A program made the translations under genes and the position numbers. This document shows, piece by piece, positions 1 to 64,000 of a stretch of DNA of 64,000 nt. Within the stretch, counting starts at the first letter, position 1. Every line of letters starts with the position of its first letter. This DNA comes from Diplocarpon mali. Its lineage: Eukaryota; Ascomycota; Leotiomycetes; Helotiales; Drepanopezizaceae. The notes under the pieces are model-generated. The model was not told the origin of the DNA. It ran no database searches and was given only the letters and a program-made list of their open reading frames with translations. Location: contig JAENRP010000231.1 in the NCBI GenBank assembly GCA_024741835.1, positions 1 through 64,000 on the forward strand, read 5' to 3'.

Positions 1-3000
1 TATTTTTTTTTTATACGCTTTTTACCTATAGGCCGGGCTTAAGAGTTAGAAAACGAAACTAGTAAAACAAACAAATAAGCTATAGAGTCGCAAAAACAAT
101 TAAAAATAGTACTAACTTAGATATTGTTGAGATGGGTGATACAGCCATCACTCTGATGTATTGTCATGTGACCCTACTGCTTAGTCAGTAGGATGTTGAC
201 ACGTATATAGCTGTAGGGAAGAAAGGGGTAACCTTCCTTCCCTAACTCTTACCAATATATCGACCATCGACCTCTAGAAGTTTCCTATACCTACTGCGCC
301 GACTCACTTAAGCTCAATAGATATCAATTTTCCTTAATTCTCTTTAAGGGATAGAGAGAACTATTATTAGATAATACTCTCTTTATAAAGCGCCTACTTC
401 TTTTTAATAGTTTACTATTAGTATCGAAAGAGTCCGGTCTTAGTATTATAAGAGCTTTAGTGTTTTATAAAGATGCTAATATAGTTTGATAGCTTCTGCT
501 AATAAGGAGGGAGACTTATATTATAGCATTATTATTATTATCCTCTTTATTATTATTATTATCCTTTAAAGAGTCTTCTACTATAGAGGGGGATAAGGCG
601 GGCAATTTAATAGATAATACTTCCTTTTCTTTGCCTTTGGTTAATATGAGTTGCAGGCTGGGCCTAGGAGTTGTATCGGAGGGTTTAGCATAAGGTTTCT
701 TAGTATTATACTTTTCGAAAAGGATTGTCTTATCGATTATATTATTAGCTTCGATATTATTATTAGTGCCTTTTATCTTAGTTTAGGACTTATCCTTATA
801 TAGTTATAGCTCTAACTATTAAATCAGCTTTTAAGTATAGGTAAAATTATTAAAAAGTTCTTACTTATACTTCTTTAAATATATTATCAATTGAGTTATA
901 TCTTTGGAGAATAACTCCTTTACTATTATTACTACTAATAGATCATTCTATAGCCGTTTCCTTATAAGTGCCTCTAATAGTAGGCCTCCTTTTATTATAT
1001 TAAGTGTTATACGAAATTTGGCTAACGATTTTCTAGCAATACTTTATCTCGTAGTACTAAGTCTCTTTATACTAATAGAATCGATAAGAAAATCTTCTAA
1101 GTCTATGCTATTCTCTAATGAGTTATTGCTAACAACTTTTGTATAGTTATTACTAATAGTAAGAAAGCTACCTTTTCCTAGTTCTCTAATAGATTCTATA
1201 TTAATAAATGTGCCTTATTTAATAAATATAGAGAATAGAGTCGTCTTATTAGAGATATACTCCTTTAGAAGTATCTTCTCTTTAATATTTAATTCTTTCT
1301 ATTATACTGCATTTTGAGCTAGATTTAGTAAGATCTATTAAGCATTCTTAAGGCATTAGGATATAAGATTTGATAATTTATAGGATTTTTCCTAAATAGC
1401 GAATTCTCCGGTTGATTATTTAGTTGCTGGAATTATATAGTAGTTAATAGTTCTATTATTAGGTAGATTGACCTGCAAGCTAAGCCTAGGAGTTAATCTT
1501 ACAAATCTTATATTAGTATTAATCTTAGTAGTAATAACTCTTAAGTAGTAGTCAATTCTAATAAACTGTATAAGCTTGGGATATATTATTAGTTTGTATA
1601 AAGATTTATATTAAGTTAATAGAGCACTTAGGTACAATCTATAATGCATCTTTAGTATCTATTGTATTAAGCTATAAGTTATATTATAAAAGTAGGTAGA
1701 AGGGGGGTTTAGCTTTTTATCTAAGGTCTAGAAGTGGTATTAGTATATTTTTAGTTCTTTTTATACTAATATTAAAAATGAATTCTTTTTACAATTATTA
1801 TGACTATACGTGCGCACGGCGCTTAAAAAGGCGCAGCTAAACAACTTAAGCATATTTAAAAAGCCTTTGCTATAGAATGATATAAAGTTGTCAATAGTTA
1901 GTATAGCATTATACTAAGTAGGGGTCTATATAATATTATAGAACAATTTGAGGGCTTTAGGTGCTACTTTAAACTTAGAAAAGCCTAATGATATATCCTT
2001 TTTGATTTGGCTTACTATTCTATTGCTAGTAGCTATAATTATATAATTTCCTAGATATAATTAAAATAAGGTTAGGTCGGGAGCGGTATAAAATTTGTAA
2101 ATATTAGATAATACATCTTTATTAGTAAGGCCTATTGTTGCTAATCTATAATACTGCGTATATTAGCGTTTATAAAAGGTATAGAACTTTTCAAAATTAA
2201 AGTCCTTAAATATTCCTATTATAAACTTTGCAAGTCTTATCTTTATTTTTAATATTACTACTATCTTAAAACTGTTGCTATACTATAGTATTATCTTTAT
2301 ATTAAAGAGGACCTAATAATATTTTATAAAGATGATATTTATATTAACTTCGGATTTCTCCTTAAGAATATAGAAGTCACCCTTTAATTTCTTATACTTA
2401 ATAAAGAACTGTATAATATTATCTATAGAAAATTCGTCTTATAGCAATTTTATAATTTGCTTAATAGCTCTTATTGTCCTTTCTTAGGCTAATAAGACTT
2501 CTCCTTAACCTTCTTTTTTTAAACGCTTTATTATTAACTTATAGAATTTGAGAACAAATTTTTATAGGTTATTAGGGAAAGATTGTATAATATCAGCAGT
2601 ATCCTTTTTAATATTATTAAAAATTTCTAGTATATTAGTAATAGTACCTATTTCTTTATTAGACAATTTATCTTTTAAGTCTATAATATTATATGTATTG
2701 ATCTATAGGCCAGGCCCGCGAGTCATTTTCTTTACTATTAGTATTTAAGGTATTTAAGGCATTTCTAAGGATAGTGACTTAAATTTATCTAAGTTAGAGG
2801 ATTAGTGGTTAAGCAGGTTAGCTGCTTAAGTTCCTAGTATTATAGGCACCTCTAGCTTAGGGATATTCTCCTTATATACTGATTCTACTTATAGGCCAGG
2901 CCTATAAGTCAAATTCTCCTTATTAGTTATTCCTATTAAGGGTAGTAGCATTTTTAGGATAATAGGGATAATAAACTCCTATCTTTCTAACTTATTATCA

Positions 3001-3834
3001 AAGTAATTCATAGTATACTTAATAAGATAAGTCATCTTTTCTTTTATAATAAGTAGACTATATTGCAACTGTTAAAGGCTAAGTATATCTAAAATAGTTT
3101 AATTAAGAAGTGTAAAATTATTATACTATAAGGGTTCATCTTTTATAGTCTAAATGGTAGAGTATATAATAGTGCTTAAGAACCTAATAAATTTTCTACC
3201 TCTAATGCTATTTCCCTATAGCTTTTTTATACCTTCTTAGATAGTGAAATGATTTAATACCTATATGGCCTTTGCTATAGGTTAGTATATTTTAAAGATT
3301 TTGCTAAGCTTTTGTAGGGCGTTATTAGTAGTAATATTAGTTATAAAGTAGGTTTGGAAAAGTATACTATAGGTGCTACTTATAAACTATAATAATCTTT
3401 TTATATACTTATTCTTCTTATCTCGATTTTTTTAAAATAAATCTATTAAATTAGCATACTCTTAATATTCCTATAGAAATTTTTCATAATCAATCCCTTT
3501 TGTCTTAAGCTTATTCTTAAGAAAATTATTAAAGCTTAAAAATCCTTCTTTTATAGTAGAAATTCTATAGTTTAATACTTTTATAGATAAGTTTAGGAAT
3601 ACTTGCTATTCTATTTTACCTAATGTTCTATAGGTGCTTACTATATCTTTTAATGATTTTAGAGCTTTTCTATCTTATAAGAAGTTACCCTTTAATATTA
3701 GTTTATTATTAGTAGTATTTAGGGGTTTGCTGTTTAAAGCTATAACTGATATATTCTTCTTAGGTATGGCTTTCTTGCTTAAGCTTAGTAGTGCTATAAT
3801 GAATTATTTGGTAGAGGGGGGTAGTTCTAAATAA
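1..3834 (-). pseudogene. X2: long degraded ORF of unknown family, paralogue of X1
   Basis: On the minus strand one frame reads as a plausible protein from about 3834 down to about 320 and resumes at 124-1 beyond solo LTR A-1. It is rich in Lys, Asn, Ile and Leu and looks helical. Stops sit where Gln or Trp would be expected. No domain is recognised. It is clearly related to X1: shared stretches include FNNFL, ERTIRAIKQI versus LKTIKRAIKQI, DNIIQFF versus INIIQFF, and APKALKLF versus DPKALKAL, in the same order. Five 8-codon palindromic cassettes lie in it at 24-46, 649-671, 1471-1493, 2701-2723 and 2887-2909. All read in phase as T-x-x-(P or L)-x-L-x, usually ending in Val. The left end is outside the window. 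Possible roles include a second gag-like structural protein or cargo, and neither can be shown. Confidence 0.55.
125..319 (+). repeat. A-1: solo LTR of Copia family A
   Basis: 195-bp LTR starting TGTTGAGATGGG and ending CTCAATA (CA decayed to TA). It is flanked on both sides by the perfect 5-bp duplication GATAT (120-124 and 320-324), with no internal region. This is the product expected when an element is lost by recombination between its two LTRs. It interrupts X2 of B-1. Compared with other copies it keeps more TG/CA (for example the TCATGTGAC box), so it may be among the younger or less mutated A insertions. Confidence 0.93.
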
Positions 3835-4319
3835 AGAGATAATTATTTAAGAAAGATTAACGATATAAGAGGCTTATATTAGAAAAGATTGATAACGAAA
3901 GACAATAGTAGTAGTACTAGTATTATAGGTCTGGTAGGGTTATAGAAAAAGTAAAAAAAGTAAAATTGTAGTATAAGGAGAGGCTTATTTATAGAGTTTG
4001 AAATCGCGCTAGTATATAAAGGAAAAGTGGGTATAATAAGCTTAGAAGTAGGAACAAAAGTGGGGTATGATATATATAAGGACCTATAATTAGTAAATAA
4101 CAATTATTAAAAGTGAGGATAATATTTTAAAGGTAAGCGTTAGAAAGTTATATATAAAAGGAATAATTAAAGAATGAATTATATAAAGAGTAAAGTAAAT
4201 AAAGAATATATATAAAATAGAATAATAGGTTAAGAATAAAGAGGTATAGGTATATAGAAAGTAGATAATCCTTAAAAAATTCAACTTCTAATTTGCAATC
4301 TTTTTAAATGGTTTTTAAA
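3835..4319. other. Spacer between X1 and X2
   Basis: Nearly 500 bases of very AT-rich sequence, purine-rich on the plus strand, between the end of X1 and the readable start of X2. Two open frames on the minus strand (3879-4103 and 4090-4284) are strings of Tyr, Leu, Ile and Phe that look like composition effects. No LTR ends, palindromic cassette or recognisable motif is seen. It may be an untranslated region between the two ORFs. Confidence 0.4.
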
Positions 4320-7300
4320 GGGAGGGTAGTAGACTCGATTCTCTAGGCTTAAGTCGACTTAATTATTAGTTCTATTATTACTTTAGAGTCTTCTTCTCTT
4401 GCGTTAGTTCTTATTTCTTAGCGATTTCTTAGCTTTAAGGACCTCTTTTAAAGGATCTTCTATTAGTACCCTTAGATTTAGTAACTGAGGTTCATTTAAA
4501 CTATCTTATAAGCTTAAGCCAGCTGAGTCCAACCTCACTTATAGGCTAGGCTCGCGAGTCAGTCTTAGTATTTCTAAGCTTAAGGGTAAAAACAAGGGAT
4601 TGGTTCCTAAATTAGGGTCTGATATTATACTAGTGTCTCGGTTCGTTTCTTTTCCGAATTTTCTTATAATAATGCCTTTATTAATTAGTATATTAAGCTT
4701 TTAGATAGCATTTACTTTATTATACTATCTTTAAGACTTAAGTCTATAAAGAAGCGACTTAGTATTTATAACATTTGTCTAGGCCTTAATAAGGGCGTTA
4801 AAGAGCTTTTAATTATATTCTATAAGGTGGATTTTCAATTCGTCTTTATTAAAAAGAAATAACTCCTATACTTCGATTATAACTAATAGATCTATTTAAA
4901 AGTATTAACTAATAATAGCTTTAAAAAGGCTATTGTAGTTCTTAAGATGAAAAGCTGCTTTGAAAGGTGCAGTAGTTCTACTTATATTAATCTATTGAAG
5001 TACTAGAGGTTGCTTTAGAGTAGAGATTAAAAAGATAAAATCGGAGATTCGAGTCTTATTTTCTAAGGTATTCTTATTAAAGATAGCTGTATAGTTATTA
5101 TAAAAGGCTATAAAACTACCAGTCTTATAAGAATTATTTAAAAGCATTTTAAAAAGGTGTCCCTATTTTATTATTACTATAATTAGATTGCTATTATTAG
5201 TAATAGGTCGCAAGATCTCCTTTTACTTCAATTTTATAGTTATTTGAGCTAGTTGAGATTTTGAACCGAATGCTTAAGAAGTCTATCGACTTATCTTCTT
5301 TATAAATAGAGTGAGTTTTACAATCGATTAAGAGCCGATCTACCTATTAAGGCTTTTAGAAGCTAGCCTTTATTTGATTAGTAGGATCTGATAATCCAAG
5401 ACTTGCTTTCTAATAAAATTGACTTATAGGCTAAGACCGCAAGTGAAAATCGGAATTTCTTTATTAGTAGCACTTGTATCTCTCTTTATTAAAACAACTT
5501 AATTATAAAAACTAAGGCTAATTAATTAAGGAGGTTCAGGGTAGGCCATAAGCTAATAGGTTCCTTTACTTCTCGCTATTATAATTAAGAGGTAGAGTCT
5601 ATAGTATATTCGAAGGACTTATTAAGTAAGACTGAATATCATATTATAAAGAAAATAAGAAGGTATAGAGGTTGCGCTATCTATAGGGCAGAAGTGATAA
5701 AGATATATCTCTGCTTCTTATCTTATAATAGAGAGGAATATACTTATAAAAGCACTATTATTAGTAATAAAATTGTCGGTTAGGAAGCGGCATTCGAAGG
5801 GCTTAGGCATCACAATTGACCCTTCTTCCTTTATTTCCTCCTACTATTTATTACTTAATAATATCGATAAGAAGGAATTATTCCATTTAATTGGCTCTAA
5901 CGCTTTTAAGGCTTTAGGATCAGCCTTGAATTTTATAGCACTTAAAGATGCCTCTATTATTAATAGGTTAGATTTGCGTATCCTTAAAGAGATAAAGAAC
6001 TGATTATTAAAGTAGATTAGAAAAAGATCGATATCTTCTACTATATAAAGAAGTTTAAGGTATTTAATAGTTTTATTAATATCAAATCCTTTATAATTAA
6101 GACTATAGTAAACCGAAAGAGAGCGAATATAAAGGTCGTAAAGTCTTCTCCCTTTAATTCCTACGCTAAGAAGATACTATCGAAAGCAAGTCTTTATTAT
6201 AAAGGATATTTGAATATTATATTATTCTTTAAGCTTAAGGTTAAAAATAACCGATTGAGGCATATTGCTATAATTATAAATATCCTAATTAATAGATTCC
6301 TTTTTGCATTCTCTTTTTTATAAGATAAAATAGTCTCGTTCGGCATTTAAGAGATTAGGTTCTTGACTTTTATAATTATTAAAGAATTGAATAATATTTA
6401 TAAGGGCGAACTCGTTTAAGATAAGCTATTGAATCTATTTAATAGCTCTCTTAATTGTCTTTAAAGTAATTAGAATAAGGTCTTCCCTAATATTATCGTT
6501 TTTAAAATAGTTGCATATAAATATAAAGAAGTTAAGAACTAGCTCCTTTAAGTTATTAAAAAAGGAGTCTAAGCGAGCGCGCAATCCTTTGGTTTTAAAT
6601 TGTAAATTAGCTAAGGTAGCTATCGAATGATCTATCCTTTTTAAAGGTTGAGTTAAAATAGGTTATTTAGCTAAAGGAAAGTCCTTTGAAGATTCTGAAA
6701 ATTCTAAAGAGGCTATACTAAGCGTTTAGGCAGTTTATTTAATAGCAGTTTCTAAAATCATTTTAGTAAGAGGTAAGTTAGGTCTAGTTTTAAAATTCTT
6801 ATTTCTAACTCCTAATCTAGGACTATAAGTTAAATTATATAGTTTAGCACTTATTATATCTTTAGGTTAAGAAGCGAATTTTAAGGTAGGCTTGATTATA
6901 AATAACTAATTCCTTTCTTTATTATTAAAGAAATCTTATTTAAACTCTAGTATAAGAGTCCAGTTCTCTTTTAAAATAAGCAAATTATAAGCAGAAGCGC
7001 AAAGTCCTAGTATATTAATAATAGTACTATTAGGTAAGGTAATATCTATAGCTTAATTTGATCTTTTTATAGCCTTATTAGCTACTATAAATACTATATT
7101 AGATAAGCCTACAAATCTGCGATTGCAAATTCGATTGCTTTAGAATTTTACTACTCCTTCTTAAATAATAAAGAAATTAAAAATCTAAATAGCTTTAGCT
7201 ATAGGAGTGTTTTCCTTAAGAATTTTTAATAACACTTGCCTTCTATTATTAGAATCAATATTTATTAGGAAGCGCGAACGAAATAGGAGTCCTCTCTTAT

Positions 7301-7444
7301 TAGTGGCTAAATTATTCAGTCGTCGAATAGATTCTTTCCTTTTATCTTAGTCTATTTTGAAAGTATTGGCTAAGGTTATGTATTAATCTGCGTCAGTTAA
7401 GAATTCCTCTTTAGAGATTCCCTTTAGTCTTAATTCTTCAGTTA
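4320..7444 (-). pseudogene. X1: long degraded ORF of unknown family, C-terminal part
   Basis: Continuation of the ORF that starts with ATG at 21477 and is split by A-2; codons run on across the insertion when A-2 and one TSD copy are removed. The minus strand reads as a protein of about 1,040 further residues, with a frame change near 4950. Readable stretches include NNLATNKRGLLFRSR, KADPKALKALEPIKW, KTGSFIAFYNNYTAIF and FNKDELKIHLIEYN. Stops replace Gln or Trp codons. No catalytic motif, zinc finger or membrane segment is seen. In-frame 8-codon palindromic cassettes lie at 4537-4559 (TREPSL-stop-V), 5422-5444 (TCGLSL-stop-V) and 6808-6830 (TYSPRLGV). It is paralogous to X2, which lies downstream in the same direction. 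Confidence 0.55.
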
Positions 7445-7639
7445 TATTAAGCTTAAGTGAGTCGGCGCAGTAGGTAAAGGAGGCTTCTAAAGGTCGATAG
7501 TCGATATATTAGTAAGAGTTAAGGAAGGAAGGTTACCCCTTTCTTCCCTATAGCTATATACGTATCAATATCTTACTAATTAAGCAGTAGGGTCATATGA
7601 TAATACATTAGAGTAATAGCTATATTACCTATCTTAATA
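7445..7639 (-). repeat. A-2 3' LTR
   Basis: Read on the plus strand it starts TATTAAGCTTAAG and ends CTATCTTAATA, the inverted ends of family A with TG/CA decayed to TA. It is preceded by TSD AGTTA. On the minus strand it directly follows the purine-rich run GTAGGGG, the likely polypurine tract that primes plus-strand DNA synthesis. Confidence 0.92.
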
Positions 7640-7965
7640 CCCCTACTTAGACCTTACTCCGATTGACCTATAGTTAAGAAAACAATAACTATCCTTTTGC
7701 GCTAATCTAACTCTTAAGTATCTTTTTAAATTAAAAATAATCAATTAATAGTAACCTCTATTAAAATTACTAATCTTACTTATAGAGCAGGACCAGGAGT
7801 CAAATTTCCAAAAGCGTTCCTTTATAAGACTATATAATTTAACTCGCGGTCTAGGCCTAGGAGTCGATTTAAAAACTTTCCTTTATAAGACTATATGACC
7901 TAACTCGTAGGGTAGGCCTAGGAGTTGTCCTTAAGCCTGCTAAGCCCCTACTGTCTTTTGCAACT
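7640..7965 (-). other. A-2 3' untranslated region with three palindromic cassettes
   Basis: Lies between the end of RNase H and the 3' LTR. Palindromes at 7778-7800, 7842-7864 and 7903-7925 flank two similar spacers that include a repeated run around TTTATAAGACTATAT. Unlike copies inside coding regions, the spacing of these three is not a multiple of three, as expected outside an ORF. The same arrangement is present in A-3, A-4 and A-5. Confidence 0.7.
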
Positions 7966-10306
7966 TTAGTATATTTTTAAATGCTTTAAACTTTGCAACT
8001 ATCTCTAATAGCTTTATAAATCCATCTGCTACTATTTGATCGGTTAAGATATAAGTAATTAATAACTTATTCTTTGCAATAAAGTTGTAGATAAAGTAGT
8101 AAGTAATATTGATATATTTTAATTGCTTATATAAGTATAGATTCTTTATAAGTATAATTACCTTTATATTATCTACTTAAAGATTAATATAGTTCTTATC
8201 TCATTTAATATACTTAGCGAAACCTATATCTTTTAAAACTTAAGTAATCTATAATCCTTATTTACAATTTGATAATATTAATATATATTCGGCCTTAGTG
8301 CTTGCAGTAGCTATTGATTTCTACTTCCTACTTCCTTATAATATAGGTCTACTATATAGTACTACTACGCTTTTAAATATACTTTTCCAACCTTTTATAT
8401 TTGCCTAATCGGAATTAGTATATACCTTAAGCTTTGCACTTATATATTTTGTTAATCTATATCTTACCTTTTATATAATTATCGATCGAAGGTACCTTTT
8501 AAGTCGCTTGATTGCATTTTCGTATTAAATTATTAGATCCTTTAGGTTCTGATTAAGTTGCTTAATAATAAAGGCGATATCTGGTCTTATATATACTATA
8601 GTATATATAATCGCTCTAATATTCTATTAGTACTTCTTTAGATCTTCTCTTTGCTTATTTTCATTAGTAGGCTCTAACTTATTATACTTTCCTTTAATTA
8701 GAGTACGCTTTGGCTTAAAGTTGGAAGTATAAGCAAAGAGTCCTATTTAATCTAGGATCTTCTTAATATACTACTCTTAGTCTAACTAGAGTTCTTGAAT
8801 AGAGCGGTTCCTTATAACGCAGATGCTAAGGATCTTATGAATTCCCTTTAGATCCTTAGTATTAAAACGTTTCCGAATTGTTATAAAGAACTAATCCAAT
8901 TAAGTAGTTGTTTTTACAGCTATAGTAATATCGTCGATATATAGTAGCAACTTAATTCTACGCTTAATATAAGTAAATAGATAAAGGTTAGCTAGGCTTT
9001 AAACGAATCCCATTTCTATTAGAGTAGAATTATATAAGAGGTTCTAATCATAGGCTAATTGTTTAAGCTTATAGATACTATAGAGTATATAAAGAGAGTA
9101 GCTAGCGCGTATAAGAATACTATCAGGTCGGAAGAGAAAAATCCGTTCCTTTATAATCGCTTTAGTAAATGCATTTTTAATATCGTACTATTTATATTCA
9201 AGGTCCTTAGCGGCTACTATTACTATAAATATGCAAAGGGTATTTATACAAACTATCGGCGCGAACGTATTGAAGTAGTCTTCTTTATACTGCTAAAAGA
9301 AGCCCTTAGCTATAAGCCTTGCCTTATAACGCTCTAGGGTTCTATCTGCATATATCTTAATTATAAAGACCTACTTTATTAATACTAGGTTTATATCCTT
9401 TAGTATTAGTTCCTTTATTTATATACTATTTATAGTAAGAGAGCTTATCTTCTCTTAGATTGCCTTACTTTATACTACTCTATTCTTTAGATCGTTAATA
9501 GCTTTGTTATACGTTTTTAAAAGAGAGATTTTCATTATCCCCTTAGCGGCTAGGAACGTATTATCTTTATTAAAGCTCTATTGAAGTTCGAGCTTATAGA
9601 TCTTATGCGCTATTATAGCCTAGATACGCTTAGACTCTTATTTATCTAAGGTATCTTTTAGTTCTAAGTCTCTATTCCTCTTTAAAGACAGAGGTTCAGC
9701 TGTAGGTTTTATAGGCTTATTATCTAAGGAACTGCTTTCTAATAGTAGAGGCTTATTATTACTTATACCTATTTTAAGAATATCCTTTACTATAAGTGCT
9801 TTAACTAAAGGAATAACGATATTAAAGTTGTTCTATACTTTAAGCAGTTTGCAGACAATAGGAATAGTCTATTTGGCCTTTAGGCGATTAATAGGTTGTC
9901 GATCAGTAGGTACGCTTAATATACCTAAGTTAAAAGAAAGGGGTTATTAGTTCGGCTTAATAGTATTACTATTAAGTAGTATACCTTGCGAATCTCTAAG
10001 TATATAGAGCTTTAAGGATAGCTCTCCCCTATTTCGAGATTTATTAAACTCAACTATTAAGGATATAATTACTTGCCCTAAATCTGGCATATATACTATC
10101 TATTGCTTTATTATCTATTTAATATATCTAATAAATATATACTTTCTACCTTAGTCTATTAGCTTCTTACTCTTTATACCCGTAGGCTAGGATTTTAAGC
10201 TAGTATAAGAATAGCAAACGCTTTTAAAGACGCAGATATAGTCTAAGCTTAGTTTCTATTTAAAATATACCTTATATAGTAATATTTAAGTACTATTGAC
10301 TATTAA
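7966..10306 (-). pseudogene. A-2 Copia reverse transcriptase and RNase H
   Basis: Copies element RNA into DNA (RT) and removes the RNA strand (RNase H). On the minus strand the RT active site YIDDI is intact at codons 8930-8941. The RNase H end reads KHINITYYFI then, further on, TYIPTDQIVADGFTKLL with decayed positions, the usual Copia C-terminal signature of a loading helix followed by ADGLTK. Many stops stand in place of Gln or Trp, so it cannot be translated. C-1 sits just upstream, in the linker between integrase and RT. Homologous, differently decayed copies lie at 29300-30980, 34930-37290 and 49690-51370. Confidence 0.88.
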
Positions 10307-10311
10307 TCTAC

Positions 10312-10511
10312 TGTAGTGCGGTCGGCTGGAGGGCCTTCATTGGGTCGCTTAGGAGGCTCGCTAATATGGATAAAGATGATTGATTATATTATTATCTAGT
10401 ATATATATAGTAAAGAGACTTTAGAAAGAAAAGGGAGAGTCTATAACTTAGTAGGAGTTATATAAAGGGTCTTTAGAATAAGTAGAGACTCCGCCTATTT
10501 TATATAATACA
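10312..10511 (-). repeat. C-1 3' LTR
   Basis: Starts TGTAGTGCGGTCGGC on the plus strand. The right end is decayed (ATATAATACA where the other LTR has CTGCACGACA). It is followed inward by CCCCTTAG, which on the minus strand is a polypurine tract (CTAAGGGG). Length differs by 2 from the 5' LTR. Confidence 0.88.
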
Positions 10512-10859
10512 CCCCTTAGTTAAGCGATGCTCTTAAAATCGCTTAGCTATATAAATAAAATAAAAGAAAGAATAGCAGTTATAAGGAAAAGAGGCTCTAT
10601 CTTATATGCTGCCCTTTTAAAGGTTATTCCTTTTAAAATAAGAAGGGTTACTATAGGTAATAAGCGCGCTTAAGAATCTTTGCGATTTTACGCTAGTGCT
10701 CTATTAGGCTTCCTATAGAGTATTTCTATTATAAAGGTTCTCCTTCCCTTCTTTTAAAAATAACCTTCCTTTATTATTTAAAAATATTATCTTTATACTA
10801 ATAATTTTTAAATATAGAAGGAACTCCTGCTTATTATAGCCTTAGCCGCCCTTATAAAG
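10512..10859 (-). other. C-1 3' untranslated region
   Basis: About 350 bases next to the 3' LTR, AT-rich, with no recognisable ORF, cassette or repeat. It starts with the polypurine tract and ends where the GC-richer antisense ORF begins. Confidence 0.45.
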
Positions 10860-11890
10860 TAAGACCTTTAAAGTCCCTATATCCTATATTATACTAACTT
10901 TGCACTAGGTTGCTAATACTCCTTTAGGAACTGCAACTTTAGTGCGATCGTCCTAGCGCCTGCTAGGCAATAAGCCGCTGCTGCTATCGCCTTTGCTGCT
11001 GTCGCCGCCTTTGCTACTGCTGCCGCTACTTAAGAGCCCTGCCTCTATTGCGCGCCATATGCCTAAGCCTATAATAGAGCGCAATAACGCATGCGTATAT
11101 TATATCGTACGCAAGAGTACTAGCAATCTCGATTATTAGTGCTTTAATAGTACCTTTAGTGCGTATTATATTTATTATATAATATTAAGCAATAGCTGCT
11201 AGCAGGCTAGCGGACCTCTCCTCGCCTCTTAAGAGGCTATTATATCGGCCTGCGCTTGCAGCGCCTTTAAGGAGGAGGTAGTACTACTACTTAATATAGT
11301 AAAGGGTGCGCTCTAAAGCTTCTATAGTACATTTATTAAGTCTTATTAAATTCTAAGCTGATTTTAAAAGATAAGAGCAATTAGACCTTAGTGCTAAGAG
11401 GGCCTGCTACTCTTACGAATAGTAGTATCGCTACCTCTTTTACTCCTAGTATACTATTCCTATTCGCTCCTAAGCCCTCTGGCTTAGACCCGTTCGCCCT
11501 TGCTATCGCTACTACCGCTCCTATCCTATCTGCTGCTACTATTACAGCTACTGCTATAGTATCTCCCTTTATCTCTTCTATTCCCGCCCCTGCTATTGCC
11601 GCTCCTACTATTACCGCCGCCCTTACTATCCTCGCTTCTATCGCCCCTATTATACCTCCTGCCTTTGCCTCTACTATCGCTAGTATATTCGCCGGCAGGC
11701 CTTTGGCTAAGGGAGTGCCTCTGGGCCTCTTTTAAAAGGAGATCCGTGCGGAGCTTATAGCTATAGCTTCGCGGCTCTTAGCGCTAGCTAAGAGGATCTG
11801 AGAAAGGGTCGCGCCTTGTAATAGCAGCTTAGGAATATTACCTATTCTATATTTTTAAAAAAGGAGAAGCTTTTATAGTACGCTTTATAA
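10860..11890 (+). pseudogene. Antisense ORF in C-1, Ala/Pro/Ser-rich, unknown family
   Basis: On the plus strand, opposite to C-1 gag-pol, a frame runs through this region with few stops, several replacing Gln. The stretch 11391-11735 is fully open for 114 codons (MLRGPATLTNSS...). It is rich in Ala, Ile, Pro, Ser and Thr, like a disordered linker. A second Ala-rich stretch (AAAAIAFAAVAAFATAAA) lies at about 10975-11030 and is followed by CLYCAPYA. Base composition is visibly richer in GC than the flanks. The complement of 11391-11735 is also open for more than 110 codons, so the strand is not certain. Candidates are an element-borne antisense gene, as known in some plant LTR elements, or captured host sequence. 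Nothing gives a function. Confidence 0.4.
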
Positions 11891-11949
11891 AAGAAAATAA
11901 ATAAATATAACTATAAGAGAGTAGGAGCTTATAAGTATAAGTCTTTTAA

Positions 11950-13600
11950 TAATAAGTAACTACTTGCTAATAAGTGCAAGTTATTAAACGATTATTTAAA
12001 AGCTCTAAAGGTTTAATAAATAAATAAAGCTTTTAAACCTCTAGCGGTCTAGGTTTTTAATAAGCCTATCTACGTATATCTCTTTAGTAAGGAGGTAGAT
12101 TATCTAAAAGCTTCCTCTTTAGTACTTTTAGCAAATCTATATATTGCTAATTTCAATATATTAAAGGCTTATCTTAATCTTCTTATTTTTTATAATAATT
12201 AGCCGAATCGTCTATTAATTATTGCAATATATATTTTATTTAAAGAGAGAGTCTATACGAATCTCCTTAAAGAGGCGTTTTATAGCTATTATCTCCTTTA
12301 TAGTAGAAACCATATTATAGAGTTCTACTTTAATAGAAGAGAGTGTAACAGTTGCTTAGCGATTCGCTTTTCAAATAATTAGTCCTTTAAATAAGAAGAA
12401 GACGTATCCTTAAAAGGATTTGCAGGTCTTTTAATTATCTTTAAAAGAAGTATCTAAAGATGCAACCAATTAGTATTCCTTAGCCTTAAAGCTATAGGCA
12501 ATTCCTAAGAAGCGCGTATTATATAAGTATTAAAGTATCTAGTCTGTAGCTAAGAGGTGCTTAAAGCTTAGATTAATTAAGAAGAAAGATAGTTAAAAGG
12601 CTATAAACGCAACGTCTAGGCGTATTATAATTGCTATATAGAGAATAGAGCCTATTTTCTCTTAATACTCCTTTACCTTTTCTAAGGAAGCTTGCCTTAA
12701 GTTCTTAATAAACTCCTTCTTTAGTAGTAGAGTACTAGGCACTCTTCTTATATTAGCTCTAAACTTTTAAGCGATCTTCTTAATATAGGTATTATAAATT
12801 AAAGAGATCTTCTTTACCTTCTTATCTTAAATAATCCTTACTTTAAAGAACTAAGAGATATCTCTTATAATAGTAAGCTTATATGCCCTCTTTAAGTCTT
12901 TAATTAAACGAGTCGCCTAATCTAGATTAAAGGCCTTATATAACACTTAAATATTATCGATATAAAACGCTATAAAGACTATGCGATCCTTTATTATAAA
13001 AATACAAGGCTCCTCGCCTAATAGCTTAAGTTAAAGGCCCTTAAGCGTTCCTACGAAGTTCCTATACTATAGTACTAAAGAGTCTTTTAGCCTATAGAGC
13101 GTATAGTCCAGTTCTACTACCATACTAGGGCGCTTAAAGCCATCTAATAGGAAGCATATAACTAAAGCACTCCTTAGGTCTTTAAGAGTATTAATAAATG
13201 CATTAATAATATCGAACTACTTTACTTTTATATTAAAGTATGTAGCAAGCGCTATTAGTACCTTAAAAGACCTTACTATAAGCGTGGCTATATAGGTTGA
13301 GAAAATTAAAGCTTTATCTTAAAGATCCCTTTATATAATTAGCTATAATCGGCACTTTAAAAGCTTGCTAAAGCTATTGACCTTATAAGTAAAAACCTAT
13401 TTTAATAGTATCGGCGGGGGTTTTAAGTAATCCCTTTATATAATTTTCCAATAACTTTAAGATTCCAAATTCCTAATCTCCTAGCGCCCTCCTTCCTTAA
13501 ATCGTTTGCTAAAAGGGTGCTTCTTTAAGTCTAGCCATCCTTTTAAAAGCTTTAGTAAAGAGCCTTAGTATTATAGGCAGTTAAGAGACTGCGCTTTATC
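11950..13600 (-). pseudogene. C-1 reverse transcriptase and RNase H
   Basis: Minus strand. RT motif reads FYIDNI at codons 12953-12964, so the second catalytic Asp has become Asn, the change RIP makes on GAC/GAT. The C-terminal part follows the Copia RNase H closely: EKIGSILYIAIIIRLDVAF, a LVASLD position for the first acidic residue, then TLSSIKVELYNM, and CNN followed by two stops and TIRL where the family has CDNQQTI. It ends near 11950 after VDRLIKNLDR. Dead through stops and active-site loss. Confidence 0.85.
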
Positions 13601-15700
13601 CTTTGCTTAATTATTAACTATAGCTTTAACGATTGTATAAACTATCAAATAGTCCTTCTTATTCTCCTTTATCTATTCGTTTGCTTAAAAGGTTGATATA
13701 AACTCCTATATATATAAAGAGTAGAGTAAATTAATATTACTTTAAAAGAGTATATACTCTAAAGTAGTAGTATATACTTTTAAAGTCTCCTATTGCTTAA
13801 CGCTTAAGTATCTTATCCTCTTTTGCCTAAGAAGAGGGAGTTCCTCCTTACGCTTTTCTTTATAGGTCTTCTCTTCTATTTTTATTATTACTAAAGGTTC
13901 CTTTAAAAGTCTAGGTAGCTCTATCTCTTAAGCCTATAGTCTTTAAGCTAGTATTATAACTTAAGGTATTATATTATTAAGGCTTACTCCTTTTACTAGG
14001 TCGCTTTTTATAAGATTATTAGAGCTCCTCTTAGATCTTGGTAATAGTGCTTCTAGCCTTCTACTAGAGTTTATTAAGGCTTGCCTTTATAATTGAAGAC
14101 TTTATCTTAAAGCCCTTAAGCCATTTCTATTCTTATATAGAATAGCGGCTAAAAATCTGCCGATCGCTTTATAAAACTCGTCTTTAAAGATTCCCTTAAA
14201 GTTGTCTATAGTTCCTTCTTTAGTAAGGCCTTTATAGGGAATCATTACCCCTAAGCTCTAGTCGCTATTTACCTTTTTAAAGACTGGCGAAATAGCTTCT
14301 AATTCGCTTACTTTTACCCTTAAGTTTTTAAGTAAGTCTCTTAAAGAATTTGGATTTAAGTTAAGGCCTTTTATATTATTAGTTAAAGGCTATAAAGTAG
14401 CGTCGGTTTATAATGCAAGCTCTTCTTATATAGCGGCTTCTTCTACAGCGATTGCGTTCGGCCTTGCGATAAGCTCCGATTCTTTGAAAATACCTTCGAA
14501 CTTAGCATCTTAAGCTCCTTCTCCCTCTTTGATTAATTAGAAGGTTGTCTTAAGTTCCTAGCGTAATATAAGGTTTATATGCTTAGCTTCTGGACTATAA
14601 AAGAGAGACTTATCGAATTCGATATTATAAGTCGTTATTACTTATTAAAGTATAAGAACCTAGATTTTATAAATATTAGAGGTAATATATTTAATTAAGT
14701 AACTTAAGTGCCCTTATAGTTCAATTTTAAAGGTTCGGTAGTCCTTCCCTACCTCCTTCTCCTTAATTAAAGGGTATGCGCAAGCATTATATATATAAAT
14801 GCGACTCTAGTTAGGCTTTAAGCTTGCTATTATCTACTTAATAAGCAGCGGCTTATAAAATTGAAAATACTATTTAAACTAATTATAAAGAGCCTTACTT
14901 AATAAGATCATCTTCTTTCTAATAAGTAGGGAGATATTATAAAGGTATATAGTAGCCTTTATAACCTCTGGCCAAAGGCTTACTAAAAGTCTGGCGTAGA
15001 TCCTTATTTTAATAGAGCGTTTAATTAACTCCCTTCTTACTTGCTCTACGCCTCTATTAGGTTAGTATATATAAGTAAGAGTAAGCTTTAAATCAATTCC
15101 CTCCTCTTTTACCTATCTCTAGTACTTTATAAAAGAGTCTTCCCTTAAGGAGATTACTAAAGTATTATTATTTTATCTGATCTTGCAAATTAAAAGCCTA
15201 TATTAGCGTTTCACTTATGCTTTAAAGGCCTAAAGGACCTTTATAACTACGTCTCTGCCCTTTAATCTTAATAAGAACGTCTAAAGCATACTATTATATT
15301 TATCTTTAATTAAAAGAACTTATAAGCAACTATTATATAAGTTATTTAAAAAGTTAAAGAGATCTTAGGAGATCCTAAAGAAAGGCCTTAAAGATTAGTT
15401 CTTAAAGGTAGCGTAAGAAATAACTTGCTTAGCAGACGCTATTACGTATATAAGGTACTTTAGCCTTTATATTCCCTTAATCTTTACTCCTTTAGCGCAC
15501 TTGATTAGCGCTTAGAGAGCCTCTGCGCCTAAGTAGCTAGCGCAAAGGTGCTAAGTATATGTATTATTATCCTATACCCTAATAGGTGTATAGCTAGACT
15601 AGAACCTATTATAAAGTGTTATCTTAGCTATAAGGAATGCTATTAAGGTAAAGAAATCATATTAAAGTATATTTAGAAGATTTAAATAATTGATAGGCTT
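13601..15700 (-). pseudogene. C-1 integrase and linker to RT
   Basis: Integrase joins the DNA copy to the chromosome. On the minus strand the second half of the core reads GVEQVRRELIKRSIK then WPEVIKATIYLYN, matching the Copia pattern in which a conserved RAxR-type helix is followed by WPEA and YLxNRTP. The next part, around 14700, reads RTFKIEPQGHLSYLIKY and FDKSLFY, the usual post-integrase sequence (GYLVGY, then DVTFDE). A Ser/Leu/Glu-rich linker leads to RT. Start and end are approximate. Confidence 0.72.
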
Positions 15701-17694
15701 ATATTTAAAGAAAACGAGATTATAGTAATGCTTTAACTAAGCTTGCTTTATAAAGTCTTTAATGCTCCTAAAGCGCAAAGTAAGGTCTACCCTAAAATAC
15801 TAAAAACCCTTATCCGCAAGGAGCCTCTTTAAGATAATATTAGTAGTAAACTCCTTTATAATAGCAATATTGTATAGTATCATCTTTATAAGAGAGCTAT
15901 TATACTATAAAAGAGAATCTGCTATATATCTATTACCTCTCTTAATAATTAAGAGTTTTAAAATACCTACTTTAATATATTACTATAAGTCGCTAAAAGG
16001 CTTAAAGGTGCTTGCAATAAGTAAATCCTTTAAATTAATAATATAAGTAGCTATGCAATTATTAAAGAGCGTACTTAAAGAGAGCGGGTGGCATTTTAGC
16101 TTAAAGAGGTAGTAGATATTAAACGATTCTTTAAAAGCGTTAAAGGCAAAGGGATCTATTACTATAAAGACTAGTAAGTTCTCCCTTTTGCTTAAACTAT
16201 CCTCCTTAGAGGCTAAAGCCTTTCCTTTGAATTTGTTAATCGCTATTACCGCAATATTATTCTCCTTAAGTTATGCTTAGAGACCCTTGAACTAGTCTCC
16301 TGCGTTTAATGCCTTTCGTATTCGTAGGACCTCCTTTTGCAAAGGGAGAACCTTTATATTTTTCTTACGCCTATCTATAGTATATAACAGTTTCCAATAG
16401 TCCTAGGGCTTCTAATAGTGATTTTTAAAGCCTTTATAAAGGCACTTGGGCCTAATCTCCCTTTTAAAGCTTATAAAGCGATTTCGGGAGCTGCTTACTA
16501 AAGCCTATAAAGGTATTTTAGCATCTAAGAGAGACTCTTAAGTAGTAAAAACTGCTAGTCCTTTATTATTAATCACTCTATTAGATTCAATACCCGCTAA
16601 GGCGCAGCTTAGCTGCATTAGGTTATACTTGCATAAGGTTCCTATTTGCTTATTAGTAATAATTTCCTCTTTTAAGCAAGTCGCTTAACTCGGATTAATC
16701 TTTATTATAACTAAGTTTAAAAAGTTAGTAACTCCTAATCTCCCTTTAATCTTAGGGAGATTGTATTATTCTATTAAGCAGTACGCCTCTTGCTACTCCT
16801 AGATCTACTGCTAAGTATTAGTTTTCTTAATTTTACCTTAGCGTAGTATATCGCAGTACTAGAGCCTTGTCTAAGACTAAATAGCCTTATTAAAAGGTGC
16901 AATATCACACTTTAAAATAGATATTAAGCCTTAGAGTAAGAGTTGCTAGTTTATTAAATTAATATGCAGGTTATTAGTAGGGGTTCTACTTATAGGAGTA
17001 TCTCTATTAGGTATTAAGGAGGAGAGCTTCTTAGCTTAGATTTATACTTAAGCTATTGCAGAAGCTAAGAGCGTTCTATCAATAGTCTTAGAGACCTATT
17101 TTAAAAGTAGTTTATAGTATTTGCATTAGGTCTTCTAAGTCTCCTTGCGAATATAGTACTCCTTTATTAGGATTTTATATTTATCCTTAATATCCTTATA
17201 TAAAGCCTATAGAGGAAGAGCCTTTAATAGGTCTTTTAAGGGAAAGTAGGCGTAAATCTATTCAAATAGAGTCGCTATATACTCTTTATATAACCTCGCG
17301 TATACTACGCAAAGGTTAGCTATTTCTAGTTCCTTAAGCTCTTATATAAAGGGAGCTTAAGGCTCGGTCTTTATAATTGACTTAAATAGGAGTCTTAGAT
17401 TAGTAAAAATGGTAATATTATAAAGCTTAGTAAAGAATATATATTTACTAAACTACTTTACTTAAGAGGCAAAGGTATTAAAGCGAGGCTTAGAGATGCT
17501 TAAAGAGTCAGATATATTAAATAGAGTCTAATGAAAAAGGTTAGGTATATAAATGAAGTTTGCAAATAAGGTTCGATCGGAAATTGGAGATTTATTAATT
17601 GAAAATAAAGGTCCTTTAAGTTGTTATAAATACTCGAAAAGTCGGTCAAGAGCTTAAAGGGCCCTTTAACCAGTTGCATACAAAGAGAAAGCAT
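15701..17694 (-). pseudogene. C-1 gag and protease region
   Basis: Begins with an ATG at 17692-17694 on the minus strand, 26 bases inside the 5' LTR. The open part to 17500 reads MLSLCMQLVKGPFKLLTDF and continues with broken frames. C-2 has an ATG at the matching place (62766), which supports the start. Gag forms the virus-like particle and the protease cuts the polyprotein. I could not place a convincing zinc knuckle or protease active site in the decayed sequence. Confidence 0.55.
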
Positions 17695-17720
17695 ATTAAA
17701 ATGCTTATAGGGCTTATAAC
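17695..17720 (-). promoter_or_regulatory. C-1 primer binding site
   Basis: Directly inside the 5' LTR the minus strand reads GTTATAAGCCCTATAAGC. Its start is complementary, bar one base, to the anticodon arm of eukaryotic initiator tRNA-Met (GGGCTCATAACCC), not to the tRNA 3' end. Drosophila copia and yeast Ty5 are known to prime with such a half-tRNA. The mismatch (A for G after T) is the type RIP makes. Confidence 0.65.
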
Positions 17721-17918
17721 TATAGTGCGGTCGGCTGGAGGGCCTTTATTAAGTCGCTTAAGAGGCTTACTAATATAGATAAAGATGATTGATTGTATTA
17801 TTATCTAGTATATATATAATAAAGAGACTTCGGAAAGAAAAGGGAGAGTCTATAACTTAACAGGAGTCATATAGAGGGTCTCCAGAATAAGTGGAGACTC
17901 CGCCCATTCTGCACGACA
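17721..17918 (-). repeat. C-1 5' LTR
   Basis: 198 bp, TATAGTGCGG... to ...CTGCACGACA, followed by TSD TCTAC. It keeps more CpG and TpG than the 3' LTR. Homologous to 62543-62739 in reverse orientation. Confidence 0.92.
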
Positions 17919-17923
17919 TCTAC

Positions 17924-18640
17924 TACCTATTCTATTTCGCAAGTATACATCTGCCTTAATCGCAAGGTCCTAGAATTCCAGTAGCAGATCAATATCTTAT
18001 AATAGAGTATAATAGTCAGTCTTTACTTATTAGATACTTCGCTTAGCAATACCATTTTAGTAAAAACCTTTATATATTATAGTTGGTTTATAGCAAACTC
18101 CTTATTTTACCTATTTGTTAAGCTTTGCCCTAATCTCTAATATATTATTAGACTTAATAGCTATTAGCTTTAACTAAGTCTAGCGTTCCTCTATCACTTT
18201 CTAAGTTTCCAGCTTTTTTATAAGCTTAGATTTGGTCTTAGCGCAAATAGTTTATATTTATTAAGTGGAGTTATCTACTATTTAAGAAAACCAATTATTT
18301 CCTTTAATTAAAGTTATAAATAATCTAGTAGTATTAATAGATATTAGTATTAGTATCGAATCTTTCTATAGATTAAGCTTAGTTTGCGTTTGATTTTAAA
18401 GTTTTATTAGCTTGCAAATTTAGTATATTAAGCGATCCTTTAGTACTTAGATCTTCTATTTTAAGGTTAAGACCTTATATAGGCCTTTTAATTTCTCTAG
18501 CCTTAGATATGCGAATCTTCTATATATTAGCTAATACCTTAATAGGCTTTCGGCTTCTAATAGCTTTAATAGCCTATTATCAATTGATACTTTATTATTA
18601 GCAGCTAGAAAGGACTAGTAATAGTAGTTTAAGGTTTTGC
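17924..18640 (-). pseudogene. A-2 integrase
   Basis: Minus strand. The N-terminal pre-integrase zinc-binding domain is seen at 18590-18400: RRFAYLRLEKLKGLYKVLTL then ICKLIKLQNQT, where the family has H-R-R-x-G-H and C-x2-C; the His and one Cys have decayed. The core follows to 17924, after which C-1 interrupts the C-terminal region, whose end resumes at 10306. Copies lie at 37290-37980 (A-5) and 48670-49690 (A-4, opposite strand). Confidence 0.75.
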
Positions 18641-18648
18641 CGTTTTCT

Positions 18649-19118
18649 AATTGCAAGCCTGGCTTAAGAGTTATTTTTAATAAAACCGCAAGATCTACTT
18701 ATAGTCCTAGCTTAAGAGTCGATTTCCCAGAAATGGCAAGATCTACTTGCAGTCCTAGCTTAAGAGTCGTCTTTAATAAATTTGCGAATTTCACTTACAG
18801 TCCTAGCTTAAGAGTTATTTCTGCGAATTTTACTTACGATCCTAGCCTAAGAGTTATTATTAGCGAATTTGCAAAATCTACTTACAATCCTGGTTTAAGA
18901 GTTATTTTTATTAAATTCACTTATAGTCCTAGTTTAAGAGTTATCTTTAAAGATACCTTGCAATTTACTTATAATCTTAGCTTAAAAGTCCTTTTTGCGA
19001 ATTTTACTCGCAATCCTAGCTTAAGAGTCTATCTATTCTCCTTATCCTTACTTAATTGTATTAGGGCAAAGAGTGCACTTTCCTTAAAGGAATCCACTTA
19101 TAGGTCTAGCTTAAAAGT
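18649..19118 (-). repeat. Array of ten in-frame palindromic cassettes in A-2 polyprotein
   Basis: Ten 23-bp units (ACTTATAGT-CCTAG-CTTAAGAGT and variants), first at 18649-18671, last at 19096-19118. Read on the minus strand, the five units I followed (18649 to about 18855) are in one continuous frame leading into the pre-integrase domain; each gives TLKLGLQV or close to it, often followed by D-L-A or K-F-A. Spacers are 5 to 20 codons and unlike each other. Because the units are palindromic, the plus strand is open too (18637-19152) and reads TYSPSLRV repeats; that plus ORF is a mirror effect, not a gene. The same ten-unit array occurs in A-5. Confidence 0.85.
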
Positions 19119-20660
19119 CAATTTCTATAATATTACCTTTAAGATAATATAAAGTCTATCTTTGATTTTAGCTTTAAAGATCACTTTATAATTATTATTT
19201 ATAAACTATATAAATTAATTATTGAAAACTCTTATATAATTCAACTCTATATAAATCTTGCAATTAGATAAAAGATTAATACTTAAGCTAGATATAAGAA
19301 GAACATTTTATAAAAGGAAAGAAATACTAGTAATATTCATCTCTACTATACCTATCGAGTCTATATATAACCTTCTATTGCCAACCTTAATAAAGCGCCT
19401 TTTTATTTTAATAAGTAGGCCTTTAAATAGGTAGGATTTATTAATTATATATATTATATAACTAGTATTACTATACTAGTCGGATTTAAGGATCTTATAA
19501 AGATCGGCTTTTAAAATGTAAGCATCTTTATTATAATTATTATTTAAATTATTAGAAGTGGATTTAAGTTTAAATGACCTACTATTATTATTAAAGGTAT
19601 CTGCTAAAGTTTTAACTAAATAGCCTTTTCCTTTGCCTTTCCTTAATAGTTGCGGCCTTCAGCAGGATAAGGGCAGTTTGCTTTTTAACTTCTGCTTCGA
19701 TTGCTTCTTAATATTAAAGCTAGCGATTATATTAATTAGTTGCCTTTTAACTTTATAATTAGTAATATTATAAGTACTATTATAGAAGTAGTATCTCCGA
19801 TAAGCTTAAGGGCTTATCCTGCGCTCCTTCCTCTTCTTAGGCTTATTATTGCCTTATAATACGGCATTTGCCGATTTAGAGCGTCCTTTAAAGTCTTGCT
19901 TAATAGTTCAAAGGAGGTCGATCTTCTTATAAATCTTAAGGTTAGGTTAGATAAGAAGAGATTGTTTTATAATAGCGAACTTAAGAGGAAGGCTATTAAG
20001 TAGGAAACTAAAAAGCTGAGTTTTCCTAAAAGTTATAGCTATCTTAGGATCTGCGGCTCTTACTCTCCTTCTTGCTTTATATAATATAAACTAGGCAAAG
20101 TCTATATTTATATCTATATCCTTACTATTTTTATCTTTTCTATATTAAAATAAAGTGATCTACTATAATAGATGCTAGGTATTAAAGGCAGTTATATAAG
20201 AGTATTTTACCTTTAAGGTATCTTATCTTATCTTTATATTATTATAAACTTAAATAAAATCTTAATCTTTATTGCTTAAACCTCTATTAATCTTAAGCTT
20301 ACATTTGGCTAAGGCTAGCTTATACTCCTTCTCCTTTTCTATATTTAAAATCTGCCTTTAGGATTCTCAGTTATTATCTACTAAAGCTCTTAGGCTAAGC
20401 TTATTTAATATATTTAATAAATCCTTAGCAGTTATATTAGCTATTAAAGTAGAAGTAGACGAATTAGTAGAAGGAGTATAAGGGGCTATTCTTACGTATT
20501 TAATAAGTGTCTTTTAAATCGCTATTTCTATACCTTTGCTTTTAAAGTAAAGCTTTAAATTGTCGAACTATTATTACCAGTTCTTTCGAAAGAGTTAGAG
20601 GTCTCTAGGTCTAGTATTTCGATCAGAATCAGAAGCTATTGCCGTTTCAAATAGAATTGC
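19119..20660 (-). pseudogene. A-2 gag and protease region
   Basis: The gag N-terminus on the minus strand reads, after ACGGCAATAG at about 20645, A-I-A-S-D-S-D-R-N-T-R-P-R, then FDNLKLYFKSKG and AKDLLNILNKLSLRAL, a typical small Copia gag. In A-6 the same position has ATG (62431), so here either the start is lost or another is used. A Lys/Arg-rich stretch near 19620-19720 would hold the zinc knuckle, but its cysteines are not convincing. The protease should lie between about 19500 and 19130. Many stops. Confidence 0.65.
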
Positions 20661-21045
20661 ATTTAAAATCAAATAAATTAAATAGTTAAGGGCACTCCTC
20701 TTATCGAAAAGTCGAAATGATTAAATAGCAGGTATTATAGAAGTATTAAATAGGAAGGAAGTCCTCTTATCGAAAAGGGTTTTTAGGCTATAACGCAGGG
20801 AATTATACCTCTTATGAAATATAGTAAAGTAAAGAATCATACCTCTTATAGTACCAAAGGGGTTATAGAGCAAGGAATTATACCTTTTATAATATAGGTT
20901 AGCTGAATAGGGAATCATACTTCCTATTCGCCGATTGCTCGCCTCTTATTATAAGTCTTATTCAACTTCCTATTAATAGTTGCGGCGCAAGTGCTTTCTA
21001 AGGGAAGTCAATAATCTATTATCGGTTTATCTAAGGCTTATAACC
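20661..21045 (-). promoter_or_regulatory. A-2 leader and primer binding site
   Basis: Untranslated leader between 5' LTR and gag. The first bases inside the LTR on the minus strand are GGTTATAAGCC (21035-21045), complementary with one mismatch to the initiator tRNA-Met anticodon arm, as in C and D. The leader also holds four or five spaced copies of a short run like GGAATCATACCTCTTA (20715-20925, plus strand), present also in A-5 (48120-48350) and A-6 (62150-62360). It may act in RNA packaging or expression. Confidence 0.65.
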
Positions 21046-21240
21046 TATTGAGTTTAAGTGAGTCGGCACAATAGGTAAAGGAGGCTTCTAAAGGTCGATA
21101 GTCGATATATTAGTAAGAGTTAGGGAAGGAAGGTTACCCCTTTCTTCCCTATAGCTATATATATATTAATATCCTACTGACTAAGCAGTAGGGTCACATG
21201 ATAATACATCAGAGTGATGGCTGTATCACCTATCTTAACA
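21046..21240 (-). repeat. A-2 5' LTR
   Basis: 195 bp, TATTGAGTTTAAG... to ...CTATCTTAACA on the plus strand, then TSD AGTTA at 21241-21245. It retains TCACATGAT and the TACATCAGAGTGATGG block. Confidence 0.93.
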
Positions 21241-21477
21241 AGTTAGGAAGTTATTAAATTGGAGAATTCTAAGGGCTACTTAGGTTAAAAGGTTATTAAT
21301 AGCATTCGCATAAGCTAAAAGGAGTTTTTATTGCTTTATATCTCCTAAGGCTATGTAAGTCGATTTGAAGTTCTTTAATGATACAATGGCTCTGCTATCC
21401 TAAGAGAAGTTTATAACTAGTGCTTATTTATCCCCTATTGCAATAGATAAAACCATTTATAAGTTCTTTAGAGGCAT
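21241..21477 (-). pseudogene. X1 N-terminal part
   Basis: The minus strand has ATG at 21475-21477 and reads MPLKNL, stop, MVLSIAIGD, then SLKNFKSTYIALGDIK, and joins the part at 7444 across A-2 in frame (ILQFNNFLTEEL). Its relative X2 shows the matching SLKDIVSTYRTLGKIE and FLSFNNFLKNKL, which supports both the frame and the join. The start codon is a guess: it is the first ATG of the well-read stretch, about 400 bases downstream of the B-1 integrase tail. Confidence 0.55.
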
Positions 21478-21894
21478 ATTACTTATAAAAGATAAGGAGT
21501 ATGAATAAGAAAGTTTAATAGGGTATAAGAATTAAAAGGGCATATAAGCTGCAATAGGTTTACTATATATATATTAAGGAAATTGGACTTTTTATTTATT
21601 ATTTAAGGAAAGTAATAGGAATGCTATAATTAAAGGCTAATATTAAGAATGCAAAATAAGTCAGAGCAGGTAAGAATTTAAAGTGATCTTAAAAGATCTA
21701 TATTCTAAATAATAAAGGAGGCAACCTTGCTAAAAATGTAAAAATAAGGATTAAAGGAAGGTAAGATAATTGATAGGCTAGGAAATTGTTTAGTATTCTT
21801 ATTTGCATTCTTTAGATATTTTAGGAATAATGACTTAAGGTCGCGCTTAGTTAAGTATTTTAATATTCTTTACTTATAGGACCAGCTTATAGGT
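21478..21894 (-). other. B-1 region between pol tail and X1, with one cassette
   Basis: After the integrase tail the pol frame seems to run on to a cassette at 21872-21894 that reads TYKLVL-stop-V in phase, then decays into a hydrophobic stretch without clear coding. No sequence like the B LTR start (TGTAGAGACC) or its complement occurs here, so there is no 3' LTR between pol and X1. Confidence 0.5.
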
Positions 21895-24800
21895 TAAGTT
21901 GGAAAAATCTTAGTCTTTGTCCAAGGGTTTAAAATTGCTTATATTGCCGTCGGTTCTTATAAAAGATTCGGAGGTTGTATCAATTTCTAATTCATCTTTT
22001 AAAGGGAATAAGGTCTAATCGCATCGATAAAAGCGCTTTAATCGATTAACTATAAAGGTTCCTTTAATATCGACTCTATTAAGTTCCTAAAGAGAATAGT
22101 ATCCCTTTTCTTTCTACTTAAACTTAACCTTAAATGGATTAAGCTATTAATAGTTAAGTTTAATATCTATTAATATATTAATACTTTTTATAATATCGTA
22201 GATTAGGATAAGATCATCTTTTCGAATAGGATGCGTTTTAAGTACTTTAGAAGTAGCCTATGCTTCCTTAGCTTTTTCCTAATATTATTTCTTTTATAAA
22301 ATGATTTCCTTTATATCTATATCTTAAAGCTTAAGTTATCGGCATCTTATTATAAGTAAATCGGAATAGTTCTGAATTTGACTATAGTTGAATAATCTCT
22401 AAATAGGCTATTAGGATTTAAGAGGAAGCTATGCCTCTTTATTATAAATAAGGAAAAATAGTATAACTCTAGTTAGTTTATAGATTATCATTCGATAAGT
22501 AAAGAGTATTTTATAAAAGTGTTTTATCTAATTCTTAAATCCTTTATAAGTAACTTTAAATAGCCTATTAAGAATGTCGCAATATCCTTACTTTACTACT
22601 CTATTATCTTTCGAGTTATATACTAAGATTTAAACCTATTTAATACTATATTTTTATAAAAAAGCTTTAATTACTCCTTTATTTTCAAGGCTTCTATTAA
22701 TAGTTAGTTTGCTAAAAAGTCTATAATAATAGACTATATCTTCTTAAAGGAACTTTGCAATAGATTCAAAGTTAGCAGATTTCAAAGGTCGTCCTTTAGG
22801 CCATCCTAATAGGTCTTCCTTTACTAGAATAAAATATATAATCCTATTTTCAATTATTAATACTTATATAATATTAAAACTGACTTTATAAAAAAGGCCT
22901 AATAGCTAGGTTAGGAATAGGGGATTCTCTTTATAACTAGGTTTTTATTTTTAATAAGGGATATAACTTTTTATAAAAGCTTTGCAGTCCTTAAAAGAAC
23001 CCTTCTAAAAGAATTTCCTTGAGAGTCGGTAGTAAGTGGACTTAGCTCCTTAGTAGCTAGTTTCCTTATAAATATCCTAAATAGCCTTAGCCTTTAGTTT
23101 TTTATTATTTAAGCAGAGTTATATAAGATATAAGTTATTACTTCTTTTAAATAATCGTTTTCCTTATATTAGATAAATTAGAGCTTTAGCTTTGAATTTC
23201 TAAAAATCCTTAAGAGCAACTGTCTTTAATCGTTTAAGCGTAATTAAAAATTTCGCAATTTCTTTAAAGTCACTTAAGTAGTTAGGTAATAAAATTCTCT
23301 TATTTAACTCGCAAGCCGGGCTTAAGAGTCGAGTCCCTTTAAGGCGATATATTAATAGATAACTAACTTCGTTTTCTACTTACTTATTAATATCTGTTTT
23401 ATCTTTTTTAATTAAATTAAAGGGGTAAGGGCGAGTTCTTCTTAAAAGGCCGTTTATAGTAGTATTTTTCATTCTTGAAATGTATTTGACTTCAAAGTCT
23501 ATTAGTCTTATTTAAGCAATCCATTTTATTAGTAAGGCTTTAGGTAAATCGCTTATAGCTTTATTTAATTATTCTATTAGTACTTTAGCATCAGTTTTAA
23601 GGATAAAGTAAGTACTATAGAGGTCGCTTCTTATCTTTTTCATTGCTTTTAAAGCTCTTTTGCATTCCTATTTAATAGTATTATACTTTATTTCCGCTGG
23701 ATTCTAAAGACTACTTTTAAAGTAAGCTAGATATCTTTTCTATTAGCTATTAGCTTATTAAAGGATAGCACCCTATTTAATTAAGCTTATGTCAACTATT
23801 AGTATAATTGGCCTAGCGTTAGCTCTATAGTTTATTTTAATTAGATATAGCGCTTTAAGCAACGCCTGCTTTAGTTATTTCATAGCCTTTATTTAAGGTT
23901 CCTCCTACTAAAACTCAGCCCCTTTCTAAAACAAGGAATAAATAGGTGCTGCCTTTTTAATAAAATCCTTAATCTATATACGATAGTATACTATAATACT
24001 AATAAATGCGCGAGCTTCTACTATATTATTATACCTCTTCTATTTATCGATTTTAAGTACTTTAGCCCTTTAAGGACTTCGGCTATTAGAATTAGTAATA
24101 AAACTAACAATTTCCATTAATAGAAGATAGTATTATAACTTCGGACCGACTATTGCTTTTACCTTTTCGAATCGTATAAGCACTTAGTCTAAGTTCTGAA
24201 TATATTCTATTATAAATTACTATATGCTAAGGAGAACTTCTTTATAGTTATAGAATGATCTTAATCCTTTTACTCTTATATCGTCTATATAAGGGAGTAT
24301 AATATTAGGTATATAATCTACTAGTATCTTATAAATTACTTAGATAAATTAAGCGATCGAATTTATAGCCCTTTAAGGTAATCTTATTATCTGAAGTAGC
24401 TTAAAAGGGGTTTAAATTGCTATTATATCTCTCGATTTAATATTAAGAATAAATTGGTCGTATTTAAAGAAAAAGTTAATAAGAGAGCTATAGGTTAATC
24501 CTGCGAATTCATTTAAGAACTTATCTATATTTAAAGGAATATTAGCGTCTTTAATAGTTACTCGGTTTATCTCTACTACTACTATTATTAGTTTATAAGT
24601 TCCCTTCTCTTTCTTAGCAATTAAGAACTATTTATTCTTATAAGGGCTATTATAGAATTTGAGAATACCTTGCTTTAGCCTATCCTTTAATATTTCGATT
24701 ACCTTTTCTTAAAAAGCTTTAGGGACTTTGAATGTTTTCTTTTGCCAAGCTTTATAAGGTATTGTCTTAATCTTAATATAAGGTATAACCTCTTTTCGAA

Positions 24801-26950
24801 TCTGGCTAAGTTCTATTTAGTTAAAAGCTAAGGCGTCCTTTCGATTTATTAAGGTTTTATAAAGTAGTTCGCATTCTTACTCTATTAAGTCTTCTCTAAT
24901 TTTCAATATATTGAAATATTCTTTTATTAGCTAATATTCGATAAGTTTATTAGAAAATCTGCTTATAATAAACTTATCGAATTTGCTACCTAGCTTTAGA
25001 GGTCGAAGCTTCTTATCTTATTTAAACCAATTATCTAATCCTTTAGGCTTTAAGCTATTAGAGATTCCTTAATCTACTAGTCGTACTTTATCAGCCTTGC
25101 TTTTATATATAATTCGAATATTAGCTAGTATTATACTTCTTTACTTCCTTCCTTTTTTATTAAATCTTATAAAACGGTCCGAATTTTCCTTTTTAAAAAT
25201 AAATAAAAGATTTTCTAAGTTATTAATTTAAAGTGCGTAAATAGAAATATTATTAGTAATTTTATTATTTTTCACTTATAAGTCCGGCCTATAAGTGGCT
25301 TTTAGGTTTTTTAAAATAATTAGTAAATTGTCGAAATTTATAAAACAAACCCTCTTCTTTGCTTTATTTTTCTTTTTTCTTAATTATTAATTTAATAAAA
25401 CGCCGATTATACTATTTTTTAAAATTCCAGATTTGATTCCTAGTCTAGGACTATAAGTCAAATCGCTATTATTTAAAATTAGCAAACTTACCTTTCTTTT
25501 GCTATAACTCTTTGCTAGGTGCCTTCTTTTATTAGTATTAAGCCTAGCCCTTATACTAGCTAATCGTTTCTTAAAACCTTATTTTAAAATTCGGCTATAT
25601 CTCCTGCGATAACTATTTATCCTTTTAAAGATCGATTTGTATTTTAAAGACTAGCTTTTATAAGACTATCTTTAAGATAGTTAAATATTAGCTAAGATTT
25701 TAAAATAAAGGGCATTTTTAAAAGAATATCATTTAAAGAATTCTTTATTATTAGAAAGTCAGTATAATTAATAATTCCTTTGACTTTAACCTTTACGTTT
25801 TTCACTTATTTATTAAAATTGTATTTCAATCTAAAGATAGTCGAATAAATAAGGAGTCGATCGCTAACGATTATCAATTAAGTTATTTCTACCACTTTTC
25901 TAGTTATTATATTAACTTTTAAATTATAATTGATTAAAGCCTTTACTTTAATTGATTCTTTTATAAAATAAATAATAATAGGGCTTTTTATCACAATTGC
26001 TAAATAATTTCAATTGATATTTTAAGATATTAAAGCTATTACTATAATATTATAGTACCTTTGGGTTCCTTTATCTTTTGCAATCTAAAGATATTTGATT
26101 AAGGCTAAGTGCTTCTTAAAGTTCTTTTATATTACAATTTCCATTTCCTTATTATTATTCAAATCTTTAAAGGCAATTAAGATATACTTTCTTAGCATTT
26201 TATTAAAGCGTCTAATCAAATTAAATAGGTCTTTAAATGTAAGGTTAATTTGCTAAGCTATAATATTCTTTATAGCTTTCTCTATTGCAGTTGAACTAGC
26301 GTATTTATCGACGAATTTCTCCTATTTTAACATCTATCTCTTTCGCTTAGGGTTAAGGGTCTGCGCAATAACTTCGACTTCTTAATCTTTAAGTTTAAAG
26401 CTATCTTCGTCTATTATATCTTTAATCAATTTATCTACTATATCGGCTTTATCTTTATCTATTATAGTTCCAGATTGTTAAGTGTCTTTTAGCATTTGGA
26501 CTTTATATTAAGATTCCTAAGTTATATATATTAATTTCTAGACTTTGGCTAGTTTTATTAGTATTAAAGGAGTGGTAGATCTAGAAGGACGCCGAGTATT
26601 CTAAGGGTTTTTAGATATAGAAGTAGTATTAATATTAGTAGATATATTATTATTAACCTACCTTAAAATAGAGATACCTCTAACTTTAGTAGCAGTCTAG
26701 TTCGAAGTTTAGTTAGTAAGCACTCCCTTAGGTAGATTGCTAGCTAGACTTATATATATATAAGTTAGGACCTTAGAGTTTATTTCGATAATACGCTTTC
26801 GTTCGGCCAAATCCTTATCCTACTTTATATTATATATTATTATTTGAATAGTCTATAGCTATAAACGATTTTAGTATTTTTTAATAAGGATAGCGTCTAG
26901 CCTAGGATCTTTAATATAAAGCATCTTATACTTATTAATATATATAACCC
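21895..26950 (-). pseudogene. B-1 gypsy pol: protease, RT, RNase H, integrase
   Basis: Minus strand. RT active site reads PYIDDIRVKG at 24265-24294, typical of fungal Ty3/gypsy, and both Asp codons survive. RNase H follows to about 23350. A palindromic cassette (TLKPGLRV, 23307-23329) sits in the RNase H-integrase linker. The integrase zinc and core domains lie around 23150-22300, and the C-terminal module ends with LRELDRVDIKGTF and NRLKRFYRCD near 22020-22110 (some letters decayed), the GPY/F-type end of fungal gypsy. Two more cassettes at 25274-25296 and 25436-25458 lie upstream of RT in the protease-RT region. Broken by many stops. Confidence 0.85.
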
Positions 26951-28215
26951 TAGTGTTAATAAAACGAAGGAAAAGAGGGCAATTATTATAATACTTATAT
27001 AGAGCGCAGTTAGGTTTTTCATTATTGCAAAAGTTGCAGGTTAGTCGTCTTTTATTGCCATTTCCTTAGTACCCTATAGTATTAATATTAGTAGAGTGCT
27101 AATTAAGATCAATTCCTCCTTCTTTAGCCAGCTATTGCGTTCTTATATTAGCTAGTTGTTTTAAATGATAAGAAGTAGGAGTCTAGTAATAGGAATTACT
27201 ATATTAGCTTATAGTAGCTGAGTTTTGCCTATTATTAAATTAGGGAATATACTATTTTTCTTATAAGAGATTATTAATCCTAGTTTTTAAGCTTTAGATT
27301 TGGAGTTTTGTAAATTAGGTCTTAAGTTCCTTAATTCTAAAGTTGGATCTTACTCTTAGGTCGGGCCTATAAGTGAAAGGTATAACTATTAGGTTCTTCT
27401 TTGCCTCTTCTATAACTTCTAGAGCTTTTGAGTATTCTTAGACTAGGCTTTTAAGGTCTTTAGTATAAGAGGGAGTAAGGGCTTTTTCCTACTCTATAGT
27501 ATTAATAGTTCTTTTATTAAGATCTGATTTTAAAGTAAAGGCCGAGAATTCCTTAAATAAGGCAAAGGTTATAAGGTCTTGCTTATCGATCTTAAAATAC
27601 TTGATAATCTTATTTCGAAGTCTAATGGGTAATCTAAGTAAGAAAAGGCGGCCTCTTTCAACTTCGCTAAGTATTTTCTAGCTAATTAAGGTATTTGATA
27701 TATAAGTAAAAGTCTAATAGTAGTTCTTAAGTTCCTTAGGAGTATAAGTGATTAGAACAAATTCCTTTAAGAAAGCTAGGGTATTGTAAATCTGCTATTT
27801 GTCAAATTCGCGGAATTCAGATTTAAGGGCCTTAATAAGGGTTCTTATAAACTATAAGTTTTCCATTTGGAAAGGGATTTAATAATATCTTTGCTTATAT
27901 AGTTATAGTAGTAAGGAAGTTGAGAAATCATATCCTCTTATATAATATTAAAATTGTAATAAGTTTCCTTATATTGCTTAAGGAAATTAGTAATATTAGT
28001 ACCTATAAAGTAAAGAGCGCTAGGGGAACTAGGGAGAGGAAAGTGACTAGTAATAGCCCTGAATGCGGCTATTATCGTTTTATACTAACCGTCTAGGTTG
28101 ATAGAATCTATAAGGGGCAAAGGAGAAGCTTTGATATTATAAGATTGATTGCTAGGAAGAGTACTTCGAAATTCAAAAGGGCTTAAAGAACGTTTAAAAT
28201 CCGAGTTAATCTTAG
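26951..28215 (-). pseudogene. B-1 gypsy gag
   Basis: Minus strand. The capsid part reads SALYFIGTNITNFLKQYKET then EDMISQLPYY and IIKSLSKWK, matching the gypsy gag pattern of a FDG-T-N-ITDFL helix followed by a RLPRYC-type motif. It ends with a zinc-knuckle remnant near 27020-27045 (LTCNFCNNEK, C-x2-C with the rest decayed). A cassette at 27352-27374 lies in the linker before the knuckle. Gag packages the element RNA. Stops replace several Gln or Trp codons. Confidence 0.8.
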
Positions 28216-29051
28216 AGTAATTAAGATAAGTTTGAAAAGATTTAAATAAAGGGTTAGTAAAAAGTTTAAAATTGTTATTATTTTTAGTATTTTCTAGTAT
28301 TAATATTGAAAAAGTAGGTAGTAGTCTTAAGTTGTTTAAGGATATCTTTTTATCCTCTTACTTATAGGCTAGGCTTAGGAGTAGAATTCCGGATTCTATT
28401 AAAAGTTTAATCTGAGTTTGCTAAGAGATTCTAAGTAGGTACTAAATAGCTAATAGGAGTATTATAACTAATTGCAATAAGATAAGGTTTACTTAATCTA
28501 AGACTAATTTCTAAGATAAGGTTTATATCTAAGATTTTTCTTAGCCTTTAGGCTAATTCCTATTGGTCTTTAGAATAAAGGGGTCTTTAGAGATAATTCT
28601 AAGGCAATTTTTAAAGTTCTATTAAGCTAAGGCGGCTGAATTATTAAATTCGGATTTTTAAAGATTCTAAAAAGGCACTTCTAGTTGGAGTTTGCGCTTA
28701 GTATTACTTAAGTACTTAAAACTACTGCTATTTGAGATTGCTATTATAAGGTTCGCTAAACTTTTTATACTAAGAAGCTGAAAATTCTAAAAATCTCAAA
28801 GTTAAGGAAGAAAATAGGGGTTTTTAAAGCAGAGCTGAAAAGGGAAAATCTAAGGTTATTAATAGTTGTTAAATGAAAATCGATAGTTTTAAGTAACTAG
28901 GCGATTAAGGATAAGGGTTTTAGAGTCGATTAAAATGCTATAAGTGTTTTAAAGATGTATTTCAAAGGCCGGTCTTTTATCTGCGAATTAAAAGATTAAT
29001 AAGATTATATAAGGATAGAAATCTTAAGAAATCGGTCCTTGTGTAGGTCAC
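28216..29051 (-). other. B-1 leader and gag N-terminal region
   Basis: Between the 5' LTR and the gag capsid. It holds one palindromic cassette (28360-28382), shared by B-2 (63749-63771), and an AT-rich run of Asn/Ile/Leu codons. The PBS should start at 29051 on the minus strand (GTGACCTACACAAGG); it does not match the initiator-tRNA pattern of A, C and D and its primer is not identified. B-2 has GTGACCTACGCAGG at the same place. Confidence 0.55.
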
Positions 29052-29299
29052 TAATATAAAACTAAGGGGAGATAATATAAGAATAGGCCTAAGGGAAGAC
29101 TTAAAAACAAGAGGAGGAAGCACTATAAGCAGGCTCTTTTAAATAAGATATTAGGAACAAGTCCTAAGTATGGGGTATATTTAGTACTATGGCAATACGC
29201 GCTGTCTTTATATATAAAAGATGGCCCTTTTATCCTCCTACTATCCTGCGCCGATTATATGATATATGTTACAAGACCTATCCATCTCAGGTCTTTATA
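29052..29299 (-). repeat. B-1 5' LTR
   Basis: About 248 bp; the outer end GGTCTTTATA is the complement of TGTAGAGACC in B-2, decayed. The inner end is placed where both copies read TATTA before the shared GTGACC, so it is inferred. It contains the E-box-like TCATAT/CACATGAT region and a GCGCTGTCT motif shared with B-2. Confidence 0.8.
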
Positions 29300-30980
29300 A
29301 TAGTATATAGGATTTACGAGCTCGAACTTTAATAGAGCTTTGATAAAGATAATGCGTTCTTAGCTATTAAAGGGATAATGAAAATCTCTCTTCTAAAGAT
29401 GTATAATAAAGCTATTAATAACTTAGAGAATAGAGTAGTATAGAATAAGGCAATTTAAAAGGAAATAAGCTCTTTTATTGCAAATAGCATATAGATAGAG
29501 GAACCGACGCTAAAGGATGTGAACCTAGTATTAATAAAGTAGGTCTTTACAATTAAGATATATATAGATAAGACCTTAGAATATTATAAGGCAAGGCTTA
29601 TAGCTAAGGGCTTCTCCTAATAGTATAGAGAAGACTACTTTGATACGTTCGCGCTGATAGTTTGTATAGATACCCTTTATATATTTATAATAATAGTAGC
29701 TGCTAAGGACCTTAAATGCAAATAGTACGATATTAAAAATATATTTATTAAAGCAATTATAAAGGAACGGATTTTTCTCTTTTAACCTAATAGTATTCCT
29801 ATATACGCTAACTACTCTCTTTATATATTTTGCAATATTTATAGGCTTAAATAATCAGCCTATAATTAGAACCTCTTATGCAGTTTTACTTTAGTAGAAA
29901 TAGGATTCATTTAAAGTCTAGCTAACCCTTATCTGTTTATTTATGCTAAGTATAGAATCAAGTTGCTATTATATATTAATAATATTGCTACTACTATTAA
30001 AACAACTACTTAATTAGATTAGTTCTTTATAATGATTTGGAAACGTTTTAATACTAAGGATCTAAGGGGAATTTATAAGATCCTTAGCATCTGTATTATA
30101 AGGAACCGTTCTACTTAAGAACTTTAGTTAGATTAAGAGTAGTATATTAAGAAGATCCTAGACCGAATAGGACTCTTTACTTATACTCTTAACTTTAAGC
30201 CAAAGCGTACTCTAATTAAAGGAAAGTATAATAAGTTAAAGCCTACTAATGAAAATAAGTAAAGAGGAGATCTAAAGAAGTACTAATAGGATATTAGAGC
30301 AATTATATATACTATAGTATATATAAGACCAGATATTACCTTTATTATTAAGCAACTTAGTTAAAATTTAAAGGATCTAACGATTTAATACGAGAATGCA
30401 ATCAAGCGACTTAAAAGGTACCTTTAATCGATAATCATATAAAAGGTAAGATACGGACTAATAAAATATATAAGCGTAAAGCTTAAGGTATATACTGATT
30501 CCGATTAGGTAAATATAAAAGGTTAGAAAAGTATATTTAAAAGTATAGCAATACTATATAGTAGACTTATATTATAAGGAAGTAGGAAGTAGAAATCAGT
30601 AGCTATTGCAAGCACTAAGGCCGAATATATATTAATATTATTAAATTGTAAGTAAAGATTATAGATCGCTTAAGTTTTAAAAGATATAAGTTTTGCTAAA
30701 TATATTAGATAAGATAGGAATTATATTAATCTTTAAGTAGATAATATAAAGGCAATTGCACTTATAAAGAATCTATACTTATATAAGCGATTAAAATATA
30801 TTAATATTACTTACTACTTTATCTGCAACCTTATTGCAAAGAATAAGTTATTAATTACTTATATTTTAATTAATTAAATAGTAGTAGATGGATTTATAAA
30901 GCTATTAGAGATAGTTGCAAAGTTTAAAGTATTTAAAGATATACTAAGGTTGCAGAAGATAATAGGGGCTTAGCAGGCTT
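29300..30980 (+). pseudogene. A-3 reverse transcriptase and RNase H
   Basis: Starts inside the region upstream of RT (LELQ-F/N-K-D-NAFL-type sequence). The RT motif KLLLYINNI has lost both catalytic Asp residues (codons 29972-29983, AAT AAT). RNase H follows, ending near 30960 with the KAFKD-type tail. Stops fill many Gln or Trp positions. Compared with A-2 (YIDD) and A-5 (YIND) this copy is further decayed. Confidence 0.87.
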
Positions 30981-31275
30981 AAGGACGACTCCTAGGCCCG
31001 CCTTATAAGTTAGGTTACGTAGTCTTATAAAGGAAAGTTTTTAAATCGACTCCTAGGCCTAGACTGCGAGTTAAGTTATATAGTCTTATAAAGGAATATC
31101 TTTTAGGAAATTTGACTCTTAGTCCTGCCTTATAAGTAGGATTAGTGATTTTAATAGAGATTACTATTAATTGATTATTTTTAATTTAAAGAGATACTTA
31201 AGAGTTGGATTAGCGCAAAAGGATAGTTGTTATTTTTCTAACTATAGGTCAATTGGAGTAAGGTCTGAGTAAGGG

Positions 31276-31470
31276 TATTAAGATAAGTGATATAGCTATT
31301 ACTTTAATATATTATTATATAATCCTATTGCTTAATCAATAGGATATTAATACGTATATAGCTATAGGGAAGAAAGGTATAACCTTCCTTCCCTAACTCT
31401 TATTAATATATCGACTATCGACCTCTAGAAGCCTCCTTTACCTACTGCGCCGACTCACTTAAGCTCAATA
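31276..31470 (+). repeat. A-3 3' LTR
   Basis: 195 bp, TATTAAGATAAG... to ...GCTCAATA, preceded by the polypurine run AGTAAGGG and followed by the putative TSD GTGAT (31471-31475), whose partner is outside the window. Confidence 0.92.
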
Positions 31471-31475
31471 GTGAT

Positions 31476-32500
31476 ATATATTATCGAAAGAAGAAGGTAA
31501 GGCTAGAGAAAGAAGGGGATATTTTGGTCAATTATAGCTGTTTGCAACTTTTCCATTAGTGTACGAATTGATCATTCCGATCTGCTGTCTTATTCTAGCA
31601 TATAAGGAGTAGATTCCTTTAAAATCATACTAAGGTTTTCTATAAGTATTTGTATCTATATAAGAGAGTACTCCTTACTTCTATTAGTTCTCTACCGCTT
31701 AATTATACGATTATACTAAATTTGTAAAAAGCTGATCATTTTCTTATTTACTTTAAAGGCATTAGATTTATTTATATAAGTCTATCCTTACTTAGCTATT
31801 ATAGCTGCGCAAGTGAAGATAGAAGCGTATTTGTAGCTATTAAGATCAATTGGCTTTAGATGAACTATATTAATATATAGCTTATTAAGTGCTTTTATAG
31901 GTCGAGGGTAAGCTGAATATTTATTAATATATTAGAGAGGTCTGCCTTTCTTGCAAGGAGCGCAAATTTGCGTCTTCCCTGATTTTATTTCCTTGATCTA
32001 TATATTAGTGATAGCAGATTGGGTCTTTCTAACTATTTATAGGCTAGCGTAGCTTAATCGATAGTACTAAAGCTTAATATTAAGAGGTCTATTCTTAATA
32101 GCAGCTAGGAGAGCATATCCACTTATATAACTAGAGGAGTTAATAAAAGGCTATTCCTTATTAATATATATATTATTATCAATAGTGCAAATTTCCTTCT
32201 TATTAGATAGAAATAGCTTGCTATTTTAATAGAAGCCTTTGATTTTATTAAGTTTGCCACTTAAGTATAAGTAGATAGGTAACTAAAGTATATAAAGAGT
32301 ATTAATTAACTTAAGAATATATACCTTTCTATTAGATTTAAATGCGTTAACTTTGCAAGTGCCAATGCCGAGAGGTTAAATAGATCTATTAACTGTATTT
32401 AAAGAGGGTAGATTATCTCAAATAGTATAGGAAGTAAACTTAGAAAGATTATTAGAGATATGCTTACTAGCACCTATATTATATAGCTAACGATTCTTTA
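31476..32500 (-). pseudogene. D-1 protease and integrase
   Basis: Homologous to 56670-57690 of D-2. On the minus strand the pre-integrase zinc domain lies near 32070-31900 and includes ICALCKKG-type sequence (C-x2-C), followed by the integrase core. Stops are frequent. The protease should lie at 32500-32350, but the active site is not clear. Confidence 0.7.
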
Positions 32501-32532
32501 ATTTTAATAAGAAGTAGGAGGTAAAAGAACTG

Positions 32533-32609
32533 ACTCCTAGGCCCGGCCTACAAGTGGAAATTGGCCCTAGGGAGGAGTCGGAATTGACTCCTAGGCCCAG
32601 CTCGCGAGT
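32533..32609 (-). repeat. Two palindromic cassettes in D-1 gag-protease linker
   Basis: Units at 32533-32555 and 32587-32609, 54 bases apart, so both read in the same frame on the minus strand (T-R-E/K-x-G-L-G-V type), separated by a LGPIS-type linker that is itself repeated. In D-2 the spacing is 48 bases, again a multiple of three. Confidence 0.8.
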
Positions 32610-32699
32610 GAGAATTGGCCCTAGGATTAGTAATAGTATAGTATGCCTAAAGAGGTCATTATCTAACTCTTCGTCTTCCTTCTAAGTTTTCCTAAAAGG

Positions 32700-34000
32700 C
32701 TTTTTACCTTTTAATAATAATAGCAAGGACTTATTATCTTTGCCTTTAAGGTAATAGAATATATACTTCTTCCTTAAATCCTTCTCCTAAGCCTCTCTTT
32801 TCGATTTGTTAATTGCAAAGCAATCTTCTACCTTATAGTATAGCTTTAATTGCTTGCAATAAAGACAAGGGGAGTTAGGGGAAGAGGTAGTAGTATTCCT
32901 AAAGGTACTCTTCTTTAAGTCTTTAAAACCTCCTTTATTTTCTGACTTCTTATAGTTAAAGGAATGCGGCTTACTAGCTGATTTATTACTATATAAGACA
33001 GTTCTATTCATTTTTAAACTTTATAAGGCTTGAGCTTTATTAGTAATATCTTTAATAAGAGCTTTAAGCGTAATCTCTAATTTTCATCTAGCTGCTATAG
33101 CTAAGCGAAGGTTAGAATGTTATCGATCTACTTAAATAGGCCATCTATTAGAACAGCTAGCAATAAATATAATAAGGTACTAGTAAGAGGGAGGGGCAGA
33201 GTCGAGAGCTTCCAATTTAGTGATTAAAAGTCTAAAAGCAATAACGTAAGCTTCAAGCGAGTTAAAGTTATCATATTTAATAGTAACGTAGGTCTATATA
33301 GCATTATATTCAAGTACTATTCTAGATCCTTTGTACTATTTTTAAAGAGCTTCCTATATATCTAAGGCAGATTTGTCGCCTTTTATATAAGCTAGTAGGC
33401 TTAGTTTGCAATTAAGTATAATAGCAAGCTTTATCTAAGATTCCTTAGCTTCCTATTTAATCCAATTATCCCTTTCCTTAAGTATAATAAAATAGTCCTA
33501 TAAGTCAACCTTAAGTAAAGTATATATTCTAGCTTTTATATAGAGATATATAGTTAAGGCGTTTGACTTTGCAAGGTTTAAAACCTTATTCCTCTATTAG
33601 CTATAGTCCTTTGCGCCTTTAAGCTTTTAAGACTTAGGGAGGCTAAGGGCAGCTGAAGATAATAACGATATCTTATTTGTATATATATATAAGGAGTTAT
33701 CGAAAGGAGGAGAAGGAGGAGGAGGAGGAGATAAACTATTATATTTGAGTTTAAAGTACTATATATCAGTCCCTTTAAAAATAGGTGATTCAAGTAGTGG
33801 AGTACTTTTAGCAATTAAGCTAGTAATCTTAGCTATTAGTCCTAATGATTTAGCTATAGTAACGAATCTTGCGTAAGCTTAGATTATTGCGTAGCGCTCT
33901 AAAAGGGGAGTAGCTACTGTTTTATTATTGAAATAACGCTTATTATACATCGTTAGTTGAGTAATAAAAACTTAAAAATATCGATCAGCCTTTTCATTTA
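32700..34000 (-). pseudogene. D-1 gag
   Basis: Minus strand. An open stretch 32787-33011 begins MNRTVLYSNKSASKPHSF and holds the zinc-knuckle remnant PCLYCKQLKLYYKVEDCF (C-x2-C-x9-C, the His decayed to Tyr). Upstream, near 33600-33650, AQRTIANRG and SLKSLK correspond to the LKGAxDY-W start of Copia gag in D-2. A run of GGA/GGAG triplets at 33700-33731 (Ser/Pro/Leu on the minus strand) differs in length from D-2. Confidence 0.75.
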
Positions 34001-34044
34001 TAAGGGAGACTCTGATCGATAGAATTTATCGAATGCTATTTATA

Positions 34045-34064
34045 GGCATACAGGGCTTATAACC
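34045..34064 (-). promoter_or_regulatory. D-1 primer binding site
   Basis: Minus strand reads GGTTATAAGCCCTGTATGCC directly inside the LTR: complementary, with one mismatch, to the initiator tRNA-Met anticodon arm. D-2 has the same. Confidence 0.65.
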
Positions 34065-34307
34065 TATAGTAAAGGAGGTTCTCTAATAGTGAACTTGATA
34101 GTAAACTAAAAGAGAGGGTACGAAGAAGTATAAAGTGCAAACGACGATATTAGGTGTCTTATGTCTTAATTCATAAGAGCTCTCTAACTACGAGCTATTT
34201 AATAAGGGCTGCCACTAAGTCATATGGCAAGTCATATGACACATTATATATATAATATGTCATGTGAAAGATCATATGACAAATATGTGACGGGCATTCC
34301 TGCAACA
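34065..34307 (-). repeat. D-1 5' LTR
   Basis: About 243 bp; ends TATAGTAAAGG and CCTGCAACA on the plus strand. At 34219-34290 it carries five to six copies of CATATG/CATGTG-type boxes within 72 bases, several as TCATATGAC or its complement. Confidence 0.9.
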
Positions 34308-34418
34308 GATTCAATACTAGCGCTAATATCTATCAATACTACCGGACTATTTATAACCTTAATTAAAGGAAATAATTAGTTTTTTTAAATAGTAAATAAC
34401 TCCACTTAATAGATATAG
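34308..34418 (+). mobile_element. A-4, integrase fragment left of A-5
   Basis: Plus-strand piece of a family A element lying between D-1 and A-5. It matches the complement of A-2 at about 18245-18365 (integrase). After removing A-5 and one TATAG copy it continues at 48670. Its upstream part was displaced by D-1 and should lie left of the window. Confidence 0.88.
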
Positions 34419-34615
34419 TATTGAGCTTAAGTAAGTCGGCGCAGTAGGTAAAGAAGGCTTCTAAAGGTCGATGGTCGATATATTAGTAAGAGTTAAGAAA
34501 GGAAGGTTACCCCTTTCTTCCTTATAGCTATATATATATATTAATATCCTACTGACTAAGTAGTAAGGTTATATAATAATACATTGGAATGATAGCTGTA
34601 TTACCTATCTTAATA
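34419..34615 (-). repeat. A-5 3' LTR
   Basis: 197 bp, two bases longer than other A LTRs through a longer TATATATATA run near 34530. The minus-strand polypurine run lies just inside at 34616-34625. Confidence 0.9.
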
Positions 34616-34930
34616 CCCTTACTCAGACCTTACTCCGATTGACCTATAGTTAGGAAAATAATAACTATCCTTTTGCGCTAATCTAACTCTTAGGTATCTC
34701 TTTAAATTAAAAATAATCAATTAATAGTACCCTTTATTGAAATTACCAATCCTACTTATAGGGTAGGACTAGGAGTCAAATTTCTAAAAGCGTTTCTTTA
34801 TAAGACTATATAATTTGACTCGCGGTCTAGGATAAGGAGTTATTTTAAAAACTTTCCTTTATAAGACCTTATAACCTAACTCGTAGGGCGGGCCTAGGAG
34901 TTGTCCTTAAGCTTATTAAGCCCCTATTGT
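34616..34930 (-). other. A-5 3' untranslated region
   Basis: Three palindromic cassettes as in A-2 (near 34755, 34819 and 34879), in the non-coding part between RNase H and the LTR. Nothing else seen. Confidence 0.65.
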
Positions 34931-37290
34931 CTTTTATAACCTTAGTATATCTTTAAATGCTTTGAATTTTGCAACTGTCTTTAATAGCTTTATAAATCCA
35001 TCTGCTACTATTCGATCGGTTGGGATATAGGTAATTGATAACTTATTCTTTATAATAAGGTTGCAGATAAAGTAGTAGGTAATATTAATATATTTCGATC
35101 GCTTATATAAGTGTGGATTTTTTATAAGTGCAATCGCTTTTATATTATCTGCTTAGAGATTAATATAGTTCCTATCTTATCTAATATACTTAGCGAAACT
35201 TATATCTTTTAAAACTTAAGCGATTTATAATCTTTGCTTGCAATTTAATAATATTAATATATATTTGGCCTTAGTACTTGCGGTAGCTACTGATTTCTAC
35301 TTCCTACTTCCTTATAATATAGGTCTACTATATAGTACTACTACGCTTTCAAATATACTTTTCCGACCTTTTATATTTGCTTAGTTAGAATCGGTATATA
35401 CCTTAAGCTTTGCGCTTGTATATTTCGTTAGTTTATATCTTACCTTTTGTATAATTGTCGATCGAAGGTACCTTTTAAGTTGCTTGATTGCATTTTTATA
35501 TCGAATTGTTAGATCTTTTAAGTTCTAACTAAGTTGCTTAATAATAAAGGCGATATTTGATCTTATATATACTATAGTATATATAATTGCTTTAATATCC
35601 TATTAGTACTTCTTTAGATCTTCTCTCTGCTTATTTTTATTAGTAGGCTTTAACTTATTATACTTTCCTTCGATTGGAGTACGCTTTGGCTTAAAGTTAG
35701 GAGTATAAGCGAAGAGTCCTATTTGGTTTAGGATCTTTTTAATATACTATTCTTAGTTTAACTAAAGCTCTTAAGTAGAGCGGTTCCTTATAATATAGAT
35801 GTTAAGGATCTTATAAATTCCCTTTAGATCCTTAGTATTAAAATGTCTTCGAATCGTTATAAAGAATTAATTTAATTAAGTGGTTGTTTTCGCAGCTATA
35901 GTAATATCGTTGATATATAATAGTAACTTAATTCTATGCTTAATATAAGTAAATAGATAAAGGTTAGCTAGGCTTTGAATGAATCCCATTTTTATTAAAG
36001 TAGAGTTGTATAAGAGGTTTTAATTATAGGCTAATTATTTAAGCTTATAAATACTATAGAGTATATAAAGAGAGTGGCTAGCGCGTATAAGAATACCGTT
36101 AGGTTAAGAGAGAAAAATCCGTTCCTTTATAGTCGCTTTAGTAAATGCATTTTTAATATTATACTATTTGCATTTAAGGTCCTTAGCGGCTACTATTACT
36201 ATAAATATGCAAAAGGTATCTATGCGAACTATTAGCGCGAATGTATTAAAGTAGTCTTCTTTATACTATTAGGAGAAGTCCTTAGCTATAAGCCTTGCCT
36301 TATAACGTTTTAAGGTCCTATTTATATATATTTTAATTATAAAGACCTACTTTATTAAAACTAGGTTTATATCCTTTAGCATTAGTTCCTCTATTTATAT
36401 ATTATTTGTAATAAGAGAACTTATCTCCTCTTAGATTGCCTTATTCTATACTGCTCTATTCTTTAGATTATTAATAGCTTTATTATATATCTTTAGAAGA
36501 GAGATTTTCATTATCTCCTTAGCGGCTAGGAACGCATTATCTTTATTAAAGCTCTATTGAAGTTTAAGCTTATAGATCTTATGCGCTATTATGGCTTAGA
36601 TACGCTTAGACTCTCGTTTATTTAAAGTATCTTTTAGTTCTAGGTCTTTATTCCTCTTTAAAGACGTAGGTTCAGCTATAAGTTCTATAGGCTTATTATT
36701 TAAAGAACCGCTTTTTAATAGTAGAGGCTTATTATTACTTATACCTATTTTAGGAATATCCTTTACTATAGGTGCTTTAATTAAAGGGATGATAATATCG
36801 AAGTTGTTTTATACTTTAAGTAGTTCGCAGATAATAGGAATAGTCTATTTGGCCTTTAGGCGACTAATAGGTCGTCGATTAGTAGGTGCGCTTAATATAC
36901 CTAAGCTTAGAGAGAGAGGTTATTAGTTCGGCTTAATAGTATTACTATTAAGTGGTATACTTTGCGAATCTCTAAGTATATAGAGCTTTAAGAATAGCTT
37001 CCCTTTATTTTAAGATTTATTAAACTCAACTACTAAGGATATAATTACTTATCCTAAGTCTAGCATATAAACTATCTATTGCTTTATTATCTATTTAATA
37101 TACTTAATAAATATATACTCTTTACCTTGGTCTATTAGCTTCTTATTCTTTATACCTATAGGCTAGGACTTTAGGCTAATATAAGAGTAGTAGACGCTTT
37201 TAAAGACGCAGATATAGTCTAAGCTTAGTTTTTATTTAAAATATGCCTTATATAGTGATATTTAAGTGCTATTAACTATTAGTCTACTAC
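34930..37290 (-). pseudogene. A-5 reverse transcriptase and RNase H
   Basis: Homologous to 7966-10306 of A-2 but not interrupted, so it shows the original junction with integrase at 37290. The RT motif reads YINDI (codons 35906-35917): the first catalytic Asp has become Asn. RNase H ends near 34950 with IVADGF-type sequence. Many stops. Confidence 0.87.
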
Positions 37291-37985
37291 CTATTCTATT
37301 TCGCAAGTATATATCTGCTTTAATTATAAGGTCTTAGAATTCTAGTAGTAAGTTAGCATCTTATAGTAGAGTGCGATAGTTAGTCTCTACTTGCTAAATG
37401 CTTCGCTTAGCGATGCTATTTTAGTAAGAACCTTTATATATTATAGTTGGTTTATAATAAACTTCTTATTTTACCTATTTATTAAGCTTTGCCTTAATCT
37501 CTAATGTATTATTAAACTTAATAGCTATTAGCTTTAACTAGGTCTGGCGTTCTTCTATCACTTTTTAAGTTTCTAGCTTTTCTATAAGCTTAAATTTAGT
37601 CTTAGTGCAAATAGTCTATATTTGCTAAGTGGAGTTATCTACTATTTAAGAAAACTAATTATTTCCTTTAATTAAGGTTATAAATAGTCTAATAGTATCA
37701 ATGGATATTAGTACTAGTATTGAATCTTTCTATAGATTAAGCTTAATTTATATTTGATTTCGAAGTTTTATTAGCTTGCAAATTCAGTATATTAAGCGAT
37801 CCTTTAGTACTTAGATCTTCCGTTTTAGAATTAAGACCTTATACAAGCCCTTTAATTTCTTTAGCCTTAAATATATAAATCTTTTATATATTAGCTAATA
37901 CTTTAATAAGCTTTTAGCTTTTAATAGCTTTAGTAGCCTATTATTAGTCGATATTTTATTATTAATAGCTAAAAAGGATTAGTAA
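37291..37985 (-). pseudogene. A-5 integrase
   Basis: Uninterrupted copy of the family A integrase on the minus strand, including the pre-integrase domain at about 37930-37750. The site where C-1 entered A-2 is at 37285-37290 here. Decayed by stops. Confidence 0.75.
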
Positions 37986-38013
37986 TAGCAGTTTAAGGTT
38001 TTGCTATTTTCTA

Positions 38014-38482
38014 ATTGCAAGCCTAGCTTAGGAGTTGTTTTTAATAAAACCGCAAGATCTACTTATAGTCTTAGCTTAAGAGTCGATTTCTTAGAAATAG
38101 TAAGATCTACTTATAGTCTTAATTTAAGAGTTATCTTTAATGAATTTACAAATTTCACTCGCAGTCCTAGCTTAAGAGTTATTTTTGCAAATTTCACTTG
38201 CAATCTTAGCTTAAGAGTTATTATTAGCAAATTTGCAAAATCTACTTATAGTCCTGGCCTAGGAGTTATTTCTATTAAATTCACTTATGATCCTAGCTTA
38301 AGAGTCGTCTTTAAGGATACCTTATAATCTACTTATAGTCTTAGCTTAAGAGTCATTTTCGCAAATTTCACTTGCGATCCTAGCTTAAGAGTTTATCTAT
38401 TTTCCTTATCCTTACTTAATTGTATTAAGGTAAAGAGTACACTTTCCTTAAAGGAATCCACTTATAAGTTTGGCTTAAGAGT
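38014..38482 (-). repeat. Array of ten in-frame palindromic cassettes in A-5
   Basis: Ten units collinear with A-2 18649-19118, same spacing and total length, with independent base changes (for example the sixth unit is CCTGGCCTAGGAGT here and CCTGGTTTAAGAGT in A-2). The array was therefore present in the family A progenitor. The plus strand is again open by mirror effect (38001-38327). Confidence 0.85.
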
Positions 38483-39760
38483 CAATTTCTATAATATTAC
38501 CTTTAAGATAATATAAAGTCTATCTTTGATTTTAACTTTAAAGATCACTTTATAATTATTATTTATAAACTATATAAATTGATTATTAAAAACTCTTATA
38601 TAATTCAACTTTATATAGATCTTATAGTTAGATAAAAGATTAATGCTTAAGCTAAGTATAAGGAGAATATTTTATAAAAGGAAAGAAATGCTAGCGATAT
38701 TTATCTCTACTATACTTATTAAGTTTATATATAACCTTTTACTACTAACTTTAATAGAGCGCCTTTTTATTTTGATAAGCGGGCCTTTAAATAGGTAGGA
38801 TTTATTAATTATATATGCTATACAACTAGTATTATTATACTAGTCGGATTTAGAGATCTTATAAAGATCGGCTTTTAAAATATAGGTATCTTTATTATAA
38901 TTATCATTTGAATTATTAGAAGTGGATTTAAGTTTAAATAACCTACTATTATTATTAAAGGTGTTTGCTAAAGTTTTGGCTAAATAGCCTTTTCCTTTTC
39001 CTTTGCCTTTCCTTAGTAGTTGCGGCCTTTGGTAGGATAAGGGCAGTTTGCTTTTTAACTTTTGCTTTAATTGCTTTTTAATATTAAAGTTAGCAACTAT
39101 ATTAATTAATTGCCTTCTAACTTTATAATTAGTAATATTATAAGTACTATTATAGAAGTAGCATCCTTAATAAGCTTAAGGGCTTATCCTACGCTCCTTC
39201 CTCTTCTTAAGCTTATTGTTGCCTTATAATGCGGTATTTACCGATTTAGAGCGTCCTTTAAGGTCTTACTTAATAGTTCGAAGGAGGTCGATCTTCTTAT
39301 AAATCTTAAGGTTAGGTTAGATAAGAAGAGATTGTTTTATAATAGCAAACTTAAGAGGGAGGCTATTAAGTAGGAAACTAAAAAGCTGAGTTTCTTTAAA
39401 AGTTATAGCTATCTTAGGATCTGCGGCTTTTACTCTCTTCCTTACTTTATATAATATAAACTAGGTAGAGTCTATATTTATATTTATATCCTTGCTATCT
39501 TTATCTTTTCTATATTAAAATAAAGTGATCTACTATAGTAGATACTAGGTATTAAAGGCAATTGTCTAAGAGTATTTTACTTTTAAAGTATCCTATCTTA
39601 TCTTTGTATTATTATAAACTTAAATAAAATCTCGATCTTTATCGCTTAAACCTCTATTGATCTTAAGCTTGCATTTAGCTAAGGCCAGCCTATACTCCTT
39701 CTCCTTTTCTATATTTAAAATCTGCCTTTAGGATTCTCAGTTATTATCTATTAAAGCTCT
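38483..39760 (-). pseudogene. A-5 gag and protease region, 3' part
   Basis: Homologous to A-2 19119-20400. F interrupts it at 39765; the gag N-terminal part resumes at 47825. Decayed; no clear zinc knuckle. Confidence 0.65.
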
Positions 39761-39765
39761 TAGGC

Positions 39766-40064
39766 TATAGGTTCTATACTGGTAATCGATATTCACGTGA
39801 ATATAGTTAAGTACTTATTATTAAAAAGAATCTATTATAATATCTGTCTATCTTTATATAACTGAGATAGTACCTTTATACCTCTGAATATCCTCCCTTC
39901 TAAAGTCCTTCCTAGCCGTATATAGATATCCTTCTAAGGTCCTCCGGCTAAATAGCCGTTCGAAATGCATATAAAACCCCTTATATCGCATATAGTATAG
40001 CTATATAGGATGACCCTAGGAATAAGGGCAGGTTGCCTCTTGCATAGGAATCTGCGTACTAATA
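39766..40064 (-). repeat. F 3' LTR
   Basis: 299 bp. Starts TATAGGTTCTATAC and ends TGCGTACTAATA. Contains GGTCCTCCGGCTAAATAGCC (imperfect hairpin) and ATATCGCATATAG. Confidence 0.9.
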
Positions 40065-40859
40065 CTAGTAGTACTCTCTTTTAAAAAGACCTTTTCAACT
40101 CGCATAAGGAAGTACGCAGAATAGGTATATAAAGGAGGCAGATTAATAGTAAATAATCAAATAGTAATAAAGAATAAAATAGCAAAGACAAATAGCTTAA
40201 TAGTAAAGGCAGGTATAATAGGTAGTAAGGATAGTATATAAAAAGTAGAATAGTAAAGATAAAGGCAAATAGTAAAAAGGGAAAGGAAAGGTATTTAAGT
40301 AATGAAAGCAATCTAAAGTCTTTATTTAAGCCTTATAGTAGTGCGATTATAGTCCGGTTGCGTTCTAGTAGGTTCGAGACTTTTTATTAAAGAGTTATCT
40401 AAAGTTATAATCCACTATAGCTATAAATTATAATAATCTGTAGAAGGGAAAAGAAGGGCCTTTGAGAAGGTATATATATCGAGCTTCCTTCTTCCTTTAA
40501 TCTCTTAATTCTAACTCCCACTTCTTATAAGTAGGTCGATTCCCCTTCTTACTTTTAAATTGATTAACCCTATAGTAGATCTTATCTCATATTATCTTAT
40601 TAATACTATTATTATTATTAATAAGTGTTCCGATTATTAGCCGACCTCCTTTAATATATATATCGCTAACTTAGATAGTGCTCGAATGTAATCCGAAAGA
40701 CCTGCCTAAGGCATTTCGGATGCTTTGCGTATATTATACGCAAGTGATATTAAGAAAGGAGGCTAGTAAGAATAATACTAGCTATATATACGCATTCAAT
40801 ACTCTCACTTTTAAGAAGTATAACTACTATATTATATAGTAGGTAAAGTATATTTTAAT
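40065..40859. other. F 3' region without recognised gene
   Basis: AT-rich; purine-rich on the plus strand at 40100-40310, where the minus strand is open (40081-40311) but only as Leu/Tyr/Phe strings. At 40700-40745 there is a short inverted arrangement around GCATTTCGGATGC and TTGCGTATATTATACGCAAG, the latter a 20-base perfect palindrome. No family assigned. Confidence 0.4.
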
Positions 40860-41560
40860 AAATGCCCTTTGATATCCTCTTGCTTTAATAACTTCTAATA
40901 AATATCCGTTCTAAATACCTATCTAAGCTTAAGATAAGTATATTATCCTTTAGGATGCTTATATTAATAGCAATATTAAAGCGATCTAAGAGGCGGCTCG
41001 AATCCTATTTAAAGAGACTTAGATATAAATTTCTATAGTCTTAAAGACTTAGGATACCTTTTAGCTAGCCTAGCTAAATGAAGCTTATGCCCTCTACTGC
41101 AGTATCAACCTTATAAATACCCGGCAGGCTATAAGTGCCTTTGAATCTATTTAATATTAATAATTAACTATTTATAGGATCTATTGCGCGCTGTCTAAGG
41201 CAGTAATGCTGCCCTCGGGCGTCTTAAGACTTAAGGCGCTAAGGTACTCAGCGCCCTTTAATATATAAAGGGGTTATCTAGCTTAGCTAAAGGCCGTTCT
41301 TAGGCTCCTTTTAATAATATCTACTGCTAAAAAGGTAAGGGTAGATAGGTGCCTTCTAAAGGCTCTCTAAAGGGTAAGGATCTGGATCTCAATGATTTAA
41401 ATAAGCCGAATCTAAAGGAGATCGCAGCCGCTCTTACTTAAGTGTAAGCTTAAGAGGAGTAGGCTAACTTAGCTGCTACTTTGGGTAGTAAGGCTTTTAG
41501 GCCTTAGGGATTTAAGGATCTACGCCTTAGAAATCCTAGTACTTAGGATAGGTGCTTATT
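40860..41560 (+). pseudogene. Antisense ORF in F, unknown family
   Basis: On the plus strand, against F pol, a frame of about 230 codons reads as a plausible protein with stops at likely Gln positions: KYIIL-stop-DAYINSNIKAI, EAARILFKET, LNEAYALYCSINLINTRQA, YRIYCALSKAVMLPSGVLR, then after one frame change NKPNLKEIAAALT and ANLAATLGSKAFRP. The last part looks helical and Gln/Ala-rich. The region is GC-richer than its flanks. No known domain is claimed; the first part faintly resembles a helix-turn-helix of transposases, which I do not trust. A similar placement occurs in C-1, though the proteins are not alike. Confidence 0.42.
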
Positions 41561-42031
41561 AAAGGTAGAATTATTAGTAGATTATTATTTTTAATAATAT
41601 AATAATTGCTACTTTGCCATAACCTCCTTCTCTAGTACTACTTAAGTGATAAAAAAAATGCAAATACGCGTAAGTAAGTAAGAAAAGATAAAAAGAAGGT
41701 AGTAATAGTAAGTATAGGAATATAATAAGAAAAGATAAAAAAGAAGGTAATAATAGCAAGTGTAAGAATATATCTTATAGTAAAATAAAAAAATAAAAAA
41801 ATTGCTAATAGCTCGCAATTAAAAATATTAGATATTATTAATCTAGGACCTTTTTAAGTCTAGTTATGCCCTAATAGGCCTTTATACCTATCCCTCCTTT
41901 TTAACAGTTATCGAATTAGTATCTACTAGTTACTAAAGGGCCTAATTTGGATTGGCTTTTATTATAGCATTAGCGGGATTGCTAGCGCTATCGATCTAAC
42001 GTATCTCTATAAGCTCCCTATTCTTATATAA

Positions 42032-42421
42032 TTATCGAATAGCTATTATATCGATTATTAATCGCTTCTCCTTTATAGTACCCAATTTGATAATATACTT
42101 ATATAAGGAAAGGGAATCTATATATATAATAGTAGGGAGGCAGGGTAGACTTAGCTTAGCTATTACCATATCGATTATCATAGCTATAGAAACTAGTATA
42201 TTAATACCTGCTACTATAGCATATAGTTCAGAAGCTAATACAGCTCTTATTACTCTTTTACACTTCGTTAAGCTATAGTATAGAATATTGCCTTTTAAAG
42301 TAAACTGCGATTCTCCTTCCTCTTTAGTAGCTAGTATAATAATATAGCCGATCTGTAAGCTTAAATCCTTATTATTAGTAAAAGATCTATTGATAAATAT
42401 AAATAGTTTAGCGTTTTGCAA
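42032..42421 (-). pseudogene. F RNase H
   Basis: Minus strand, open for 129 codons. Reads IFINRSFTNNKDLSLQIGY, then TKCKRVIRAVLASELYAIV, YIDSLSLYKYIIKLGT and EKRLIIDIIAIR. This is the RNase H of a fungal Copia lineage (pattern DGSFANN, KRVTRSVLASELYA, TDSKSLY, TTQEKRLMVD). The first catalytic Asp is Asn here (INRSF). It trims RNA from the RNA/DNA hybrid. The longest clean stretch of F coding sequence. Confidence 0.85.
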
Positions 42422-43900
42422 ATTGATAGCAAGGTAGGTCAGGCCTCTTTTGGGGTTGTTTCGGATCTACTTAAGTCGCTTATTTAGATTCTCTGCATCT
42501 TAAACTATCGGGTCCTAGTATTAGGTTGCAGCTAACAAATCGAAGGAAGCTTCTAGCTAGTAGATCGTAGCTAAATAAGCTCCTCTTACTCTTTGCTCTA
42601 AGTATTATTACTTATAGCCCTTTTAAGAAGTATCGACTAGTTCTAGCCTTTAGCCCTAGCCCTTTTATCGCATATATACTATATCCCCTTCCTAGGAAAT
42701 AATATACCTATTAAAAGCTAGTAATTCGATACTCAATAGGTATTATATTAGCTTTATAAGGAATCCTACCCTTTTGATCTTATCCTCCTCCTTTTTTAAG
42801 AAGTCTGCTTCTCTAAGTATCAAAGTATCGTCTATTTATATTCCTACTATATTAAAAAAGGGAGAAGTGCTTAAGGTTAATAATAAATAGAGGTTATAAG
42901 TTGAGTTAGCTATACCAAGATTGCTATAATAGTACTTATAGTAGGTACTGAACTAGTGATTTCCTAATTCGGGAATGCTATAAAGCAGCAGCACTACTTT
43001 AAAGACTGTACCTATAGGGAATAGCTTAGCGATATCTTATAAGAGAAATACAAATATATCGCATAGTAGCTTCGAAGCTGCCTAGGTATACACTTATATA
43101 ATGTCCTATAGGCCGAGAATGCCCTTTTTACCCTATTTTTTAAAGTATTTCCGAACTAATATTAAAAGGCATATTAAAAGGCGTTAGCTTGCTTATTAAA
43201 TCATTAGAGATTAGGTGATTATACCTTCCTCCTTTTTACTAGTATTGTTCTAGGCCTATATAACTAAGCGTAATTTCTCAAATAGGTAATCTATCTCCTT
43301 CCCTTTTATCTTATTAACTATTCTCGATTTAAAGATCCTCTTGCCTTTTATAGTAGGGTCATTTTTATTCATTAGTATAAATACCCCCCTATTTATTAGC
43401 CCTTAGTACTCCTTTAGGCGAGATTGCTAGAAAGGGCGCCTAAGAGTAGTAATCTTACCTTCTGCCTATAGCTTCTGCGACAGTTCCTAGTCCTTATTCT
43501 CCTTCTTTATTAAGAATACCTCCGATTTGGCTATATATAGCTTATCGTCTACTCTAAAGGATATCTATATCTTAGTATTATAGTTATTATTAATTATAAG
43601 AAGACTGGAAATAGGCTTAATAAAGGGAACCTCTACTTTTGGCAATTGCTTGCGGCTATTAAATTGCGGCTTAATTAAGCAAAAGGGCTCTACTTCTTTA
43701 TTAATATCAATTGCGTTCTACTCCCTTTTAGTAGTCGTTCGATCTTTAGGTTTAGTTCCTTTAGTTTCCTCTAAGCAGTTTTCTTTATTATCGATTTTAA
43801 ATAGACATACGCTTATCGATCTAAAGTGCCTTATTCTACCGCCGATATCGACTATATAGGTTTCGTTCTCTAAGCCTAGGAACTCGAATAGGCCTATCCA
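42422..43900 (-). pseudogene. F reverse transcriptase
   Basis: Minus strand, directly upstream of RNase H. The active-site region reads IDDTLIL (DD codons within 42824-42835), followed by EADFLKKEE, as in the fungal Copia lineage whose motif is x-x-DDTL rather than YVDD. Both Asp residues survive. The rest is decayed. Confidence 0.75.
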
Positions 43901-45300
43901 TCCTCCCTTCTCTTAATATACTAACACTAGGTCTTTTAGCCTTAAATCGTAGATATAAGTGGTTCTAAGGCCATTCCTTATACCTAAAGCGTCGTTGACC
44001 TTGCGAGTAGTATAGATCTTCCTAACTTCCTTCATAGCCTTCTTAATTATTACTACCCTCTATTCTACTAACGGATTTAATAAATCCAGTTCAATTAGCC
44101 TTAGATATGCCCTAAAAATAAGCAAAGTAGGAATCATCCTATTAAGTCCTACTATATTATTAATTGCCTTAACAGCCATTTGTAGCCTCTTATCGTCGCT
44201 CAATTAAGGGTATTTAGCCGTCATTATCTCAAAGGTATATCTTAAAGGGCGATAATACCGTTCGACCTTACCGATAGAATAGTGCGCCTTTATAAGAACC
44301 AACTTAAGGGTTATTCCTATAGATCTTAAAGAGCTTTTAAACTCTGCTAAGTTGAAGTTAGTACCGTAGTCGTATACTATAAAATCAGGAGGTCTAATAT
44401 ACGTATCCAACCAAGCTAATTTAAAGGCTCGAAATACTATATCGGCCGAATATGCTCCTATTCCCTTTTATAAGAACCTTACAGCTTTAAATCCCGTTGC
44501 TTCATTAACTATATAAAGGGCGTTCCTTCTACTAAACTAAGCAATATTGATATATATAGTATGATTAAAGTCGATATCGTCTTATAGCTTGAATCGGAAT
44601 CTATAAGGGGCGTTGGCGTAAAGTTAGTAGTATTAGCATATTTCCCTTACTCTTACTATAATACTAAAGTCTATATTATAACCAGCCTAGTTTAAGAGGT
44701 ATTTAAAGCGCTTTACTAAAGGATATCCGAATCTTTTTTATAGCCTTCGGATCTCTATTTCTATTAAGTGGCATATATTGATCGTACTCTTTAAAGTTAT
44801 TAGAAGTTGCTCTATTATATTAAGTAAAAGCTATAAGTGCCTATATTTTCTAATAATTAAGTGTTTCTCCTTATTAATAATAAGCAAATTGCGCAAATTA
44901 TCGTATTTAGCTCCTATTTTATTAAGTTATTGTAAGCAGACTAAAAACGGTATATCTGCCTTTATAATTAAGAACTCTATAGGGCCTGCTAGTATTCGAA
45001 TAGTTGTCTTACCGATTGTATCTCGTGAACTTGCCTTAAAGGTAATTTTATACTTTTCAGCGCCGAGTGGAGTCAGAACTGCATCTTATATATTTTATAA
45101 GGCTTTAAATTAGTTAATTCCTCTTATATTTTTATTTAAGGCGCCTATATCGATCAGGAATCCTTAGAAGAACTGATCCGTCTACTAGGTTATAAATACC
45201 TTAGGGTCCGTTTGTATGGGTTTATTAACCCTTATTATTAAGAGGTATTTAGCCTTCTGCTTTTTAAGCTAGTTAAGCACAATTCTCGAGTTATACTCCT
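43901..45300 (-). pseudogene. F integrase
   Basis: Minus strand. The open part 44204-44410 reads PDFIVYDYGTNFNLAEFKS then IKAHYSIGKVERYYRPLRY and FEIM, the integrase core with second Asp (YDYGTNF, family HDAGTNF) and the catalytic Glu in GKVERYH; that Glu is kept. Upstream the zinc domain lies near 45000-44850. Confidence 0.82.
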
Positions 45301-47400
45301 TTTTAAAAGCTAGGAATACTATAGTAAAGTTGATATTATTATCCTTAAGGTCGCTAATTGCTTAGTCCTCCTCTTTTGAAGACGTTTCCTATTTATCCTT
45401 ATCGGTCCTATTGCCTTTTAAATATGCTCTATTATCTTCTTAAGCTAGGTATACCTTATATATTTTATCTATTAGCTTATACCCTTCGGCTCGTCGGCTT
45501 ACTATATAGCGAGACTTTTAGGCGGCTCTTTCTTCTTTTAAGTGCTTGCTACTATAGTAGTCCTTTTTCTAATATATAATATACCTTATATAGCCTGGTT
45601 TCGGTTAGAAGGTTGTTCCTCTCTTATTACTTTAAGTAAACTTCATCTTTCTATTTGAAAAGTGCGCTATAGATTACCCTTGCTCTTTAGCTAAATAATA
45701 TCGGGGTCTATTAGTAGCTGAACTAAGGTGCTAAGGTTTAAATAGTCCGTCTTAGGCAACTACTCTTACGCAAGCCTGTAAGCTATTTAATAGGACTAGG
45801 AACGTCGCTAGTAGCTTAAAAAGTGCTATTTGAAAGAGCCGATTCTTAGAAATACCTTATATAAGTCTATCTTTAATCAATCGATCGTTCTTTATACTAG
45901 TATATAGGCCTAATTGCAAGTTCTATAGCTCTTTAGTATAGTTTTCGAGTTAGGTTAGGATCGGTTTCCTCCTTTAATAGTCTTCTTATTAGAATAGGTC
46001 AAATGTCAGCTGAAACCACCTTCTTAAGAATCTGCTACTTCTTTCTTCAGTCTTATAATTGGCCTAAATGGCCTCTATTAGCTTAGCAAACTTGAAGTTC
46101 TTATTTTATAAGTACTAATAGTAGTATATTAAGGCTGAGTCTTATAGTATAGATAGAAAGGCTTTATACTATATGCTTTAATCTACTAAGGCTCTTTAGT
46201 ATAAATCGGCGAATATATAAAGCTTTTTATTAAAGTGATCTTTCCCGCCTAAGTACTAAGTCTCCTTAGTATATATCTTACTTAGATTTATAAGGGTTTT
46301 AGCCTAATTCGAAGTCAAAGGTTCTATAATATACTAGGATAGTTAAGCGTTACTTTAATTAAGGTTTAAAAGCGCTCTTAAACTCCTCCCTATAATAAAG
46401 GGTAGCAACAATCCATCTCTCAATTAGATCAGCGGCATTAGTATTAGATTTAGGATCTCTAGGTATTATAAGACTAAGGTTCGCCCTAATCAGGATTAAT
46501 AAGGTATTCTTTTAAAGTTATACTATTTGATTATTTATCTTAAAGTGTCCGCTTTATATAAGTTATCTTATAAAGTATTATTATTATATCTAAAGTATCC
46601 TTACTAAAGCGAGTCTTAGCGTGCTATCTCCTATTCAACTATAGTAACCCTTTAAGCAAGTGGCTCGCTTATTTATATAGATTCGGCAAATTCTAAGGTA
46701 GACCTTATTCTATATCTTAAAGATTATACTATAATTGAGTTCGGTACTTCTTAAGTTTATAACTCTAGCTAGTCTTCTGGCTACTTGTTTCCTTCTTAAT
46801 ATACTATATCGAAAAGTGCCTAATTGATCGAAACGCCCTTCTTATACTAAATGTATACTCTATAGTACTAAAGGTCGTCCTTCAAGCGTTGTCGAACGTC
46901 CTTATTTAGCGATTTAAAGTCGCTAACTATCTAATCTTAGAACTCCTTTTAAAAGTCCTTAGCAAGGTATAACCTTCTCCTTTTACTATCTTATAATATC
47001 TTCTGAAAGTTCTCTATATATTAATCTTTTAGTCTAAGGGCCTCTTCGCTAAGTTGATCCTCTTAGGGTCTTATATCCCTTTCAAGGTCCCTTAGTATCT
47101 AAGGTTACCTTAGATTAAGCGGTATTAATAGTCCTCCTTTGATCATTTTCTAATATTATTTAAATATTACTCTACGCCCTAATAAGGTCTAAAAGAAGTC
47201 TAATATAGTTATATTTTGCGTATTATTATGCTATTGTCTAATTGTAATCGAGATACTGATTGCACTCCAGTTTTGCCTTAATTATAATATATAATAGAAC
47301 GCAGGTAAAAGAGGATAGTATCTACCTTTAAAGTAATAACTCTAGCTAGATTCGCGTACCTTTCGCCTTTTCCCCTTTAGTAGTAACTGATATTACTTTA
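45301..47400 (-). pseudogene. F gag and protease region
   Basis: About 2 kb between the 5' LTR and integrase, minus strand, with long stretches of broken reading frame and Gln-type stops. No zinc knuckle or protease site could be placed with confidence. Assigned from position only. Confidence 0.5.
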
Positions 47401-47520
47401 TATATTTAAATTGGTATTTAAGGTAAGCTGGAAATACAATCAAGTACTCCTTAAAATCAAGAAAGAATTCTTCAATTTAATAACCTTACTATCTATAGTA
47501 AAGGTGCTACTACTAATTAA

Positions 47521-47819
47521 TATAAGTTCTATACTAGTAATCGATATTCATATAAATATAATTAAGTACTTATTATTAAAAAGAATCTATTATAATATCT
47601 GTCTATCTCTATATAACTAAGATAGTACCTTTATACCTTTAAATATCCTCCCTCCTATAGTCCCTCCTAGCTATATATAGATATCCTTCTAAGGTCCTCC
47701 GGCTAAACAGCCGTTTGAAATGCATACGAAACCCCTTATATCGCATATAGTACAGCTATATAGGATGACCCTAGGAACAAGGGCAGGTTGCCTCTTGCAT
47801 AGGAATCTGCGTACCAACA
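47521..47819 (-). repeat. F 5' LTR
   Basis: 299 bp, TATAAGTTCTATAC... to ...GCGTACCAACA, followed by TSD TAGGC. It keeps the CA end that the 3' LTR has lost. The inner side does not show the tRNA-Met-arm PBS found in A, C and D; its primer is not identified. Confidence 0.9.
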
Positions 47820-47824
47820 TAGGC

Positions 47825-48474
47825 TAAGCTTATTTAGTATATTTAGCAAATCCTTAGCAGTTGTATTAGCTATTAAAGTAGAAGTAGACGAATCGGTAGA
47901 AGGAGTATAGGGGGCTATTCTTGCGTATTTAATAAGTGTCTTTTGAATTGCTATTTCGATGCCTTTGCTCTTAAAGTAAAGCTCTAAATCATCGAACTAT
48001 TATTGCTAGTTCTTTTAAGAGAGTTAGAGGTCTTTAGGTCTAGTGTTTCGATCGGAATCGGAAGCTATTGCCGTTTCGAATAGAATTGTATTAAAATCAA
48101 ATAAATTAAATAGTTAAGGGCACTCCTCCTATCGAAAGGTTAAAATGATTAAATAGCAGGTGTTATAGAAGTATTAAATAGGAAGGAAGTCCTTTTGTCG
48201 AAAAGGGTTTTTTAGACTATAACGCAGGGAATCATACCTCCTATGAAATATAGTAAAGTAAGGAATCATACCTTTTGCAGTACTAAAGGGGTTATAAAGC
48301 AAAGAATCATACCTCTTGCAATATAGGTTAGCTGAATAGGGAATCATACCTCCTATTCGCCGATTGCTCGCCTTTTACTATAAGTCTTATTCAACTTCCT
48401 ACTAATAGTTGCAGCGCAAGTGCTTTCTAAAGGAAGTTAATAATCTATTATCGGTCTATCTGAGGCTTATAACT
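47825..48474 (-). pseudogene. A-5 gag N-terminus, leader and primer binding site
   Basis: Continues gag after F. The expected start near 48065 reads ACGGCAATAG, as in A-2, not ATG. The leader repeats (GGAATCATACCTC, four copies, 48120-48350) match A-2 and A-6. The PBS reads AAGTTATAAGCC at 48463-48474 on the minus strand. Confidence 0.65.
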
Positions 48475-48669
48475 TATTAAGCTTAAGTAAGTCGGCGCAG
48501 TAGGTAAAGGAGGCTTTTAGAGGTCGATGGTCGATATATTGGTAAGAGTTAAGGAAGGAAGGTTACCCCTTTCTTCCCTATAGCTATATACGTATTAATA
48601 TCCTATTAACTAAGCAGTAGGGTCATATGATAATATATCGGAGTGATAGCTGTATCACCTATCTCAATA
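48475..48669 (-). repeat. A-5 5' LTR
   Basis: 195 bp, TATTAAGCTTAAG... to ...CTATCTCAATA on the plus strand, then TSD TATAG. Confidence 0.92.
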
Positions 48670-49690
48670 TATAGACTATTTGCGCTAAGACTAAATCTAA
48701 GCTTATAGAAAAGCTAGAAACTTAAAAAGTGATAAAGGAATGCTAAACCTAATTAAAGCTAATAGCTATTAAGTCTAATAACATATTAGAGATTAAGGTA
48801 AAGCTTAATAAATAGGCAAAATAAGGAGTTTATTATAAACTAACTATAATATACAAAGGTTCCTACTAAAATAGCATTATTAAGCGAAGTATCTAATAAG
48901 TAAAGACTAACTATTACGCTCTATTGTGAGATACTAACCTACTATTGGAATTCTAAGACCTTGCAATTGAAGTAGACGTATACTTATAAAATAGAATAGG
49001 TAATAGACTAATAATTAATAGCACTCGAATATTATTATATAAGGTATATTTTAGATAGAAGCTAAGCTTAGACTATATCTATATCTTTAAAAGCGTCTGC
49101 TACTCCTATATTAGCTTAAAGTCCTAGCCTATAGGTATAAAGAGTAAGAAGCTAATAGACTAAGGTAGAGAGTATATATTTATTAAGTATATTGAATAGA
49201 TAATAAAGCAATAGATAGTATACGCGCTAGATCTAAGGCAAGTAATTATATCTTTAATAGTTGAGTTTGATAAATCTTAAAATAGGAGGGAGCTATCTTT
49301 AAAGCTTTATATACTTAAAGATTCGTAAGGTATATTAGTCGATAGTAATACTATTAAGCTGAACTAATAACCCCTTTCTCTTAACTTAGGTATATTAAGC
49401 GTACTTACTAATCGACGACCTACTAATTGCTTAAAGGCTAAATAGACTATTCCTATTATCTGCGAACTACTTAAAGTAAGGAATAACTTTAATATCATTA
49501 TCCCTTTAATTAAAGCACTTATAGTAAAGGATATTCTTAAAATAAGTATAAGTAATAACAAGCCTCTACTACTAGAAAGCGGTTCCTTAGATAATAAGCC
49601 TATAGAACCTACAGCCGAACCTACGTCTTTAAAAAGGAATAGAGACTTAGAACTAGAAGATACCTTAGATAAACGCAAGTCTAAGCGTAT
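48670..49690 (+). pseudogene. A-4 integrase C-terminal part and linker
   Basis: Plus strand, complement-homologous to A-2 17924-18250 plus 9650-10306. An antisense stretch 49364-49678 is open on the minus strand but shows no family; it is a shadow of the Ser/Leu-rich linker between integrase and RT. Confidence 0.7.
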
Positions 49691-51370
49691 CTAAGCTATA
49701 ATAGCGCATAGGATTTATAAGCTCGAACTTTAATAGAGCTTCAATAAAGATAATACATTCCTAGCCGCTAGGAGGATAATGAAAATCTCTCTTTTAAAGA
49801 TGTATAATAAAGCTATTAACAATTTAAAGAATAGAGCAGTATAGAATAAGGCAATTTAAGAGGAGATAAGCTCTCTTATTACAAATAGTATATAAATAGA
49901 GGAACTAATACTAAAGGATATAAACCTAGTATTAATAAAGTGGGTCTTTATAATTAAAATATATGCAAATAGGACCTTAGAATATTATAAGGTAAGGCTT
50001 ATAGCTAAGGGCTTCTTCTAATAGTATAAAGAAGACTACTTCGATACGTTTGCGCTAATAGTTTATATAAATACCCTTTGCATATTTATAATAATAGTAG
50101 CCGCTAAGGACCTTGAATATAAATAGTATAATATTAAAAATGCATTTACTAAAGCAATTATAAAGGAATGGATTTTTCTCTCTTAACCTAACGGTATTCT
50201 TATACGCGCTAGCCACTCTCTTTATATACTCTATAGTATCTATAGGCTTAAATAATCAGCCTATAATTAGAACCTCTTATATAGCTCTACTTTAATAGAA
50301 ATAGGATTTATTTAAAGCTTAGCTAACGCTTATCTATTTACCTATACTAAGCGTAGAATCAAATTGCTACTATATATTAACAATATTACTATAGCTATAA
50401 AAATAACTACTTAATTAAATTGGTTCTTTATAATGATTCGAAAACGTTTTAATACTAAGGATTTAAAGGGAATTCATAAGATCTTTAGCATCTGCATTAT
50501 AAGAAACCGCTTTACTTAAGAACTCTAGTTAGATTAAGAATAGTATATTAAGAAGATCCTAGACCGAATAGGACTCTTCGCTTATGCTCCTAACTTTAAG
50601 CCAAAGCGTACTCTAATTAAAGGAAAGTATAATAAGTTAAAGCTTATTAATAAAAATAAGCAGAAAGGAGATCTAAAGAAGTACTAATAGGATATTAAAG
50701 CAATTATATATACTATAGTATATATAAGACCAGATATTGCCTTTATTACTAAGTAATTTAATCAGAATCTAAAGGATCCGATAATTCGATATAAGAATAT
50801 AGTTAAGCAACTTAAAAGGTACCTTCGATCGATAATTATATAAAAGGTAAAATATAAATTAATAAAATATATAAGTATAAAGCTTAAAGTATATACCGAT
50901 TCTAATTAAGCAAATATAAAAGGTCGGAAAAGTATATCTAAAAGCGTAGTAATACTATATAGCAGACCTATATTATAAGAAAGTAAGAAGTAGAAATCAA
51001 TAGCTATTATAAGTACTAAGGCCGAATATATATTAATATTATCAAATTGCAAATAAGGATTATAGATCGCCTAAGTTTTAAAAGATATAAGTTTCATTAA
51101 GTATATTAAATAAGATAGGAACTATATTAATCTTTAAGTAAATAATATAAAGGCAATTGCACTTATAAAGAATCCATACTTATATAAGCGATTAAAATAT
51201 ATTAATATTACTTACTACTTTATCTACGACCTTATTATAAAGAATAAGTTATTAATTACCTATATCCTAACTAATCGAATAGTAGTAAATGGATTTATAA
51301 AGCTACTAAAGATAGTTGCAAAGTTTAAAGCATTTAAAGATATACTAAGGTTATAGAAGATAGTAAGGGC
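49691..51370 (+). pseudogene. A-4 reverse transcriptase and RNase H
   Basis: Plus strand. RT motif KLLLYINNI (codons 50373-50384, AAC AAT): both catalytic Asp residues lost. RNase H follows, with KLLKIVAKF-type end at about 51320. Aligns with A-3 29300-30980. The cassettes in the tail (about 51389, 51450 and 51513) are more decayed than in A-3. Confidence 0.87.
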
Positions 51371-51676
51371 TTAATAGGCTTAAGGACAATTCCTAAGCCT
51401 GCTTTATAAGTTAGGTCACATAGTCTTATAAAGGAAAAGTTTTTAAATCAACTCTTAGGCTTAGACCGCAAGTTAAGTCATATAGTTTTATAAAGGAACG
51501 CTTTTAGGAAATTTAACTCCCGGTCCTACCTTACGAGTAGGGTTAGTAACTTTAATAAAGGTTACTATTAATTAATTATTTTTAATTTAAAGAGATACTT
51601 AAGAGTTAGATTAGCGCAAAAGGATAGTTATTGTTTTCCTAATTATAGGTTAATCAAAGTAAGGTCTAAGTAGGGG

Positions 51677-51871
51677 TATTAAGATAGGTAATATAGCTAT
51701 TACTCTAATATATTATTATATAACCCTACTGCTTAGTTAGTAGGATATTAATACATATATAGCTATAGAGAAGAAAGGGGTAACCTTCCTTCTTTAACTT
51801 CTATTAATATATCGACTATCGACCTTTAGAAGCCTCCTTTACCTACTGCGCCGACTCACTTAAGCTCAATA
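51677..51871 (+). repeat. A-4 3' LTR
   Basis: 195 bp, TATTAAGATAGG... to ...GCTCAATA, preceded by the polypurine run AAGTAGGGG. Confidence 0.92.
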
Positions 51872-52450
51872 TTTTCGATCATTCCTATAGCTTTCTTAAC
51901 TCTAAACGGCAATATAGTCCAGATCGTACCTTATATTTATGCCTATTTAATTACCTCTACCCTAAAATGAGGTCTAGGATCAGTATATATACCGATTAAG
52001 ACGCTATATATACTAAATATATTAGATAAGAAGGAAATGACCGCGGCTGAATCATTAATATTAAATGCCTTAGCCTACGTATAATAGGAGAAGTAATCGA
52101 TAATTAGCAGAATCTACTAAACTCTATTAGGTCGGTTAAAGTCTAGAAAAGGACCAATCCAATCGGCGCCGAGTAACTCTGTAATACTAGAAACTATGAC
52201 TTTAGTAAGAGTCTAAGTACGCCGAGCTATGTTATATTAAGCGCAGCGCAAATAGCCGAGTATATAATCCCTTATATCCTTTGCTATACTAGGCCAATAG
52301 ACCTTAGTCATTTTTCGTATAGTAATAGCGGTTTAAAAGTGACTACTATTATTGTAGGCAGCTATTAGAATAGTTGATACTTCGCTAGGTAGGATGCAGC
52401 GCTTTATAGCACCTTTGATCTATATATATAAAATGCCTTAAGAGTTAGTG
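51872..52450 (-). pseudogene. E integrase
   Basis: Minus strand. Reads GADWIGPFLDFNRP, ILLIIDYFS, then IGIYTDPRPHFR: the integrase core with DWIGP, DYFSR and TDxGPHF, matching fungal gypsy integrases; the two catalytic Asp positions are present. The zinc-binding HHCC domain lies upstream, near 52250-52420. The C-terminal end is missing because A-4 interrupts. Confidence 0.85.
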
Positions 52451-53979
52451 CTATACCAGTCTAGTCTTTTATAAAAGGCAGCTCTCTATATTTTTATAAT
52501 GCACTAATCTAAGTATTTAGATAAGATTAAAAAGCTGGCAATCTTTAAGTACTATTCGCATATGCGATATTTAGATTATAGTAGGAAACTTCGCTAGATA
52601 GCCTCTAATGCGAAAGATTATAAGATAGTTAGAAAGTGCTTAGATTTTAACTATTTAATATATATAAGGTCAGCTTGATGTAGTCTGGTTATAAAGGGTA
52701 ATATATCTAGTAAAACAGCCGAGGACTCCCTTAGTATTATATAGTACAATTCTTTATTATAAAGTAGTTCGCCGACTTATCTTACTAGCTCTTTATAACT
52801 ATTCTTCCTATCCTTCTAGACCTACTCTAATTTAGCATTAAATAGATCAAAGTAGCCGAAGTCGTTAAGATAATCGGAGTCTCTATTTAGATTTAAGAAG
52901 ATAGTTCTAAAGAGGGCGTCGGCCACCTTATTCTTAGAACCTAGGATCTAGCGTATCTTAATATTCAACTGACGCAACTTAGAGGCCTACCTTATATAAA
53001 TGCCTTTGATACTAGATAACTTTAGAAAGTAGGTTAGTAGCTGATAGTTAGTAAAGATAGTTGCTATAATCAGTCCTTAGAATATATAGTCGAACTTGCG
53101 ACTGAATTCTATAATTATATATAACTTGCGTTTATATATCCTATAGTTGCGTTATAACTTCGAGAATATAAAAGCATTATATAGGATTGCCACTTTAGCG
53201 CCTTCTTATTACTATATAATATAATAACCAGCTCCTTATTTACTTATATTAAAGTAAAAGTAGATAGTAGATCTTCTACTATCTTATTTATATATATCAA
53301 GGACATTTGAGCACTTTTAACGTAGTATCTTAAAGGACACTTGCTTAGCCTTCCTTTAACGCTAATCCATATTACCAATCAATTGTAATAGTAGTAATTT
53401 AATCTTTATAAAGTTTTTTATAAACCGTTGGGTAATACTAATAGCACCGACGAACTTATAAACCTAAGTGGTAGATTTAGGGACTGGCTATATTCGAATC
53501 TTACTTAATTGCTCCGGTTTTATCAAGATCAAGCCTCCTAACTTATAAATAATACTTAGCGCAATGACTTTGTCTATAAATAGTTCTATCTTTTTAAAGG
53601 ATAGTCGCATATAAGCCTATATTACTCTTAGAAATAATTTATCTATTATAAAGCAATAGCCTTCTTTAAAATCCTAGCAGCCGCCGAAGATATTATTAAT
53701 ATAAAAGCCATACTTAGGAAGCGAGTTCTTATCAAGAGCGACTATAACTAATGGTCGACTAATAAAGTCACTTCCTTACCTTAGTTCTAATAGTAGTATT
53801 TGACCTAGTATAATATATATTAATTTAGTTATACTATAGCCGGAAGTTATCGATCCTTATAGCATTCTGATTTATTAGAGCTGGCCGATACCGGAAATCG
53901 TAAAGGCGAAGTAATAATAATCTGCTAAGTAGACTAATACGCACTAATATACGTTTTTAAAGTCGAATTTAAGGAATAA
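52451..53979 (-). pseudogene. E reverse transcriptase and RNase H
   Basis: Minus strand. The RT motif reads GFYINNIFGG (codons 53692-53703): the catalytic DD pair has become NN. Downstream FVGAISITQRFIKNF is the gypsy FLG-x3-YYRRFI-x-NF motif, and later GSKNKVADALFR is the RNase H-end motif (NKVADALSR). The upstream part of RT is cut off by D-2 at 53980 and E resumes at 59491. Confidence 0.86.
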
Positions 53980-54219
53980 TGTAGCAATGAGGTTCTCTGA
54001 TAGTGAACTTGATAGTAAACTAGAAGAGGGCACGAAGAAGTATGAGGTGCAAACGACGATGTTGAGTGTCTTGTATCTTAATTCATAAGAGCTCTCTAAC
54101 TACGAGCTATTTAATAAGGGCTGCTACTAAGTCATATGGCAAGTCATATAATATATCATATGTATGATATATCATATGACAGATCATATGACAAATATAT
54201 AACGGGCATACTTGCAATA
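53980..54219 (-). repeat. D-2 3' LTR
   Basis: 240 bp, TGTAGCAATGAGG... to ...CTTGCAATA on the plus strand. The inner side has TACCCCTCTGGGG, on the minus strand CCCCAGAGGGGTA, the polypurine tract. CATATG-type boxes at 54131-54199. Confidence 0.92.
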
Positions 54220-54440
54220 TACCCCTCTGGGGAGACCTTTAAAGGTACTCGCCAGTAACACATATGATATTATAACTTTTGTTATAATCTATAGTTTCGT
54301 ATGAAAAATCAACCTGCAGATATAGGAAATAGAGTAGAGTTCGCTAGCACGCTCTACTCTGGAGTAGGAAATCCACCCCTTAGTAAATCAAAAACAACTC
54401 GCGGGCCCGGCCCGGGAGTAAAAAAAAATCACCCCTTAAT
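54220..54440 (-). other. D-2 3' untranslated region with hairpin and best-preserved cassette
   Basis: Contains a hairpin with arms AGAGTAGAG (54331-54339) and CTCTACTCT (54352-54360) around a 12-base loop. At 54397-54419 lies the most GC-rich palindrome of the window: arms ACTCGCGGGCC and GGCCCGGGAGT around one central C. It has no CpA or TpG, so RIP has nothing to act on. Confidence 0.65.
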
Positions 54441-56230
54441 GGAAGTGCAAAACCTTCATATTTAACAATTTGATAAAGGCGGCGTGGTTAGAGCTATTTA
54501 AGCTCTTGGTTAGTCTATCAGCGGCGTTGTCTTTAGTATTAGTATACTAGAGGTCCAAATGGCCTTTCCAAAGCTCTTGCCGAATATAATAGAACTTAAT
54601 ATTAATATGCTTTATTCTCTAATGATATTCGGGGTTTTTGGTAAAATAAAGGGCTCCTTAGTTATTGCAGATCATCTCAACTTTAATAGCATTATCGCTA
54701 GCGTAGCCTATTTCCTTAAATACCTGGCGTATCTAAGAGGCCTCTTATACGAATTTGCATATAGCAATGTACTCTACTTCTATAGATAAGAGAGCGATAA
54801 TAGTCTATCGCTTAAAGGAGGCGGTAATTATACTATTATTAAGGAAGAAGACGGCCTTAGAATAAGAGGCCCTAGTTCCTCTATCGCCTGCCTAGTTAGA
54901 ATCGCAGTAGCTATGCAATTTCTAAAGCTCTAGGTCAATTGTTTTACTTCCAAAGGTAGTATAATAGAATCGCGTTCCTTGCAAGTATTGTAAAACTCGT
55001 TTTAAAGCTACTATATATTATAGCAAAGGGTTGGTAAGGAATTTGCTAAGAATAGAGCAGTAGTATAATATATCCTAACGCATATAGTACGCAAGGTATT
55101 ATAAAGAACTACAGATCTCTTAATATAGCTTTACTTCTTATAGAGTGGCTTAGCCTTTAAATTTAACTATATAAACTTTATAGCTATTAGCAAAAGGCGT
55201 TAATATGCTCTTATAATTAGTTATATGAAAACGTTTAAGAACCTTATTAATATAGGCGTTTTAATAAAGTAAGATCGTTCTATTTTATCGATCTTTAACT
55301 ATATATACTCTTAAGAAGTAGTTAGCCGGTTCGCTACCTATAATCTTAAAAAGGTTGCGAAGATCTCTTTTGAACTTATTATATATATTACCCTTCTTTA
55401 CTACTATAAGGAAGTCGTTGATATAGGTAATAATAAGAATCCGAGAGGCGCGGTTGATATATATGCAATTATTAGTATTAAGAGGTTGAAAATCGAGCTT
55501 TTATAGCTTAGACTATAGCTTTTCTTACTATAGTTATAGAGATTGCTTTAAGCTATATAAGGCCTTAAGAAGCTTAAGATAGTAGTCTTAAGGTAAAAGA
55601 ACAACCTTATCTTAAGTGTATTTAAGAGGTAACTTAATATAGATATTAGAGTCAGCTTCTGAATTAAGGAAAGCTGTCTTAATATTAAACTGATCTAGCT
55701 TAAAGTCGTATAGCGCTATAAGCGCAATTGCGATCTTTTAAACTGCAGATTTGCAAATTCTAGCAAATGTTTAATTATAATCTCAACCTTATTGTTATAT
55801 ATAGTCTTATATAACGAATCTGACCTTCTATTAGGAGATTTCCCTATTTTAGTCCCTTTTTATTTTAAAGATAAGTCTTGATCTAAGTACTCTATTATCT
55901 TTAAAGAGTTCTAAGCGTTTTACTACTACTTATATATTCTTATAAGCAAGGGAATTATACTTAAAGTTGATTGCAGATCGCCATTTATTAGCATTAGCGC
56001 AAGAGAGGGCTTATTCAACTGTTTTTAGGTCATTTAAGTAAGGAGAGTCGAGTAAGGCCATTTGGAAGGCGCTTAAATAGGCTTCCTTATCATTAGAGTT
56101 ATTAGCTTTAAATCTAAGAGCATAAGTTAAGCGAGTAGCTCTCTTCTCGGAAGGCTAAGGGTGAGCCTTATTCTTCGAACTAGGAGGTCTTCCTCTCTTT
56201 CTTAGAGTTGGAAGCTCAGCTTCTCCTAAA
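54441..56230 (-). pseudogene. D-2 reverse transcriptase and RNase H
   Basis: Minus strand. RT motif TYINDFLIVV (codons 55414-55425), first catalytic Asp lost. The RNase H end is clean and reads HINIKFYYIRQELWKGHLDL, stop, YTNTKDNAADRLTKSL, then AFIKLLNMKVLHF near 54450-54640, the typical Copia end (ADxLTK). Trp and Gln codons survive here more often than in family A. Still several stops, so not translatable. Confidence 0.86.
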
Positions 56231-56239
56231 TCAGAATTG

Positions 56240-56307
56240 ACTCGCGGTCCCGGCCTAGGAGTGAAATCGTAAGAGTTAGAATTGACTCGCGGTCCTGGAC
56301 CAGAAGT
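56240..56307 (-). repeat. Two palindromic cassettes in D-2 integrase-RT linker
   Basis: Units at 56240-56262 and 56285-56307, start to start 45 bases (15 codons). On the minus strand the frame reads TSGPGPRV, then NSNSYDF, then TPRPGPRV, with no stop between. This is the clearest pair of undecayed cassettes and shows the 8-codon pattern T-x-x-P-G-P-R-V. Confidence 0.88.
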
Positions 56308-56339
56308 CAAATCACCCCTCAATTAAGAAGAGGAATTTT

Positions 56340-57700
56340 CCTTAAGGTATGGCTCTATAATCAGGCCATCTTTATCGAATCGAATGTAAGATAATCGAAT
56401 AATCTTATTACCTATTTATAATAATATATAGATTTAATAGATACTTCTGCTATCAAATCCGATAAGAGTACCTACCTCTGCTTTTAAAGCGAGTTTATTG
56501 CTTTAAGTTCGCCTTTCTTTCTTAATTAGTATATAGATGCAACAGCCTAGTACTTAAAGATGCTTAACTAAGGGAGTATGCGGCTTATTAGGCTCGATAT
56601 TATCTTAAAAGACCTTATATAGAGTCTTACTATTAAGAATATCAAAGGCAATAAGATTGGTAATATATATTACTAAAAGAAGGAGGTAAGGCTAGAGAAA
56701 GGAAGGGATATTTTAGTCAATTATAGCTATTTGCAACTTTTCTATTAGTATGCAAATTGATTGTTCTAATCTACTATCTTATTTTAGCGTATATAAAGTA
56801 GATTCCTTTAAAATCATACTAAGGTTTTCTATAAGTATTCGCATCTATATAAGAGAGTACTCCTTGCCTCTATTAGTTTTCTACCGCTTGATTATGCAAT
56901 TATACTAAGTTTATAAAAGGCTGATCATTTTCTTATTTACTTTAAAGGTATTAGATTTATTTATATAAGTCCATTCCTATTTAACTATTATAGCTAGGCA
57001 AGTGAAGATAGAGGCGTATTTGTAGCCGTTTAGGCCAGTTGGCTTTAAATAAACTATATTAACGTATAACTTATCAAGTGCCTTTATAGGTTAAGGGCGA
57101 GCTAAACGTTTATTAATATATCAGAAAGGTCTGCCTTTCTTGCAAAGGGCGCAAATTCGCATCTTCCTTAATTTTATTTCCTTAATCTGCATATTAGTAA
57201 TAGCAGATTAGGTCTTTCTAACTATTTATAGGCCAGCGTAGCCTAATTGATAGTGCCAGAGCTTAATATTAAAAGGTCCATTTTTAATAGCAGCTAAGAG
57301 AGTATATCCACTTATATAACTAAAGGAATTAATAAAAGGCTATTCCTTATTAATATATATATTATTATCAATAATGTAAATTTCCTTTTTATTAGATAAG
57401 AACAGCTTGCCATTTTAATAGAAGCCTTTGATTTTATTAAGTTTACTACCTAAGTATAGGCAGATAGGTGATTAAGGTATATAGAGAGTATTAATTAACT
57501 TAAGAATATATACCTTTCTATTGGATTTAAATGCGTTGACTTTACAAGTGCTAACGCCGAAAGGTTGAATAGATCTATTAACTGTACTTAAGGAGGGTAG
57601 ATTATCTTAAGTAGTATAGGAAGTGAACTTAGAAAGATTATTAAAGACGTACTTACTAGCACCTATATTATATAGCTAACGATTCCTCAATTTTAATAAG
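56340..57700 (-). pseudogene. D-2 protease and integrase
   Basis: Minus strand. The pre-integrase domain reads LWHYQLGYAGL then MRICALCKKGRPF (family LWHRRLGHxGL and C-x2-C). The core follows with NGYKYASIFT and the KTNRGKEY remnant of the second Asp motif (RSDNGTEF). Stops in place of Gln/Trp. Joins RT through the cassette-bearing linker. D-1 carries the matching region. Confidence 0.82.
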
Positions 57701-57721
57701 AAGTAGGAGGTAGAAGAACTG

Positions 57722-57792
57722 ACTCCTAGGCCTAGCTCGCGAGTGGAAATTGGCCCTAGTGATAAATTGACTCCTAGGCCCGGCTTGCGAGT
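57722..57792 (-). repeat. Two palindromic cassettes in D-2 gag-protease linker
   Basis: Units at 57722-57744 and 57770-57792, start to start 48 bases. On the minus strand the frame reads TRKPGLGV, NLSLGPIS, TRELGLGV, each eight residues, with no stop. The spacer differs from D-1 by two codons, again keeping the frame. Confidence 0.88.
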
Positions 57793-57799
57793 GAGAATT

Positions 57800-59200
57800 G
57801 GCCCTAGGGTTAGTAATAGCATAGTATGCCTAAAGAGGTTATTATCTGACTCTTCGTCTTCCTTTTGAATCTTCCTAAAAGGCTTCTTGCCTTTTGGTAA
57901 TAATGATAATAGCGAGGACTTGTCGTCCTTGCCTTTGAGGTGACGAAATACGTACTTCTTCCCTAAGTCCTTCTCCTAGGCCTCTCTTTTCGATTTATTA
58001 ATTGCAAAGCAATCTTCTGCCTTATAGTATAGCTCTGGTTGCTTGCAATAAGGATAGGAGGAGTTGGGGGAGTTAGTAGTATTCCTAGAGGTACTCTTCT
58101 TTAAGTCTTTGAAACCTCTCTTGTTTTCTGACTTCTTATAGTTAGAGGAATGCGGCTTGCTAGCTGATTTATTACTATATAAGACGGTTTTATTCATTTT
58201 TAAACTCTATAAGGCTTAAGCTTTATTAGTAATATCTTTAATAAGAGCTTCGAGCGTGATCTCTGATTTTCGTCTAGCTGCTATAGCTAAGCAAAGGTTA
58301 AAATGTTATCGATCTGCTTAAATAGGCCATCTATTGGAATAGCTAGTAATAAATATAATAGGGTGCTAGTAAGAGGGAGGGGCAGAGTCAAGAGCTTTTA
58401 ATTTAGTAATTGAAAGCCTAAAGGCGATGATATAAGCTTCGAGTGAATTGAAGTTGTTATATTTGATAGTAATATAGGTCTATATAGCGTTATATTTAAG
58501 TACTATTCTAGATCCTTTATACTATTTTTAAAGAGCTTCCTATATATCTAAGGCAGATTTATCGCCTTTTATATAAGCTAGTAGGCCTGGTTTGCAATTA
58601 AGTATAATAGTAAGCTTTATCTAAGATTCCTTAGCTTCCTATCTAATCTAATTATCCCTTTCCTTAAGTGTAATAGAACGGTCCTATAAGTCAACCTTAG
58701 GTAGAGCATATATTCTAGCTTTTATATAAAGATGTATAGTTAAGGCGTTTGACTTTGCAAGGTTCAAAACCTTATTCCTTTACTGACTATAGTCCTCTGC
58801 GCCTTTAAGCTTTTGAGACTTAGGGAGGCTAAGGGCAGCCGAAGATAATAATGATATCTTATTTGTATATTTATATATAGAGTTGTTAAAAGGAGAAGGT
58901 AGAGAAGGAGGAGGAGAAGGAGATAAACTGTTAAATTCGAGTTTAAGGTACTATATATCAGTCCCTTTAAAAATAGGTGATTCAGGCAATGGAGTACTTT
59001 TAGCAATTAAGCTAGTAATCTTAGCTATTAGTCCTAATGATTCAACTATAGTGACGAATCTTGCGTAAGCTTAGATTATTGCAAAGCGCTTTAAAAGGGG
59101 AGTAGCCACTATTTTATTATTGAAATAACGCTTATTATATATTATTAGTTAAGTAAAACTTAAAATATCGATCAGCCTTTTCGTTTGTAAAGGAGACTTT
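57800..59200 (-). pseudogene. D-2 gag
   Basis: Minus strand. Readable from about 59150: FKGTDI, SLPKSQKLKGAEDYSQ, RNKVLNLAKSNALTIHLYI, the usual Copia gag start (LKGAENY-x-QWK). The clean stretch 57976-58197 reads MNKTVLYSNKSASKPHSS and holds the zinc knuckle PYCKQPELYYKAEDCF (C-x2-C, then C; the His is Tyr). A Ser/Pro-rich run lies at 58890-58925. Followed in frame by the acidic linker and the two cassettes. Confidence 0.82.
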
Positions 59201-59231
59201 AATCGATGGAATTTATCGAATGCTATTTATA

Positions 59232-59251
59232 GGCATGCGGGGCTTATAACC
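59232..59251 (-). promoter_or_regulatory. D-2 primer binding site
   Basis: Minus strand GGTTATAAGCCCCGCATGCC, complementary with one mismatch to the initiator tRNA-Met anticodon arm. Confidence 0.65.
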
Positions 59252-59490
59252 TATAGCAATGAGGTTCTCTAATAGTGAACTTGATAGTAAATTAGAAGAG
59301 GGCATAAAGAAGTATAAGGTGCAAATAACAATATTGAGTATCTTATGTCTTAATTCATAAGAGCTCTCTAACTATAAGCTATTTAACAAGGGCTGCCACT
59401 AAGTCATATGGCAAGTCATATGATATATTATATGTATGATGTGTCATATGACAGATCATGTGACAAATATGTGACGGGCATACTTGTAAC
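59252..59490 (-). repeat. D-2 5' LTR
   Basis: 239 bp, TATAGCAATGAGG... to ...ACTTGTAACA, then TSD AATAA. Box cluster at 59403-59472: CATATG, TCATATGA, TCATATGAC, TCATGTGAC and ATATGTGAC in 70 bases. Confidence 0.92.
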
Positions 59491-61837
59491 AAATAACTTA
59501 TGCGTAAGGTAGCCTAAGTAGTTATATAGCTTCGATAATAACTCTATATAGTAACCTAGCATTTGCTCTATTATATTACAGTAATTAAATGTAATTCGAG
59601 GTTCATCCTATAGCTAAGGGTCCTTTACTTTATCGATAACGACGGCTTGCGCGTTCTAGTCAGAAAGCCGTCCATTTGCTACTATTATACGCTTATAGAA
59701 GCCGCAGCTCAATCCCTTATTAATATATTATTATAGCTAGTATTCCTTTGCAGCCGGCTAGCGCTTTTGCCTAGCTATTAAGTATGGCTTAGTTCCCTCC
59801 TTTAGACGAACTCTATAAGTATATAGATCAGTCGGTAGTAGGTTTTGCAGTTCTTTTGCATCTAGGTCCTAATATATATATAATAGCCTTTTCAGCTATC
59901 TCTACTAATCGTCGGTCAGTTTGCCAATTTTGATTCCTAATATTTAAAACCATTTATTAATAATCGTATCAAACTTGTCTAATAACATTCGTTAGCATAG
60001 GCGCTAATAGGTTAGGTATAATATTGCGACTTAGTTTAGACGTAGTCCTATCTTACTACCTAACTCCTTATAGTATAATAACTCCCTTAAGTCGATCAAC
60101 GCTTTAGAATCTCCTATCTATACATTCAGTCTGGCACTTAAGCTAAGTAGGCTGTGGATTTGCAGCTCGACCACATTTTCCTAGTCTTTTTTAATTAATT
60201 ATAGTACAACCGATTCTTTATAGTAGTATATTTCTTCGATTATATCCTATAATACCTTAAACGTTGGTCTTATTATTATAATCGGACCACTATTAGTAAT
60301 TGCGGTATAACTACCTTAAGTAAGCTAATTAGTATCCCTTATATTATTATTTAATGCATAGGTCGTCTATATACTATTAATGCTTTTAATAATAATCTTA
60401 GGTCGATTATTTCCATTTAGTTTTCTAAGTCGGTAGATAAATCTATTTCTTCGCTCTTACTAGAGCTAAAGCTAATCTCTATCTTATTTTATCTTTTAAA
60501 TGTTCTAATAGGCAGTTTCTTTAAGGTTACTAACTCTAGGTCTAGGACTTTAGCTAAGTGAAGGAATAACTTATAGTATTTAAATAGTACGAACTTCAGG
60601 CCTTTAATAACTACTTTCTTCTTACCATACGCTTAATCGCCTATTATAGTTCGTAAATTGCGAATATCGATATTGCCGTCTACCTTCTATAGCTATAGCA
60701 AGCTAAGAAGTAAGTAAAGGTCGTCGCCGAAAGGTTATACAAATGCCTTATCCTTACGCTATACTCTATACGTTCTAACTTTAAACTCGACCTAGTATAT
60801 AAGTTCTACCTTACTCCTATCGGCAGTATTTATAGTTAATCCACTAAAGCCTTTCTTTAATAGTAGAATCGGCTTAAGCTTCAATTTCTTCATTAAGGCA
60901 TAGGATATAACATTTATATTAGAACCTTAGTCTATTTATATTAGATGTATTAGTAATGCTACTTCAATTAAACGTCTATCTTTACTTAATATCTTAATAA
61001 AGTAGTCAATTTAGAAAGCCTTTTTCTTAATTAATAATAGAGGTATAATAGTAAATGACTTTAATAAGTTCTAAGTGTTATTTGAGATATTTACCTTAGT
61101 AGAGAAACGTACCGACTTCTTTAGTTTTATCTTCAACTGCTTATAGTTTCTGCAAGTTAATAAACGTTGGAATTCCTTACTACCTTTAAGTAATACTTAA
61201 AAGAATTCAATTAAGCTTAGCAGTACCTTAATCCTATTTGTAAGCTTTTAATAATCTATAGGGCCTATTCCTTTCTTAGCAACTATCTCCCGGAGGTATC
61301 GGACAGCACGCTTGCCTTTCTTATAAGCCACTCTATCAGTACCTTAATCCTTACTATTATCATTAGCCTTTCCCTTTACTACTTTATAGCTTCTTCTATT
61401 AAATAGTCTACTTAATACCTTACCTCCTGGCTTTATTACTAATACTAGCATTAGTTTATTATCGCTAGAATTGATTAGCTCTTTAATTAATATACATAAT
61501 CGCTTCTTAAAACGACCGGCCATCTTTAAGTCTAATAATAATATGCCTAAGGAGTAGTTGTTAAAGGCTAATATCCTAATATAGTTATCAAATAACACCT
61601 AATTACTAGCGGCCTTCTTTAGTTAGTTTAATAAAGACGCCTTATTACAGTTTCCGTCGGTTATTATAAATGAACTTTAAAAATACTTTCTAAAGCTATT
61701 AATATTAGCGAGATATAAGCCGATATTACCGCCTTAGATAGCCTATTATAAGTAGGCCTTTTCCTATACCGCAAGCTTATTTTTAATGCACTCTATTGCC
61801 TTATAACCAAAGTCCCTATACTATATATATAAGATAC
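59491..61837 (-). pseudogene. E gag C-terminus, protease and start of RT region
   Basis: Minus strand. The aspartic protease reads HLI-stop-ID-stop-GSNINVISYAL at about 60905-60960, the fungal gypsy IDxGSDxNVIS pattern, followed by KKGFSGLTINTADRSKVEL, a conserved region of this lineage. Upstream lies gag sequence: 61344-61598 is open and reads MLFDNYIRILAFNNYSLG then KMAGRFKKRLCILIKELI. Downstream, towards 59500, KGLSCGFYKRIIVANGRL and FEGGNQAILN belong to the stretch before RT. D-2 then interrupts. The N-terminus is displaced by A-6. Confidence 0.8.
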
Positions 61838-62032
61838 TATTAAGATAGGTGATATAGCCATCACTCTGATGTATTATCATATGACCCTATTGCTTAGTCA
61901 GTAGGATATTGATATGTATATAGCTATAAGGAAGAAAGGGGTAACCTTCCTTCCTTAACTCTTACTAATATATCGACTATCGACCTTTAGAAGCCTCCTT
62001 TACCTACTGCGCCAACTTACTTAAGCTTAATA
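61838..62032 (+). repeat. A-6 5' LTR
   Basis: 195 bp, TATTAAGATAGG... to ...GCTTAATA. Contains ATCACTCTGATGTATTATCATATGACC. Directly followed by the PBS. Confidence 0.92.
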
Positions 62033-62430
62033 GGTTATAAGCCTTAGATAGACTAATAATAGATTATTAACTTCCCTTAGAAAGCACTTGCGCTACAACT
62101 ATTAGTAGGAAGTTGAACGAGACTTGTAGTAAGAGGCGAGTAATCGGCGAATAAGAGGTATGATTCCCTATTTAGCTAACCTATATTGCAAGAGGTGTAA
62201 TTCCTTGCTCTATAACCCTTTAGTACTGTAAGAGGTATGATTCCTTGCTTTACTGTGTTTTATAGGAGGTATAATTCCCTGCGTTATAGCCTAAAAACCC
62301 TTTTCGACAAGAGGACTTCCTTCCTATTTAATACTTCTATAACACCTGCTATTTAATCATTTCGACTTTTTAATAAGAGGAGTGCCTTCAACTATTTAAT
62401 TTATTTGATTTTAACGCAATTCTATTTAAA
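62033..62430 (+). promoter_or_regulatory. A-6 leader with spaced direct repeats
   Basis: Four to five copies of a run like AGAGGTATGATTCCTTGCT, about 45 to 50 bases apart, between 62150 and 62300, matching the leaders of A-2 and A-5. The function is unknown: packaging signal, translation control or promoter are possible. Confidence 0.55.
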
Positions 62431-62542
62431 ATGGCAATAGCTTCTAATTCCGATCGAAACACTAGGCCTAAAGACCTCTAACTCTCTTAAAAGAACTGGT
62501 AATAATAGTTCGACGATTTAAAGCTTTACTTTAAGAGTAAAG
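62431..62542 (+). pseudogene. A-6 gag N-terminus
   Basis: ATG at 62431 (AAAATGGCAATAGC), reads MAIASNSDRNTRPKDL, stop, LS, stop, KNW, then FDDLKLYFKSK before C-2 interrupts. This is the only A copy here that keeps ATG at this place. Confidence 0.75.
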
Positions 62543-62830
62543 TGTCGTGCAGAATGGGCGGAGTCTCCACTTATTCTGGAGACCCTCTACGTGACTCTGC
62601 TGAGTCATAGACTCTCCCTTTTCTTTCCGAAGTCTCCTTACCATATATATACTAGATAATAATACAATCAATCATCTTCTCCTACTTCTACAAGCCTCCT
62701 AAGCGACCTAATGAAGGCCCTTTAGCCAACTATACCATAGTTATAAGCCCTATAAGCACTTTAATATGCTTTCTCTTTATATACAACCGGCTAAAGGGCC
62801 CTTTGAGCTCTTAACCGACTTTTCGAGTAT
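62543..62830 (+). mobile_element. C-2: 5' end of a Copia family C element
   Basis: 5' LTR 62543-62739 (TGTCGTGCAGAATGGG... to ...ATACCATA), PBS GTTATAAGCCC from 62740, gag ATG at 62766 (MLSLYIQ, then KGPFELLTDFSSI-type frame), cut at 62830 by B-2. TAAAG (62538-62542) is the likely TSD. Better preserved than C-1. Confidence 0.9.
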
Positions 62831-64000
62831 TGTAGAGACCTGAGATGGATAGGTCTTATGATATATATCACATGATCGGCGTAGGACGGTAGGAGGATAA
62901 AAGGGCCACCTTCTGTATATAGAGACAGCGCGTATTGCCATAGTATTGAATATACCCTATATTTGGGACTTATTCCTAATATCTTATTTAAGAGAGCCCG
63001 CTTATAGTACTTTTTCTTCTTTGTTTTTAGGTCTTCCCTTAGGCCTATTCTTGTATTGTCTCCCTTCTGTTTTATATTAGTGACCTACGCAGGGACCGAT
63101 TTCTTAAGATTTCTATTCTTATATGACCTTATTGATCTCTTGGTTTATAGATAAGAGACCGGCCTTTGAAATACGTCTTTAAAATACTTATAGCATTTTA
63201 ATTAACTTTAAAACCCTTATCCTTAATCGCCTAGTTACTTAGAACTATCGATTTTCATTTAGTAACTATTAATAACCTTAGATTTTCCCTTTTCGGCTCT
63301 GCTTTAAAAACTCCTATTTTCTTCCTTAACTTTGAGATTCTCGGAATTTTCGGCTTTTTAGTATAAAAAGTTTGATAAACCCTATAATAGTAATCTCTAA
63401 TAGCGGTAGTTTTAAGTACTTAAGTAATATTAAGTGTAAACTCTAATTAGAAGTATCTCCTTAGAATCCTTAGAAATCCGAATCTGATAATTCAGCCGCC
63501 TTAGTTAAATAGAACTCTAAAAATTGCCTTAGAATCGTCTTTAAAGACCCCTTTATTCTAAGGACTAATAGGAATTGGCCTAAAGGCTAAGAAGAATCTT
63601 AGATATAAACCTTATCTTAGAAATTAGTCCTTAATTAAGTAAACCTTATTTTATTACAATTAGTTGTAACGCTTTTATTAGCTATTTAGCACTTACTTAG
63701 AATCTCTTAGCAAACTTAGATTAAACTTTTAATAGAATCCGGAATTCTACTCTTAGGCCTAGCCTATAAGTGAGAAGATAAAAAGATATCCTTAAATAAC
63801 TTAAGACTGCTACTTACTTTTTTAATATTAATGCTTGAAAATACTAATAATAATAACAATTTTAAACTTTTTACTAACCTTTTATTTGAATCTTTTTAAA
63901 CTTGTCTTAGTTACTTTAAGATTGACTCGGATTTTGAATATTCTTTAAGTCCTTTTAAATTTCGAAGTACTCCTCTTAATAATTAATCTTATAATATTAA
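62831..64000 (+). mobile_element. B-2: 5' end of a second gypsy family B element
   Basis: Plus strand. LTR 62831-63079, starting TGTAGAGACCTGAG. After GTGACCTACGCAGG (putative PBS) it aligns with the complement of B-1 28000-29051, including the cassette 63749-63771 and the start of gag (NSDF-K/E-SL-type codons near 63930). AGTAT (62826-62830) is the likely TSD. It runs past the window end; whether it carries X1 and X2 cannot be seen. Confidence 0.88.

Follow-up and report, generated by a model that had tools for sequence, protein, structure and literature searches.

In the sections of PMC2996958 that deal with them, protein-coding palindromic elements are described for Rickettsia, for Wolbachia and for one archaeal species, whereas various other microbes have PARCELs (palindromic amphipathic repeat coding elements). 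The corresponding part of PMC3733652 presents the Rickettsia palindromic elements (RPE) together with counterparts in Wolbachia and Methanocaldococcus. Here we describe a palindromic repeat of 23 bp from the nuclear DNA of the fungus Diplocarpon mali, starting from a stretch of 64,000 nucleotides (contig JAENRP010000231.1, positions 1 to 64,000; the window). No nuclear fungal precedent for such a palindromic coding element was found in the literature listings consulted, and a literature search with the letters of the repeat returned unrelated matches in the 8 of 41 listed.

A position-weight scan detected 57 copies of the palindrome in the window, in agreement with the roughly 50 reported in a preliminary description of this DNA, and the same threshold was passed four times in ten simulated windows with identical base-to-base frequencies. 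The preliminary description had also proposed a comparison with shuffled sequence, from which the repeat emerges as real: a stricter pattern gave 11 matches in the window versus none in 100 shuffles. In the whole genome the pattern has 2,891 exact sites and, with up to two mismatches allowed, 10,165; the reversed pattern has zero and 30, respectively. The idea that the palindrome is a product of chance or low complexity is refuted by the reversed-pattern and shuffle controls, and its probability is negligible.

The undecayed form of the 23-bp core reads ACTC[G/C]CGG[G/T]CCNGG[A/C]CCG[G/C]GAGT, position -2 being Y and position +24 being R, and conservation falls off sharply outside the unit. 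Its undecayed representative in the window (ACTCGCGGGCCCGGCCCGGGAGT; 54397..54419, + strand) has exactly the sequence given for it earlier. In 171 kb the 23-mer occurs in 34 site families defined by their flanks, corresponding to 22 distinct positions once arrays had been merged by hand, and the flanks of these 22 positions are unrelated to each other. Both orientations are present among the 134 copies in this sequence (52 +, 67 -, 15 not orientable). The unit is oriented because 26 of the 34 site families have bases of one class at both positions 5 and 19; the supposedly symmetric unit is thus a quasi-palindrome that is usually anti-palindromic at this pair, and the broken symmetry implies that the hairpin is not strictly maintained. 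Predicted DNA hairpins of five palindrome sequences range from -7.1 to -10.5 kcal/mol (z -1.95 to -3.5). Upkeep of the hairpin by covariation is not supported: positions 9 and 15 are complementary in 23 site families out of 34 versus about 19 expected (a hand estimate), and pair 5/19 is anti-palindromic. The proposed lack of stops on both strands applies to the undecayed form, which is stop-free in all six frames, but not to decayed copies, which carry stops in some of them.

All palindrome positions that could be classified lie within LTR retrotransposons, which are distributed over many contigs; a free mobile unit should also have hit host intergenic DNA, and this distribution speaks against it. 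On one contig (C1), 21 of the 22 exact sites are located in three AT-rich stretches and the last one in a fragment of an element that is also present in the window. No palindrome with GC-rich flanks, as host genes might give, was retrieved when three fixed positions in either flank had to be G or C, and the presence in assorted host and housekeeping genes that typifies RPE was encountered neither on contig C1 nor in this non-exhaustive flank search. Seven frames, including that of the A array (see below), showed no Pfam family at E <= 0.01, and a comparison of 51 window frames with Pfam gave three single matches (E 0.025-0.031). None of 4,217 candidates was a homologue of the A-array frame at E <= 0.1, and a viral contig collection contained no exact match to the undecayed pattern.

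Three types of junction, which we take to be interdomain linkers on the basis of recognisable motifs, hold the palindrome in coding sequence. In a Copia-like element on the - strand, two copies (56240 and 56285; 56240..56307) lie between the SH3-like region of the integrase and the reverse transcriptase (RT), in phase 0 and with the Y arm first (T-P-x-P-G-x-x-V), and the frame of this integrase-RT linker is open in locus L054. The same element carries two further phase-0 copies (57722 and 57770; 57722..57792, - strand), R arm first (T-R-x-P-G-x-G-V), between the gag zinc knuckle and the protease motif LYDTGAS; a second Copia-like copy has the equivalent gag-protease pair at 32533..32609 (- strand, spacing 54). 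The third junction, between RNase H and integrase, belongs to the Ty3-like element Ty3-1 (23307..23329, - strand). The earlier statement that coding copies sit in linkers is therefore upheld for the recognised ones, as are the in-frame copies at 56240-56307 and 57722-57792. The A array (18649..19118, + strand) comprises ten copies with spacings of 39, 48 and 90 in a 174-aa open frame, where they read T-x-x-P-x-L-x-V in phase 0; ten copies were also found in the array of a second copy of this element (38013..38482, + strand), and a 112-aa open frame covers part of that array. Phase 0 applies to seven of the eight assignable coding positions, and the claim of one fixed phase fails at the Ty3-1 linker. 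The copy at 23307 had been read as TLKPGLRV, but the 144-aa frame of its family crosses the palindrome in phase 1 (..GTRLTVLACKSNKR..), a frame shared by two Diplocarpon coronariae protein models in the database, and all 150 scored copies (262 candidates) can be aligned across the palindrome over the entire 144 aa.

The assumption that copies are generally coding does not hold, as two placements appear to be non-coding. The copy at 54397..54419 is situated in the 3' region behind the RNase H of a - strand Copia-like element, and in locus L003 the end of RNase H is followed by a stop upstream of the equivalent site; this family has ten copies in 171 kb. The second placement is that of the B-type arrays of three copies each. 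The array at 7778..7925 (+ strand, spacings 64 and 61) begins 140 bp into a terminal repeat of 193 bp and is probably non-coding. Its counterparts from the position-weight scan are located at 30988..31137 (- strand; 61 and 66), 34754..34901 (+ strand; 64 and 61) and 51389..51538 (- strand; 62 and 65), so that just one of the eight spacings of 61-66 is divisible by 3. In line with a maintained frame, all ten pairs of exact sites less than 100 bp apart, among the matches listed, have spacings that are multiples of 3. Coding and non-coding placements share their DNA letters: the gag-protease copy of locus L004 differs from the 3'-region copies of L005, L006 and L007 in the central base alone.

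These placements bear on the proposal that the repeat is a functional linker peptide, for instance a cleavage or spacer motif T-x-x-P-G-x-x-V, which passed between retrotransposons through recombination and grew into coding minisatellites, with the palindrome as a by-product. The occupation of three recognised linker junctions, the prevalence of phase 0 and the tandem 3n units of the coding arrays would fit this proposal, but the presence of identical DNA downstream of the RNase H stop and its phase-1 reading at Ty3-1 would not. Moreover, third codon positions (phase-0 count) are almost as conserved as the others, with T at position 3 in 94% when weighted per site family, which is more than a peptide alone would require. 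The two orientations had been considered equivalent in coding; they do share the same phase, but encode different peptides (T-R-G-P-G-P-G-V versus T-P-G-P-G-P-R-V). We thus regard a linker peptide as an unlikely explanation.

The other copies in the window belong to several elements or stand alone. Scan and site families agree on the element of L015 and L020, with sites 3, 2 and 1 at 1471..1493 (+ strand), 2701..2723 and 2887..2909 (both not orientable, the latter in phase 0 in L015), on L014-type copies at 4537..4559, 5422..5444 (both not orientable) and 6808..6830 (- strand), on L012-type copies at 25274..25296 (not orientable) and 25436..25458 (- strand), on an L019-type copy at 27352..27374 (- strand), and on an element shared with L024 at 28360..28382 (+ strand) and 63749..63771 (- strand). 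The position-weight scan added single copies at 24..46 and, with a diverged end (AGT...), at 649..671 (both + strand), a weak, degraded copy at 10178..10200 (score 18.9, strand not assigned) and similarly weak matches at 21872-21894, 37154-37176 and 49114-49136.

The number of palindromes varies between copies of the same element. A 45-bp ladder consists of one, two and three units in five, five and one of the 11 loci displayed (17 scanned), and the Copia integrase-RT linker holds two or three units depending on the copy. Local coding arrays are composed of head-to-tail units of 3n length, as expected of a coding minisatellite, which leaves the single copies at many positions unexplained. Because these arrays are in-frame tandem units, the earlier suggestion of an amplified linker peptide is partly right.

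Empty sites were not encountered. In a genome-wide protein search for the Ty3-1 site all 150 scored copies (262 candidates) were filled, as were all 29 full-span copies in a joined-flank DNA search for the site at L015:1501 (40 of 190 candidates scored). The Ty3-2 linker had no shorter full-span match among the matches listed (150 of 185 candidates scored), and the Copia gag-protease linker gave only filled sites or differences in array size (150 of 189 candidates scored). Six gag loci whose matches were shorter or incomplete (L060-L065) never show zero copies: L060 and L063 have one unit, L062 and L065 two, L061 one intact and one truncated unit, and L064 an interrupted one. A joined-flank comparison across 171 kb, confined to copies flanked by 80 bases in both directions and to the first 60 of 141 rows, likewise revealed no empty site. 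Copies at the examined sites thus differ in palindrome number only, with no presence/absence difference among them; since no empty site was found, the mobility suggested earlier is inferred from dispersal. Direct repeats at the flanks gave a best z of 3.7 among 108 offset/width combinations, a value that includes arrays and is hence discounted. At 17 sites outside arrays, the longest direct repeat was matched by 57 of 500 shuffles and is not longer than chance; only repeats lying no more than 5 nt from the unit are longer (equalled in 3 of 500 shuffles), and their length is not constant. A clear target duplication, which in TIR/MITE-type DNA transposons has a constant length, was seen neither in the 108 combinations nor at the 17 sites, which, like the lack of an empty site, counts against insertion of a module. 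In L064 an LTR-like sequence with 32 exact genome matches sits exactly inside a palindrome. The palindrome as a general integration hot spot was rejected, as none of the six other fetched flanks of this sequence is a palindrome.

A site that is filled at every examined copy of a family could also be a cis-acting DNA or RNA site, i.e. a binding site for a host or element protein, or a structural hairpin, acquired by different retrotransposons that aids replication or integration. The dyad symmetry with its hairpin and the presence in several element families are in line with this alternative, which we nevertheless consider improbable: the place within the element differs (near the terminal repeat, gag-protease, IN-RT, RH-IN, 3' region), the copy number is free to vary, and pairing at positions 5/19 is not maintained. 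Furthermore, two long Ty3-like open frames lack a palindrome in the 4.2 and 6.0 kb examined, which also weighs against an inserted module, and no Rfam family was detected in the window at the gathering threshold.

Transition diversity at the best-sampled site (Ty3-1) is 0.224 in the 23-mer versus 0.094 and 0.119 in its flanks, and at three other sites the divergence of the 23-mer about equals that of the flanks (Copia 3' UTR, 0.077 versus 0.087 and 0.105). Given the much higher GC content of the 23-mer, equal divergence amounts to fewer changes for each G or C. The claim that RIP spares the unit holds in part at most, in this limited sense at three sites, and protection is not general. Among 55 copies of the Ty3-1 site, 31 of 1,265 cells in the 23-mer are transversions, confined to positions 5 and 9, versus 2 of 9,790 in the flanks. 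This excess suggests that sequence may have been exchanged among palindromes; five other sites gave no comparable signal, and an excess at one of six sites tested weighs against exchange. Variation at positions 5, 9 and 15 could instead reflect old subtypes fixed in separate element lineages, a possibility that concerns exchange only and that we view with some doubt. The quiet other sites and the association of position 9 with variable flank positions (+79, r 0.70; -44, r 0.51) are compatible with old subtypes, but position 5 shows a weak association with the flanks (r no higher than 0.34), positions 5 and 9 occur in each of their four combinations (28, 18, 5 and 4 of 55), and the flanks are nearly free of transversions.

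We favour, with a probability of about 0.6, an RPE-like oriented quasi-palindromic DNA module that was dispersed by insertion and then carried by retrotransposons. Each palindrome position would have begun as an insertion of this module, at some time into about 22 positions of several retrotransposon families and in either orientation. Within polyproteins it would have persisted in interdomain linkers without disrupting the frame, predominantly in phase 0, and selection presumably confined it to them. Retrotransposition would then have copied the passenger to about 10,000 sites, with local multiplication as in-frame tandem units at several positions, and its CpG steps would have decayed by transitions of the RIP or deamination kind, probably by RIP. 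Later exchange between palindromes may have proceeded by short-tract ectopic conversion or by template switching at a hairpin-prone site. More tentatively, the repeat might be a selfish nuclear palindromic coding module, a eukaryotic counterpart of the Rickettsia elements, with many independent entries into polyproteins, LTR elements as vehicles and ongoing ectopic exchange via hairpin breakage or template switching. If the module reading is true, it would reveal a route for short foreign peptides into polyprotein linkers that leaves the polyproteins intact. About 10,000 fungal copies in retrotransposons, some of them readable, would make the insertion mechanism of protein-coding palindromic elements testable by comparing strains of one species.

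The repeat resembles coding minisatellites of LTR-element polyproteins in its in-frame tandem units of varying number, but such minisatellites do not account for a single 23-mer that recurs amid unrelated flanks at 22 positions, of which two seem to be non-coding. By description, it has in common with the GC clusters or double-hairpin elements of fungal mitochondria short GC-rich hairpins scattered in AT-rich fungal DNA; unlike these mitochondrial elements, its classified copies reside in LTR retrotransposons on many contigs. PARCELs, as characterised in the relevant part of PMC2996958, are also palindromic coding DNA in tandem arrays, tied to mobile elements in some taxa and present in some eukaryotic microbes, but they encode a 25-residue amphipathic motif (DUF285 type), in contrast to eight codons with a Pro/Gly pattern in retrotransposon polyproteins. 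From RPE the repeat is set apart by its nuclear fungal location, its unit of just 23 bp, its frequent tandem arrays, and its observed restriction to repeated elements without housekeeping genes and without presence/absence differences. The analogy to RPE nevertheless stands: here, too, a short, dispersed, hairpin-capable dyad repeat, imperfect in symmetry at positions 5/19, occurs in both orientations and in frame within protein linkers, which it presumably entered by insertion and which are assumed to be unstructured from their position between domains.

The 23-bp palindrome is a real and very abundant repeat that is organized as a quasi-palindrome at the DNA level. A weight matrix seeded by the copy at position 54397–54419 detected 57 copies in the window (GC content 30.6%), four of them weak, versus a total of four hits above the threshold in 10 simulated windows. 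In the complete assembly (49.4 Mb, 676 contigs) the IUPAC pattern ACTYNYRGKCYNRGMCYRNRAGT matched 2,891 sites and its reversed equivalent none; with up to two mismatches the numbers were 10,165 and 30. Both searches document that the repeat is not a chance product of base composition. A separate pattern that required G or C at three flanking sites on either side, as host genes might provide, matched nowhere. Our sample of 171 kb, which comprises the window and fetched loci, harbors 134 copies; apart from the window, the loci were chosen around palindrome matches, with a few slight overlaps and after removal of four contained loci. Grouping by flanking sequence resulted in 34 families, corresponding to 22 distinct positions after tandem arrays had been merged and one mixed cluster split by hand. 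On the 560-kb contig C1, 21 of 22 exact sites are located in three AT-rich stretches and the last one in a fragment of an element that is also present in the window. Two translated element pieces retrieved matches at E ≤ 0.01 exclusively from the helotialean fungus Diplocarpon coronariae (three proteins, 75–82% identity). The host is therefore taken to be this species or a close relative. The D. coronariae genome of 51.2 Mb is reported to contain 34% repeats, with 20.7% Copia and 5.7% Ty3 elements, and the accessible part of the respective text lacks the string “palindrom” (PMC11527701).

Wherever the carrier could be classified it is an LTR retrotransposon, and the palindrome is kept in frame in the linkers of the polyprotein. 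The classification leaves out the elements behind the loci L012, L014, L015, L019, and L024; the domain names are based on recognizable motifs, and Pfam provided no match to the decayed element pieces. Copia-like elements usually harbor two copies in the gag-protease linker, downstream of the zinc-knuckle gag and upstream of the LYDTGAS motif (spacings 48, 54, or 66; 78 in L062), and the integrase-RT linker contains two or three more. A further copy, the site at 54397, follows the RNase H stop. A single copy is located in the RNase H-integrase linker of the first Ty3-like element (Ty3-1). In the second one (Ty3-2), the corresponding linker varies in 45-bp steps: among 17 loci scanned, six had no anchor match, and the 11 displayed contain one unit (5 loci), two units (5), or three units (1). 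Two further positions are found upstream. An element with 193-bp terminal repeats carries the B array, 140 bp inside the repeat, and the long A array in an open frame of 174 aa. Eight copies of this terminal-repeat-like sequence are present in the window (127–319, 7445–7637, 21046–21238, 31278–31471, 34419–34613, 48475–48669, 51679–51871, and 61838–62032), and a nested insertion (10310–17919, about 7.6 kb) seems to interrupt the element from 7445 to 21238.

Two long Ty3-like open frames in DNA of about 50% GC are devoid of the palindrome over the fetched stretches of 4.2 and 6.0 kb. These frames (L030, 1–4168; L031, 1–6000) are uninterrupted over 1024 and 964 aa, in contrast to most integrase matches of the genome, which contain stops. 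Four of six Copia loci displayed in readable orientation (L047, L048, L050, L053, L057, and L058) exhibit a stop codon between the gag and protease motifs, and L050 and L053 show a tryptophan at this position; the stop represents either a decayed TGG or a read-through codon. The window also includes a locally GC-richer low-complexity stretch at 11381–11735, where the two strands have open frames of 116 aa that overlap each other.

The frame could be assigned, based on the open frame or recognizable neighbors, at eight coding positions, namely the Copia gag-protease and integrase-RT linkers, the Ty3-2 RNase H-integrase linker, the two further Ty3-2 positions (one weak), the A array, the L015 element (weak), and the Ty3-1 RNase H-integrase linker. 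Seven of them use phase 0, i.e., the codon phase T-x-x-P-x-L-x-V, one uses phase 1 and none phase 2. The exception is Ty3-1 and it is firm: the phase-1 frame extends through the palindrome over 144 aa in all 150 scored copies (of 262 candidates) and two D. coronariae protein models in the database follow it as well. The formerly proposed single fixed phase is accordingly a predominant rather than a universal property, and the copy at 23307, which had been cited as an example, is a copy of the Ty3-1 site and reads in phase 1. Because the undecayed unit lacks stops in all six frames, the bias toward phase 0 calls for an explanation; peptide selection, decay to TAG in phase 2, and an insertion preference are candidate causes.

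The undecayed form, ACTCGCGGGCCNGGCCCGGGAGT, folds into a hairpin of -9.9 kcal/mol as DNA (z -2.9). Nevertheless, the symmetry is usually broken at positions 5 and 19, whose bases share a class in 119 of the 134 copies and in 26 of the 34 site families. Since one arm reads ACTCG and the other ACTCC, most copies are oriented (52 plus, 67 minus, 15 undecided). Outside the core, 98% of the copies have a pyrimidine at -2 and a purine at +24, followed by AATT-like letters, beyond which the flanks are unrelated. Coding linkers share these letters with the site that follows the RNase H stop, and the letters recur in two phases and both orientations. Conservation includes the third positions counted in phase 0; with coding and non-coding copies pooled and each site family weighted, T occupies position 3 in 94%. 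These features favor the descent of a DNA module over the convergence of a linker peptide.

Local amplification apparently added to the copy number. All ten close pairs of exact sites (<100 bp apart, among the matches listed) are spaced by a multiple of three. In contrast, only one of the eight spacings in the four B arrays of the window (61 to 66) is a multiple of three; B copies seldom fit the exact pattern and are hence outside the list of ten pairs. Length differences between copies of the same element correspond to complete units, and the junctions of the one-unit loci L063 and L060 are located within the repeated flank. We read such arrays as probable coding minisatellites built on the palindrome.

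The differences between most copies are C-to-T and G-to-A transitions, frequently located at CpG steps, which lead to TATAGG and CCTAGG forms and suggest a RIP-like decay. The palindrome had been thought to be spared by RIP, but at the Ty3-1 site its transition diversity exceeds that of the flanks (0.224 versus 0.094 and 0.119), and it is therefore not spared there. The idea may be partly valid at three other sites, where the total divergence of the 23-mer is similar to that of the flanks or lower despite its much higher G and C content. The pattern of transversions was unexpected. In 55 Ty3-1 copies (the best 54 of 150 scored plus the window copy), all in register, they affect 31 of 1,265 cells of the 23-mer versus 2 of 9,790 in 178 flanking bases. 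They are confined to positions 5 and 9, which also mark palindrome subtypes at other sites, and all four combinations occur (28, 18, 5, and 4 of 55); position 9 partly tracks element subfamilies, correlating with one flank site at r 0.70, and position 5 scarcely does so (r ≤ 0.34). Point mutation fits poorly because of this limitation to two positions, and exchange with other palindromes, via short-tract conversion or template switching, would explain the pattern better. Five further sites (both Copia gag-protease palindromes, the last integrase-RT unit, the Copia 3' region, and Ty3-2; n 10 to 24) have transversions in 4, 11, 3, 0, and 0 cells of the 23-mer, none of them outside positions 15 and 22. 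Their rates lie between or below those of both flanks, some of which are array spacers with many differences, and the excess is hence shown at one of six sites.

The preliminary description had also considered a tiny mobile element, but a presence/absence difference between copies was found at none of the positions compared. All 150 scored Ty3-1 copies (of 262 candidates) are full length, and at the L015 site, where 40 of 190 candidates were scored, each of the 29 full-span matches to the joined flanks is exactly 23 longer than the query. No shorter full-span match exists among those listed for Ty3-2 (150 of 185 candidates scored), and no palindrome-free locus among the Copia gag loci read. 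The nearest approximation to an empty site is the Copia 3' region, where the palindrome is located at the margin of a tandem repeat (unit about 28 bp) and is missing from the other units. It has TGATTTT on either side, a configuration that would result from acquisition of the palindrome together with a second TGATTTT; as the neighboring units vary in length, the extent of the gain is uncertain. The tandem repeat is itself hairpin-like (GCACCTCTATTA..AGGGGTGATTTTTTTT) and lies next to the palindrome in L003 (about 1386–1540) and at 54397 in the window. At 17 sites outside arrays, the maximum length of direct repeats did not clearly surpass that in shuffled pairings (4.59 versus 4.22, equaled in 57 of 500). 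Repeats no more than 5 nt from the unit did (2.71 versus 1.55; 3 of 500), with no constant length, which is a hint only. In L064 (G000:C251:24801-25700) an LTR-like sequence starting with TGTGACGGCGGAAGC sits exactly in the middle of a gag-protease palindrome; it has 32 exact matches in the genome, and none of six other flanks examined is a palindrome.

A nuclear fungal counterpart was not found in the literature covered, which largely excludes subscription journals, so that this absence is weak evidence of novelty. The closest precedents seen there comprise palindromes inserted in frame in Rickettsia, Wolbachia, and Methanocaldococcus (PMC3733652) and the PARCELs (PMC2996958). We do not claim membership in the Rickettsia-type class, because copies in host genes were not seen and presence/absence differences not found. 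In its effects, the fungal unit nevertheless resembles the coding palindromes of the Rickettsia type.
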